A DNA stretch of 64,000 nt, taken from NCBI GenBank assembly GCA_001972305.1, contig BDDD01002867.1, positions 159,599-223,598 on the forward strand. Reading direction: 5' to 3'. Position numbers and translations under genes: made by a program. A model generated the notes under the pieces. The model worked only from the letters and a program-made list of their open reading frames with translations, had not been told where the DNA came from and searched no databases. The DNA comes from Cephalotus follicularis (lineage: Eukaryota > Streptophyta > Magnoliopsida > Oxalidales > Cephalotaceae). Shown one piece after another: positions 1-64,000 of this stretch (positions are counted from its first letter, which is position 1; each line of letters opens with the position of its first letter).

Positions 1-2
1 AT

Positions 3-566
3 GAAGTTGGAGAGCGAGTTATCGAGGGACCCGAGCTAGTGCAGGTCACTACGGAGAAAGTGGCTATAGCAAGGGAGAGATTGAAGGCAGCTCAATCTCG
101 ACAGAAAAGTTATGAGGACAGACATCGGAGGGACTTGGAGTTCAAGGTAGGTGAACATGTGTTCTTCAAAGTTTCATCTTGGAAAGGGGTACGACGTTTT
201 GGGCTGAAGGGAAAGTTGAGTCCGCGGTATATCGGGCCTTTCGAAGTTCTGGAGAAGATAGGCGTGGTTGCTCATCGGTTAGCTTTGCCTCTGCAGTTAG
301 CACACGTCCATAACGTGTTCCACGTGTCCTTGCTGAGAGGTTATCAGTATCATCCCCTACATGTGGTTCACTATCCGTTGGACAGTATTCGGGAAGATCT
401 ATCTTATGATGAGGAGGTCGAGGCTATCCTGGATCGACAGGAACGGGTGACACGTAGCAAGACCGTTTCTTTTGTAAAAGTGCTGTGGAAGAATCATCTC
501 GAACGTGAGGCTACTTGGGAGCTTGAGGAGCATATTCGGGAGCGGTATGTGCACTTGTTTTCTTGA
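3..566 (+). CDS. Integrase C-terminus and chromodomain of element A (partial)
   Basis: The frame is open from the window edge to the stop, so the apparent GTG start at 39 is not a real start. The sequence shows the integrase tail (ARERLKAAQSRQKSY), the GPF/Y-type module (GKLSPRYIGPFEVL, then HNVFHVSLLRGY), and a C-terminal chromodomain (VKVLWKNHLEREATWE, ending near ERYVHLFS). In chromoviruses this domain follows integrase and is thought to steer insertion to heterochromatin marked by histone methylation. It is the end of a gag-pol polyprotein, not a host gene. The family call is firm; activity cannot be judged because most of the element lies outside the window. Confidence 0.9.
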   Translation, partial: EVGERVIEGPELVQVTTEKVAIARERLKAAQSRQKSYEDRHRRDLEFKVGEHVFFKVSSWKGVRRFGLKGKLSPRYIGPFEVLEKIGVVAHRLALPLQLAHVHNVFHVSLLRGYQYHPLHVVHYPLDSIREDLSYDEEVEAILDRQERVTRSKTVSFVKVLWKNHLEREATWELEEHIRERYVHLFS

Positions 567-605
567 GGTATGTTTATGCTTGTGATTTAGGGACGAAATC
601 TTTTT

Positions 606-619
606 TAAGGGGGGATGGA
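606..619 (+). other. Polypurine tract of element A
   Basis: The run AAGGGGGGATGGA lies directly before the LTR start TGTGATACCC. It is the expected plus-strand primer for reverse transcription, and it sets the 5' edge of the LTR. Confidence 0.75.
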
Positions 620-3416
620 TGTGATACCCTGCTTGATCGTATGTGTTTTACAGACTTTTTATGAGTTTGTTTTCGGGCTTTTAAATTTGTTTTATTTTTA
701 AGTCCGGTTGCCCTGTGTTTTGGGCTTATGTGATTTGGGTTGTTTGATACTAGCCTGAATTTTTAGATATGTTTATATGTTAATGTACGTTGGGTTGGGC
801 CTATGTTATGTCATTTTTATTTTTTTATTTTTTTTTATCAAACTTAATTTTACAACTTTCAAAATATTAAAACAATTCCTTTTTATTTTAAAATCCTTTT
901 ATCTTATTTTATTTATTTTCTTTTATTCTTTTCCTTTTCTTTCTTCTTCCTTTCTTTCCTTTCTTTCCTCTCTTCTCCCGAACTCTCTCCTCCCCTCATT
1001 ATTTCTACACGTTTTCAATCCTTTTCTTCCTTAATAATCCGATTCTTGTCTCCTCTTCTTCCTTATTCATCCCTCAAATTACTCTTTCTTTCATGTTTAA
1101 GAATGCCTTGCCATTGTTATGGGTTATCTCCCTCACCTTTGCAAAGCCTGTCACTGCCGAAATTGCAAGTGGAAATTATTGTGTTCTGGTGTTGTTTCAT
1201 TCATCGAAAATCAGGTTGGTTATGTCCTCTCAATCCTATGTTATTTTGTGCTGGGTTATGTCTTTCATTGGATGGCATTAAGGTTGTATTTGGTTTGCAT
1301 TCTTTCCTCTTCTGTTTTGTTCACAGCTGGTTAACAATTGTTCAGTGGTATTCTTTCTGCTCTTTTTCCGTGTTCTTAATACCATTACAGGTTAGTTAAC
1401 TCGTTCCCTACTGTGATGGATTTGCTACAATGTTATAATTCCAGTTTTGTGTTCTTAGTGTCCTTTGGTTTTGATTCCTACATATATATGTTCTGCCATG
1501 GTAATTCTAAGTCTGTCAGCATGTTTTAAACACCCTAAACATGTCATAATCTAGTTTTAAATGTCTGCAAGTGATAATGGATGGAATTTGGACCTGAACA
1601 TATGCATATGCTTAGAGAATTATTTCTTTCTCCTGAAGTTAGACCACTATCTAACTGTTTCCATGTCAATTATGTGTTCCTGTATCATCTAAATGTCATA
1701 TGTGGTCATATGTTTATGTTCTTGTATCTCTGGTTTAATGTCATTTTGTTCAAACTGGTTTCTGCATTAAAATGTCGAAATTCCTGTTGTTCTGTCGTCC
1801 AGAACAGTCGGCTGTTCTTGTGGACAGTCGGCTTGATTGGATGAGTAGTCGACTGCCATATGAAAACAGTCGACTGTCTTTGGTTGTGTAGTCGACTGGA
1901 TCTATGTGACAGTCGACTTCCTACAGTCTGTCTTGTGTAGTCGGTTGGCCCTTGTGATTAGTCGACTGCCAAGCTTCCCCAGTCGGCCGGTGCTCTGTAA
2001 CAGTCGCTGTTTTGCCCATAAAAATTTCTGTTTTAAACTGTTTTGCTTCGTTTGTTCCTCGAATCAATCCGGGTCTTTTCCAAACACTGTTATAAGTCTG
2101 TTAATGTCTCTGATGTTTCTTAGACCCTTATATGAATGGTTTTGGGGTGTCTTTTAGATTGTTGTGATTCAAGGGGAGTTTGATTTAAATCATCTATCCG
2201 TAAGTGCTTTTGTGAACACATAAGATACGGATTTCTATCGTTCCTTGGCTATCTGATTATCGAACTGAAATCAGTTTTATTTAATGCTATGCCTCTTTGT
2301 TTATGAACTTGGTAATGTTTTATGGTTTTGACATGTTTCAAAAATGAAGTTGGTTTTTGACATTTATGAATGATTCCGACTTTATTCATATGATACGAAA
2401 TGATCCGATATGTTATGATCACCTCTTTATAGCGAAGTATAAATGAGTTGATGATTTGACTATGAAATGTATGTTATGATACCGTTGTGAACAATTTTTA
2501 AATATGTTTGTGAAAGCATATTTATGTGTTTTTAAATTGATTTTGATAAATCAATGTTTTCGAAATGATTGAATAATGAGTATTGTACCAACCTATGGGG
2601 CGTACCATAGGCATGTCGTAGGCCTGGCACGGGGACATGACACTTCGGTAGTGGTGTGATTAGTCTATGGCGTCTCTGAATGTTATGAATAAATCCCATG
2701 AGGTGGATTTATGGATCCGCTATGTCATAGAGGCGTATGAATCGATTCTAGTATATGATATGTGATATGATATGTGATATGTGAGAATAGACATGTGTAG
2801 TATCGTACACTTCAATTCTAGTGGGCATGTGGAATTAGCGCTTCCCTTGCCAAATATATGTTATGTGATATGTATGTGGCTCAGTATGACTTATGAATCG
2901 TGAGATGATGTTTTGAAATGTTTCGTAAATGTTTCGAAAGTTATATGGAAATGTTTAATTGTTTTTAATTGCTTAAGATTTCTGTTATAAAATTTTATTG
3001 AGATCTTACTGCTTTTAAATTTATCGTTTACTGTTTTAATTCCCTTATCCGTACTGAGGTTTGCTCAGCCGCGTTTTTGTTTTCCATGCGGCAGGTTATC
3101 AGGAGCAGCAGGGGAATGTGTGAACGAGAGATGACCACCTTATGTTTTGGATCCCTAGGAGTGTGATCCCGTTATGTTTTTATTTTAGTGGTCATGAACA
3201 ATAAGATACTTATGTTTTATGTTTTAAATTTGAAACTTGAATATGTTTTAAGTTTTCCCGGAAATGCTAAATTGTTAAGTTTTTTAGTTTTCAGTTATGC
3301 TATGACCGCCACATTTTTGGCTGATAAGTTATGTTTATGTTCAGATATGTTATGTTATGTTATGATAGATTCTGTATTATGACCTGTGACGACTCCCGCC
3401 GTCCGGGGGTGTTACA
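620..3416 (+). repeat. 3' LTR of element A (about 2.8 kb)
   Basis: Landmarks in order: TGTGATACCC start; a long pyrimidine tract at about 880-1000; the palindrome array at 1804-2010; a block reading CCTATGGGGCGTACCATAGG near 2592; CTCAGCCGCG near 3066; and the GGTGTTACA end. The same landmarks recur in the same order in the LTRs of D, and partly in B, G and Q. No host gene is present; the ORFs here are translations of LTR sequence. Confidence 0.88.
1804..2010 (+). repeat. Phased CAGTCGACTG palindrome array in LTR A
   Basis: About ten copies of CAGTCGACTG or its CAGTCGGCTG variant. The AGTCG cores begin at 1806, 1826, 1847, 1868, 1890, 1911, 1939, 1960, 1981 and 2002. Steps are 20, 21, 21, 22, 21, 28, 21, 21 and 21 bp, with a weak half site at 1925 in the 28-bp step. 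The bases between sites differ from copy to copy. See findings. Confidence 0.9.
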
Positions 3417-3800
3417 AGGCCTATCCACATCCCCAAACAAAACCCTCCGGGTGTGACAGTCAATCGTGGCACGATGGCGATCTAACCAATCCATACCAAG
3501 AATCATGTCGAAGTCATACATATCTATCGGGAAAAGATCCGCATCTCGAACGCGATCATCAAAAGCGATAGGACAAGCACGAAAATATTCAAATATCGCA
3601 ACATATGTCCCCATAGGGGTCGAAAGAACCAAAGCTGGATCCAGAGATAAAGATGGCACCCCAAGATGCCGAACGAAAGACCTCGCTACAACAGAGTGAG
3701 TCGATCCAGTATCATACAAAACATAAGCCATACGAATACAACAAGAAACATAAACCGAAACAGTACCTGGAGCACCTGTTGCCTGATGAGTAATCAAAGC
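3417..3800 (-). pseudogene. Retropepsin-like protease remnant of element B
   Basis: The minus strand encodes an aspartic protease domain: the active-site motif YVLYDTGSTHSVV, a flap region with STPMGTYV, and the downstream DMILGMDWLDRH motif typical of Ty3/gypsy proteases. In life it would cut the Gag-Pol polyprotein. The reading frame runs into the LTR of element A, which interrupts it. Confidence 0.85.
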
Positions 3801-3869
3801 AAAGACTCGGCCACCTATATTGCGCTATCCCGCATCACCGCCATTACCTTTCCTCTCCTTTGCTCGAGG

Positions 3870-4946
3870 ATCTATGCAATCCATAAAATGATGGCCCTGC
3901 TGTCTGCACACAAAGCATGCTCCCGAAGCCTTGTAACAATTCCCAACTGGATGTCTCTTCCCACAAGTCTCGCACTGTGCAATCTGAACATTGGGGTTAC
4001 CCCCACCTGTAGCTCCTTGATTTTGCCTTTGATCATTCCCAGACTGTCCACCTCCTCGGTTATTATTTTTCTTTTGCTGCTTACCATTTCGGCCCTTACC
4101 CTACTGCCCCGAGTTTTGGCCCTGAGAATCTCCCCTATTTCTCTTCTTTTCTCCTTCTAGACGAGCTGCCTGAAAATCCAACCTTTCCATTTCTATGTTT
4201 TTCGCGGCGTTTGCAACCTCCGAAACATCAGCGAACCTCGAGTTGATCAGCTTACCCCTAAGCTGATAGTGCAACTTCCATTTAACCTTTTCTGCCTGCT
4301 CTGCTCCTGATCCCGCTGCAGGTCCTGCAAACCCTGCCAACCTGGTAAACCTGGCTAAAAATTCAGTAATAGATTCACCTTCCTTCTGTCTTGTCATCAC
4401 GAGCTCCCTCGCATAAGCCTCTTTATCAGCAGTGAGGAAATACTGCTGATAAAAGATCTCACAGAAATCAGACCAAGACAAAGTCTCAACAAAACCTACA
4501 CCCTTAGCTGTCTTCAAGGTCTTCCACCATGTCTGGGCATCGCCTTCCAGCTTGTACGCAGCCAACTTAACCTTTTGATCATCGCCACATCCCAGTACAT
4601 CGAAAATCTTCTCCAAATGAGAAATCCAATGCTCAGCCTCCACTGGTGTTGGCGTCGAACTAAAGGATCGCGGTTTCTATTTTTGGAACCTCTCCAACCA
4701 TACATAAACTGGAGTATCAGGATGGTCCCCAGCTCCCCTAGCTACATGAGCATCAACTGGTACATTCTCCTCAGCTACTTGTTCACGACGACCTTGTTCA
4801 TGACTTTGTTGTTGCTGCTGCATTGCTCGGTTCACTTCCTGAGCCACAGCCTGTCTAACCATCTCGTCGATTGCAGGCTCATTTCTTGCTCCATCTTGAG
4901 CCACAACTGGTTCGGTTCTCTGAGGGGTATTCCTTGTTCGTGCCAT
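3870..4946 (-). pseudogene. gag remnant of element B
   Basis: The N-terminal piece begins MARTRNTPQRTEPV and has a glutamine-rich stretch. The central piece carries the retrotransposon gag signature (KLEGDAQTWWKTL, FYQQYF, ITEFLARFTRLAGFAG). A CCHC zinc knuckle is visible nearer the protease at about 3900-3970 (CFVCRQQGHHFMDC). The family makes the capsid and nucleocapsid of the virus-like particle from this region. The coding sequence is broken. Closest relatives in the window are the gags of D and G. Confidence 0.85.
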
Positions 4947-5103
4947 CTACGCAACATAATCCAGAACAAGATAAAGACAGAAGAGTTAGAAGGTCAAAAC
5001 GAAAGACATATCAAAAGGTCGTAACGAAGAAGTAGTAACCCAGTGTCTACCCATCCTCACAGGTCAAACCTAGTTAGGTCTTCTAAGGAAACAAAACCTA
5101 TCA

Positions 5104-5115
5104 CTCTGATACCAC
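5104..5115 (-). other. Primer-binding site of element B (initiator Met type)
   Basis: The minus strand reads TGGTATCAGAG a few bases inside the LTR end. This is the usual complement to the 3' end of plant initiator Met tRNA, and it fixes the orientation of the element. Confidence 0.85.
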
Positions 5116-5119
5116 AATC

Positions 5120-6110
5120 TGTAACACCCCCGATGGTGGGAGCCCTTACAGGTCATAATACCAAACTAAACATAACAAGATATCTAAACAATAAACTGAT
5201 GCGAAAAGGATGTGGTGGTCTGAAAAGCAGATCTTATAACAAACTGATATAAAACAGAGTCTGAAAGTTTCAATAAGTCATAAACTGAAACATAACCAAA
5301 ACAAAATCCATAATCTTAATAGCCAAACTGTTTTAGGGAAAACTACTCAGATGTTGTCTCAAGCACAACCGACACTGCTGAAAACACAATAGACCAACTC
5401 CTAGATGATCCTCTGACAAGTGGGTAACTCTCATCACATGTTTCCCCCATCCTTCTGAAAACCTGCCGCATAGAAACAAAAACGCGGCTGAGGAAACCTT
5501 AGTATGGATAAAGAAGTAAAACAGTAAATGGTAAACAATTAAAATGAACTTCAGAATTCAGTAAAGTGACAAACTAAAGCAGAATATTTAAAAACGAGCA
5601 GTTACAAAATCATCATAACTTTACGAAAAGTAGAATAATTCAAAACATTATCTGATTTCATAATTCCATAACAGAGAATTCTGACATACATACATATATA
5701 GGTGCAAGGGGTTAGCGAGGCCCACATGCTCTGACGGAAAAGTCGTGTACGGCACTACACAAACAATCCCAATACTGAATTTCTGAATTCTGACAATAAC
5801 TAGAGTATACTCATACGCCTCAAAAGGATCCATATCCTACCCTTAGGATACATATTTAAAAGAGACGTCGTAGACCGATCACACCGCCACGGTAGGTGTC
5901 ATGTCCTCCGTGCCAAAGAACATGCCTATGATACCTCATAGGTAGGGTTTTTCTCTGTATGTTATTATGCTAAAATATTGTTTTATTCTAAAACAATTTT
6001 AATAAATTTCTAAACAATTTCTGATCTCATCTGAAAACAAAATCTTAACTGTATCTGAAGTTAACATACTCCGAAAGTGGAAGCCATGTTTATATATTTT
6101 CGATAGTAAA
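5120..6110 (-). repeat. 5' LTR piece of element B
   Basis: On the plus strand it starts TGTAACACCCCCGATGG. It carries the CGCGGCTGAG block (about 5482) and the ACACCGCCACGG...CCTCATAGG block (about 5880-5945) also seen in LTRs A, D and Q. It joins copia gag sequence at about 6110; the exact edge cannot be set by eye. Confidence 0.75.
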
Positions 6111-6114
6111 AAAT

Positions 6115-6885
6115 CTGGTGCAGCAACAACTTACTGCTTTGCCTGACTTGGTGGTCTGGCTGGCCCTGGTTTGAAAGCTGCCGGTCGTTGTGGCAGCGTC
6201 CCATTTTTAGCCTTACTCTTTGCAGAGGAGGACTTGCCCTTCCTCTTGGGCCTACAGAACGATCCTACCATCATGACGGGTACCTTGCCCTTATAAATAT
6301 TCACTTATGCTTCCCTCAGCATGTTTAGGGGGTCAACCATAGTAGCGGTTACCCTATTCATGTTAAAATTGGTGATGAATACAGAGAAGGAAGATGGAAG
6401 TGAATGAAGGATCAGATATGAGCCTAATTCAGCATCCTGAATGATGCCAAGAGCTTCAAGACATTCAATTGCATTGATCATCTTGAGCAAATGATCATTT
6501 ACTGATAATCCTTCAACCATTTTTGTGCCATACAGCTCTGTAGTGAGTTGAAACCGAGCGTTCCTACTATTCTCCCCATTTAACTCGCGGAGGTGTAGGA
6601 GAATAGCCCTAGAGTCTCGCATCGATTCATGCTGGACTTGTAGGGAATTTTTCATCGATGCCATCAAATAGCATCTGACTTTCTTGTCATATGTTATCCA
6701 TTTTTTATAAATGGCATGATCCTCGGCAGAGGCATGTTCAGCAGGCAGTGCTGGAATGGGGGCTTCTAGAACATAGTCAATGTCCTCGAAACTCAAAACT
6801 ATTTTGATATTCCGTAGCTAGTCCAAGTAGTTTGGACCTGTCAGCTGATTCTTCTCGAGAATGACAGTGAGTGGGTTTGTCATTG
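6115..6885 (-). pseudogene. Copia-type gag remnant of element E
   Basis: The minus-strand translation shows the gag_pre/UBN2-type copia signature: NQLTGPNYLD near the start, then YKKWITYDKKVRCYLMASM, LRELNGENSRNARFQLTTEL, LYGTKMVEGLSVNDHL and INAIECLEALG. A basic, lysine-rich tail (PKRKGKSSSAKSKAK) follows at about 6190-6250, as in many copia gags before the zinc knuckle. It is recognisable but broken. It would have formed the capsid. Confidence 0.8.
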
Positions 6886-7116
6886 CAATGTCAGAGGATA
6901 TAAAATGAAGACACAAATTATTAAATAAGAAAAATTCAATTTCAATGTTTTAAACCATAAAGATTTGGTCTTTAGTCTTTTAGGTATATTTGTCTCTCAG
7001 CCTCCCACTGTTTTATGCGAATCCCATAATCCTCATAAATATGGGAGACGGGAAACAACAATCCAAGTCTCATGGATCTCATTTCCGAGTAGGGGTCGGT
7101 GTCCTGCAACATATTC

Positions 7117-7412
7117 TGTATAACCTTGACGGGGGCCAAAACATTATAGTGAAACTTGTAGTTAGGCAAAACTCTTGCCAACAATACAATAGTGCCTCTA
7201 GTGTACATATGACCTTGACGGGGGCAAAAACGCCATATGTATTCTAGTCATGTTTAACCCACCATCAAACACATGATGAATCAATGAATGTAAATCCTGA
7301 CGGGGGCCAAAACATTCACATCCATCATTCATCTACATGTACAATCTCATGTTCAACTTATACAGATGTACCCAGAGAATGCAAGTCTTGACAGGGGCCA
7401 AAACACTCACAA
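7117..7412 (-). repeat. Four copies of a TGACGGGGGCCAAAAC motif at about 90-bp steps
   Basis: On the plus strand CTTGACGGGGGCCAAAAC or a close variant starts at about 7125, 7214, 7296 and 7387. Steps are 89, 82 and 91 bp. The sequences between are not obviously alike, so this is not a simple tandem duplication. GC-rich cores stand out in an AT-rich leader. Confidence 0.75.
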
Positions 7413-8175
7413 TCTCTAGGGGCATCTATATCATTTGTAATGATAGAAGGCAATGGCCGAGAAGTATCTTGTGCCTCTTTCGCTTTAACTTGATATCGTG
7501 GGATAATTGAGGAATTATAATGTTCATTAATAGCCAACCCATTATTAATCAAATTACAGGTAGATGGCATATTATGGAGAGGCCGTTGGAACCTCCAGTA
7601 CATAATTTAGACATTCATCACATACATATTAAAAACTAATGGCAGGTTATCGACTTTACTAGCTGTCGGTCTCATTCCTAGGTATGTTATTACAATCATA
7701 CATTTACTCCCATACATGCGTGGGTCTTGTAATATCTTTGTTCTTCTCAAACTTGCTTCCGCTACGACAATTGCAGTTCCAATTACATAAACCAACTATA
7801 AACTAAGAAACCTTGAATTAAATCGAGGGGAGTTACAAGGAGGTTAAGAAGAATTTAAAGAAACAAATCAAAAGAGAAGAGAGACATGTAAGTCTCAAAA
7901 AAAAGTACAACTTGAAAATTATGAATATAAAACATACATTCAACAATTGAATCAAATAAAACAAAACTAGGTGAAGTCCATAACCGTACCATCATGCAAA
8001 AATATAATTCAATCTCATTAAATTATCCTAAAATCTTTATAGATATGCTTCTATAAATATAGACAATTAATTAGGGTAATTATGGAAATCAAAACTCTTT
8101 TTCAGGCTTGTAAAACGCTAAAACACATTTGTAAAATGCTAAAATGCGTCCTGCCGTTAAACTGGCACTGCTTTG

Positions 8176-8370
8176 GCATAAGCGTCAGTGGTTACATGTT
8201 AAGCGTCGATGCTTAAGTCGACGCATTGTGTAATCTTCCGTGCTTTAAACAAAGCGTCGACAGTTTTCTCAAAACGTCATTGCTAAGTCTTAAGCATCGA
8301 CGGTTTACTCAAACTGTCAGCACTTAGTTCTTAAGCATTGACTGTGTACTCTAAAATGTCGGCGCTTATT
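8176..8370 (-). repeat. Phased AAGCGTCGACGCTT array in the leader of element E
   Basis: Imperfect palindromes around GCGTCGAC. The positions equivalent to the first G of GCGTCG are about 8182, 8203, 8254, 8274, 8294, 8314, 8335 and 8356, with steps mostly 20-21 bp. Further degenerate sites run to about 8450. Variants such as AAGCATCGAC and TGTCAGC look like decayed CpG sites. Confidence 0.8.
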
Positions 8371-8547
8371 GTTTCCTTGCGCGTTATACGTGAGCGATAC
8401 GTCTAACTGTCTACAATTTGCACGAAACTATCGACGGTTAAGACGATTGCAGCGAGTCGTTCACGTGTTTGCGTCTCACGATCTAACCCAAATAATTCAA
8501 GCATATCATCAAAAACAAAATCCCGATTGTACATATAGCATCAAATC

Positions 8548-8563
8548 CGCTTTGATACCATTT
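8548..8563 (-). other. Primer-binding site of element E (initiator Met type)
   Basis: The minus strand reads AATGGTATCAAAGCGG three bases inside the LTR end TCGAACA. It is close to the usual initiator Met tRNA complement. Confidence 0.8.
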
Positions 8564-10264
8564 TGTTCGAGCCTTATGGTGAGCAAACAACTAATTAAAA
8601 ATCTAGATGCATGCAACCTTAAACAATCCGTTATCATCTACAAACCATAAATTCCAGTCCAGGATCATTGAGCATATATATACAATAAAAAAATAGAGAT
8701 TAAATAAGGAGGAGCATGCAGAATTTATTCACAAAATGGAGTGGCTCCTTCCTTGACTGGCGCGGGTTCTAGCTTCCAAGATAGGCAAGCCTCCAAGGTA
8801 TCCACACCAAGGTTTTAGTCTCCAACACCAAGCTTCTTCGAAGCCTTCTCTTTCCTTTTCAAATTGAGACAGTTTTTCTGGTTGAGAGAATTAGAGAGGA
8901 AGTAGAGAAGAATACGTTGTTTTTATTATTTTGCTTCTAGACAAAACGCGTTAACGCCATTCTCTAAATCTTCTACTTTAGCCAAGTATCCCACTTAGCA
9001 TAAATAGCCTTCCTTTCCATAGCTAAGTATTTAGTTTCCTTAATCATCATTAAGGCCATTTAATCTTATTAAATGTAATTAGGAAATAATATCCTAATTG
9101 TTTTTTTTCTCATACGGTGTTGGAAATATCAGCTTGTATTGTGTGTGACCCTATGGGTTCACTATTATGCTGGCTGTAGGATTAAATCGCGAAACCCACG
9201 ATTATACGATTAGGTATTTATTATCACATAAAAGGATAACACCTTCTCAGACTTTTTGAATTAAAACTCTTTTAATTATTTTCTTCCAAGATTAATTATC
9301 AATTTAATCTCAGGCATCCTGCCGGTTGACATTGACATCTACCAATGCATAACGACCCCCAGGTAATATGAATTATCTACGAACCACAATTTATAGGTAC
9401 ATGTACGTATAGTCCCTCCATGACAATGCTTTGATTAAATCTATGGTACAGATTATGTCAGACCCTAATAATTTAATCTTTAGCTACTTGATTATCTTTT
9501 GTCAACATTAAATAATATCAGAGTCGCCCCTCTAATATTTTACCAACGATGTCAGACAATTGATATCGTGGCTAGCCTGGGCATGCACTAAATTACTACC
9601 GAAAATCATCCTGAGCATAATCTTCTTTTACTATAAGCAATGGATTAATTATTGCTCATTCACATGTCTCTATACATAAGCGTACTATATCCAACTAATG
9701 CTTGTCTACATTTCATTAAATCTGTATTTAAGCACCATCAAAACACAGCACCCTATGTACAGGACATCCAGTGATAGCTCATGTACAAGGACAACTTGCA
9801 CTGCTGTAAAACTAGAATTATATCTGACAAGTAAGTACAACTCCATACAGACATTATATCTTCTAGTCACCTTCAGTGAACTCGTTAATCAGTCAACGAG
9901 CACCCACATAGTTGTCTTAGCATCGACCATGCGATTGAGCGTGAGACCAGTCACCCTCTGCTTACCGATCTGACAGCACGTGCTGGTTTATCCGGATTGA
10001 TCATGCCCTGAGTGTTAATCCTATAACCAGGAAGATTCGAAATAAAGTATACCGAGATTCCAACACTCACATCATGATCTCATCATGAACTTGGTTCTCT
10101 AACCTTATTCGAGGAGATTCATTTATTATTAAATAAACATATATTAATGTAATGAACTCATAGCCAATGATAAAATATAAGCATCTCTAATGAATATATA
10201 TCGTTATGTACAAGATAGAGTAAATGCAAGTTCGACACTGGCTTCCAAGACTTCATCTCTAACA
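8564..10264 (-). repeat. 5' LTR of copia element E (about 1.7 kb)
   Basis: On the minus strand it starts TGTTAGAGATGAAGTC and ends CTCGAACA, the TG...CA ends expected of an LTR, with the primer site directly after. The flank at 10265-10269 is GAAAT; the partner duplication is not in the window. No gene is seen inside. Confidence 0.8.
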
Positions 10265-10278
10265 GAAATACCATCCCA

Positions 10279-10371
10279 TTGGTGAAAGTGCTATGGTAGT
10301 ATCATGGACTTGAAGAAGCCACATGGGAACGTGAGGAAGAAATGAAAGCATTGTACCCTCACTTGTTCTGA
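10279..10371 (+). pseudogene. Chromodomain end remnant of element C
   Basis: A short piece reads EEATWEREEEMKALYPHLF then stop, matching the end of chromovirus chromodomains. A purine tract and LTR start follow within 45 bp, as they should. Its left side is the insertion point of copia element E. Confidence 0.8.
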
Positions 10372-10467
10372 TCTTAGGGAATCTCGGGACGAGATTTCTT
10401 TAAGGATGGGAGAATGTAAGCCCCATAATTTTATGTAAATGCTTATATGTATATGTATATGTGTATA

Positions 10468-13239
10468 TGTAACACCCCCGGACGGCAGGAGTCGTCACAG
10501 GCCATAATACAGAATCTATCATAACATAACATAACATATCTGAACATAAACATAACTTATCAGCCAAAAATGTGGCGGTCATAGCATAACTGAAAATTTA
10601 AAAACTTAACAATTTCAGATAACTTTAACATAATCCAGTTCAAAACTAAAACATATGTATCTTATTGTTCATGACCACTAAAAGAAAACATAATGGGATC
10701 ACACTCCTAGGGACCCAAAACTTAAGGTGGTCATCTCTCGTTCACACATTCGCCCGCTACTCCTGATAACATGCCGCATGGAAAACAAAAACGCGACTGA
10801 GAAAACCTCAGTACGGATAAGGAAATTAAAACAATAGACGATAAATTTTAAAAGCAGTAAGATTTCAATAAACTTTGTAATAGAAATCTTAAGCAATTAT
10901 AAACAATTAAATATCCGTAAAGTCACATTTGTACTTTCATAAAATCCATATAACTTTCGAAACATTTACGAAACATTTCAAAACATCATATCACAATTCA
11001 TAAGTCATACTGAGCCACATCCATATCACATAACATATATTTGGCAAGGGAGGCACTAATTCCACATGCCCACTAGAATTGAAGAGTACGACACTAGACA
11101 AGTCAATTCTCACATATCACATATCATATACTAGAATCGATTCATACGCCTCTATCACATAGCGGATCCATAAATCCACCTCATGGGATTTATTCATAAC
11201 ACTCAAAGACGCCGTAGACTAATCACACCGCTACGAAAGTGTCATGTCCCCGTGCCAGGCCCACGACATGCCTATGGTATACCCCATAGGTGGGTACAAT
11301 ACTCAGTATTCAATCATTTCAAAAATATTGATTTATCAAAATCAATTTAAAAACACATACATATGCTTTTATAAAACATATTTGAAAATCGTTCACAACG
11401 GTATCATAACATACATTTCATAGCCAAATCATCAGCTCATTTATACTTCGATATAAAGAGGTGATCATAACATATCGTAACATATCGTCTCGTATAAATA
11501 AAGTCGGAAACATTCATAAATGTCAAAAACCCAATTTCATTTTTGAAACATGTCAAAACCATAAAACATTACCAAGTTCATAAACGAAGGGGCATAGCAT
11601 AAAACAAAATTGATTTCAGTTCGAAAATCATATAGCCAAGGAACGATAGAAATCCGTACCTTATGCGTTCGCAAAAGCACTTACGGATAAATGATTTAAA
11701 TCAAACTCCCCTTGAAGCACAACAATCCAAAAGACACCCAAAAACCATTCATATAAGGGTCAAAGAAACACCAGAGACATTAAACAGACTTACAACAGTG
11801 TTTGGAAAAGACCCGGATCGATTCGAGGAACAAACAAATCAAAACAGTTGAAAACATCACTTTTCTGGGCAAAACAGCTGACTGTTACAGAGCACCAGCC
11901 GACTGGGGAAGCTTGGCAGTCGACTAATCACAAGGGCCAGCCGACTACACAAGACAGACTGCAGGCAGTCGACTGTCACATAGATCCAGTCGACTACACA
12001 ACCCAAGACAGTCGACTGTGTTCATATGGCAGTCGACTACTCATCCAATCCAGCCGACTGTCCACAAGAACAACCGACTTTTCTGGACGACAGAACAGCA
12101 GAATCTTGAAATTTTAATGCAGAAACTGGTTTAAACAAAAATGACATTAAACCAGAGACACAAGAACATAAACATATGACCATACATGACGTTTAGATGA
12201 TACAGGAACACATAATTGACATGAAAACAGTTAGACAGTGGTCTGACTTCAAGAGAAAGAAATAATTCTCTAAGCATATGCATATGTTCAGGTCCAAATT
12301 CCATCCATTATCACATTACAGACATTTAAAACCATATTATGACATGTTTAGGGCGTTTAAAACATGCTGACAGGCTTAATAACACAATGATAAAACATAT
12401 AGGCAAGAATCAAGACCAAAGGACACTAAGGATACTAACAGCAAAACCAAAGACAAAGTGAAACAATCATTACAGTGAAATCACTAACCTGCAATGACTA
12501 TCCAGAATCCAGAAAACACAGCAAGAATACCACAAATTCACTTGTCAGACGGCTGTTTGCATGAACAAGGAAAAGAAAACAAGGGGACACATAAACATCC
12601 TTAACAAACTAAAGGAATTCAACCCAATGAAACAACCAAAGGATTGAAATTACCTCTCCAAACTTGAGGAAATGATTACACAGCTGATTACACAGGCTTC
12701 TCTATGCAGAATCGGCAGTGAAAGCAAGAGAAACGAATGGCTCATCACAAACCTTTAGCATTCTTAAAACATGAAGGAAAAGAGTGAATTACGGGATAGA
12801 TAAGGAATAAAGGGGGACAAAAATCGGATTAATATGGAAAGGGAAGATTGAAAACGCGTGGGATTCATGAAGGGATGAGAGAGCTTCGGGAGAGGGGAGG
12901 AGAAGAAAGGAAAGAAAGAAAAAAAGAAGAAGAAAAGAAAAAGGAAAATAAATAAAATAAATAAAATAAATGAAATGAAATGAAATGAAAAAAAAGGATT
13001 TTAAAATAAAAAAATGAATTGTTTTAATAAAATAATTTTTTTTTTGATTAAATAAGATAAAAACCCCAAACCCAACATTGCATTAACACATCCAAAATTC
13101 AGACTGGTATCAGTCAGCCCAAATCACATAGGCCCAAAACATAGGGCAACCGGACTTTTAAAATTAACAAAATTAAAAGCCCGAAAACAAACACATAAAA
13201 AGTCCATAAAACACATTTACGAACAGACAGGGTATTACA
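10468..13239 (-). repeat. 3' LTR of element D (about 2.77 kb)
   Basis: On the plus strand it starts TGTAACACCCCCGGACGG and ends GACAGGGTATTACA. A pyrimidine-rich purine-tract complement (CCACCCCCCCTAAAAAAAGG) follows at 13241. It is the same family as LTR A. The long reading frames inside (for example 11663-12117) are array translations, not genes. Confidence 0.9.
11874..12080 (-). repeat. Phased CAGTCGACTG array in the 3' LTR of D
   Basis: GACT of each site begins at 11880, 11901, 11922, 11943, 11971, 11992, 12014, 12035, 12056 and 12076. Steps are 21, 21, 21, 28, 21, 22, 21, 21 and 20. This is the mirror of the spacing in LTR A, including the single 28-bp step with a half site in it, as expected of the same family on the other strand. 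Confidence 0.9.
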
Positions 13240-13283
13240 TCCACCCCCCCTAAAAAAAGGATTTCGTCCAACATACACATACC

Positions 13284-14800
13284 TCATGCAAACAAGTGCG
13301 GATACCGCTCCCAAATATGCTCCTCCAACTCCCAAGTGGCCTCACGTTCAGGATGATTCTTCCACAGCACTTTTACAAAAGAAACGGTCTTGCTACGTGT
13401 CACCCGTTCCTGTCGATTCAGGATAGCCTTGGCCTCCTCGTCACAAGATAGGTCCTCCGGAATATTGTCCAACGGATAGAGAACCACATGTAGGGGATGA
13501 TATTGATAACCTCTCAGCAAAGACACGTGGAACACGTTATGGACGTATGCTAACTGCGGAGGCAAAGCTAAACGATAAGCAACCGCGCCTACCTTCAGAA
13601 CTTCAAAAGGCCCGATATACCGCGGACTCAACTTTCCCTTTAGCCCAAAACGTTGGACTCCTTTCCAAGCTGAAACTTTCAAGAACACATGTTCACCCAC
13701 TTTGAACTCTAAGTCCCTCCGATGTCTGTCCGCATAACTCTTCTGTCGAGATTGAGCCACTTTCAATCTCTCCCTTGCTATTGCCACTTTCTCGGTAGTG
13801 ATCTACACTAGCTCGGGTCCCTCGATAACTCGCTCTCCAACCTCATCCCAACATGTTGGAGCTCGACATTTCCTCCCGTAAAGAGCTTCAAACGGAGCCA
13901 TACCGATACTAGCGTGCCAACTGTTTTTGTAGGCAAACTCCACCAAGCTCAAATACTCATCCCAGTTTCAAGTCCACTCCAACGCACAAGACCTCAACAT
14001 ATCCTCTAAGGTCTGGATGGTTCTCTCAGTTTCCCCATCTGTCTGTGGATGGAAAGCTGTACTGTAACTGAGCTTAGTGCCCCAAACTTTCTGAAACCCT
14101 TTCCAAACCGCGAAGTGAAACGAGGATCCCTATCCGAAACAATGGATACTAGAGTCCCATGCAGTCTCACTATCTCCTGCTGAAACACTTCAGCTAAACG
14201 ATCAACAGAGAAGTCCTCTCGGATAGCTAAGAAGTGAGCCGATTTAGTCAATCGATCCACTACTACCCAGATAGCATCGTTCTTTCTGAAAGTTCTCGGC
14301 AAACCCGTAACAAAGTCCATCGATATACTCTCCCATTTCCATATCGGGACTTCCAAGGGTTGTAACAAACCACTAGCATGTTGGTGCTCAAACTTTACCT
14401 GCTGACAGATCAAACAATTCCCAACATACTCCGCTACATCCTTTTTCATCCCATTCCACAAGAAGTTCTTCTTCAAGTCTCTATACATTTTCGTAGAACC
14501 CGGATGTATAGAAAATGGAGAACTGTGTGCCTCTGACAAAACAGCATCTCTGATAGAAGAATCCGACGGAACACACAACCGATTACCCAGCCATATCACA
14601 CCATGCTCATCCATACGAAATTCTGATTGCTTACCCTTTTCAACATTCTAGACTAAGGCCCAAAGTTCACCATCGTCACTTTGAGCTGTCTTAATCCGAG
14701 ATATAAGAGTAGGCTCTACATTCATGGCAGCAACACAACCTTCAGAACCCCGAACATATAGATGTAAATCCATCCGCTCCATATCAGTATCACAACCGAA
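13284..14800 (-). pseudogene. Integrase and chromodomain remnant of element D
   Basis: From the 5' side on the minus strand: a segment with MERMDLHLYVRGSEG; an HHCC zinc finger (HPGSTKMYRDL then CLICQQVK); the integrase core (ISMDFVTGLPRT, VVDRLTKSAHF, IVSDRDPRF); the C-terminal module (GKLSPRYIGPFEVL, HNVFHVSLLRGY); and a chromodomain (FVKVLWKNHPEREATWE, ending ERYPHLFA). The role in life is insertion of the DNA copy. It is broken, and very close to the homologous parts of A and G. Confidence 0.88.
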
Positions 14801-14822
14801 GAACCCGTAGGGGTCGAAAGAA

Positions 14823-16113
14823 CTAAAGCTGGACCAAGCAACTGTGAAGACATCCCAAGATGCGAACAAAAGACCTCGCTACAACCGAGTGGGTCGATCC
14901 AGTATCATACAAAACATAAGCCCTACGGTTACCAACAGAAATAAAGCCCGAAACAGTACCTGGTGCATTAGCAGCCTGTTGAGTCGTGATAGCAAAGACA
15001 CGACATCCCACGTTATGCTGTCCATGATCTGCATTGTTCCACTTCCTTTCCTTTGCACGAGGATCAGGACAGTCCTTCACGAAATGCCTTTTCTGACCAT
15101 ATACAAAACAAGCCCCGATAGCCTTATAGCACACTCCCACTGGATGCTGTCTACCGCAACATCACACTTGGCAATCTAGACATCCCCAGCTCCCTGTGTC
15201 TGTCTCTTATCATTACCGGGCTATTGATGTCCCCGGTTATCAATCTTTCTTCCACGCTTGCCATTTCTATTCTTATTATTCTGTCCAAAACCTTGCCCTT
15301 GAGAATCTCCCCTGTTTCTCTTCCTGTCACTTTCCTGATGAGCTGCCTGGAAATCTAAGCTTTCCAGTTCTATGTTCTTTGCCGCATTTGCCACTTCAAA
15401 AACATCAGCAAACCTGGTGTTGATCAGTTTACCCCGGAGTTGATAGTGTAACTTCCACTTGAACTTTTCTGCTTGCTCCAGTGCTGTCCCCGCCGCGGAC
15501 CCAGCAAAACCAGCAAGCCTAGTGAATCGGGTCAGAAACTCCGTGACTGACTCTCCATCCTTCTGTCTTGTATTGATGAACTCCCTGGCATAAGCCTCCT
15601 TATCAGCAGCGGGAAAGTACTGCTGATAAAAGACTTCACAAAACTCGGACCAGGTCAAAGTCTCCGTATAGTTACCACCCTTAGCCAAATCCACAGCCTT
15701 CCACCATTTCTGAGCATCACCCTCAAGCTTGTAAACAGATAACTTAACCTTCTGCTCGTCACTACAACCAAGCACATCGAAGATCTTGTCCATATGAGCA
15801 ATCCAGTCCTCAGCCTCCAGCGGAGCCACAACTGAGCTGAAAGACTGCGGTCTCTACTTCTGGAACAGCTCTAGCCAGATATAAGCAGGTGTGTCAGTCC
15901 TGCCCCCAGCTTCTCTTCCCAAGTGAACATCAGCTGGAGCATACTCCTCAACGACTGGCTCCCTATGGCCTTTTCCTGATTTTGTTCACCCAACACGTGT
16001 CGTACCTCTCGAGCGACTGCCTGACATACTAACTCTTCCATGGTAGGCTCATTTCTGACTTCCTGAGCCTTAGCGGGTGCAGTCCTCCGAGCAGCGTTCC
16101 TTGTACGTGCCAT
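14823..16113 (-). pseudogene. gag and protease remnant of element D
   Basis: gag begins MARTRNAARRTAPAK at 16113. The capsid-region signature follows (YKLEGDAQKWWKAV, FYQQYFPAADKEAYARE, VTEFLTRFTRLAGFAG), then a basic stretch (KNRNGKRGRK) and a zinc-knuckle remnant near 15060-15110 with HFVKDCPDPRAKERK. The protease motif YVLYDTGSTHSVV lies at about 14880-14920. It is broken but well preserved. Confidence 0.85.
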
Positions 16114-16284
16114 CTACGAAAAGGCACTCAAAACATAAAACATAACAAACAACAAAGACTGAAGCAGAAAACATATCATAAAATCATAACCAAAACAGCC
16201 TAACCCAGTGTCTACCCAATCTCACAGGTAAAACCTAGTTAGGTCTTCTAAGAAAACAAAACCTATTTCTCTAATACCACAATC

Positions 16285-18094
16285 TGTAACACCCCCGGAC
16301 GGCGGGAGTCATCACAGGCCATAATATAGAATCTATCATAACATAACATAACATATCTGAACATAAACATAACTTATTAGCCAAAAACGTGGCGGTCATA
16401 GCATAACTAAAAATTTAAAAACTTAACAATTTCAGATAACTTTAACATAATCCAGTTCAAAACTAAAACATATGTATCTTATTGTTCAAGACCACTAAAC
16501 AGAAAACATAATGGGATCACACTCCTAGGGACCCAAAACTTAAGGTGGTCATCTCTCGTTCACACATTGCCCCGCTGCTCCTGATAACCTGCCGCATGGA
16601 AAACAAAAACGCGGCTGAGCAAACCTCAGTAGGGATAAGGGAATTAAAACAGTAAACGATAAATTTTAAAAGCAGTAAGATTTCAATAAACTTTGTAATA
16701 GAAATCTTAAGCAATTAAAAACAATTAAATATCCGTAAAGTCACATTTGTACTTTCATAAAATCCATATAACTTTCGAAACATTTCAAAATATCATATCA
16801 CAATTCATAAGTCATACTGAGCCACATCCATATCACATAACATATATTTGGCAAAGGAGACGCTAATTCCACATGCCCACTAGAATTGAAGTGTACGGTA
16901 CTACACAAGTCAAATCTCACATATCACATATCATATACTAGAATCGATTCATACGCCTTTATCACATAGCGGATCCATAAATTCACCCCATGAGATTTAT
17001 TCATAACACTCAGAGACGCCGTAGACTAATCACACCGCTACGGAAGTGTCATGACCCCGTGCCACGCCTACGACATGCCTATGGTACGCCCATAGGTGGG
17101 TACAATACTAAGTATTCAATCATTTCAAAAATATTGATTTATCAAAATCAATTTAAAAACACATAAATATGCTTTCACAAAACATATTTGAAAATCGTTC
17201 ACAATGGTATCATAACATATATTTCATAGCCAAATCATCAACTCATTTATACTTCGCTATAAAGAGGTGAGCATAACATATTGTAACATATCATATCATA
17301 TAAATAAAGTCAGAAACATTCATAAATGTCAAAAACCAACTTCATTTTTGAAACATGTCAAAACCATAAAACATTACCAAGTTCATAAACGAATAGGCAT
17401 AGCATAAAACAAAACTGATTTCAGTTCAAAAATCAGATAGCCAAGGAACGATAGAAATACGTACCTTATGCGTTCGCAAAAGCACTTACAGATAGATGAT
17501 TTAAATCAAACTCCCCTTGAAGCATAATAATCTAAAAGACACCCAAAACCATTCATATAAGGGTCAAAGAAACATCAGAGACATTAAACAGACTTACAAC
17601 AGTGTTTGGAAAAGAGCCGGATCGATTCGAGTAACAAACAAATCAAAACAGTTGAAAACAACACTTTTCTGGGCAAAACAACTGACTGTTACAGAGCACC
17701 AGCCGACTGGGGAAGCTTGGCAGTTGACTAATCACAAGGGCCAGCCGACTACACAAGACAGACTGCAGGCAGTCGACTGTCACATAGATCCAGTCGACTA
17801 CACAACCCAAGACAGTCGACTGTGTTCATATGGCAGTCGACTACTCATCCAATCCAGCCGACTGTCCACAAGAACAGCCGACTATTCTGGACGACAGAAC
17901 AACAGAATCTTGACATTTTAATGCAGAAACTGGTTTAAACGAAAATGACATTAAACCAGAGACACAAGAACATTAACATATGACCATACATGACGTTTAG
18001 ATGATACAGGAACACATAATTGACATGAAAACAGTTAGACAGTGGTCTAAGTTCAAGAGAAAGAAATAATTCTCTAAGCATATGCATATGTTCA
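16285..18094 (-). repeat. 5' LTR of element D, first piece
   Basis: It starts TGTAACACCCCCGGACGG next to a decayed Met-type primer site at about 16273-16283. It matches 10468 onward to the base where solo LTR F begins; the last five bases, GTTCA, are the duplicated target of F. The rest of this LTR is at 29748-30695. Confidence 0.9.
17680..17890 (-). repeat. Phased CAGTCGACTG array in the 5' LTR of D
   Basis: This is the partner copy of the array at 11874-12080, with the same order and spacing of about ten sites. A few bases differ between the two, including one core base (CAGTTGACTA for CAGTCGACTA near 17721). Confidence 0.88.
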
Positions 18095-18824
18095 TGTCAC
18101 ACCCCGTTTTACAACAACACATAAAGTGGTGGCAATTAACATATAAATCCGGCTTATGCAAAATACCAAAAAAATTAAAACTTTCCATATCCATTAACAA
18201 CTTGCGGAAGCATATAATATAAGCTGAATCATAACGCAACATGCATCCCATACTACATGCTACAACAGTAAACATCATCACAGTTAACTGCCCTCAAACG
18301 GAGCGTGAACAATATTCATTATTACAACCATTCATTTATTACAATGATCCATAAACATTCCTCAAAAGTAAACCATATAAACTTCACTTTGCTCCTCGGA
18401 GCCCAACGATAACCAACGGCTGCATCAACTTGAAACACACTGAAGTTGTAGGGGGTTAGCCTTTGTCCTCACTCGGCAAAGCCATAAAAGCGATCCAGGG
18501 TCAAGGATAAAACATGTCATGACATGAATGCATAATGATGCAGTACATACTATATCTCGATGCATATATATATATATACCACGACCACAAGGTCACAGCC
18601 CACGATGTCAGCAGAACACATCATCACACTACACGGTCCACAATATCACATATCACAACAGCACAAGTAGCCAACTATGTCTCAGGTCTCTAAGGACCCA
18701 TCACTCCACAGTAACGATCAGTCACGTCCCAAGGGACAACACTATACTCAATCAGGCATGTCATGGCAGACAATCAATACACTCAATGCAAACAATTGTT
18801 CCCGTCACTGTCACGACGGCGAGG

Positions 18825-19100
18825 ACAACACTCGGAACACACTACGATACAAGCACGGCGGCAAGTACCAACACTTCCCCGCTAAACGACAAGCACGACG
18901 ACAAGTACCAACACTTCCCCGCTAACGGCAACACTCACGATACTAGCACGGCGGCTAAGTACCAACATTATCCCGCTAGCGGCAACACTGAATCACAATC
19001 AATACAATAACATCCACGTTACTAACACGGTGGCTAAGTAACAACAATCAATTCACAGTAAACGATACTAGCACGGTGGCTAAGTACCCACACTCAGCAC
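18825..19100 (-). repeat. Degenerate tandem repeat in LTR F
   Basis: A unit containing CTAGCACGGCGGCTAAGTAC and, in the first copies, CCCGCTAACGGCAAC, recurs about five times between 18840 and 19090 with steps of roughly 50-60 bp. The later copies carry CACGGTGGCTAAGTA. The Cs in CpG positions are the main variable bases. Confidence 0.75.
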
Positions 19101-19820
19101 AATCACGATAACAATGCAATCACTGCACACACACAAACCACTCAAGTAGTTTATAAAATAAATACTTGATCAAAACATCTCGTTCAAAACATTGTAGTTC
19201 GTTTCCAAAACGTTTAAAGTATAAATACTTACAACATATATATATTTGTCAAAATATATATATAACACTCCATTTTCCCAAGTAAATTATGCTTCATAAA
19301 ATACATGCAACAATACATTTTCCTTCCAACATTTTCAAGTAATTTATAGATATAAATACTTGCAACATATATATTTGTCAAAATATATATAACAAAACTT
19401 TTCCCGAAAACTCAAGTATCAAAGTACTTGGAATCATACACTTTCCGTAAAACCCGGTTATTTGAACTACATTCAAATACCTCAAAAATACGTACTTCGT
19501 ATAACAGTTTCGCAATCCCTTGAAAGCCATTTTCGCAATCCTTTTGGAAAACATACTTTTTCCGTACAACAAATGATTTTAGTAAACCATTCCATTAACC
19601 AAACACACTTTCACAAGGTTTTGGAAGCCATTTTCACAATCTTTCGAGAATATATATATATCTCAAAACGTACGTTTCACATAAAGTAATGATTTATAGA
19701 AATCATGTTTGCACCTCCAAAAGGGGTAAAACGTTTCACAATCATCAATAACCAATTCACAATACAGTTTATCACGGTACAAGATGAACACATATGCTCA
19801 CAATGCAAAATAGTCCCAAC

Positions 19821-20000
19821 CAGTCAGCTGTTTCTCACTGACAATCGGCTGTTCTCCTTCAACAGTCGGCTGTCCCTTACTTGGCAGTCGGCTGCCCTCC
19901 TTGGCAGTCGGCTGTCCTTGACCAACAGTCGGCTGCCCTCCTTGGTAGTTGACTGGTCCCTCAATTAGCAATCGGCTGCCCTCTCCAGGCAGCCTGCTGG
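19821..20000 (-). repeat. Phased CAGTCGGCTG array in LTR F, block 1
   Basis: Sites start at about 19821, 19842, 19863, 19885, 19905, 19926, 19946, 19969 and 19990. Steps are 21, 21, 22, 20, 21, 20, 23 and 21. Element G was inserted nine bases after the last site, and block 2 lies on the other side of G. Confidence 0.88.
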
Positions 20001-20008
20001 TCCATACA

Positions 20009-20423
20009 TGTAATACCCTGCTTACCTGTATGTATTTTCTTACGGGTTTTATTTGTTTTGTTTATGAAATTGTATGTTTACGTTGGGTTTATATTTGGGG
20101 CTGACTGATACCAGCCTTATTTTTTTTGGGTTTGTTAGTATGGACTTTTGGGCTTGGGTAAATTAGTTATATTTTCTTACGGTTGGTCCTTTTTTTTTTT
20201 ATGTTATGTGGTCATAGTGGAACCCGATAATTAAACAATGTGTTATTTCAGTTTATGACTTTTGGATTTTGAATAAGCTTCAGTTTATGATCAATTTTTA
20301 TATGTTTTGGTTATGCTTTAAACCATCACGTTTTTAATAAAAATGAATGTTTTTAATCTGATATGTTCTGTTTAGTTTTGGTATTATGCACTGTGGTGAC
20401 TCCCACAGATCGGGGGTGTTACA
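20009..20423 (+). repeat. 5' LTR of element G
   Basis: From TGTAATACCCTGCTTACC to GGGGGTGTTACA, followed within six bases by a TGGTATCAGAG primer site. The two LTRs of G are not equal in length; the shared part is the final 220 bp. Confidence 0.85.
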
Positions 20424-20428
20424 GTTTA

Positions 20429-20439
20429 TGGTATCAGAG
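20429..20439 (+). other. Primer-binding site of element G (initiator Met type)
   Basis: TGGTATCAGAG lies just inside the 5' LTR end, the usual initiator Met tRNA complement of plant gypsy elements. Confidence 0.88.
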
Positions 20440-20590
20440 AATAGGCTTTGTTCCTTAGGAGACCTAACTAGGTTTGACCTGTGAGCTTAGGTAGACTTGG
20501 GTTAGGGCTATTCTGTTATATTTTCTGATATGTTTTCTGTTTTGATTTTGTGTTCCGGCTTGATATCACGTATTTCGGTTTCTTTCGTAG

Positions 20591-21698
20591 ATGGTACGCA
20601 CAAGAAACACTCCTCAGAGAACTGTACCAGCTGGGGCTCGAAATGAAGCTAGAAACGAGCCTTCTGTGGAAGAGTTGGTTCGTCAAGCAGTTTCTCAGGA
20701 GGTGAATCGTGTTATGCAACAACAGAATCGGGAACAAGTTGTCGAGGAGAATGCTCCGGCAGAGGTTCAGAGGGATATGGAAGCTGGGGATGGGCATGGC
20801 ACACCTACTCATGTTTGGCTTGAGCGGTTTCAGAAACAGAGGTCGCAGTCTTTCAGTTTGGCTGTAACACCAGTGGAAGCTGAACACTGGATAGCACACA
20901 TGGAGAAGATCTTTAATGTTCTGAGGTGTGATGATCAGTAGAAGGTAAGGTTGGCGGTTTACAAACTAGAAGGAGACGCCCAGAAATGGTGGAATACACT
21001 GAATTCAGCTAAGGGTGGAGGTTATGCAGATGCTCTGTCATGGTTTGAGTTCTGGGATGTCTTCTATCAGCAGTATTTCCCCACTGCTGATAAGGAGGCC
21101 TATGCTAGAGAATTCGTAAACACCAGGCAGAAAAATGGAGAGACAGTTTTGGAGTTCTTGGCCCATTTCACTAGATTGGCTGGGTTTGCTGGATCCGCGG
21201 CGGGGTCAGCATCAGAGCAAGCTGAAAAGTTTAAGTGGAAGCTGCATTACCAGCTTAGGGAAAAGCTGATAAACTCAAGGTTTGCGGATGTAGCTGAGGT
21301 TGCCAATGTCGTGAAAAATATTGAGCAGGAGAGATTGGATTTTCAGGCAGCTCGTCTGGAAGGAGATAAGAAGCGGAATAGGAATGAAAAAGGTTCTGGA
21401 CAGCAGAACAAGGGTCAAGGCAGTTCATGGAACAGGGGCAGAGGAGGTAAACAACATAAGAAGGATCACAAGTAGAATAAAGATGGTAATCAACAGCGTC
21501 AGCAAGGAAATGACCAGAAAAATTCACAGGGAGCTGATGGGGGTAACCCCGATGTTCAGATTGCTATGTGTGATGCTTGTGGTAGGTATCATCCGGTCGG
21601 TACCTGTTATAAAGTCAGTGGGGCTTGTTTTGTATGTGGGCAGATGGGACACTTCGCGAAGGATTGTCAGGATCCTCGTGCTAAGGAAAGGAAGGGTA
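20591..21698 (+). pseudogene. gag remnant of element G with zinc knuckle
   Basis: It starts MVRTRNTPQRTVPAG at 20591. The capsid-region signature includes VYKLEGDAQKWWNTL, FYQQYFPTADKEAYARE and LAHFTRLAGFAGSAAG; a glycine and arginine-rich stretch (SSWNRGRGGK) follows. A clear CCHC knuckle lies at about 21630-21670 (CFVCGQMGHFAKDC). The region ends at the insertion point of element H. It is broken. Confidence 0.87.
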
Positions 21699-22265
21699 TG
21701 ATGGAATCGGATAATCCGACTCCGGTGCCAAAATGGACATAGGGTGTAAAGGTGTATAATAAAACTTTAAACAATTAATCATGCAGCGTAAAAACACCCT
21801 ATATAACAAAACAAGTCCATAAAGGCATGTCCACAGATCCCATGGATCACCACAACATCAACAGAATTGAATTGGTATCACCATTGCATCCAATGGTGAC
21901 ACACAAACATGGCAAGGAGAAGAGGGGGCCAAAAGGTTATACCAGTGAGTGTTGGTTCCTTCGTTCTTTGCCGGTACAAGCTTGAGTAGACTCCTTTTGA
22001 TCTTCTCCAAGCTTCAGGTATAGCAGGTAATTCTTCCAGAAAATTCCAAGAGCTAGAACTCACTCACTCTCTCACTTAGCTTAGAAAAGGAGTATTGATT
22101 ATGACCAATGAAATCAGTAATCAATCCACCCTAGATAAGCCTTGCTTGGTGTATATAAATGAAAGGGAACACACACTTGCAGAGAAGAACTCGTAGTCCA
22201 ATTGCCCAGCAAAAGTCTCTTCCTCTACTTCCTCTCAAATCTGCAGGAATGCTTAATATTAGCCA
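21699..22265 (-). repeat. 3' LTR of element H
   Basis: On the plus strand it runs from TGATGGAATCGGATAATCC to about TAATATTAGCCA, near 567 bp. A near-perfect inverted pair, ATCGGATAATCCGA, lies at its left end. No gene is seen. Confidence 0.8.
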
Positions 22266-22435
22266 CTAATCCTCTCTCCCAATCTCCCATTTACTCAGAA
22301 TCATGGTCTTCACTTCCTTGGAGTCCGAAGCCATGATTCCCATGTTTCTGAAAACGTGCAAGAACGGGAGCTGGGTGCTGGAAATGAGGGAGAGATCGTG
22401 CCCACGATTTGAGCTCGTGCACATGTTGCACGTTC

Positions 22436-22572
22436 TGCTCAAAGACGTCGATGCCTTTCAAAAAGACGTCGACTCCTATGCAATGTGGCACTAAAACACA
22501 TCGATGCTTTCTAAAAGACAACGACGTTTTTATCAGGGATATGCGTCGATGTCTTTCTAAAAGACGTCAACG
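22436..22572 (-). repeat. Paired GACGTCGAC palindrome array in H, block 1
   Basis: Three pairs of sites: 22444 and 22465; 22497 and 22517; 22542 and 22563. Within-pair steps are 20-21 bp, and pair starts are 53 and 45 bp apart. Confidence 0.82.
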
Positions 22573-23199
22573 CCTTCTGGCTAGTAAAGCACAAAAAGTC
22601 TAACTCCTTTAGTGTTCTCATGTCACTTTCAAATATTGGTTAAGTAAGATTAAACATATGTGTTTCCACTTGAGCCCAAAGTCATTGCAAGGTCTTCCTA
22701 GGTGTAAGGATATAAATCTATTTATTACAACATTAACCATGCATACATGGCCTTCAAAATCTTGTACTTCATTTCTCCTTTCCTCCATCTCTCCTTGCAT
22801 AGTCTTCTTTTACAAAAAGAGCAATACATTTTCGAAAAGAAATTTACATTTAAAATTATAAGGAGAAATAACAAAAATAAGGAAAAATAAATGGTGCACG
22901 TAGGCACCTTATTACAGACCTTTAAAGATAATAAATAAATTAAAATCCATCCACACTTAGAAAAACATAAACTAGGTCTATGTCCTTTTCGGGCCATCCA
23001 TTGTGCATAAGATATATATTATATCTAATATAATAAAACAACAAAATAAAACAAATGCCATATATGATAACCAATTACACAATTTAATTCAATGATTGTT
23101 AATTGATCAAACTCCCACTAAATCAAGCAATGATTTTAATCTTCCAAGTGCCAAAATGTATAAAATCCAATTTTATACAAAAACAGTTTTTTTTTTTAT

Positions 23200-23500
23200 A
23201 AAAGACGTCGACGCCTTACCAAAGCTATTGACGTGTTTTCTGGAAAAGCATGAACAAGGCATCAATGCCTAAAACAGAGCATCAATGCGTTTTTCCCCTA
23301 GGGTTGAAAAGGCGTCGACGTCTACCATAAACATCGACGCGTTTTAGAAAGTATGATCCAGACATCAACGTCTATAACGAACATCGACGTCTTTAATGGG
23401 AATTTGACATGACATCGACGTCTTACCAAAAACGTCGACGTCTATCCTGGAAATAGCACATGACATCGACGTCTACAATAAGACATCGACGTCTTTTGCC
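23200..23500 (-). repeat. Paired GACATCGACGTC palindrome array in H, block 2
   Basis: Six pairs: 23204/23224, 23258/23278, 23311/23330, 23361/23380, 23411/23431 and 23462/23482. Within-pair step is 19-20 bp, and pair starts are 54, 53, 50, 50 and 51 bp apart. This is the most regular example of the two-site unit in the window. Confidence 0.88.
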
Positions 23501-23779
23501 CCCTGGGCATTTTCTGCATTTCAAAAGATGCTGAAAACAATGGTTTAGAAAATAGAATACCTTTCTGGCATTCCTAAATGCACCATGCATGTTCCAAACT
23601 TAATTCTAAACACATTTAAGCAACATTCCCAATACAAAAACACACTGAAATCCAATTTCAAGTCATTTTCATTAAGGCACTTAGAAAATTCAGTTTGATC
23701 ACAAAAACACATCCAATGATTAAACCATTAATTAGAACATCATCTATTGCATACATATCCAATTAAGGATGTTGTGGGA

Positions 23780-23793
23780 TGCTCTGATACCAC
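23780..23793 (-). other. Primer-binding site of element H (initiator Met type)
   Basis: The minus strand reads GTGGTATCAGAGC just inside the right LTR, fixing the orientation of this otherwise non-coding element. Confidence 0.8.
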
Positions 23794-24346
23794 TGATGGA
23801 ATCGGATAATCCGACTCCGGTGCCAAAATGGACATAGGGTGTAAAGGTGTATAGTAAAACTTTAAACAATTGATCATGCAGCGGAAAAACACCCTATATA
23901 AAAAAACAAGTCCATAAAGGCATGTCCACAGATCCCATGGATCACCACAACATCAACAGAATTGAATTGGTATCACCATTGCATCCAATGGTAACACACA
24001 AACATGGCAAGAAGAAGAGGGGGCCAAAAGGTCATACGAGTGAGTGTTGGCTCCTTCGTTCTTTGCCGGTACAAGCTTGAGTAGACTCCTTTTGATATTC
24101 TCCAAGCTTCAGGTACAGCAGGTAATTCTTCCAGCAAATTCCAATAGCTAGAACTCACTCACTCTCTCACTTAGCTTAGAAAAGGAGTATTGATTATGAC
24201 CAATGAAATCAGTAATCAATCCACCCTAGATAAGCCTTGCTTGGTGTATATAAATGAAAGGGAACACACACTTGCAGAGAAGAACTCGTAGTCCAATTGC
24301 CCAGCAAAAGTCTCTTCCTCTACTTCCTCTCAAATCTGCAGGAATG
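23794..24346 (-). repeat. 5' LTR of element H
   Basis: It matches 21699-22258 with about 13 differences in 550 bp by eye. It runs from TGATGGAATCGG to about CTGCAGGAATG, where RT sequence of element G resumes. Confidence 0.82.
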
Positions 24347-26166
24347 GGGCAGTTTTCATGGACCTAATGAATCGGGTTTTTCATGAGTTTTTGGATCGGT
24401 TTGTGATTGTGTTCATCGATGATATCCTTGTGTATTCGAAATCGAAGGAGGAACATGAAGAGCAACTTCGTATAGTACTTGGTATTCTGAGGAAGAATAA
24501 GCTATACGCAAAGTTCTCTAAATGTGAGTTCTGGTTGGAACAAGTGGCGTTTTTAGGCCATGTGGTTACAGCGGAAGGGATTTCTGTGGATCCTGCTAAG
24601 GTTGAAGCTATTACTAAATGGCCAAGACCTACTACAGTATCAGAAGTTAGGAGCTTTCTGGGTTTAGCTGGTTACTATAGGCAATTTGTGGAAGGCTTCT
24701 CCTCTATAGCCTTGCCACTAACTCAGCTTATGAGGAAGGGAGCGAAGTTTGTATGGAATGATGAACGGGAAGCAAGCTTCTAAAAGTTGAAGAACGATCT
24801 TGTGTCTGCACCGATTCTCCGTTTACCGTCTGGGTCGGGAGGATACCAGATTTATAGTGATGCTTCTAAAAAGGGTTTGGGTTATGTTCTGATGTAGCAT
24901 GGTCATGTGATAGCATATGCTTTGAGACAGTTGAAGCCTTATGAGATGAATTACCCTACACATGATCTCGAGTTGGAGGCAGTTGTGTTTGCGTTGAAGA
25001 TTTGGAGGCACTACTTGTATGGAGAAACTTGTGACGTCTTTACCGATCATAAGAGTCTCAAGTACATCTTCACGCAAAAAGGAGTTGAATATGCGTCATA
25101 GACGTTGGTTGGAGCTTTTGAAAGATTACGATCTGAATATTCAGTACCACCCTGGTAAAGAAAACGTGGTAGCTGATGCTCTGAGTAGGAAAAGTTCTGG
25201 GAGTGTGGCGGCTTTGGTTACGCAGTCGCATTTGATAGCAGATATGGAGCGATTAGATTTGTATCTATTTGTTCGTGGTTCGGATGGGTATATGGCAGGT
25301 ATGAAAATGGAACCTGCCCTTATATCTCGAATTAAGGCAGCTCAAAATGATAACGGTGAACTTCGGGCCTTGGTTCAGAATGTTGAAAAGGGTAATCAGT
25401 CAGAGTTCAGTGTGGATGAGCATCGAGTGATCTGGTTGGGTAGTCGGTTGTGTGTTCCGGCAGATGCTTCTATCAGAGATGTTGTTTTATCTGAAGCGCA
25501 TAGCTCTCCGTTCTCTATACATCCGGGTTCTACAAAAATGTACAGAGACTTAGAGGAAAATTTCTGGTGGAGCGGAATGAAGAGGGGTGTAGCAGAGTTT
25601 GTCGGAAAGTGTTTGGTCTGTCAGCAGGTTAAGATTGAACACCAGAGTGCTAGTGGTTTGTTACAACCCTTGGAGGTTCCAGTATGGAAATGGGAGAGTA
25701 TTGCAATGGATTTTGTTACTGGCTTGCCAAGAACTTATAGAAGAAACGATGCTATTTGGGTGATTGTGGATCGGTTGACCAAATCAGCTCATTTCTTGGC
25801 AATTCGAGAGGACTTTTCTGTGGACCGCTTGGCGGAGGTTTTCCAGCAGGAGATTGTGAAACTTCATGGGACTCTTGTATCTATTATTTCAGATAGGGAT
25901 CCCCTTTTCACTTCATGGTTTTGGAAGGGATTTCAAAAATCTTGGGGTACTAGATTAAATTTCAGTACAGCTTTCCATCCACAGACAGACGGGCAGACCG
26001 AGAGGACCATTCAGACCTTAAAAGATATGTTGAGGTCTTGTGCTTTGGACTAGACTGGGAGCTGGGATGAGTATCTGAGTCTAGTGGAGTTCGCCTACAA
26101 TAACAGTTGGCATGCTAGTATTCGTATGGCTCTGTTTGAAGCTCTCTATGGGAGGAAATGTCGAGC
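24347..26166 (+). pseudogene. Reverse transcriptase, RNase H and integrase remnant of element G
   Basis: Domains in order: RT palm from about 24350 with the catalytic [11 protein letters not shown] motif and the [16 protein letters not shown] and [11 protein letters not shown] motifs; RNase H from about 24830 ([43 protein letters not shown] near 25145); then integrase from about 25250, with HPGSTKMYRDLEENFWW, CLVCQQVK, MDFVTGLPRTYR, IISDRDPLF and [14 protein letters not shown]. The integrase part (25019-26053) is one long open frame. The whole region is broken as a unit, and 3' LTR sequence follows it. Confidence 0.9.
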
Positions 26167-28684
26167 TCAGTTATATTATTATTATTATTAATTCCATAAA
26201 TCAATTTTGAAAGCCTTTTTAAAATACCATCTTTTGTTTTTAATCTTTCCTTTTCTTTCTTTTTCCTTTTCTTTTATTTCCTCTCAAATTCTCTCTCCCT
26301 CTCACGACATCTCTTCCTCTCAAACTCTCTCTCCCGAATTCTCTCCTTCCATCATAATTTTTACACGGCAATAATCCCCTCCTTCCATATCAATATGATT
26401 TTGTCTCATTGTTTCCTTATTCTTTCCCCAATTTCCTCTTCTTTTCCGTTTTGGATTATGTTGCTATATATGTGTGTCAAGCCTTCGTTTCTGCCATATC
26501 TCCTTGCTGCCGAACCTGCCATTGGAAGAGTCACTGTCTTCTTTGTGTTCTTGCTTCATTAAACAGGTTAGTTCTTCATGATTTCTACATAGGAATCGTC
26601 CTTGGCAATATTGGTATTGTTGGCAGGCTTGAATTTTTATGTTTTCCTTTCGTTTTGTTTTGATCATCTATTGTGTCATTCGTATTGGTGTTCCTACAAT
26701 CATTTTTGACATCCAATAGGTTGGTTTTCTACATTGTTATGCCTTAGTGATTTGTTTTTGGATCATTGTCATCAAAACTATGAACTTTGGTTGCTAGAGA
26801 TGAATTTAATTATGGTTTCCGCATCCTTGTTCTTCTGTCAAGTAACTATGTGTTAGCAGCCATCTGTAGACATCTAGGAATCGATATACAATCTGGCTTG
26901 ATGCATGTAATGGTGATAGTGGACAGAATTGGATTAAATGTTAGTATGCAATGGTTTAAAGTCCCTGTCACATTGAAAGAATTTTCTGTCAACATGCTTA
27001 TGTCGAATTCTGTGTTGTAACAATGTTTGACATGTCATATGAAGTTGTTTTACATGTTGGAAACCTTCTAGTGTCGAAAATTCCAAGTCTTGGTTGCTAA
27101 AATTGCACAAACTGCACTGAACTGCTGTTCTGATACCCAGAACAGTCGACTGTCCATATGAACAAGTCGACTGTCTAGTTGAGTAGTCGACTGGACCCCT
27201 GATCCAGTCCACTATCTGCAAGTCCAGGTTGAGTAGTCGACTGGCCTTGTTGTGTAGTCGACTGCCACCCATTGTTAGTTGACTGGATTCTTCAAACAGT
27301 CGGCTGGTTTGTCCTGTAAACTTCTGTTTTCATCCGTTTATTCTTCCGATGATCCGGGTTTATTTGTAAACATCATTATGATTCTGTTTTATGCCCAAAA
27401 CGAATTTTAGACCCTTATATGAATGTTTTCATATTGTTTAGATTATTGTGCTACGTGAAGCAAAATAAATTTACCGGCTATTCGTAAGCTTATCTGTGAT
27501 CGCGCAAGGTACGGATTCTTCGTTCCTTGACACATTCTTACTGTTTCGGTTCTGTTTGAGATTAAATACAGATTCTGGTTTTGTTATCACTCGGTTTTAT
27601 GAATATGCTTCCTTTTGGTTTATGAATTCCGTATATTTGGATTTTTGGAAATAAAGTCATTTGATATTTTAAGAAGTAAATATTCTGACTTTATGAAATC
27701 TGTTATGATGTATTTACGAAATGATATGCAATCATCTCTTTATTGTGAAATTAAATGAGTTGGTTTTCTGATTATGAAAGTAAGTGAAACTATATCGTTT
27801 GAGCACGATTTATGGTAATGGTTTGGGAAACGTTTTTATTTGAAAATGATTTTGATGAAATCATATTTTTGGAAATGGTGAAATACTGAGATTTTATAAC
27901 CACCTATGGGGGTACCATAGGCATGCTGTGAGCCTGACACGGGGGCATGACACTTTCCATAACGGTGTGATCGTTTACGGCGTCTCTCAGGGATATCCGT
28001 ATATCGGATTTGGGATAGAGGCGTATGGATCGATCCTAGTTATATGTTATTGGGATATGTTTTGGGATATGGGAATTGTATGTGTAGTGCCGTATACTGA
28101 AATTCCATTTGGCAACGTGGGTGTCGCGAACCCCTTGCTACTATATGATATGTTTTGGGTTTTGGTGCTCAATTTATTGATCCTATGTTTTGGAAAGGTA
28201 CACTTTATGGTTTATATGTTTTGCCGTCAGCATTTATAAAACATGTTTAAATTATTTTATTGCTTAAGATTTCAGTTTTAATGTACTTTTGGAAATCTTC
28301 CTGCTTTAAAATATTGTCTATTGTTTTATACTCTATATCCGTACTGAGGTTTGCTCAGCCGCGTTTTTGTTTCCATGTGGCAGGTTATCAGGAGCAAAGG
28401 GGCAATGTGTGATGAGAGTGACTCCCATATGTCTGAGGATCGTCTAGTAGCTGATCCTTTTATGTTATGTGGTCATAGTGGAACCCGATAATTAAACAAT
28501 GTGTTATTTCAGTTTATGACTTTTGGATTTTGAATAAGCTTCAGTTTATGATCAGTTTTTATATGTTTTGGTTATGCTTTAAACCATCACGTTTTTAATA
28601 AAGATGAATGTTTTTAATATGATATGTTCTGTTTAGTTTCGGTATTATGCACTGTGGCTACTCCCACAGATCGGGGGTGTTACA
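26167..28684 (+). repeat. 3' LTR region of element G
   Basis: A pyrimidine tract (about 26230-26350), the palindrome array, the CCTATGGGGGTACCATAGG block (27903) and CTCAGCCGCG (28356) follow in the same order as in LTR A. It ends GATCGGGGGTGTTACA. The inner edge is approximate. Confidence 0.8.
27140..27310 (+). repeat. Phased CAGTCGACTG array in LTR G
   Basis: Sites start at about 27144, 27165, 27184, 27205, 27234, 27255, 27276 and 27297. Steps are 21, 19, 21, 29, 21, 21 and 21. The single long step falls in the middle, as in LTRs A and D, which suggests a shared origin for this array. Confidence 0.87.
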
Positions 28685-28754
28685 ATACACATTCCTTTGT
28701 CGCAACTTGTCCCAGCATGCCACCTCAGTAAGCCCGGGTAGAGTGACACGTGGA

Positions 28755-28972
28755 CAGTCGGCTGTTACCCAAAACAGTCGGCTGTCCCACCCACAGTCGG
28801 CTGCCTTCCTCTGGCAGCCGGCTACTCAATCAACAGCAAGCAACCTGCAACACCAGGCACGAAGTCGACTGGCTCCCATGCGCAGTCGGCTGTGCTCTAT
28901 GGGTATTCGGCTGTTCCTCACGAACAGTCGACTGCTGGCCTCGGACAGTCGACTGCCCCTGCGGGCAGTGCC
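28755..28972 (-). repeat. Phased CAGTCGGCTG array in LTR F, block 2
   Basis: Sites start at about 28755, 28775, 28794, 28815, 28834, 28862, 28883, 28904, 28925, 28946 and 28966. Steps are 19-21 bp with one of 28. Both GTCGGC and GTCGAC cores occur. Confidence 0.87.
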
Positions 28973-29346
28973 CAAAAACAGCAGAAATCACACATGCTCA
29001 ATCCACATTAAACCAATCAAACCATAAAGCACTATCACCACAACACCCATTCATGCTTTTAATACAATATAACACATGCATTTCACTCATGAACATCATT
29101 ATAAATGACTTTAAATCACAATTATAGCTTTCCTCTACCTTAGAACTCCAAGTTAGGAGTTACAATCCACCTCTTTGAGTCCCGGATCCGAGGTCCTTGC
29201 ACTCCTAAACTCGTCCAGCAGCCTCCACTGGTCCGGTTCCTCCACTGGTCCAGCCTCCAAGCTTCGGTTTCAACACAAACTCCTGATGTCCACAACACAC
29301 ACACTTTCACTCCACTCTCTCTACTCCCAAACACACTTGAAATCCA

Positions 29347-29600
29347 CAGTCGGCTTGTGTTTTTATGGAGAGAACCCAGCCCCTCTCCTGCCTTCTGCCC
29401 AATATGCCAAAACTCCCACCTTTTGTCACTTTTAAGGCTGACAGCACGTGGGCTGTCTGGCGCCTGGCAGTCGGCTGCCATGACTAGGTAGTCGACTGTT
29501 TATGCCGACACAAAACCAGTCGGCTGCTTTCTCACAGCAGCTGGCTGCTGGCTTCACCAGGGGAGTCTAGTCGGCTGCCTCTCTGTGGCAGTCGGCTGCC
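29347..29600 (-). repeat. CAGTCGGCTG array in LTR F, block 3
   Basis: One isolated site lies near 29347. A run follows at about 29468, 29489, 29517, 29538, 29568 and 29589, with steps of 21, 28, 21, 30 and 21. The same two step sizes (about 21 and 28-30) appear as in the other blocks. Confidence 0.8.
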
Positions 29601-29747
29601 CCTGTACAAAAACACACTAACACACTTCCTCTTGCAACTTCCAACACACCAAAGGGGAAAAAACACAATCCTCATTAACTCAACGTGTAAAATCACATTA
29701 GAAATGCAACATTACACCTTAACGAAAACCTCGGGCGTTACAGTTCA

Positions 29748-30695
29748 GATCCAAATTCCATCCATTATCACATTGCAGACATTTAAAACAAGATTATGAC
29801 ATGTTTAGGGCGTTTAAAACATACTGACAGGCTTAATAACACAATGACAAAACATATAGGCAGGAATCAAGACCAAAGGACACTAAGGATACTAACAGCA
29901 AAACCAAAGACAAAGTGAAACAATCATTACAGTGAAATCACTAACCTGCAATGGCTATCCAGAATCCAGAAAACACAGCAAGAATACCACAAATTCACTG
30001 GTCACACGGCTGTTTGCAGGAACAAGGAAAAGAAAACAAGGGGACACATTAACATCCTTAACAAAGTAAAGGAATTCAACCCATAAGAACAACCAAAGGA
30101 TTGAAATTACCTCTTCAAACTTGAGGAAACGATTACACAGCTGATTACACAGGCTTCTCAATGCAGAATCAGCAGTGAAAGCAACAGAAACGAAGGGCTC
30201 ATCACAAAGCCTTAGCATTCTTAAAACATGAAGGAAAAGAGTGAATTAAGGGATAGATAAGGAATAAAGGGGGACAAAAATCGAATTAATATGGAAAGGG
30301 AAGATTGAAAACGCGTGGGATTCATGAAGGGAAGAGAGATCTTCAGGAGAGGGGAGGAGAAGAAAGGAAAGAAAGGAAAGAATGAAAAAAAAAAGAAGAA
30401 AAGGAAAAGGAAAAGAAAGAAAATAAGTAAAATAAAATAAAATGAAATAAAAGGATTTTAAAATAAAAAAAAATGAATTGTTTTAATAAAATAATTTTTT
30501 TTATTAAATAAGATAAAAACCCCAAACCCAACATTGCATTAACACATCCAAAATTCGGACTGGTATTAGTCAGCCCAAATCACATAGGTCCAAAACATAG
30601 GGCAACCGGACTTTTAAAATTAACAAAATTAAAAGCCCGAAAACAAACGCATAAAAAGTCCATAAAACACATTTACGAACAGACTGGGTATTACA
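29748..30695 (-). repeat. 5' LTR of element D, second piece
   Basis: It resumes with CAGATCCAAATTCCATCC-type sequence after the GTTCA duplication and ends GACTGGGTATTACA, followed by GTATA, the duplication of D. It aligns with 12290-13239 of the other LTR. Confidence 0.9.
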
Positions 30696-31659
30696 GTATA
30701 TATATAAATATAAATAAATATATACATACATATATATATATATATATTGTGAAATGGTGATTTGGGCGTGGTATTATTATCTCCTCTTCTTGTGCCGAAC
30801 TTGGGTTGTGGAAGAAATGTAATATGTTGGGCTGACCTAGATCATGGAAGGAAAATGGATGATGGGCTGGCCACTGTAAGAAAGGCGGCATGTGTGTGTG
30901 TGGCGAATTGTAGAGCTTTCCTTTCAAATAAATGGGATATTTGTGCGAAGTGGGACCTCATTGTCTCATAATTCCATAAAAGAGAAAGGAAACATCTTTG
31001 TCTAGAGAGTTCGACACTCTCTTTGCCCTCATTTTATCCTATCGTCTCTAGATCTAGATGGAGACAGTGAGAGAGAAAATTTGAGAGAGAAAGCTCAAAG
31101 TGGAGCAAACAAAGGGGTCGCTGAACTCGTAGTAGCATATAGGGGTTAAAGGAAGGATCGAATTTAGACTCCAGTAGCAAATTCTTCCAAATCTGCAAAC
31201 GGTTCGAGCAGAAAGTTCTTCCGAAGTCATAGCTGGACATCCTTTGTGGTAGGTTCTACTCCTATGCCTGGAGCTAATATATGTTTATGCATATATCTGA
31301 TTTGATGTTATATGATATTGTGAATTGATAGATCGTATTGCTATAAATTGATATGTGGAGCTGCTATGAATTGATTACATCAGGATTATGATTGGAACCG
31401 ATCACTGGAGCTTATGACTCCCTTGAATCGAATGATTGATTGCCTGATTTGGACTTGGTTTGTAGATGAGCTCTTTAACAGCTATAGTTTATTGTTCTAC
31501 CAATTGTTGACACTTTATATTAGAGCCTTAGCGCTTTACTGGAAGCGTAGCTCAGTACTGAGGCAGATCTCGTAGTTGAGGGCAATTGTATTGTTATACT
31601 TCGTACTTATTGTAGACACTAAGTCTAAGTCAGACCAGACCTCATAGGCAGAGAAGAAT

Positions 31660-31890
31660 TACACCACAAGACTGCAGAGCAGACTTGTCCATGAGGTGAA
31701 AGAGAAGATCTGTGGCACAAGACTGCAGATTAGACTTATCCACGAGGCGGCAAAGAAGATCTACGCCATAAGGCTGCAGAGCAGACCTGCCCACAAGGCT
31801 GCAGAGCAAACCTATCCACAAGGCTGCAGAGCAGACCTGCGCTTAGGTCGCAGAGAAGAGTGGAGTTGAGCTTAGGTCGAAGAGAAGATT
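31660..31890 (+). repeat. CTGCAG repeat with 25 and 51-bp steps in LTR C
   Basis: CTGCAG or a close variant, in the context AAGGCTGCAGAGCAGACCTG, starts at about 31672, 31723, 31774, 31799, 31824 and 31849. Steps are 51, 51, 25, 25 and 25 bp. The 51-bp steps contain a degenerate middle copy (GGTGAAAGAGAAGATCTG, GGCGGCAAAGAAGATCTA), so the basic unit is about 25.5 bp. Confidence 0.82.
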
Positions 31891-32099
31891 GGACCTGTGC
31901 TAATAGCATTGAATAGTAGAGTAGAGTAGACCTGTCCCAAAGATTGTAGTGCAGACTTGCGCGAATAGCGCTTTGTACGGAAAATTTGATGTTTAGCGCC
32001 TGTTATCTGCCAAACATGCTCCTTATAACCCTGCACCCCTTTGATTGTAAGGAATTGTATTGTAACGGATTGTGTGTATCTAGGAACCCTAAGGGTCAC

Positions 32100-32285
32100 C
32101 ACAATGGAGATGACCATAAAGGTCACCACACTGAGATGACCGCATAGGTCACCACCAATAGAGATGACTGAAAAGGTCACCACCAATAGAGATGACCGCA
32201 GAGGTCACCACTGATTGAGATCACCATAAAAGTAACCAAATAAGATGACTGCAAAGGTCACCAACCAAGATGACCGTGAGGCCTA
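32100..32285 (+). repeat. Minisatellite of TGACC-spacer-GGTCA dyads in LTR C
   Basis: A unit of the form GATGACCGCATAGGTCACC repeats at about 32109, 32135, 32163, 32191, 32219, 32244 and 32269, with steps of 26, 28, 28, 28, 25 and 25 bp. Each unit contains the inverted pair TGACC and GGTCA around 5-7 bases, so each is a small dyad. Confidence 0.85.
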
Positions 32286-32312
32286 TTGATTGTGTATGGC
32301 TTTGATTGTTAA

Positions 32313-32343
<31 letters not shown>

Positions 32344-33173
32344 TGATTGTGATTGTATTGTGATCATTGTCCTATAAAGACTAGTGTTAAGAGAGGTCTG
32401 ACCAAGTGAATATTCACCTTCTCCGCTCTACTTATAAATTTCACCCTGGTCTTGTAGTAGGGTATGGATTTCTCCTTAGGACTCTAAGAGTATCTAGTCT
32501 ACTCTACTTCGGCGTAGGAAGCCATGGAGAGCTTATATGTATCCTAGAATGGCATTGATCTCTATGGAATGTTTGATGGTCTGCTATCTCAAAAGAGGAG
32601 GATGGGGAGAGTTCATATGTGCCCTGTGATGATTTTAGAAAGATGTGGATGATGAATGATTATGAAATCGTAATTGTTATGGTTATAGAATGTTGTGGAT
32701 GACGTCTCTGTAATTATATGTTTTGCAGCATTATACATCTTGCATGTCATGCATCCTCATACTCTACATATAGTAGTTCCTACACAACCATGGGTTGCTG
32801 ACCCATTCTTTGAATCGGTCAGGTCTAGGTGATGCAGCGTAATGACTAGATGGGCGAGGTTGAAGAGTAGAGCTTCAGCAACAAAGCAGTTCTGTACGGC
32901 CTACCTTGTATAATGAAGGGATGTGGTAAATTAATTATTCTTGACCTGGTGGCTTGTGGCAGATATGTGATATGAAACATTGACTTATAGAGATGGGTAT
33001 CCATGCAATATATATATATATATATATATATTGATTGATTATCCCGCTTGCATTGTTCTAGTTGATTCAAAGTTTTAAATTTATTGCATATTTCGGGTTG
33101 ATGGAAATGGATTGTATGGGTGGCTTGTCATGTGTCAGACCGTGGGGTCCTCCTCATGGTTCAGGGCGTGACA

Positions 33174-34706
33174 CCCTCACCGAGAGGGTAACATGTCAAT
33201 AGATAACCAAACATGGTCAATTAAATGAGTAACGGATGCCCCGTTGTGCTCACCCTCAGCATACCATCATAGACCAACGGTATGCTGCATATCCAGGCCA
33301 TGGATTCCTGAGGGCAGTCCCACATAACACCCTGTCATAAACCAATGGGTATGCTAGAAGAGTGGGCATCGGGCGTTAACCTCACCATCAATCGAGATGG
33401 TATAGTTTTTGACAAGTCACATGGGACCCAGCACCAGAGTACAATTCACTGTATCACAAAACACACACACACACACACAGAGGTCTCATATGCTTGGTAA
33501 ACGTATCACAATGATAGAATATACTCCACATGATGCTTATGGAACCCAAATCCTAGTCGAACCATGAAACTCCAGAAATATAAAAGGGCACACACACACA
33601 CACAAACACACACACACATATATATATATATAAGGATTTCCATAACAATAATATAGAAGGAGGGAATGTCCCACTAAAAAATTTATTGAAATCCACTACC
33701 ACGGACTGACTTCTTGATACTCTGGACCAGTTACTGGATCAAAGTCCTAATATGCTGAATGAGTAGATAAGGATCGCTTATAAACTCGACTTCATGAAGG
33801 ATTCTTGAAGAAAAAGTAGAGGGCTTGGAGAAGATAAAGTTTGGACAACACCAACTGTGAAGAAAGGCCCATCGCTCCCCCTTAAATTTCCATATCATTC
33901 TATACAAATATATGAGGGTGGAGAGCTTTCTATAATTCTGAAGAATTTTGGAGAATTTAGGATATAATGGGCCAAAATTTTTGGGCTTTAAGAAAACAAG
34001 CCTATCCTAGGTTCACTTGATCTAGATTCCTCTGGGTCGGCTCCAGGGTTTACTTAATCAGGTCCGCTCCAAAGACTATGTCTGCTCGACCAAGTCTGCT
34101 CATCCTGGTCTACTCTTCCTAGACTAGGTCTACTCCGCAACAAAGACTGCAGCTACTCTGCTACATAGACTACCGCTCGGCTCTGCTGCTATTAACGCTG
34201 CTCTGCTTCATAGACTGCAGCTCTGCCCTGCTGCAATTACCGTAGCTCTGCTCTGCTGCAATTACCGTAGAGCATCACACCTTGAAGCTAATTCATTAAT
34301 CTGCGCAACACAAATCTGTCCCCATCACGAGGGCATCTCACGAGCTCTGCAGCATACGTAGGTCTGCTCTGACGTCAAATAGCTCAACCAAAAAAACTAA
34401 CTGAGGCCAGCCCAAATAACATGTCAAACCTTGTCACCAGCAAGGATTTCGTCTGTAGCTCCTTGAGCCGCCCGTCGTCTAACGTTGGCAGAAAGTCTGA
34501 GCTAACCACCACAGAGGCACACTAATAACGAAACTTCCAGAGGAATTTAGAACGGAAAAATCATGGGATCCTCTATAACCAAGAGGAAATAATCAGGTTC
34601 ATACCCGTATAACTTTTCACAATGAACCTGGAGATACGTCTCCCCATCCATGGTGTCTTCTTCTTAAGCAGAGAGGATCCACATTAAAATGACATGGGGT
34701 ATTACA
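33174..34706 (-). mobile_element. Fragment N: LTR piece related to solo LTR M
   Basis: Its right end is GGGGTATTACA (minus-strand start TGTAATACCCC), as for M. Internal matches to M include CATAACACCCTGTCATAAACC near 33326 against CATAACACCCCATCATAGACC near 42553, and GAATGTCCCACT near 33665. Element C ends at its left edge. No coding sequence is visible. It includes AC microsatellites at 33459-33480 and 33588-33618. Confidence 0.65.
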
Positions 34707-35552
34707 ATTTATGAGTGTGTTGAGCATGAAGGTAGACTTTATGAGTTTATTATAAATAGAAACCCTTTTCTAGTTTCTTCTCATTCTCTCACATTTGTCC
34801 CTCTCTCTTCTCTCTCTCTCTACCTGCTATTTCTCCCTCTCTCAAAATTTCTATCAATCTTTCAATGGTTTATTCATGGATATAAGGGGATAGTGGATTG
34901 ATCTAAGAATCGGAGTTCTTTCTCGGATTTCTAATAGTTCAAGAGTATAGAGTTCAAACAAAGGAATCTATAGGGTTTCCATACCTAAAATGCAATATGG
35001 ATTGTTTAATCCTTTTTTATATCCATAAATTGTTGTGTGTTGTTGAGCACATGTATATGTTTTTCATTAGGGAGTAACAAAATGGTTTTAAATGGATTTG
35101 AAACTGAAAAATGAAAAGTTAGGTCATTTTATGCCCGTTTAGATCTAGTTACCTTTTGACAGTCCAAATGACTTGATCTCGTGATCTATCATCCTTAGGC
35201 ATGTCTATCTCTTGTCCCCAAAGTTCCACTTCAAACAGATTTATGAAAGTATGCCAAAATGAGATTTTAAACTCGGATGGAATTAGAAAAGTTACCAACA
35301 CTTTGATGCTTCCGTAAGCTCACGTAGACGTTTCATTAATTTAAACCATCATGTCGAACACTTCCCTTTAAAACATCGACAGGATATGACATTACGTCAA
35401 TGTCCTTCCAATTTAAAGATCGACGACCAAGTTTTAAGTTTCTGCCAAGATGTCGTGCCATTAAGTTGATGTGTATCCCTTTCATGTAGACGCCTTTGCT
35501 TGAAGTGAATATGTACTTCCTTCATGTCGAAGCCCTTTGTCATGTATAGGAC
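34707..35552 (+). other. Segment O: probable LTR fragment, no gene recognised
   Basis: A TATA-like TTATAAATAG at about 34750 is followed by a pyrimidine tract (34775-34855), the order seen in promoters of plant LTRs, though a host promoter cannot be excluded. From about 35320 to 35545 there are scattered decayed GTCGA or ATCGAC motifs resembling the arrays elsewhere. Flanked by fragment N and the LTR of I. I see no ORF worth naming. Confidence 0.45.
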
Positions 35553-36749
35553 TGTCACACCCCGTCCTCACAACATTGACCCGGAGGTCGTGGCAATCAG
35601 CATATATTCAGCTTATATAAAAAAAATACTGTAAATTTCAAATTTTCGAATCATATCATTTTATTGCGGAAGCATATAATCATAAGCTGGATTAAATACG
35701 TAACATGCATCCCATACTACATGTTACCAATGTTTAATCACCAATACAACACCATCATTGTTAATTGCCCTCAAAACGGAGCATGAACTAAATCAGTCAA
35801 TACATTTAAATCCATTTAATACATTAATCCAATCTTTAACATTTCGTAAAAGAAAGAACAACTTAAACTTCTCTTCGGTTTCCCTAAGCTCAACGCGATA
35901 TCAATCCGCTGCATCAATCTAAAATTGATAGGGTTAGCTGAATCCACTGGCTAAGTAGAGAAAATATAAATGCACTTTGCGGTCAACGATAATAAAGGCC
36001 ATGTAATGAATGCATTCGTGATGCAATACATAATATACCACGATACATATATGTAGATATATGTATATCAGTCAATAGGTAAGCAACCAATGCAACTGTC
36101 TACAACCATCAATCCATCAATCACGCCTCAAAGGACCAATCAATCCAATAAACCGTACGAAGAGCATCGCCATCTCTTGGCCCCGACGTCGTACTCTTAG
36201 TTTGGTCAACGAGTCCCTGGTGGCACGAAGTAAGCAAATCAATCAAACCAATGTTGCTCGCACTCAATGTTCAGCAATCATGGTAAACCGTGTTACTTGC
36301 ACTCTGTGTTTAGTAACATTTTTTTTGGGCATCCCTAGCCATCTCCTGGCAGAGAGGCAAACATCCCGCCCCCAGCCATCGATGACACTCCATCACGCGG
36401 TCATTGCAGCGTCAATCACAAGCAAACAATCAATTCGAAATTAGTAATTTCCAAGTAATTTATAAGATATAAAATACTTGAAATAATACATTTATTCAAA
36501 ATGTAATCAATCTTTCAATCTCTGAAACCTTTCAATCTTTGAAACCACGTTTCAATCTTTTGAAAATATACATTTGTCAAAATATACATTTTCGTGTAAA
36601 AAAAATGATTTGTTACAAAATCGTGTATGCACTTCTAAAATGATAGAACACTTTTAGAAATCAATCACATTTCCATCCACAATTCAATCAACAATTCAAT
36701 CCATAGCAATATGCAATGCAATGATATGCTCAAAATGAAAAACAGGCTT

Positions 36750-37080
36750 ATTCGCGTCAACGTGCATCACCTAAGTGTTAACGTCCAAAATAGTCACTTA
36801 AGTGTCACCGTCTAACCCTAGGCATCGATTCTTATGTTCCCTAAGCGTCGACGCTTTAACCTTTAGCGTCCACGCTTAAACCCGTAGTGTTACACATCAA
36901 GAACGTGTCTCTTGGCGTCGACGCTCAAGGCATGGACCCTTAATTCTTTTGAGTCGGCGCATAAATCTTTTGCGTCGACGCTTCGAAGTAGGAACCTCAA
37001 TCGTCAATGCTCTTATCGTTCATTTCCTCATCCAACAGTTCAAGGCGTTGACGCTTTTATCTTAAGCGTCGACAGTTAAG
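36750..37080 (-). repeat. Phased AAGCGTCGACGCTT array in LTR I, block 1
   Basis: Sites equivalent to GCGTCG start at about 36754, 36775, 36802, 36822, 36845, 36866, 36887, 36915, 36951, 36972, 37001, 37045 and 37066. Many steps are 20-23 bp, with others of 27-29 or longer. Full palindromes such as AAGCGTCGACGCTTT (36844) mix with decayed ones (GTGTTAACG, GTCAACG). Confidence 0.83.
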
Positions 37081-38369
37081 AAGACCATATCACCTTCTTC
37101 AGCGTGTCACAAAACCTGGGGAATCCAAAACTGCTCATGCATACAAATAAACCCAATGTCATTGCAAATCGTAACATGCATGGCAGGTTAACAAATTACA
37201 GTAACCATAGCATCAATCATTCAGTCCATAATCCACAAAAACCATGCATTTCACCAAATGAACTTAATATAATCGACCTCAAAGTTGCCCCTACCTCGGA
37301 TTCCAAGTTAGGAGTTGAAGTCCACCTTTTCAAGCTTCACCGACCAGTAGCTTTGAGCTCTCGGGTCTGGTATAATGGTTCCAACCCCTGGTTTCCAAGC
37401 TTTGTGTCCAATCCAACAATGGAGAAAATAGGTCTCTCTCTCTTTCTCTCCTCTCTTTTCCCCTTTATGTGTGTACTCTCTCTGATTTCTCTCTATTTCT
37501 TCCTCTTTTCTTTCTTTCTTTCCTCACCAGGCGCCGGTTTCAAGAAGAAGATGAGAATGATGTGCGTTTTTATAGAGTTCACTCTCTCTCTCTCTCTTTT
37601 CTCTTCCCCCCCACTTCTCACCTGCCCAACTGTCCCTTCCCCTCTCTTTCCTCTACCATTTCAATGCTTGGGGAAAGGCAACTTGTAGTGTCGGGAGCGC
37701 ATGGCCCATGCACAGCGAAAGACTTATCAATCCGGACATTCGGGTTTAGGGCCGATTAACTTTAATTTTCCACAAATAGATTAATCCCCAAGCAATGGGA
37801 TGCCCTAATCTAAGTCCGAATTGTCCCAATAAATGCCAAGGAACTCTAATCAACATTCAAACAAACCGAAACCAAAACAATTAATTTGGAAATCAGGATT
37901 CGGATGGGGTTGCCGTAAACCCTAACAAATGGGCACACACATAGACTCACAAGGCGAACACACAATACCCTAGCCTAATGCCCAAGAATCCATTTCCAAG
38001 CATCCCTAACCCTAAGGGATGAGAAACAGAGCACCAACAAAACCCCATAAAGGTTTGGCTAGGGTTTACCATACCAAAACCCTGACCAACAGCCACTACC
38101 ATGGCGCCATAAAACGGAGAAGAAGAAAAGACTCTTACCAATGGTGAAGACTCCTTCCTTCAAGATAAGCTCCCTCTACACTTTAACCCCAAAAGTTCCA
38201 AGCTCCTCCAATGGCCATGGATGGGAGGATCCAAGGATGAAGGCTAAGTGTTTAGCCTAGTCTAAATCAGTCTAGATGTAGATAAAATGCAGGGTGCAAG
38301 TTATCTTCACATATAATGACCTTTGAGTGGTGAAAGGAGGCTTGAAAATGGCAGCAATTCGTACCAGGC

Positions 38370-38865
38370 AACGTAGGCGTCAACGTGTAGGTGATAGACA
38401 TCGACGCGTACACAAGCTGGAAAAAGAGTTAGCACACCAGGGAAGAGAGAGAAAGAGTCCTTGTGTGTTGAAGAAGCTTCTCTCAAGCTTTTATAGTCAT
38501 ACTTTCTCTCTGACTGTAGCCGCGCATCAGCCTGTCAAGGCGTCAACACCATGGATAAGATGAAACAGGCGCCTAGTCTCATTTGTCTTCGCGTCGACGC
38601 GTAAAACCTATAGAGTCAATGCGTAAACCTACTGGTTTTTAAATCGTCAATGCCATGCTCTCCATAGCGTCAACGCCCAGCGGATGTTCTAGTTATGGCA
38701 TCGACGTGTAACCCTCATGGCGTCAACGTGCAAAGCTACTAGTTTTTTCAGTGTTAACGTAATCCCTTCTCGTCAATGCCCATAAACTCAACTAAATATG
38801 GCATCAACGCATGCTCTTCATGGCGTCGATGCTTAAGACAAAGATGAGACAATCTCTTCTCATTT
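38370..38865 (-). repeat. Paired GCGTCGACGC array in LTR I, block 2
   Basis: Pairs include 38377/38398, 38591/38613, 38644/38667 and 38698/38720. Within-pair steps are 21-23 bp, and the last three pair starts are 53 and 54 bp apart. More sites run to about 38835 (GGCGTCGATGCTT), where the inserted copia LTR begins 30 bp later. Confidence 0.8.
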
Positions 38866-40202
38866 TAAAGCCCTTCAGATGTAATATTTCATCGTGGCAT
38901 TGCATGGACCTAAATCAATCAAATGAAATACTCACAAGCAAAGAAACATCTTCCCTAATGTTGTCCTTTCACTGAATGATATGTGTCCCACCACATATCA
39001 ACTTGTTCAAAGTCAGGCATGTCCCAAAAGCCTGTCGTTCTCCGGTATGATGATAAATTCCCAAAACAACCCGTTATCTGGTACGACCACTATAACAGTA
39101 TCCCGACTATCAGAGCAGCCCCGGTGTGAGTTCCAGTCACCCCCCGGATCCGTGTATTACCACGTCTATCAATCATGGTCCGAATAGCCAGTCGTTTTAT
39201 CCAGTCATTGGCATATGTGTCATGTTTCCCTCGTCATACTTGGCTCCTATCAAAGCCTAGGGTTTGGATGAATGTCACCCCTAGTATTGTTATAATAACT
39301 ATGAATCTCTGATCGCACTAAGACTATCGGTAGACCTCCCATGGGAACCTCTCATCCCTAGTCTACCTATGCCTGATCAAGACTTTGAAGTCTGCAACAT
39401 ACATAGATAAATAGAGCTTGTGAACCTCAGCCCTGGTGTGATGATCCCCTATTGCGCACTCGCCCATACATCTCAATGCAGCTCCCATAAGACCCAAAGA
39501 CAACCCTTTTCCTAGAACCTGGCTAGTGCTGGGGAAGGCAGAACTCAAAGTCAAGCAATCACAACACAATGCATGCCAGCCGCTCTGGTCAAAGGAGACA
39601 ACGTAGGCTATAGACCTACTAGTCACCATAGACTACACACTACCAAGACCATAGGAATCCTATTGACATTAGGTATTGACTATCCAGATAGGTTTCCTAT
39701 AGGTGGGTCTATTCAGTGTCCTGCTCTCTAGCATACACCTCACATTTAGCTTTAGGGATAAACCCAATTGGATACGAGATAACCAACCTCCACTGCTAAC
39801 CCGGGAGCAAGCTTAATGTGACAAGTCTTCACGGTTCATCAATGGCCCAAAGAAAGTGAACCTATGCTTGGAACATTTGTCATAGGGAATAAGGATCTAA
39901 TTCTCATATCCCTCTCAGCATGAGATCCAACCATTTGGATGTGACATGGCGCTATATGGCATATAGTTAATTACGTATAATTATTTTGTTCCTTTTGGTT
40001 GGTTGAAATGAGCCATACAACCTTGCCATGAATAAATATGCACATAGAATATAAAAGGAATTCAGAATTTGTATAAATCAAGAGTGTTTAAATACAAACG
40101 AGCCATATCGTGGCATAGAATGACACCCATAACCTAACATGTAGGGCACGCCATTTATGGAACGATAGGGCGCCATCAATGAGCTCCACATGGGCTCCAA
40201 CA
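38866..40202 (-). mobile_element. Solo LTR U of a Ty1/copia element, inside the LTR of I
   Basis: About 1.34 kb. On the minus strand it starts TGTTGGAGCCCATGTGG. The flanks carry the matching sequence CATTT (38861-38865 and 40203-40207); the next base also matches, so the duplication could be read as six bases. With a five-base duplication the far end would be GGGCTTTA, an unusual TG...TA pair, so the inner edge is less certain. No coding sequence is present; the ORF at 39363-39629 is incidental. It sits within the palindrome array of I. Confidence 0.72.
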
Positions 40203-40207
40203 CATTT

Positions 40208-40405
40208 TCTGTCAGTGTTTTAACTTACTCTGCCGACAGTCTTAAGTGTCGCCGGTTATACCATTAGCGTCAACACTTTGCCCTGTGTATGCATTGGTGT
40301 CGACGTCATCTATTTTCTTCGAGGCTTTGAGCGCATGAGTCTTAAGCGTGCATTCCGTTCCCGTGGCGTCAACGCTTTACTTCATAGCGTCGGCGCTTTG
40401 GGATG
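40208..40405 (-). repeat. AAGCGTCGACGCTT array in LTR I, block 3
   Basis: Sites at about 40246, 40267, 40297, 40346, 40366 and 40387, with steps of 21, 30, 49, 20 and 21 bp. It continues block 2 on the other side of copia LTR U. Confidence 0.78.
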
Positions 40406-40629
40406 TTTTCAACATTTTTAACTCAATACAACATTCTTTGAACTCTTTACTCAGATTTCACTATCACAAGTTGGAAAAATCCATCATCTCTCATTAATTC
40501 ATGATAAAATTAAATTGAGAATTACAACAATACATGTAATAGTATTTCAAGACATTACAATCCTCCCCCCTTCAAAGAATTCATCCTCGAATTTTTTAAC
40601 ATCTCTAGAATAGGTGGGGGTAGCGTTCA

Positions 40630-41156
40630 TGGATATCATCCTTGCGTACCTACGTAGCTTCGTCAGGTTGGTGGAAATGCCATTGAACCTCGACCATAGG
40701 TATGGTTCGGTTCCTCAACACTTGAGTCTTTTAATCCACGATCGTCACCGGTAATTCCTCGCAAGAAAGATCATCTTGCACCTATATCGAGTCATAATCC
40801 AAGATATGTTATGGATCTCGGATATAACCTCGCAACATAGAAACATGGAAAACATCATTCACATTTGACAATGTACGAGGTAAAGCGAGCTGATATGCCA
40901 CCTCCCCAACTCTCTCAAGAATCTGAAAGGAACCAATGTAGCGCGGAGCTAGTTTTCCCCTTTTCCCAAACCTCTGAACACCTTTCCAAGGAGAATCTTT
41001 CAGAAATACATGATCTCTGACATCGAACATCAAAGGTCTCCTTTTCACACTATTAACATAGCTCTTCTGTCGACGTTACGGTGCAAGCAACCTCTCCCTA
41101 AGATCCGACCCAGCAATGGTCGTTCACCAACCTCATCCCAACAGATAGGTGATCTA
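40630..41156 (-). pseudogene. Integrase C-terminus and chromodomain remnant of element I
   Basis: The minus strand encodes KRRPLMFDVRDHVFLKDS, PWKGVQRFGKRGKLAPRYIG and VNDVFHVSMLRGYIRDP at 40809-41048, the integrase tail module. A chromodomain-like stretch follows to about 40630, then the purine tract at 40561-40570. The tail differs clearly from those of A and D, so I is another chromovirus family. It is broken. Confidence 0.83.
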
Positions 41157-42249
41157 TTTAACGACCTGTCCCTTCGGATACCACCTCGGACGAATCACCA
41201 GGCAGGTAGGAGGAATTTCCCAAATCCTCTAAGCCAAAACTACCCACAACAAAGAAAGAAGCAAAAGAGAAGAATGGCAAAGCTATAATTACCACTAAAG
41301 CCAGATAACACAGCCATGCCAAAACTCACCGTTTAACTAAAAGAAACTTGCCAGGGGAGGGACCAAGGCAGAGGACGCTAACACTCCATGGCTTGCCCAA
41401 AAACATAAGGCCAAGCCCGCACAACCATCATTGGACATGCCCTCCTCATACAACCCATCCTCGGGCATGTCCCCATCCTCGGACTAAACTATGCACAAGG
41501 AACGAAAATGCCTGACTAGAAAGGCCCATCCACATGTCATGTCCGAGGACTCCCTTTTTGACTGTTACGATCCGAGGACCCACACCAAGGTCAAAACTAA
41601 ACTTAACATAACATCATCATAAAACAGGATATATCTCTTTACAAAAGAATGTAATGTATCATCATCATCATTACATATCAAGATTAGCAAAAACATATCA
41701 TATCTCCTCAAATCCGAGGACTCATACAATCAAAAGAAACAAAAACCCATATGCCCCATTCATGCATGCAAGGACGAGACTGAGAAGCCAACGAAGCCGT
41801 TTCTATCCAGGGACTACCTTATCAACACAAAAGACTGCACTGGTAACCACCGCAGCTTCCTCTGCAAACAAAATGGGAGGGGATTAGTCCAAAAGACTAG
41901 TGAGAAGGGACAAAGCATTCTCCACTGCATCCACAACCATTGTCCGCACTAAAAGAAAACATATATCCGGTCATGCCCAACTGGATGAAACACAAAATGA
42001 TATTAGATCAAATAAGGCAAAGCACAAGCTCGGCAATACAACAAGTCCAACTCCTCGGAGTCTGTCAAAAGAAAAGAGTTCAATAATCAACAAGTATAGG
42101 AATCCAATAAGAGGTTACATCAACAAGGAAATCAACTGTGCCCAAATATCAAAAGAAGAGGAACACCACAATATCCCGTGGTCTACCGTTATACACCATG
42201 ACATCACACATCTACCACATAATCTGTGGTCTGTCGTCATATCCCATGG

Positions 42250-42445
42250 CATCACACATCTATCCAGGCCATAGCCTGCTATCCGAGTATCAGCTCACTA
42301 GAAGCATCAAGAATCCACCACAGCATCCGTGGTCTGCCACCATATACCAGGCAAAACACACACGTCTATCCGGACCTTGTCCGCTAGTATCTATCCAAGC
42401 CACAGCTCGCTAATAGTTATCTGGGCCGCGCCCGCTAATCCTTGG
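42250..42445 (-). repeat. Degenerate TATCC...CCGCTA repeats in LTR M
   Basis: Units such as TATCCAGGCCATAGCCTGCT, TATCCGGACCTTGTCCGCTA, TATCCAAGCCACAGCTCGCTA and TATCTGGGCCGCGCCCGCTAA occur at about 42261, 42367, 42393 and 42418. Each has a partly self-complementary middle (GGCC...GGC), so each is a weak dyad. Steps of about 25 bp join the last three. Confidence 0.65.
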
Positions 42446-44035
42446 ACAAATGGATGAGGAACGAAGGATCCGCTGCACTCACGCTTGATATTCCATAATA
42501 GACAATAGCATATCGCAGATCTAGGTCTGGCAACCTGGGGGCAGTTCTCACATAACACCCCATCATAGACCAACAAGCATGCCAAGGAGAGTTGGTCCGC
42601 GGACATATCCTTTACCATCAACTGCCACCCATGAAACACATCCATACATTCCAGACGAACCCCAAGAACTCAGAAGGAAGAGTGAGAAAGAAAAGGTGGA
42701 ATATTCGAGATCAAAAACATACGAACCAAAAACCATCCGAGCCCTCAACCTCATACGAGATCAATAAACACGGTGTACACAAGGATAACCGGGGTCCAAA
42801 ACCCCAACAACAACACTCAACGGAGAGCAACAGGAACACGTAAAATATCAAAGAAAAAGGAAGAGAAGAATGTCCCACTCACAAAATACCCCACACGCAA
42901 TTGCCGACCAACCCCAAGGTGCTATGGCTCAGTGACAGGATCTTCGTCTGCAAAACTAACACATATCAGACCAAGAAGAGAAACATAACACATGCATGAA
43001 GAGAAAACACAACCAGCCAAACCAGGCTATCATCCTCCATTCTTATCATCCAGAATGGCCTCAGCATGAACCAACAACAAGGTATAACTTATGTTCACGG
43101 CTTCCTTCTCCCTCAACCCGACCGTGCCATACCATCGTGACAAAAAAACCAGAGAAGAGATCCACTCACCTCATCGAACCAGAAAGAGAGGATTTCAAGA
43201 CACTGTCACGCCCCGAACAGCGAAGGCGAACCCCCACGATCCGACGCGTGAGATGCCATCCATTCAATCCGTTCAATCAAACATAAATCATATTCCATAT
43301 CATTTATCAATCATATTCCAAAGTGCTATACGTATAAAACTTTAAATCAAAGTCATACAAGCGGAAGAATCATATCAAATATATTCTAACTCTTAAAATC
43401 TCCCTAAATTTTGGCATGAAGTATTCGTTTATCAGACTATATCCCCCTGTAAAGAAAACACAATTTATACTTCTAGACTCCCGAAGGAGGAATCAATATA
43501 TTATATATATATATAGTATAGTATATATATATATATATATGGGCTCAGCCCTTAACAATCCATAACTCATCTCATAAAGCAGGACCCATCCATGTCCTTC
43601 TCATCAACACAAATATAACTCTAACACTACCACAAGCCGGCAGGTCAATAGCTGAATATAAAACATAACTCTAATATATCTTTAGATTTGTCTCTTATAC
43701 AATAACCATAAATACAAGCATTTTCAATATCTATCCATTTACAATTACCACATTTATACAAAGTAGGTCAGAGGAGATGTTGATTCTTACCCTACGATTT
43801 TACCTGGCTGGTTACTGTTGCGCATCATCTGGACCTGAACCTGACCCATTACATTACAACACAATGCAATGGGTCAGCAACCCGAAGGTTGTGTAGGATA
43901 CACATATGCAAGGTACATTTTGACGTTTTAGTCTCAATCCTAGTTTTGATGATAACATATTTGGTTTTAACAAGTTTACTTTATGTGCAAGATACTTGAA
44001 AAACTCAAAAAATGCAAAAAGACAGTTTCACATGA

Positions 44036-44640
44036 AAGACATCGACGCCATTGAAGGAAGACATCGACGCCTTTAAAGCACCAGGAGTTATAGGTTGTTA
44101 TTCATGAAAGACATCGATCTCATTCTCAAAAGGCATCGACGTCTTCAGCCTCAAAAGTTACAAGTCGATTTTCAACAAAGACATCGATCCCTTTCAAAGA
44201 AGACATCGACGTCTTTAGCACAGAAAGTTACAGGCTGTTTTCATTCGAAGGCATCGATCTTTTTCAGTGAAGACATCGACGGTTTAACTCAATGACATAG
44301 ATCCCTTCACAAAGACATTGATGTGTTTAATGCTTCAAAGTTACAGGTTATTTCTGAACAAAGACATCGAGTATTTCCTATGAAGACATCGACTCCAAAC
44401 TAAAAGACATCGATCCCTTGTCAAAGACATCGATGTGTTTCTCATAACTTCTATTTTTCCAGAAAAGACATCAATGCAGTTTGAAGACATCGATGTGTTT
44501 CTCATATCTTCAAAGCCAGGCGACAACTACAGAAAAGACATCGACGCCATTTATAGACATTGACGTCTTCACACAAAATTACGCCCTGAATGCTAGCAAC
44601 GGCTAGTGAACTGATGAAGACATCGACGGCTTTTCTCCAA
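44036..44640 (+). repeat. Paired GACATCGACGTC array in the LTR of J
   Basis: Sites (G of GACATCG) near 44038/44060, 44110/44132, 44180/44202, 44250/44272/44294/44314, 44363/44385/44406/44426, 44467/44486, 44537/44556 and 44618. Within-pair step is 19-22 bp; several pair starts are 70-72 bp apart. The first site of a pair often reads GACATCGATC and the second GACATCGACGTCTTT. It takes up about half of the LTR. Confidence 0.9.
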
Positions 44641-44728
44641 CGGCTACATAACAGAGTTTACAGCATGTCATCAGATTTTCTAAAATCAAACTCCACGATT
44701 TAAGCAACGGATACAAAGATTATTTGGC

Positions 44729-44736
44729 TATATAAA
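44729..44736 (+). promoter_or_regulatory. Likely TATA box of the J LTR
   Basis: CTATATAAAGG lies in the LTR about 90 bp after the last array site. It is a good plant TATA match, and its place after the array suits a layout with upstream sites followed by a core promoter. No transcript evidence is available. Confidence 0.5.
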
Positions 44737-45072
44737 GGAGGAACCAAGCCTTCAGAAAATATCAATAAGCAAAGTAATCAAGTAATCAAGCAAGCTACAT
44801 TCTACAATACCAAAGTGCTCTTAAGCTTCTCCAAAAGCTTCATAGCTTTACTTTCTGAATTCCTTTGTTATTCTTTCTGGTGTTTTTCATTGTGAGCCAA
44901 ATCAAACCTATTGAGAGGTTAGATTGTAAACACTATCTAAACACTTGTAAAAGAGGAGAGTGAATCCTACAAAGGTCTTGAAGTCAAGATCAAGTGATTG
45001 AGGTCAATCACAAAAACTTTAAAATTTTCTATTTGTTAGTATTTGTGGTAATATTACTCTCTTTACTTTGAA

Positions 45073-45940
45073 ATGACCATGATGGGAGAGCTCAACTTCT
45101 TCCTTGGGCTTCAATTTAAGAAAACGAAAGAGGGTATCTTCATCAACCAAGCTAAATACATAAAGGAAATACTCAAGAAGTTTGGAATGGAGAACTCAAA
45201 AACAAGTAAGACTCCTATAAGCACTTCTACAAAGCTTGACAAGGACGAACAAGGTAAAAATGTTGATCAAAAGCTTTATAGAAGCATGATAGGTTCACTA
45301 TTATATTTAACTACTAGTAGACCTGATATTTTGTTTTGTGTTTGTTTGTGTGCACGCTTTCAATCAAACCCTAAAGAATCACACTTGTTTTCGGTTAAAC
45401 ATATTCTGAAATACCTTGCTTATACACCTACTTTAGGTTTATGGTATTCACGAGGCTCTAGTTTTGATTTACATGCATACTCAGATGCTGACTTTGGTGG
45501 TTATAAGGTTGATCGCAATAGCACTAGTGGCTCATGCCAATACCTAGGAAGTATGCTTGTATCTTGGTTTAGCAAAAAGCAAAATTATGTTGCTCTTTCT
45601 ACCACCGAGGCAGAATATATTGCTGTAGGTAGCTGTTGTGCACAAATCTTGTGGCAAAAACAACAGATGATAGATTATGGTGTTTTTGTAAAAAATGTAC
45701 CTATAAAGTGTGATAATACTAGTAGTATTTGTCTTGCTAAAAACCCTGTTCATCACTCAAAGACAAAACATATTGATATTAGGTATCACTTTTTGAGAGA
45801 ACATGTTGAAAATGAAGATAATGAATTAGAATATGTTTCCACCGAAAAACAAGTAGCTGATCTTTACCAAACCTTTAGATGAAAATACTTTTTCAAAGTT
45901 TAGAAGAGAACTAGGTTTATGTGAGTTTGAATGAATGTTT
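45073..45940 (+). pseudogene. Copia reverse transcriptase end and RNase H remnant of element J
   Basis: Contains MMGELNFFLGLQ, FINQAKYIKEILKKFGM, LYRSMIGSLLYLTTSRPDI, the RNase H acidic motif AYSDADFGG, SGSCQYLGSMLVSWFSKKQ, ALSTTEAEYIA, and the closing KTKHIDIRYHFLREHV. These are in the usual order for the C-terminal part of copia Pol. The gene is partial and broken. It is of a different copia lineage from fragment P. Confidence 0.9.
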
Positions 45941-46035
45941 ATTTGTTTTCAATTGAATGTTTGATTGATTGAGTGTTTGTTTGAAGTTGATTGTTTGTTT
46001 TTGACTGTTTTTTCTGTTATTGTTCTGTTTTTGGC

Positions 46036-46300
46036 AAAACACGTCGACTTCTTTTCAAACACATTGATGTAGTTTTTGTAAAAAACGTCGATCTCTTTAT
46101 AAAACGTCGATGTTCTTTAGTTTTTATAAAACACATCGATCTCTTTAAAAATACGTCGATGCTTTTCAAAACGCAACGTTTTATTTCACATCGATGCTTT
46201 TCATTAAGTTTTTTTAACGAACACATCGACGCTTTTAAAATCACGTCGACGTCTTTCTATCAGTCATCGACTTATTCATAAAAACACATCGACTCTATTT
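46036..46300 (+). repeat. ACGTCGATG-type array between pol and the envelope-like ORF of J
   Basis: Sites such as ACGTCGAC, ACATCGATC and ACGTCGATG start at about 46041, 46061, 46085, 46104, 46133, 46153, 46171, 46188, 46223, 46243, 46263 and 46285. Most steps are 18-24 bp. It is a second array in the same element, of the same class as that in its LTR but with T-rich spacers. Confidence 0.82.
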
Positions 46301-46492
46301 ATATTTTCACTTTACCTCTCTGGACAATTTCTCTGGAAAAAAAATTTTCTTTCTATTTTTTTTTAATCTTTCTAGTCATCAAAACATCATCTACTCCATC
46401 TTTTTTCGTGATCAAGGTTTAGTGTCTTCCACCAATCTCTGTTTTCTTCCTGTTTTTATATTTTCTTTTGTGCATTCCAACTGTTCGATAAA

Positions 46493-47194
46493 ATGACTAA
46501 GACAAAACGTGCTGGTAAAAAGAGGGCTGCTAGCTCCTCCAAGAAAGAGAAATCTTCTTCAAAACGGAAGCTTAATATTCGGGAACCTTCTCCCGATCCT
46601 GCTGTTGAATCGGATTTCGAATCCGAGGAAATCGTTCCCCTCCAAAGTGCTATTTTTGTTGATAAAAGAGTAATGGGAGGTAGGAACATAGACTTATCTT
46701 TTTGTTCAAATGAATTTGCTTTCGTTTGTTGGCTAGATAATTTGCATCTTCTTCCCCTTGTGCAAATCCAAGATTTATTTTATGTTAAGCTTGTCAAAGA
46801 GTTTTATATGAATTTACGTATTGTTTCAAGTCCACATGAAGAATTCGCCCTGTCTTCCATCGTTAAAGGCCAAAGAATCTTCCTAGATGCTAGGATTCTT
46901 GCCTCGATTCTTCATATTCCTCATACCGGCTTGTATATTTTCGAATACAAGAAGTGGCCGGAAGTTGAGGGATTCCACCCAAATGACATTTTGTCAATCC
47001 TTTACCCAAATGATCCAAATATTCATCCTAATATAACTCTTTGTACAAATAGACTTTCTGTCGATCATCGTCTCTTACACCATCTTATTGTTCACCAGCT
47101 ACTTCCTACCGGTTGTGGATATGCAAAACTCACTAGGATGCAAGCATTTTTAATGTGGTGTATCATTACCAAAATCGAATTTTGCTATCCATAG
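46493..47194 (+). pseudogene. Envelope-like ORF remnant of Sirevirus-like element J
   Basis: A 233-residue open frame. It has a lysine and serine-rich N-terminus (KTKRAGKKRAASSSKKEK), an acidic stretch, then a globular part with LVKEFYMNLRI, SSIVKGQRIFLD, ILHIPHTGLYIFE and DHRLLHHLIVHQLLP. This matches the pattern of the plant transposon protein found after pol in Sireviruses and some gypsy elements. An envelope role in that family is suggested by position only and is unproven; I see no clear signal peptide or membrane segment. It is a fossil. Confidence 0.72.
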
Positions 47195-47269
47195 CTTATG
47201 CTCCATACTATGGTCCGTGCTTTTACCCAAAAGAAATATGTCCTTCCTTTTGGTTGCATTTTAACCAAA

Positions 47270-47846
47270 ATCTTCCGTTACCATGAAGTTCATCTTGAGG
47301 GGGAGATTGGAACAAAATTGAAAAAGTAAGACACCTACAACAAAAGCACTCTGAATCAAATGGGTTGGAAGAAGCAAGAAGAGAATTGGACTTACTTTCC
47401 AAGAAGCGATCAAAGTCAGAGAATCAACCAAGAGGAGCAAGACGAAATACCTCCATGGGAAGTTTAATAGACTGGTCAAGAAGCTGCTCATTCTCGTCCT
47501 CCTTCTCATACTCGTGATTCCACTTCCACCTCAGAGTATGATTGACTAGTTGAATTTATGAGTTCTCGCTTTGATGACCTAAACGTCTGATTATATTCAA
47601 TGGAAGCGTCAATCGATGGCAAGTTTAGTTCTCTTAACTCTCGACTTGATCTCTTGGAGAAAGATCACAAGACAATTCATATCGATTTTGAGACTATTGA
47701 AGACACGATATACTATGATCTACATGTCACCAAGAGACATCTCAAACGTCTAGAATGGAAGCTTGCTGAATCAAAAACTATTGACAAATGCGAGGAGACC
47801 TCTGGAGATGAATCTGGTCATGATGATCCTCCTGTTTCTAATTCTT
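47270..47846 (+). pseudogene. Downstream part of the envelope-like region of J, coiled-coil segment
   Basis: The open frame 47600-47846 encodes a short heptad-like, charged segment (SSLNSRLDLLEKDHKTIH, then LKRLEWKLAESKTIDK) with an acidic tail. A coiled-coil C-terminus is usual for this plant ORF class. No function can be read from it. Confidence 0.55.
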
Positions 47847-48799
47847 GATTGTATTTTTCTTATTTTGCTAAACAGTATATATTTTGGTTGTGTAACTATG
47901 AACAAATGGTTGAAATGTGAACAAGTGTTTATGATGTGTATGATATTTTTGAGGTTGTTTGAATGTTATTGCTGTTATTGATGATATTTTGTTATGATTT
48001 TTTGTTATATGATTTTTTGTTCAAATATTGACTTTTTAAGGGGGAGCATTATTTTTTTTTTACATCTCTTTTTGATGCTATCCAAAAAAGGGGGAGATAG
48101 CTTTAAAAAAATGAAATGAAAATGTTGTATGGTTATGTAAGTTTGTACTAAGTTTTCATTCAAACTTATTACTTATCCTTTTCACCTACTTATCCTTCAT
48201 TTTTTTTTATTATGCGCACAAATTTTTGTCATCATCAAAAAGGGGAAGATTGTTGACATTTTAGTCTCAATCCTAGTTTTGATGATAACATATTTGCTTT
48301 TAACAAGTTTACTTTATGTGCAAGATACTTGAAAAACTCACAAAATGCAAAAAGACAGTTTCACATGAAAGGCATCGACGCCATTGAAGGAAGAAATTTT
48401 ATATTGCAAGAAATTTTGGATCACATACAGGAGTGCAGCAGATAAGTATGACATATAAGAGATGAATGCATGACAATCGATATAAACCATGCTATGAGAA
48501 CTAGCATTTAGAACCATGCCATTTCAATAGTAGCCACAGTTCAACAACCATATCCATACGATTCCAACACAATTCCATTATCATTGGGCATCCATATCAT
48601 TCCAAAGTCCTTTCAAAGCATATACAAGCTTTTGTCGACCTTCCTTGCCGAGGTAACAGACTAGACACTTTTGGCGTTCTAGGAAGAGGTCCTTATTACA
48701 CTGGAAGACTAGAGTAGCATTCGTAAGTAGAACAGAGATGAGAAGAGGGACCTTCTCTAACACTGGTCTCCCTAGCCACTGCCACCATCAATATCCATA

Positions 48800-49010
48800 T
48801 ACCATCACAATCTAGACCATTACGATCCATAACCATACGATCCGTAATCATATCGTATCCGTTCCATAACCATTCCATAATTGCTCCGCGACCATTCCAT
48901 AACTGTACGATCCATAGCCCTTCAATCCGTAACCATTCCATCTATAATAGCACGATCCATAACCGTACCATCAATAGTCATACCATCTGTAGCCATATCG
49001 TCCGTATAGC
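48800..49010 (-). repeat. CGATCCATAACCAT-type short repeats in LTR K
   Basis: Words such as CCATAACCAT, CGATCCATA and CCATTCCATAA recur many times between about 48790 and 49010 at steps of roughly 15-20 bp. A related CCATTTCCATAAACC region lies at 49740-50015. These are simple, pyrimidine-rich and degenerate, and look like minisatellite decay. Confidence 0.7.
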
Positions 49011-49414
49011 GAAAGACTATACCATATGCCATGCGATGCAACAATGTAACGATATGCCATGCATGCAAAAGGGTAGCAGTATGCTATGCATGTGACCAAT
49101 ATAACCACCAAATCGTATGCTATATAGTAAACAATATATCCATATGCCATGTAATGTCATGTACATGAATGACAATTGCGGACAGCTTCAATATACCAAC
49201 CGTCCCTAAATGGCGGTATACTTAGCTAGTCCTAGTCACATCAAAGGCCATAGGCCTACAGACAATCCATAACAATCCATAACCATACCATGTGTCAAAC
49301 AATTCATAAGGTCAAGTACTTCTCTACCTATCCGGCCCGAGATAGTACTCCCAGCGACTACCTACCCTTTTGGGGTCGTAGCTGAGTGGGGGAGAGATAA
49401 CGCTGATCATATCA

Positions 49415-49565
49415 TTGCTAAGCCGTAAAAACGGTCATAGCCCATAAATAATGTTAAGCCGTAAAAAAAGGACATAACCCATAAGCATAATTGTTAAGCC
49501 GTAAAAACGGTCATAACCCATAGAATAATGTTATGCCGTAAAAACGGTCATAACCCATAGACACC
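49415..49565 (-). repeat. Four CCGTAAAAACGG dyad repeats in LTR K
   Basis: The unit TAAGCCGTAAAAACGGTCATA followed by ACCCATA starts (at CCGT) at about 49423, 49459, 49499 and 49536, with steps of 36, 40 and 37 bp. The centre CCGT-AAAA-ACGG is an inverted repeat in three of the four copies. Confidence 0.83.
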
Positions 49566-50149
49566 ATACCCTCCAGTGATGATGTGATCCAACACCGGTA
49601 ATCCTCTCGACAGAAACGAAGATTATGAATGGGTTATCTCATAGGTCTCAAACAATAATATCCATAACCATAGCCGTACCCATAACCATATTCCATTTAA
49701 AAGATAGGGACCTACCATAAAGGATCACATAGGATCCACATCCGTCAAAACCATTTATAACCATTTCCATAACCATAACCATTTTCCATAAACCATTTGC
49801 CATTTCCATAAACCATTTCCAAAGCCATAAACAATTTTCCATTCATTGGTCCCTATCGGATTTGAAAAACAATGGAGAGGAATTCCAACTAGGATATCCA
49901 CGTCCAGACATCCCAATCGGGCCATCATAACCATCCATTGGAAACCATTTCGAAAACCATTTGAGATCCATTTCAATATCCATTTGAGAACCATTTTGAT
50001 ATCCATTTGAAAATCAGTTTAGAGAATAAAAGTACTAAAAGAGGATTTCCATAGACTACAAAGCCTTAGGGAAGCTTCCTATGGAATCCTTTTGAAGATA
50101 AAACCATTTTGAATTGAAAACCATATAAAATAGTGTGTTTGGGCTAACA

Positions 50150-50270
50150 AGAGTACTAAGCATCGGCTAGTTTAGTTTAAAAGCGTAAAGTGTCGACTAT
50201 TCAGTTTAACACACAAAAGAGTCGACAGTTAAGAAGAAAGCGTCGACGGTTTTAGCAGAAATATCGTTTT
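50150..50270 (-). repeat. Short GCGTCGAC palindrome array in LTR K
   Basis: Sites with TCG cores near 50162, 50192, 50221 and 50242 (TGTCGACTA, AGTCGACAG, AGCGTCGACGG). Steps are about 30, 29 and 21 bp. A small, decayed array of the same class as in E and I. Confidence 0.7.
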
Positions 50271-51883
50271 GTAAAACAGTTCGCAATTCAGTGAAAACCA
50301 TGTCCAAAACAAGTTCAAAGCCCCTTTTTAAGATTCATCCCATAGCCCATGAATTGAGAGAAGGCAAGAACTCATCTCCTCTCAATTTAATGTCTAACCC
50401 TTACACCATATGCCATATGTAATATACATATCCATCTGTATACTCATATATATATACAATCGTGCATCCATACAATTGCAATACGTACACACATCAATCC
50501 ATATAACCTTTTAGAATGCATGAATTCAAGTAAAATAGTGAAACCTACTCTAGTGATCTACCATTCGTATACTACCGTCCCATACCGGCGTATACAAATG
50601 GGATCAAGTCTATATTCATCTGGAGCACGTACCATCGGAACATATGTATACCTACTTGTTATCAATTGAGCTCGTGAGTCTAGAGGACTTGCAGCAGAAT
50701 CGACGAACCGCTACCTCCTCTAAGCTTCAGTCGTCGTTACGAGCACAACTCTGTCTTGTGTTAACAGAGCTCTATTTCTCTTTCAGCATCGCTGCAATAA
50801 CAATCACACCTTCCGTTACGATCTACACACAGGTAGCAAATACACATTGTCATCACCGGAGCTCCGGCAAACACATCGAAACTCTAGCCACGCCATAAAC
50901 AAGCTCCAATTTGGCCAATCAATTCATATCTGCCAAGGAACCGCCGTGACTCACCGTGAAACGTGCTGTCACGGCCGGCAGTGAGTTCGACTCACTAAGT
51001 CAACTCGCCGGACTTCAACAGTTCCGGTCAACACTCAAAAATGCCATAACCGACCTTAAAATCCTTTAATCAGTCCATTGGCCATCGAGACTCGCCGTGA
51101 CTTGGCGCTAAACCCGCCGTCATAGGCGGCAGCGAGTTGGGTTCGCTGAGTCGACTCGGCCGCTCAAATTCGACCGATTCGGACCGAATGGCACCTCAAC
51201 AGTGGTCAAAATGGGCAGAGCTAGCCTTTTAGAGGAAGACCCGCTCAATCCACGACGCTAACGATAGCGAAAATGTACGGTCGATGCGCACAGAGGCTTG
51301 GCGTCGGGGAAGAAGGAAGGAGAAAAGAAAGAAGAGAAAGAGGAAGTTATCATGGGTAAGGTTACTACTCGGTTTCCCGGTCCGATGCCTTCGCCGTCAT
51401 CTTCTCCAGCGTCACTCTCCCCCTCTATTTCTCTCTCTCCCGTGTTCCCCTCCCTCGCACTCTCTCCCTCCCTCTGTTTCTTCTTAGTGCACCTGGCGCT
51501 TCTATAAGGCGGCGGGCGCTTTTTCTTTTTTTTCTTTTTTTTCCTCAAATATACAAATATATATATATATATATTGGGGGCTTACAGACACTCTCGGAGA
51601 AGGAAGAAGACGAAAGGCTAGAGCTCCCCAAGCATGAAGATGTCAACTAAGAAACAGAATACTCAACACAACAACACATATCCCCAACACAACCTTGGAA
51701 AAGGTGAAGCTTCCTCAACAAGCTTAAGGAATATAATATTTAAATCTTGGACAAATCCTGTCCATATGATTCAAACTAGGCATTTTAACATACCAACTTG
51801 GTCCTACACCAAATATTCCATAACCCAAAACCAAAGCCTTGCATAAAATCCTCCAAAAAACAGGTACGGGGTATTACAATCTA

Positions 51884-52632
51884 CATTTTCGTCCATAAAA
51901 AGCCTCGTACGAAGCCATACCAATGCTCGAATGATAGCTATTATTGTACGAAAACTTTATCAAGGGAGTATTATCTTCCCAAGTACCAACAAAGTCGATC
52001 ACAAAAGCTCAGAGCATATCCTAAAAGGTCTGGATAGTACGCTCTGACTGTCCATCTGTCTGTGGATGAAAAGCTGTGCTAAAATTCAGCTTTGTCCCAA
52101 AAGCTTTTTGAAATCTCTTCCAGAAGTTGGAAGTGAAAATCGAATCTCAATCACATACAATACTAACAGGAATACCATGTAGTCTCACGATCTCCTTTAT
52201 ACACAATTGGGCTAGCTTGCTAGATGAATCAGTAACATATGTAGGCGAAAAGTGAGCCGATTTCGTGAGTCTATCAACAATAACCCACACCACATTATGA
52301 CGATTCCGTGTCAACAGAAAGCCAGAAACAAAATCCATAGTCACGTGTTCCCATTTCCATTCCGCTACGGGCAATGACTGTAATAACCCTGCTGGCCTCT
52401 GATGTTCGGCCTTGACTCTCTGACAAGTGAAGCACTTAGCAACATATTCGGCAATCTCCCGCTTCATGCCGGGCCACCAATAATTCCGTTTCGCATCTTG
52501 ATACATCTTTGTACTACCAGGATGAATACAGTGCTGAGATTTATGAGCCTCATAAAGTAGCTCACTCTTCAATCGACCATCACTCGGAAGACAAACTCGT
52601 CCTCGATATCTCAGTATACCATCAGAACTCAT
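51884..52632 (-). pseudogene. Integrase remnant of element I
   Basis: The minus strand shows the HHCC zinc finger (HPGSTKMYQDAKRNYWW and CFTCQRVKAEHQRP), then the catalytic core (MDFVSGF, VVWVIVDRLTKSAHF, IVRLHGIPVSIVCD), and further core sequence toward 51884. The MKREIAEYVAKC variant differs from G, supporting a separate family. It ends at the ATCTA duplication where M begins. It is broken. Confidence 0.87.
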
Positions 52633-53225
52633 TTGAAAATCAGGCCTTGATCACAGACTCTCTCGAATATTCTGCAACTCGGGATCATACATCTGAGCAT
52701 TCTTAATCTCGTCAAACAATGCTGGCTGAGCTCGAAGACTAGTAACAAAAATTCCATGGGACTGTACAAATGGATACCACTTTTGAAAATCTCCAGCAAT
52801 CTCCATTGAGACACCATCATACTAGCCATCATAGCTTTACGACTCAAAGCATCAGCAACCACATTCGCTTTTCCAGGATGGTATTGAATACTGCAATCAT
52901 AATCATTGAAGAACTCAACCCATCTATGCAGCCTCATGTTTAACTCATCTTGGCAGAACAGGTACTTCAAACTTTTATGATCAGTAAATATCTCAAACTG
53001 TGCACCATACAAATAGTATCTCCACTTCTGAAGAACACAGCAACATCAGCCAATTCGAGATCATTCATCGGGTAATTCTCTTCATAGGGTTTTAGGTTCC
53101 TCGAAACATAGGCAATAACCCTACCACGTTGCATCAACACATAACCCAATCCCTTACCCGAAGCATCACTATACACAGCAATGTCTTCCCCAAAAAGAAT
53201 CATAGCACCAATGTTTGTCGCCACA
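52629..53225 (-). pseudogene. RNase H remnant of element I
   Basis: Minus strand: [36 protein letters not shown], then [32 protein letters not shown] and [15 protein letters not shown]. These are the RNase H domain and the linker to integrase of Ty3/gypsy Pol. It abuts copia fragment P at about 53225. It is broken. Confidence 0.85.
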
Positions 53226-54900
53226 CACACCCCACTTTAGGTAGGAGTGCACCTCCTCGTCTCTCATCAATGGGAAGTAACCTGGATTAAGTCCAAGCAA
53301 TGCTTGAACTTCTCTGTTGGAATGTCTTTAGTTAACATGTCAGCTACATTCTCTTAGGTATGAATCTTTGTCAACAGAATTTGTCATGATTCCACCCATT
53401 CTCTAATCTTGTGGTACCAAACCTCTACGTGCTTTGTTCTAGCATGAAACACCTGATTCTTTGCCAAATGAATCGCACTCTGACTGTCACAATACAAACG
53501 AATACCATGCTGCTAAACCACAAGACTTCCTGTGAAACCCTTTAGCCAGAAAGCTTCTTTAGCACTTTTCGTCGCTACCATATATTCTGCCTCTATAGTG
53601 GATGGTGTTGTAGTAGGCTGCAAAATTGACCTCCATGAAATAAAACCTCTACCATAAGCATAGACATACCCAGTCGTGGACCTCCTAGCATCTAGGTCCC
53701 CTGCATAGTCAGAATCGACATATCCAATTACACTATCTGATGCCACATCTCTTCCAAACTCAATACCCACATCAACTGTTCCAGCAAACTACCTGAGAAT
53801 CCACTTCATGGCTGCCCAATGCTCTTTTCTCGGATCCGCCATATATTTACTCACCACACTCACTGCATGAGAAATATCAGGCCTACTACAGATCATCGCA
53901 TACATCAACCAACCAACTGCATTTGCATATGGCACATGTGGCATGTACTCTCTCTCCTCTAAAGTCTTCGGGCAATCATTCTTCGAAAATCTAAAATGAG
54001 AGGGTAATGGCGATCTGACTGTTTGGCTTGAGACATGCTGGATCTGTCAAGAACCTTCTTCACATACCCACTTTGAGTTACCCATAGCTTCCCATTCTGA
54101 CGATCTCGATAAATTTCCATACCAAGAATTTTTCTAGCAGCCCCAATGTCCTTCATCCCGAATTCCCTACTCAACATCTTCTTCAACTTGGAAATCTCGG
54201 AAGAACTACTAGAAGCAATCAACATATCATCTACATACAGTGTCAGATAAATATAAGAGCCATCCTTCAACAATTTAAAATAAATGCTACAATCATACTC
54301 ACTACGACTATACCAATGCGATATCATAAAAGTGTCAAAGCGTCTATACCATTGCCGTGGGGACTGCTTGAGACCATAAAGCGACTTCTTCAGCCTACAC
54401 ACAAGTCGCTCCTTGCCGGGTTCATTAAACCCATCAGACTGCTGCATATAGATGTCCTCCTCAAGTGTGCCATGGAGATATGCGATCTTCACATCAAGTT
54501 GTTCAAGCTCCATATTCTTCATAGCCACCATCTCTAAAATGAACCGAATAGAAGTGTGCTTCACAACCAAAGAGAAAATTTCATTGTAGTCAACCCCCTC
54601 TTTCTGCGAATACCTTTTCGCAACAAGCCAAGCTTTGAATCTTTCCCCTCCCTTTTTTGGATATCGGTTCCTTCTTGCAAAACACCCACTTGCAGCCAAT
54701 AGCTTTCTTATCCTTGGGAAGTTCCACCAAATCCCAAGTGCAGTTTTTCTGTAGGGACTCCATCTCTTCTGTCATGGCAGTCATCCACTTGCTCGATTGT
54801 CTGGATTTAACAGCCTCTCGAAAAGTGGTAGGATCATCCTCTGTAGCCACCATAGCAAAACCAACCATGTCCTCATAACTACATCGATCTCCACATTCGC
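53225..54900 (-). mobile_element. Fragment P: Ty1/copia pol (reverse transcriptase and RNase H)
   Basis: Minus-strand order: EMESLQKNCTWDLVELPK and KAIGCKWVF at the RT start, EQLDVKIAYLHGTLEEDIYM, CRLKKSLYGLKQSPRQWY, the catalytic LTLYVDDMLIAS, then RNase H motifs [20 protein letters not shown] and TIEAEYM near 53580-53720. Non-coding tail sequence runs to about 53240. It is close to the TNT1-94 type of plant copia pol. It is broken and without LTRs here. Confidence 0.88.
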
Positions 54901-55205
54901 CTAAAGAGTAGAGTTTTCACAGAATTTGAAGGATGATATGTGATGGTTTGACATTGAGTTGTATATTTGTTGAACCTATCGGAGTGACCTCATAGTGACT
55001 CCTCATTGAAGTATCTGAGGGGTTGACTTCATTGACAAACGACTCTGACTAGATGTAGTTACTCGCTTTGATTGGTATTACAGTTTACATGAGTTGATTC
55101 ATGTGTACTATTAAGTTCCTGTGGATTAATCCATAGACAACTAGACCTAGCTGAGCACCCATGGACTAATCCATCAGTAGCTAGGACTATCTAACTGAGT
55201 GCCAA
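54900..55205. other. Unassigned stretch between P and Q
   Basis: About 300 bp with no ORF and no clear match elsewhere in the window. A repeated phrase, CATGGACTAATCCATCAG and GTGGATTAATCCATAGAC (about 55120-55170), gives an inverted GGATTAATCC. It could be the 5' side of P's source element or the target of Q. Confidence 0.4.
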
Positions 55206-56190
55206 TGTAACACCCCCAAACGGTGGGAGCCCTTACAGGTCATAATACAGAACTAAACAAAACATATACATAACAAAAACTCGACTTTATTCATTTAACG
55301 TAGTGGTCTGAAATAAAATCCTTTAACATATCATAGTCCGAAACAAAACCTGAAAATCATAACCAATGTCATATTTCAAAAATCATAAAATGGTTCATAA
55401 AAGTCATAAATTGAATAGAATAACATTGCACAAAAGTCAGGCCCTAACGTGACCATAAGACAACAAAAACATAAACAGACCAATCTCCCATATGATCCTC
55501 AGACATAGGGTGACGTCTCTCTCACACATTCCCATGATATTCCTGAAAACCTGTCACATGGAGAACAAAACGCGGCTGAGTAAACCTCGGTAAGGATAAG
55601 GAATATATAACATAGTACAATGATTTAAACAAAAAAAAAGTATAAAAAATTTTAAATCAGATATCTGAAAAATCCGATTTCAAAACAATATCCGAAAGCA
55701 AAATCCGAAGACAAAATCCGAAAGCAAAATCCAAAAACAAAATTCGATTTCATAAGAAATATCCAAGATTCAAAGCAAAATCTGAATTTCATAATCCGAA
55801 TCCAAAAAATCATAAATATCCGATTAAATAATTCCATAACAGAGATCCGATGAATATATGTATATATAAAAAAATGCAAGGGGTTTGCAAGGCCCACATG
55901 CTCCTACGGAAAGACGTGTATGGCACTACACAATCAATCCCAAAAATCTGAATATGATAACCAAATCTAGGGTTAACCCATACGCCTCTATCAAAAGGGG
56001 GATCTAAATCCTATTCACAGGATATCAAAACAAACAGAGATGCCATAGACTAATCACACCGCTACAGAAGTTTCATGTCCACGTGCCATGCCTAGGACAT
56101 GCCTATGGTACCTCCATAGGTAGGAAACAAATATCTCTGTATGTCATTATTCCAAAAATATTGTTTTATCTAAAATCAATTCAAAAACAT

Positions 56191-58225
56191 TGTAACGACC
56201 CCGACCCGAGCCCGCTAATTTCTCGAAGCAAACCTCGAGGAATCGGTTGCGTTACGTGGGGTGAACCGTTACATTCTTTAGCGCTCTTGTCTAAAGCTAA
56301 TTTACATCATAAATCCCATGCATTTCAACATAATACATAGCCTTGAATATCGATTTTAAACATTCTCATCTTATCTAAAGATGTCATCAACCATAACATT
56401 CTTATACATTTACACAGGATCATCATATAATACAGCGAAAAAACGTAGTCTTATTACATGTCAAAACATTTATGCAAACACCATTGCATTGTATATTTCC
56501 TTTACAAAACTTCTTCTTAAGAGATCCCTCTAAAGCTCGCATTCTCCATTCAATCATTTCCTGAAAACATTTAATTTGAAAACAAACATCGAAAGGAATG
56601 AGCTCAAAATAGCTCAGTAAGGTTTTCATTGCAAAACACATTTCATCATATCACTTTTCTAGTTAAAATTCATAACTAGAACATTTCGTAAAACATATCT
56701 CTTTTCTAGTCAAAATTCGTAACTAGAACATTTCGTAAAAAAATAATATAGAAGCCATAAAAACTTAATGAACCCTTTCACACCTCTTCAACTGGGCATT
56801 TTGCACTCCCCGATTACTAGCCTTACATCACATGCATGTTCGTGAGCATCTCGCTCCATTAACATTAATACATCTCAGATTCGTTCCCCTTGGATCGCAA
56901 TCCAATGATGGTTCATTCATCATTTCATAAAACATTTCCTTAATACTTTGAGTGATCAGATCAAAGCATTTATAAACATCATTGTATAACATTTCTTTCA
57001 CAATTCATAAACATTTCTCTTAATTTAAATAATTAACTCAAATGCTTTCATAAAATAGCTTTGCATAGCATTTCTAAAACTGATAATTCATATAGAAATA
57101 AGCATTTTCAGAAGAAACTTAAAACATAAACATTAAAGTAGATATCTTCATGAATTCAAAAAGATCAAGTTCATGAAAATTTGTTGAGAATGGAATCCAT
57201 TATGAATTTTTAAAGTCAATACTTCTATATGAAAACAGGACATGAACAGTAAAATGAAACATGGATTCTCATCAATAATTAGACAGAATTTCGAGAAGCA
57301 TAAAACATATCAGTTAAAGAAGACATCTTGAAGTTTCTAAAACATCAAACCATTTGAAATTTCATCAAGAATTGAGGAAGATGTGAATAAAATAATCTGC
57401 TACATAATTTGGAAGTAAAGCAGAGGAACTTTGATAAAAATGGGTATGGAATTTCCTTACTTTGCTTTAGATTTCCTTTCTTTCTTCTCTACATGAATTC
57501 TCCTCTTTACTCTCAGCAGTAAGCACTCCTTTCTTAGCCAAAATGACTGAATTCAGCCAACACTTGACCATAAATATGTTGAGTTACTTAGGGAGTAAGT
57601 TTCTCCCTCTCTCACTCATGAGTCATCTCTCATAAATGCCCATGTGCCTTAAATCCACGAATCAAATAGTGATACATAGCATCTCAACATAAAATATCTG
57701 GCTTCCTTTCACCCTAGTCCGACACTTGTCCCATAATTAATAAAATTAATCCACAAAAGGACAAAAAGTCAGATTTTGGCAACTGGTCTGCAGATCAAAG
57801 CGTCGGCGCTTCATTTCAAGCGTCGCCGCTTTACGGGCTTGTTCTAAGCTTGCCAAAAGGTACGCAGGGCAAAGCGTCGGCACTTAATTCCAAGCGTCGC
57901 TGCTTTCGGGCCTCGTCCAGGTCAACATGACATTGGTTCTTCAAACGTCGTCGGCTGAACTTGAAGCACTGACGCTTAACTTCAAAGCATCGCCGCTTTC
58001 ACTGAAGCGTCATCGGCTAGAGGACTTTGTCCAAATTGAAAATTCCCTGGTTTTAACCGACGTTAGAAGAGGTCCAAGCGTCATCTGTTTACTACCCAAG
58101 CGTCGCCGCTTAACCTCACACCGTCGGCGCTTTAGTATCACAGGTCCCTTGAAATATTTGCCAACTTCAACTATAGCAATCATATTCCATAGATAATATC
58201 TCTAATGAAAATTATGGTCATTACA
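56191..58225 (-). mobile_element. Element R: solo LTR (about 2.0 kb) in Q
   Basis: Ends TGTAACGACCCCGACCC and TGGTCATTACA, with the duplication AACAT at 56186-56190 and 58226-58230. There is no coding sequence and no primer site, so it is a clean solo LTR. It has a palindrome array near its minus-strand start (right side). Confidence 0.9.
57795..58135 (-). repeat. Paired AAGCGTCGGCGCTT array in solo LTR R
   Basis: Sites (G of GCGTCG) at about 57800/57820, 57874/57894, 57945/57966/57987/58007 and 58078/58100/58121. Within-group steps are 20-22 bp; group starts are 71-74 bp apart at first. GTCGGC and GTCGCC cores dominate here, unlike the GTCGAC of LTR I. Confidence 0.87.
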
Positions 58226-59255
58226 AACATATTTTCTAAACATTTTCTAAACATATCATAATCATATCCGTATCTAAAAATTTACATACTTCCTAATGTG
58301 AAAGTCATGTTGAATGTCAAAAAAATCAGTACACTTTCGTAAGTGAAAGTCATTCTCGTTTAGTATACTTCCGATAGTGAAAGTCATACTCAATTTATAA
58401 AACCAGTAATATTAAACTTTAGTAAAAGATTTTATAAAAATCGAACAAACATCCGATAACAAAATCCATACATTTTCACAAAGTAAAACATAATTTATGA
58501 AAAGATTGACAATTTCTAAAACTGATTTTTCGTATATACGTAGTCATTTTCAGAGAAAACATAAAAGTTAAAGTGGACGTTTCAAAGATTCTAGAAAGGT
58601 AAAGTTCATAATTTTTGGTTGAGAAACGAAGCTGCAGTAAATTTTTAAAGTCATCGATTTCATATGAAAACAGAACATGAACAGATATTTTGAACATAGA
58701 TTTTCGTCAGGAATTGGACAGAAATTCGAGATACATGAAACATAATAGTTAAATAGGACATCTAAAGGTTTTCATAACATTCAACCATTTAATTTTTCTT
58801 CAAGAAACGAAAAATTTATAATTTAAAGAAGTTGCTGTATAATCCCGGAATAAAACGGAAGAAAATAGTACCCGAGCAATAATTTAAAACATGGAATCTT
58901 GTCAAGAAAATGACAGACTTTCGAAACGTACAAAACAACTTTTCTCTTCATTTGAATAATTAACTCAAATGCTTTCATAAAACAGCTTTGCATAGCATTT
59001 CTAAAACTGATAATTTATATAGAAATAAGAATTTTTTGTAACACCCCAAATTCCTTTCTGTACTGTTCATGCATACCTTGTATTGTATCGTACCGTATTA
59101 AATTGTATTGAACCGAATTGTACTGTATTGACTTGTACTGGACCGTATTTTATTGTACCGGCATGAAATAAATATGTACCAATCGGTTATAGTAGGAACG
59201 TATGCATGTATAGACGGGATTTTAGACTAAGTATCAGAGAGATAAGGAAATTGAC

Positions 59256-59262
59256 TATATAA
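59256..59262 (+). promoter_or_regulatory. Likely TATA box of LTR S
   Basis: GACTATATAAGTC is followed 15-70 bp later by a CT-rich tract, a common arrangement at plant LTR transcription starts. Prediction only. Confidence 0.4.
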
Positions 59263-59785
59263 GTCAATATCCTCCCCATTTTCTCTCATTTTTTCCCCAC
59301 CATCTCCCTCTCTCTACCTTCCTCCTCCTCTATCTTAGCTAGACAACCTCCAACCTTCTTCTAGCAGCTCCGGTTTGGCTTCTTCCATCAACAAGATAGC
59401 AACTGCAAGCTGTGGCTTACCAATTGAACAAGAAAGGAGAGGATTCTTGGGAATTTCCAGCCTTGGATCAATTGTTGCTCAATTGTTGAAGCTGCTATTA
59501 TAGGTAGGACTTCTTACTTGAATTACCTACAATTTGTATTGATTGATTGATTGAAATGTATGATTGAATGAATGTATTTAGTGAATTGTAGGTTTTAGGG
59601 TTTTTATTTAATCCTTGACCAAATTGATATAGAGAATGATAGAAATTGTAATTTGAAGGTAGTAACTTGACTTACTAACCTTAAATGATTGTTTTTAACA
59701 CTTGGTTTTCAAAGAATGGGTTTTAAAGGGTTTTTAACCTGAGATTTGGCTATTTTTTCTGCATAAAAATCGACCCTACCCGTCA

Positions 59786-60132
59786 AAGACATCGATCCCT
59801 AGCCCATAGACATCGATGTCTTTTGCTTGAAATGCCGCATATTTAGTTTCTGCAGCAAAGACATCAATGTCTTTCAAAGACATCGACATCTTTGCCCAGG
59901 ATTTCTCTTATTTGAGAAGGACATCGATGACGAACATCGATGCACATTTACAGGTTATTTTTAATGAAACGCGTCGACGCTTTTTCCAAAAGACATCGAC
60001 GACTTTAAGCCAGATATTTATACAAATAGAGAAATACATCGATGTCTTTCAAAGACATCGATATCCTTCTACAGTTTTAAAGAAGTGCCCTGAAATGCAT
60101 CGACATCTTTCACCAAAGACATCGACGCCTTC
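59786..60132 (+). repeat. Paired GACATCGATGTC array in LTR S
   Basis: Pairs near 59788/59809, 59860/59879, 59920/59933, 59969/59992, 60035/60054 and 60096/60118. Most within-pair steps are 19-23 bp, and pair starts are 49-72 bp apart. One site reads GCGTCGACGC (59971), a class-two arm inside a class-three array. Confidence 0.85.
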
Positions 60133-60698
60133 AGTGCAGAATGGGATTTTAACTGTTTTAAAGGATGATTTTCAACTCCTTTTCACATCGCCGCTTGACC
60201 GGAGCCTCACTTGATGTATTTAAGCATTTGAAACACAGTTTTCAAAGATTGAATTGACAAATTGCTAGAGTGACGGAGTGAGCCATAGGCGACGTTCGAT
60301 GCCATATCATGCATTGATATTGTACACTGCACATTTATATTGTATAAACTGTCACCAATACTGAACATTGTACATGCATACATGCTGCATGGGGTTTCTG
60401 CTTAGCCTTGTGGCTAACCCCATCCTTTGGGGTGGGGCTGTGTTATACTTTTATGTGCGGCATAGGTAGGGCAGCAGGTAGCAGCGGGTAGAAGGATTGA
60501 AGTTCGGTGCGACCACATGACCGTTTGCTTCTACAGAGCTGTTCGACAGATCGTACCAAGGGGAATGAAGACTTGTATTGTAGGGGAATGTATTGAATAA
60601 AATGACTGGTTTAGTATTGTAATCGAATAAATGTTGTATTGTAATGACTAGTACTGTAGCGTTTTGCATTGCATAAATGTATTGTTATAGTGTATTGA

Positions 60699-61647
60699 TG
60701 GGGGAAAAATATGTTTATATTAAGAAGGACACGTGTCCACTGCAGACATGACCAGTTGTCCAGAGGGGATTGGGAGCTTGAAAGGAGATTATGCCGAGGA
60801 ACGCTAACATAGCAAAAGACCTCCTCCTCGGACCAAGAGCCGAGGAGCACTATTTTATGAAGAGCACATACTGAAACATCAAGACGAGGACTATCCTCGG
60901 ACTTCGGGTCAGAAGACATCATCCAGGGTGCCGGGGCCGAGGACTTCCTCTACCCAAATTACCTATCAGACATGGAACAGGAGACACACCCTCCACTACA
61001 CAGAAACTAAGGACCTTCTCCTCGGACAAATTCAAACTGGTTTCGTCCTCGGACTAATGAGGACCTGGCGTCTTAAGCACACACTACTGAGGAGAAAAGG
61101 GGGATAGTAAGAGGACCATGACCTCGGCAGTGAAATCATAATCGATTTCCTCTACAGTCCTGCAATGGAGGACCTCAACCTTATCTATGGGATAAGGAGA
61201 TTAACTCCACCTAATTTCTTGGGATTTGTACTTATCCAAATGAAGAGATAATGTCATAACTAACTACAAACAAAGGAAACATCAACATTTCTGGCGGAGA
61301 TCAAGGGGAATGACCGAGATCCTCGGCATTTCCCTAGGGGACAGCTGCAACCTCCGAATTTCACGCTCAAGCCGTTACGAAACACCACTATAAATACAAG
61401 TTCAACAGACTGAACAAAGGTCAACCATTTTTACATTGCAAAGAACCTTATTTCCTCTGCACTTTGTCTAACTTGAGCGTCGGAGTGTCCCCGGGAGAAC
61501 AACCTCCTGGACTTTCCACCATTTTGTTACCTTGTGCAGGGATCAGAGATCGAAGTCTTCGTCCAGGCATTCATTGCGAGCGTTTCTCTTAACAAATTAA
61601 AGTCCTCCACGTAGGATACTGTTGAGAGAAGGATTTCTGTATCAACA
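60699..61647 (+). repeat. 5' LTR of element T (about 950 bp)
   Basis: It runs from about TGGGGGAAAAATATG to TATCAACA. It contains about nine CCTCGGA or CCGAGGA words on alternating strands (listed separately). The left edge is less certain than the right because LTR S abuts it. Confidence 0.72.
60790..61330 (+). repeat. TCCTCGGA/TCCGAGGA words in LTR T
   Basis: CCGAGG or CCTCGG occurs near 60793, 60826, 60839, 60895, 60936, 61019, 61047, 61121 and 61320, plus a partial GACGAGGA near 60884. Both orientations occur. Spacing is irregular. The same word is frequent in solo LTR M (41440-41575). Confidence 0.7.
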
Positions 61648-61667
61648 GTTGGCGCCGTCTGTGGGAA
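61648..61667 (+). other. Primer-binding site of element T
   Basis: TTGGCGCCGTCTGTGGG lies directly after the LTR end. TGGCGCC starts are usual for Tat and Athila lineages; I do not assign the tRNA. Confidence 0.65.
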
Positions 61668-61692
61668 ACGCAGCAAAAAGTCATTAACAACC

Positions 61693-63411
61693 ATGCCTCC
61701 GAGGAAGAACAACACTCAGGGTGGAGCCACAAGTAGCCAACAGCAACAGACCATAGCTCCTCCCCCAGAAGTCGCCCAAGTGGCGGCCAAAGAACAAGCT
61801 CCCATCACAGGGGAGCAACTCAACCAATTCCTCCAGGGATTGGAGCGAGTCACTGATTTGTTGGTCACAACCTTAGCCAACCAACAGCAAGCCAGGCCTG
61901 CTCAGCAAGTGGTCCGAGGAGTTTCCGATCCCCAAGGACCAGAGGTGGAGGCACGGCACCCATGAGGTGCCAGGCGAAACCCGTCGAGGGGAGATGAACT
62001 TCCCCTTAGGCGGTCAGGGGACGACAATCCCCTGGGAAGGAGGCCTGAGATCAATGCATCTCAGAGAGCTGAGTCCTCAACCGTTAGGGATCACCCCAAT
62101 GATCCCAGGAGAGTGCATTCTCAGCACCAGGCCATGGATGTGGATCCACGGAAGGAGGCCAGGGGAGTAGGGGAGGCACAAGTGCGCTCCAATGCTCCGC
62201 GCAGAGCTGGCACTGTCCGAGGAAGCAGGGTCAATCCCCCAGCCTCAGTGGCTGGAAGGTCACATGTTTCTAACAGAGTTAGGGACATAGAATAAGTGGA
62301 GCAAGAAGTGGATAGAAGGCTCGCAGACCTGGAAAGGAGGTGCCGAGGAGTGGAACAGCACAAGGGGCATCTATCCGAGGTGAGAAATGTTAACGCCCAC
62401 CCCTTCACGGCCGAGATCATGGCCGAGCAAGTCCCTAGTGGGTTCCGAAACCCAAATCTTGATAAGTACGATGGGTCCACGGACCCCATCCAGCATGTGC
62501 GCACCTATATTCAGGCTATATGGATGCATCAGGCCTCGGACGCCATGCTTTGTCGAGGATTCCCAGTGACCTTGATTGGAGCTGCCCAGTCATGGTATTT
62601 TACCTTGGTGAGGAATTCAGTGAAGAGCTTCGATCAGTTTACGGAACTGTTCGTGACTAAGTTCCTCAACAGCACCACGCAGAGGAGAAACTCCACCCAC
62701 CTCATCAACGTGGTGCAGGGTAAAGACGAGTCACTGAGAGATTACCTCACCAGATTCAACAAGGAATCACTCACGGTGAAAGACTTGGAGCCTTCCTTTG
62801 CTCTGGAAGCCTTGAACAATGGGCTGAGGAGCAACTCGTCATTCACCTTTTCTCTGCTGAAGAAACCGGCCAAGGACATGGAAGAACTGCTGAAAAGGGC
62901 AGAGAGGTATGTCAATGCCGAGGAAGAGATGGTGGCCAGGAAACAAAAGACACCTTGGTCTGGCCATCAGGAGGAGAGAAGGGAGCATTCACGAAATGCT
63001 CCCGAGAGAAGAGAGAGGAGGAAGGAGAGGTCAGACCTGTCCAAGGAAGACCTCAGACATAAACTCTCCAGACGTGAGAGCACATCCAGGGGTGGGGCAC
63101 CAATACCATCTTACAACACCTTTGCCCCCCTTCTGGACACACGAACCAGGATACTTTCTGTGGAGCAAGATAAAGTCCCTTTCCAGTGGCCTGAGAAGCT
63201 GAGGACCCCGGCAGAGAACAGGAATGCAGAGAAGTACTACCGGTATCATCGTGACCACGGGCACGATACAGAGGAGTGCAGGCAGCTAAAAAATCAGATT
63301 GAGGACCTGATTAGAAAGGGACACCTGCGCAAGTATGTTGACAGAGATGCTCCTCAAGGAAGAAGAGAGAAGAGAAGAGAAGAGGCTCCTCGGCAGCAAG
63401 AGGAGCAGTAA
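61693..63411 (+). pseudogene. gag remnant of element T
   Basis: It begins MPPRKNNTQGGATSSQQQQ, with a glutamine and proline-rich head. The capsid-like core lies in the frame 62296-63411: VPSGFRNPNLDKYDGSTDP, GAAQSWYFTL, FDQFTELFVTKFL, ESLRDYLTRFNKE and FALEALNNGLRS. A long arginine and glutamate-rich stretch follows (about 62940-63060), then a zinc-knuckle-like YRYHRDHGHDTEECRQLK. This is the gag type of Tat/Retand elements, distinct from the MARTRN gag of the Tekay elements here. It is broken. Confidence 0.85.
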
Positions 63412-63513
63412 CAATAGCAACCCAGAGGTGTTATCCACACCATCTCTGGGGGGGTCGCGTCTGGGGGCGACCACTCAAATGCCAGAAAGGCTTATGGGAG
63501 ACAGTCCCTTGCT

Positions 63514-63843
63514 GTGAAACAAGTCCCTCACAGCAAAAGGCTCAGAACGGGAGGAGCCGAGGAGGTTATAACCTTATCAGAGGTGGACTATGAGGGAGTA
63601 CGTCTTCCTCACGATGATCCAGTGGTGGTGACTCTTCTGGTGGAACTCTTCACCATGAAGAGGATCCTCATAGACAGTGGAAGCTCAGCCGATATCCTGT
63701 ACAAACATGCATTTGATCAGTTGAGGATACCGGCGGACCAACTAAATCCCGTCAAAACCCCACTGGTTGGTTTTGCAGGTGAGACAATAAAGATGTTTTT
63801 GCATGGTCGGCAGAGGAGGTCCCTGGCATCAGTCCAGATGTAA
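63514..63843 (+). pseudogene. Protease remnant of element T
   Basis: Contains VITLSEVDYEGVRLPHDDP, VVTLLVELFTMKRIL, the active-site motif IDSGSSADILY, and LVGFAGETI. The DSG triplet and the context are usual for Tat-lineage aspartic proteases. The region runs toward reverse transcriptase. It is broken. Confidence 0.83.
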
Positions 63844-64000
63844 TGGTTCACAAACTAAGTGTGGACCCAGCCAGGCCCCCGGTTAGACAAAAGAAGAGGA
63901 ACTTTTCCCCTGAGGGGCAACAGGCAATAGCCGAGGAGGTGAGCAAGCTGTTGCAGGCAGGTTTTATCAGAAAAGTGCACTACTCGGACTGGCTAGCAAA
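63830..64000 (+). pseudogene. Reverse transcriptase start of element T (runs off the window)
   Basis: The plus strand encodes VHKLSVDPARPPVRQKKR, FSPEGQQAIAEEVSKLLQ, AGFIRKVHYSDWLA up to the last bases. This is the N-terminal start of Tat-type reverse transcriptase. The rest lies beyond the window. Confidence 0.8.

Follow-up and report, generated by a model that had tools for sequence, protein, structure and literature searches.

Phased arrays of short palindromes with a TCGA-type core are confirmed in a nest of plant LTR retroelements, a 64-kb stretch of DNA that we analyzed as one window and from which all statistics below are drawn. The step between neighboring sites is firmly one of two helical turns, and alignments of diverged LTR families show that the cores are conserved and the spacers are not. 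Based on these sequence features, we predict that the arrays are probably enhancer-type, upstream activating elements made up of binding sites for host DNA-binding proteins.

Palindrome arrays and their carriers

Perfect TCGA-core palindromes of at least 8 bp number 61 in the window, compared to 11.9 expected (the mean of 20 dinucleotide shuffles of 500-bp blocks), and class-seed sites number 114 (shuffle mean 12.0, maximum 21 in 100 shuffles). The arrays were found where a sequence-only reading of this DNA had placed them, and the three arm classes it described closely resemble the commonest non-AT palindromic 8-mers, AGTCGACT (n=24), CATCGATG (n=11) and CGTCGACG (n=10). TCGA is the commonest core in an AG....CT frame (24), but the center is looser than TCGA alone, with TCGG at 16, CCGA at 7 and CCGG at 1. 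A palindrome test free of arm classes gave a smaller signal (78 sites vs 29.7, and only 6 steps at 19–23 bp vs 0.08, in 60 shuffles) because right arms are often degenerate. An Rfam scan returned no matches at the gathering score. Scans of viral contigs for paired sites listed at least 120 stretches in one run and 9 in another, none of which enters the statistics given here.

CAG-arm arrays occupy the LTRs of A, E1 and T and the solo LTR S. Element A, which we take to be a chromovirus of the Tekay/Del type, has a 3′ LTR ending at 3416 (end pattern GGGGGTGTTACA) and an integrase C-terminus match at 45–563, 87% to the integrase C-terminus of insertion E1. E1 (target duplication GTATA) has a 5′ LTR, 30695–29743 plus about 18094–16285, that is split by solo LTR S (29742 to about 18095, minus strand; target duplication GTTCA), and insertion T spans 20009–28684 (target duplication ATACA). 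Several arrays that had been listed apart belong together: those at 11.9 and 17.8 kb are in the two LTRs of E1, and those at 19.8, 28.8 and 29.5 kb are pieces of a single solo LTR that a later insertion interrupted. Carriers include unrelated elements, but the number of independent gains is uncertain because A, E1 and T have homologous CAG-arm LTRs.

Other arm classes sit in other kinds of element. Element N is a non-autonomous LTR element (21699–24346, 553-bp LTRs at 97.6%) with primer site TGGTATCAGAGC at 23792 (minus), and steps in the second half of its leader array alternate between 19–20 and 31. The copia element has a primer-like site at 8560 and a gag_2 ORF at 6817–6308; its leader sites (8207–8360) are separated by 51, 40 and 62 bp. 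The GCG-arm groups at 36.8 and 40.2–40.4 kb and the sites at 38.4–38.8 kb (steps 193, 107, 125) were provisionally joined into a single LTR-side region beyond the end of an integrase (41123–40608, minus, 51% to that of E1). The 57.8 kb array, with mostly TCGG and TCGC cores, apparently lies in a minus-strand LTR ending at 55206, a putative LTR whose start was not located; the U5-side stretch at 55979–56189 is about 80% like the U5 side of element A.

The element at 43.9–48.4 kb is a putative Sirevirus, a type of Ty1/copia element with multiple polypurine tracts ahead of the 3′ LTR: it carries RVT_2 and three polypurine-tract-like copies. Its array begins about 120 bp into the LTR, to which the RVT_2 remnant is apparently joined by an internal deletion. 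The ORF after the 46 kb array matches Transposase_32 and is putatively env-like by its place. On a lenient site list, S holds 7+8+6 sites, N 11+6, A 8, the 57.8 kb array 8 and the 59.8 kb array 11; carriers with fewer than eight are T (7), the copia leader (4) and the 50 kb sites (3), with 6, 4 and 4 sites in the groups at 36.8, 38 and 40 kb.

Palindrome arrays and associated features in the window (positions in bp)
Feature	Position	Strand	Context
CAG-arm array (ACAGTCGRCTGT)	1804..2010	+	3′ LTR of element A
Promoter-like block GACCCTTATATGAATG	2123..2138	+	~118 bp beyond element A array
GCG-arm sites, unphased	8200..8365	-	leader of copia element
CAG-arm array, 10 sites	11870..12080	-	3′ LTR (13239-10468) of insertion E1
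CAG-arm array, 9 sites	17680..17885	-	5′ LTR of insertion E1, same array as in its 3′ LTR
Solo LTR S array, part 1 (CAG arms)	19820..19995	-	
GACA/GACG-arm sites	22440..22575	-	near 3′ LTR of element N
GACG/GACA-arm array	23200..23495	-	leader of element N
CAG-arm array	27140..27310	+	3′ LTR of insertion T
Solo LTR S array, part 2 (CAG arms)	28750..28960	-	insertion T separates parts 1 and 2
Solo LTR S sites, part 3 (CAG arms)	29340..29600	-	
GCG-arm sites (AAGCGTCGACGCTT)	36840..37080	.	two pairs 21 bp apart
GCG-arm pairs, two more	40250..40391	.	21 bp each
GACA-arm array (AAAGACATCGAYGTCTTT), 19 sites	44036..44632	+	5′ LTR
TATA box (CTATATAAAGG)	44728..44738	+	104 bp beyond 44 kb array
copia RT-RNaseH remnant (RVT_2)	45052..45879	+	
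ACAC-arm array (AAACACRTCGAYGTKTTT), 11 sites	46037..46298	+	between pol and next ORF
ORF, Pfam Transposase_32	46412..47191	+	where Sireviruses carry env-like gene
Polypurine-tract-like copies, n=3	48038..48252	+	before truncated 3′ LTR (48253-48397)
Three sites, steps 29, 21	50190..50250	-	past LTR-start pattern at 51878 (minus), gypsy element
GCG-arm array, 8 sites	57800..58130	-	LTR assignment apparent
GACA-arm array, 11 sites	59785..60132	.	LTR-like stretch, pattern TGTAACACCCC at 59037

Spacing and conservation of the sites

Consecutive class-seed steps concentrate at 19–22 bp (45 steps), with 2 at 1–18, none at 23–27 and 7 at 28–40 bp. In the array of element A, steps run 20, 21, 21, 22, 21, 49 and 21. 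When sites were placed randomly inside each array, with ends fixed and a minimum gap of 12, 8.3 steps at 19–22 bp were expected (sd 2.6, maximum 20 in 4000 simulations) and 40 of 77 were observed, a count that leaves out LTR copy C as well as the groups at 40 and 50 kb (fewer than 3 seeds). Nominal P fell below 0.05 in 11 of 16 groups tested (10 of 15 without copy C); the internal N array (0.11) and the 59.8 kb array (0.06) did not reach it, and P was 1.0 for the copia leader and for each of the groups at 36.8 and 38 kb. The lenient list, with copy C dropped, places 70 of 116 steps at 19–22 bp and 0 of 116 at 9–18.

Pairs at 19–22 bp occur in 10 of 11 array-bearing insertions by our own grouping of arrays, and sites are often paired about 21 bp apart with longer gaps separating the pairs. 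The proposed 19–23 bp spacing does not extend to the copia leader or the 38.4–38.8 kb sites, which are unphased. Helical phasing likewise holds in part: the two-turn step is firm in several unrelated elements, but phasing of steps beyond the first is weak (steps of 24–110 bp, n=42, period 10.5: R = 0.30, nominal p 0.023, the steps not being independent).

The site cores are conserved beyond the spacers, as protein binding would predict. Over the stretch present in T, 8-bp cores differ at 5/64 positions between LTR B (of E1) and T compared to 37/100 in the rest of the array, and at 9/64 compared to 40/100 between A and T. Across the whole array, cores differ at 16/78, the rest at 52/125 and sequence beyond the array at 127/294. 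None of 168 circular shifts of the core mask reached the observed identity of 0.922 (best shift 0.906). The two LTRs of E1 show no core protection (3/80 core, 1/128 rest), which argues that constraint acted on the active lineage and not on the dead copy. A caveat is that the repeated motif may itself have forced the alignment of these families into register.

Spacers were described as varying, and they do diverge between LTR families, but within an array they are not unrelated: in 8 of the 9 arrays compared with shuffles, spacers resemble one another more than chance allows (P ≤0.010), a similarity that in the 16–18 bp classes partly reflects the palindrome's own outer bases.

Candidate function of the arrays and alternative explanations

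In this model, a host protein that binds DNA sequence-specifically would occupy each short palindrome as a single site. Spacing at about two helical turns would set neighboring proteins side by side on one DNA face and raise occupancy, and the bound array may drive transcription, or shield it from silencing, at a TATA box about 100–120 bp downstream. A TATA-type block lies 114–123 bp past the array in the LTRs of A, E1 (B) and T, and the 44 kb array also precedes one; block GACCCTTATATGAATG recurs near 11760(-), 17564(-) and 27411(+) and is invariant across four aligned LTRs. The 46 kb linker array would act on a promoter ahead of the second ORF. Arrays may lengthen when one site or a few are duplicated locally, after which spacers would drift while selection keeps the cores as long as the lineage is active. 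The CAG, GCG, GAC(A/G) and CAC(A/G) arm classes, on which unrelated elements would have converged, probably correspond to different members of one host protein family or, alternatively, to shifts in its preference. The array cores resemble the site of DREB/CBF-type factors, which are one possible candidate for the protein.

Several observations limit this model. For the arrays at 46 and 57.8 kb, a scan reaching 500 bp found no TATA-type box, and other arrays have such boxes at other distances or in AT-rich runs. The arrays outside LTRs (copia leader, 46 kb and both N arrays) count against an enhancer role. The sequence-only reading proposed a dimeric protein, but half-sites in the 44 kb LTR array are unequal (left 10.9 bits, right 5.1), and the reader may therefore not be a symmetric dimer everywhere.

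It is unlikely that the palindromes are instead RNA or single-strand hairpin modules that pair in the transcript to yield small RNAs or aid RNA packaging. Such a role has been proposed for maize Sirevirus LTRs rich in palindromes, to which small RNAs are reported to map (PMC5311732, PMC10760457). Folding was tested on four arrays and one flank control. Arrays at 1800–2015 (z = -5.3) and 59780–60135 (z = -9.5) folded better than every shuffle, 44030–44640 reached z = -2.9 with 1 of 20 shuffles as good, and the flank at 2100–2400 gave z = 0.3. However, similar palindromes brought together will fold well as a by-product, and the 57.8 kb array, which also has 20–21 bp pairs, folded little better than its shuffles (z = -1.0, 10 of 100 as good). 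Arm pairing exceeded column-shuffled arrays in only 1 of 9 (P = 0.009; the other eight P 0.147–0.989), so that compensatory pairing was not found in the other eight, as would be expected of half-sites read by protein rather than paired in RNA. Hairpins also leave the fixed 19–22 bp step unexplained.

Alternatively, the arrays could be decayed tandem repeats with a 20–22 bp or 40–70 bp unit, produced by slippage or template switching, with incidental palindromy. Above-chance spacer similarity in 8 of 9 arrays suggests that the regular step may partly be history, and tandem units were detected (70 bp at 44031–44281, 42–43 bp at 19821–19983, 40 bp at 8252–8360; two-copy 19–22 bp units at 36941, 44036, 46123 and 59856), along with the 20/31 alternating steps at 23335–23487. 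We consider this improbable as the main explanation, as it accounts neither for like-core palindromes and arm classes in unrelated elements nor for cores kept while spacers diverge between LTR families, and the A, E1 and T arrays have no tandem-repeat row at default score.

Anti-silencing or insulator arrays, in which a bound protein removes or blocks methylation as in the VANDAL/VANC system, which is marked by short motifs that cluster in the non-coding DNA of mobile elements, are very unlikely: sites bear CpG and five arrays have observed/expected CpG of 1.18–3.16 (window 0.67), but four CAG-class arrays are at 0.42–0.70, about the window value or below, and no element-encoded candidate protein was noticed, without a dedicated search for VANC-like genes.

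Extending the enhancer model, we tentatively consider, while doubting it overall, that unrelated lineages (gypsy chromoviruses, Sirevirus, non-autonomous) independently adopted a common grammar of TCGA-type core, few lineage-crossing arm classes and fixed two-turn step, that paralogues of one host family read the arm classes, and that classes switch within a lineage. Such a switch would be GCG arms at 57.8 kb vs CAG arms beside a similar U5 side, if the array belongs to that LTR. If true, class switching would resemble an arms race over promoter access. Finding this architecture in unrelated elements of one genome suggests that much of its retroelement load may be read by a single family of host proteins, and the arrays supply sharp motifs for finding that family.

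Comparison with known systems

VANDAL elements carry clusters of short motifs in non-coding parts, differing between families and bound by VANC, which the DNA transposon itself encodes. The arrays here are alike in being sequence-specific short motifs clustered in non-coding parts of mobile elements; we know of no VANC-like gene in these retroelements.

The sequence-only reading knew of no family description that includes such arrays, which is wrong for the kind: the repeated motifs (RMs) of Sireviruses are published (Bousios et al. 2010, PMC2829016). RM boxes are high-copy symmetric motifs clustered in LTRs upstream of the TATA box, starting 200–400 bp into the LTR, and again upstream of the env gene, often as CpG islands. 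They carry a CGG-CCG signature, Tnd-1 excepted; TCGA occurs in 2 of 13 (Tnd-1 ACAATCGATTGT, Vitis CGGTCGACCG). There they are called Sirevirus-specific and absent from classic Ty1/copia, and no common binding factor is named. Maize Sirevirus LTR palindromes similarly cluster in LTR regulatory regions, and the motif is also reported in a second element order, Helitrons (PMC10760457, PMC5311732); they were read as hairpins drawing small RNAs, whereas here arm statistics and one poor fold argue against hairpins being what selection keeps. A report of nesting preference for palindromes (PMC6911290) concerns insertion targets and not LTR arrays, and a Retand survey (PMC11963269) mentions palindromes in its reference list only. 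No description of TCGA-core arrays in gypsy elements appeared among the matches listed, in a search whose scope excluded most subscription papers.

The 43.9–48.4 kb element resembles RM-bearing Sireviruses in its LTR cluster, TATA box and three polypurine-tract-like copies, and its second cluster lies ahead of the putatively env-like ORF. RMs number at least eight symmetric copies per element; here we find 19 + 11 in the 44/46 kb element and 10 and 9 in E1, with the LTR cluster shortly upstream of TATA (104 bp at 44 kb; 114–123 in A, B and T). Unlike RM boxes, the arrays here lie mostly in Ty3/gypsy elements, in a solo LTR and in a non-autonomous element. Their core is TCGA, TCGG or CCGA (CCGG once vs 24 TCGA), and their 19–22 bp step was measured. 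The gypsy carriers have a gypsy gag and a chromodomain match of 24.0 bits, just below the cut-off of 25.1, so their arrays are not Sirevirus RM boxes by descent. Within one genome, an RM-like architecture with shared core and measured spacing now reaches beyond Sireviruses. The novelty is that Ty3/gypsy elements, along with a solo LTR and a non-autonomous element, carry it with a TCGA core and have arm classes in common.

Palindrome excess and its carriers

The sequence-only reading had described clusters of TCGA-core palindromes in many unrelated retroelements, and their excess proved to be real: at a length of at least 8 bp there are 61 versus 11.9 in shuffles, with 27 versus 2.6 at 10 bp and 7 versus 0.55 at 12 bp. 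The remaining large excesses in the same table have ATAT and TATA centres, and the most frequent non-AT palindromic 8-mers in the window are AGTCGACT, CATCGATG and CGTCGACG. Six class seeds, site patterns for the arm classes, recovered 114 sites versus 12.0 in 100 shuffles.

Plant LTR retroelements form a nest in the window. Its Pfam matches are to gypsy gag, integrase, copia gag and RT domains; a chromodomain match of 24.0 bits falls slightly below the Pfam cut-off of 25.1 bits. Among the best 120 of 7928 matches, the closest organism-named relative of the RT-RNaseH piece at 45 kb is from Cephalotus follicularis (87% identity over 82% of the query), which makes this plant or one related to it the probable host. 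The Tekay/Del and Sirevirus labels are our own putative assignments from domains, LTR ends and PPTs, and insertion order was inferred from self-comparison, LTR ends and flanks. Nesting reaches four deep, from a Tekay-type LTR through a solo LTR and a Tekay-type element to a non-autonomous element.

Retroelements and other features of the window
Feature	Position	Strand	Setting and detail
A, 3' end of Tekay-type element	up to 3416		
Copia element	gag at 6.3-6.8 kb		
E1, Tekay-type insertion	5' LTR 30695-29743 and about 18094-16285; 3' LTR 13239-10468	minus	target duplication GTATA
Four-deep nest	16285-30695		
S, solo LTR	29742 to about 18095	minus	inside E1 5' LTR; duplication GTTCA
T, Tekay-type insertion	20009-28684	plus	inside S; duplication ATACA
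N, non-autonomous LTR element	21699-24346	minus	inside T; 553-bp LTRs, 97.6%
28-bp unit, 6.4 copies	32094-32268		GGTCA...TGACC inverted half-sites
LTR-like stretches	36-41, 50-52, 55-58, 59-60 kb		
Sirevirus-type remnant	43.9-48.4 kb		
5' LTR and RT end of remnant	43920-45052		
ORF with Transposase_32 match	46412-47191		
GCG-arm array	57804-58125		

Spacing and position of the arrays

The regular spacing of about two helical turns was borne out within a narrow range, with 45 consecutive steps of 19-22 bp between successive sites versus 0 in 100 shuffles. Because shuffling destroys the sites themselves, we added a random-placement test that kept the site number and span of each array with a 12-bp minimum gap. 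Across 4000 simulations 8.3 steps at 19-22 bp were expected (sd 2.6, maximum 20) versus 40 of 77 observed, a count taken without LTR copy C and without the two groups that have fewer than three seeds, and in which the homologous A, E1 and T arrays are not independent. Of the 16 groups tested, 11 had a nominal P below 0.05, or 10 of 15 once C is dropped. The exceptions were the 59.8 kb group (0.06), the internal array of N (0.11), and the copia leader, 36.8 kb and 38 kb groups, each with P = 1.0. With a lenient site list, the 36.8 kb and 40 kb groups each gained two pairs spaced 21 bp apart, and a class-free palindrome scan gave a weaker signal (6 steps at 19-23 bp versus 0.08). The two-turn step is firm. 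The 42 longer steps, many linked by duplication, are only weakly periodic: a period of 10.5 bp gives R = 0.30 with nominal p 0.023, and periods of 10.0 and 11.0 bp give 0.31 and 0.33. For both reasons we do not claim phasing past two turns.

In three LTRs a block, ACCCTTATATGAA, that is invariant across four aligned LTRs lies downstream of the array, 118 bp (A), 123 bp (B, an LTR of E1) or 114 bp (T) from the array end; in the 44 kb LTR the array ends 104 bp upstream of TATATAAAGG. The Sirevirus-type element, to which the 44 kb LTR belongs, has a further array of 11 sites, placed between pol and the ORF that follows, and three PPT-like copies. The place of the Sirevirus env-like gene is taken here by an ORF that matches Transposase_32 of Pfam ('putative plant transposon protein'), a family that may in part consist of such genes. 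The 5' LTR of this element appears fused directly to the RT end, with no sign of a primer site, gag, protease or integrase in the interval.

Conservation, growth and proposed reading of the sites

The A/E1 and T LTR families have diverged but can still be aligned. Where T holds its array, the central 8-bp cores differ between B and T at 5/64 columns versus 37/100 in the remaining array, a contrast that repeats could exaggerate by pulling the alignment into register; a non-site word common to the aligned families, CCATATGAA, supports that register. Over all columns the cores differ at 16/78 and the remaining array at 52/125, with 127/294 downstream. None of 168 circular mask shifts matched the observed core identity of 0.922, the best coming near at 0.906. 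The two LTRs of E1, which were identical at insertion, show no protection of their cores (3/80 differ versus 1/128 in the rest). These comparisons fit a pattern of constraint during the active life of the lineage.

Spacers within an array resemble each other more than shuffled spacers do in 8 of 9 arrays tested (18 groups in all), although in the 16-18 bp classes this partly reflects the outer palindrome itself. Together with tandem units at 8252, 19821 and 44031, this similarity indicates that local duplication feeds the arrays. Descent of all arrays from one ancestral tandem repeat was to count against the sequence-only reading; such descent finds support within arrays but not across them, where arm classes and elements differ. 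The U5-side stretches of LTR A and of the LTR ending at 55206 are 79.7% alike over 217 bp, while the arrays that go with them belong to different arm classes; position alone places the 57.8 kb array in the latter LTR. Cores in this GCG-arm array are mostly TCGG or TCGC, and pairs 20-21 bp apart often hold one of each, so that exact palindromy has repeatedly been broken in like manner. The tandem array of the 28-bp unit is palindromic but lacks a TCGA core.

Palindromic sites might act as DNA sites or as RNA hairpins, and hairpins may apply to some arrays. In two of four arrays folded, folding is much stronger than in shuffles (z -5.3 and -9.5); in a third the gain is moderate (z -2.9, 1/20 shuffles as good) and in the fourth there is hardly any (z -1.0, 10/100 as good), with a flank control at z 0.3. 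Half-sites are unequal in some arrays (10.9 bits left and 5.1 right in the 44 kb LTR), and of nine arrays tested just one had arm pairing above that of column shuffles. Taken together, these results are better explained by half-sites that a protein would read on double-stranded DNA than by hairpins. Overall, the observation of the sequence-only reading is sound, and its inference of cooperative protein binding partly so.

Comparison with Sirevirus boxes

As described in PMC2829016, Sireviruses carry 'repeated motif' (RM) boxes upstream of the TATA box and, in env-bearing elements, also upstream of env, and the layout of our Sirevirus-type element appears to follow this plan. TCGA is contained in two of the 13 RMs published there (Tnd-1 and Vitis). 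That account presents the RM as Sirevirus-specific; later work also reports a maize RM from Helitrons, and describes the cis-regulatory regions of several families of elements as arrays of repeats, sometimes palindromic (PMC10760457). Here, unlike a Sirevirus-specific motif, the carriers include Ty3/gypsy elements, a solo LTR and a non-autonomous element. While the RM-box architecture itself is already known from Sireviruses (PMC2829016), what appears to be new is its presence in these carriers beside a Sirevirus-type element in one genome, in putative RM-box-like arrays with a TCGA-type core, arm classes common to several lineages and a two-turn step.
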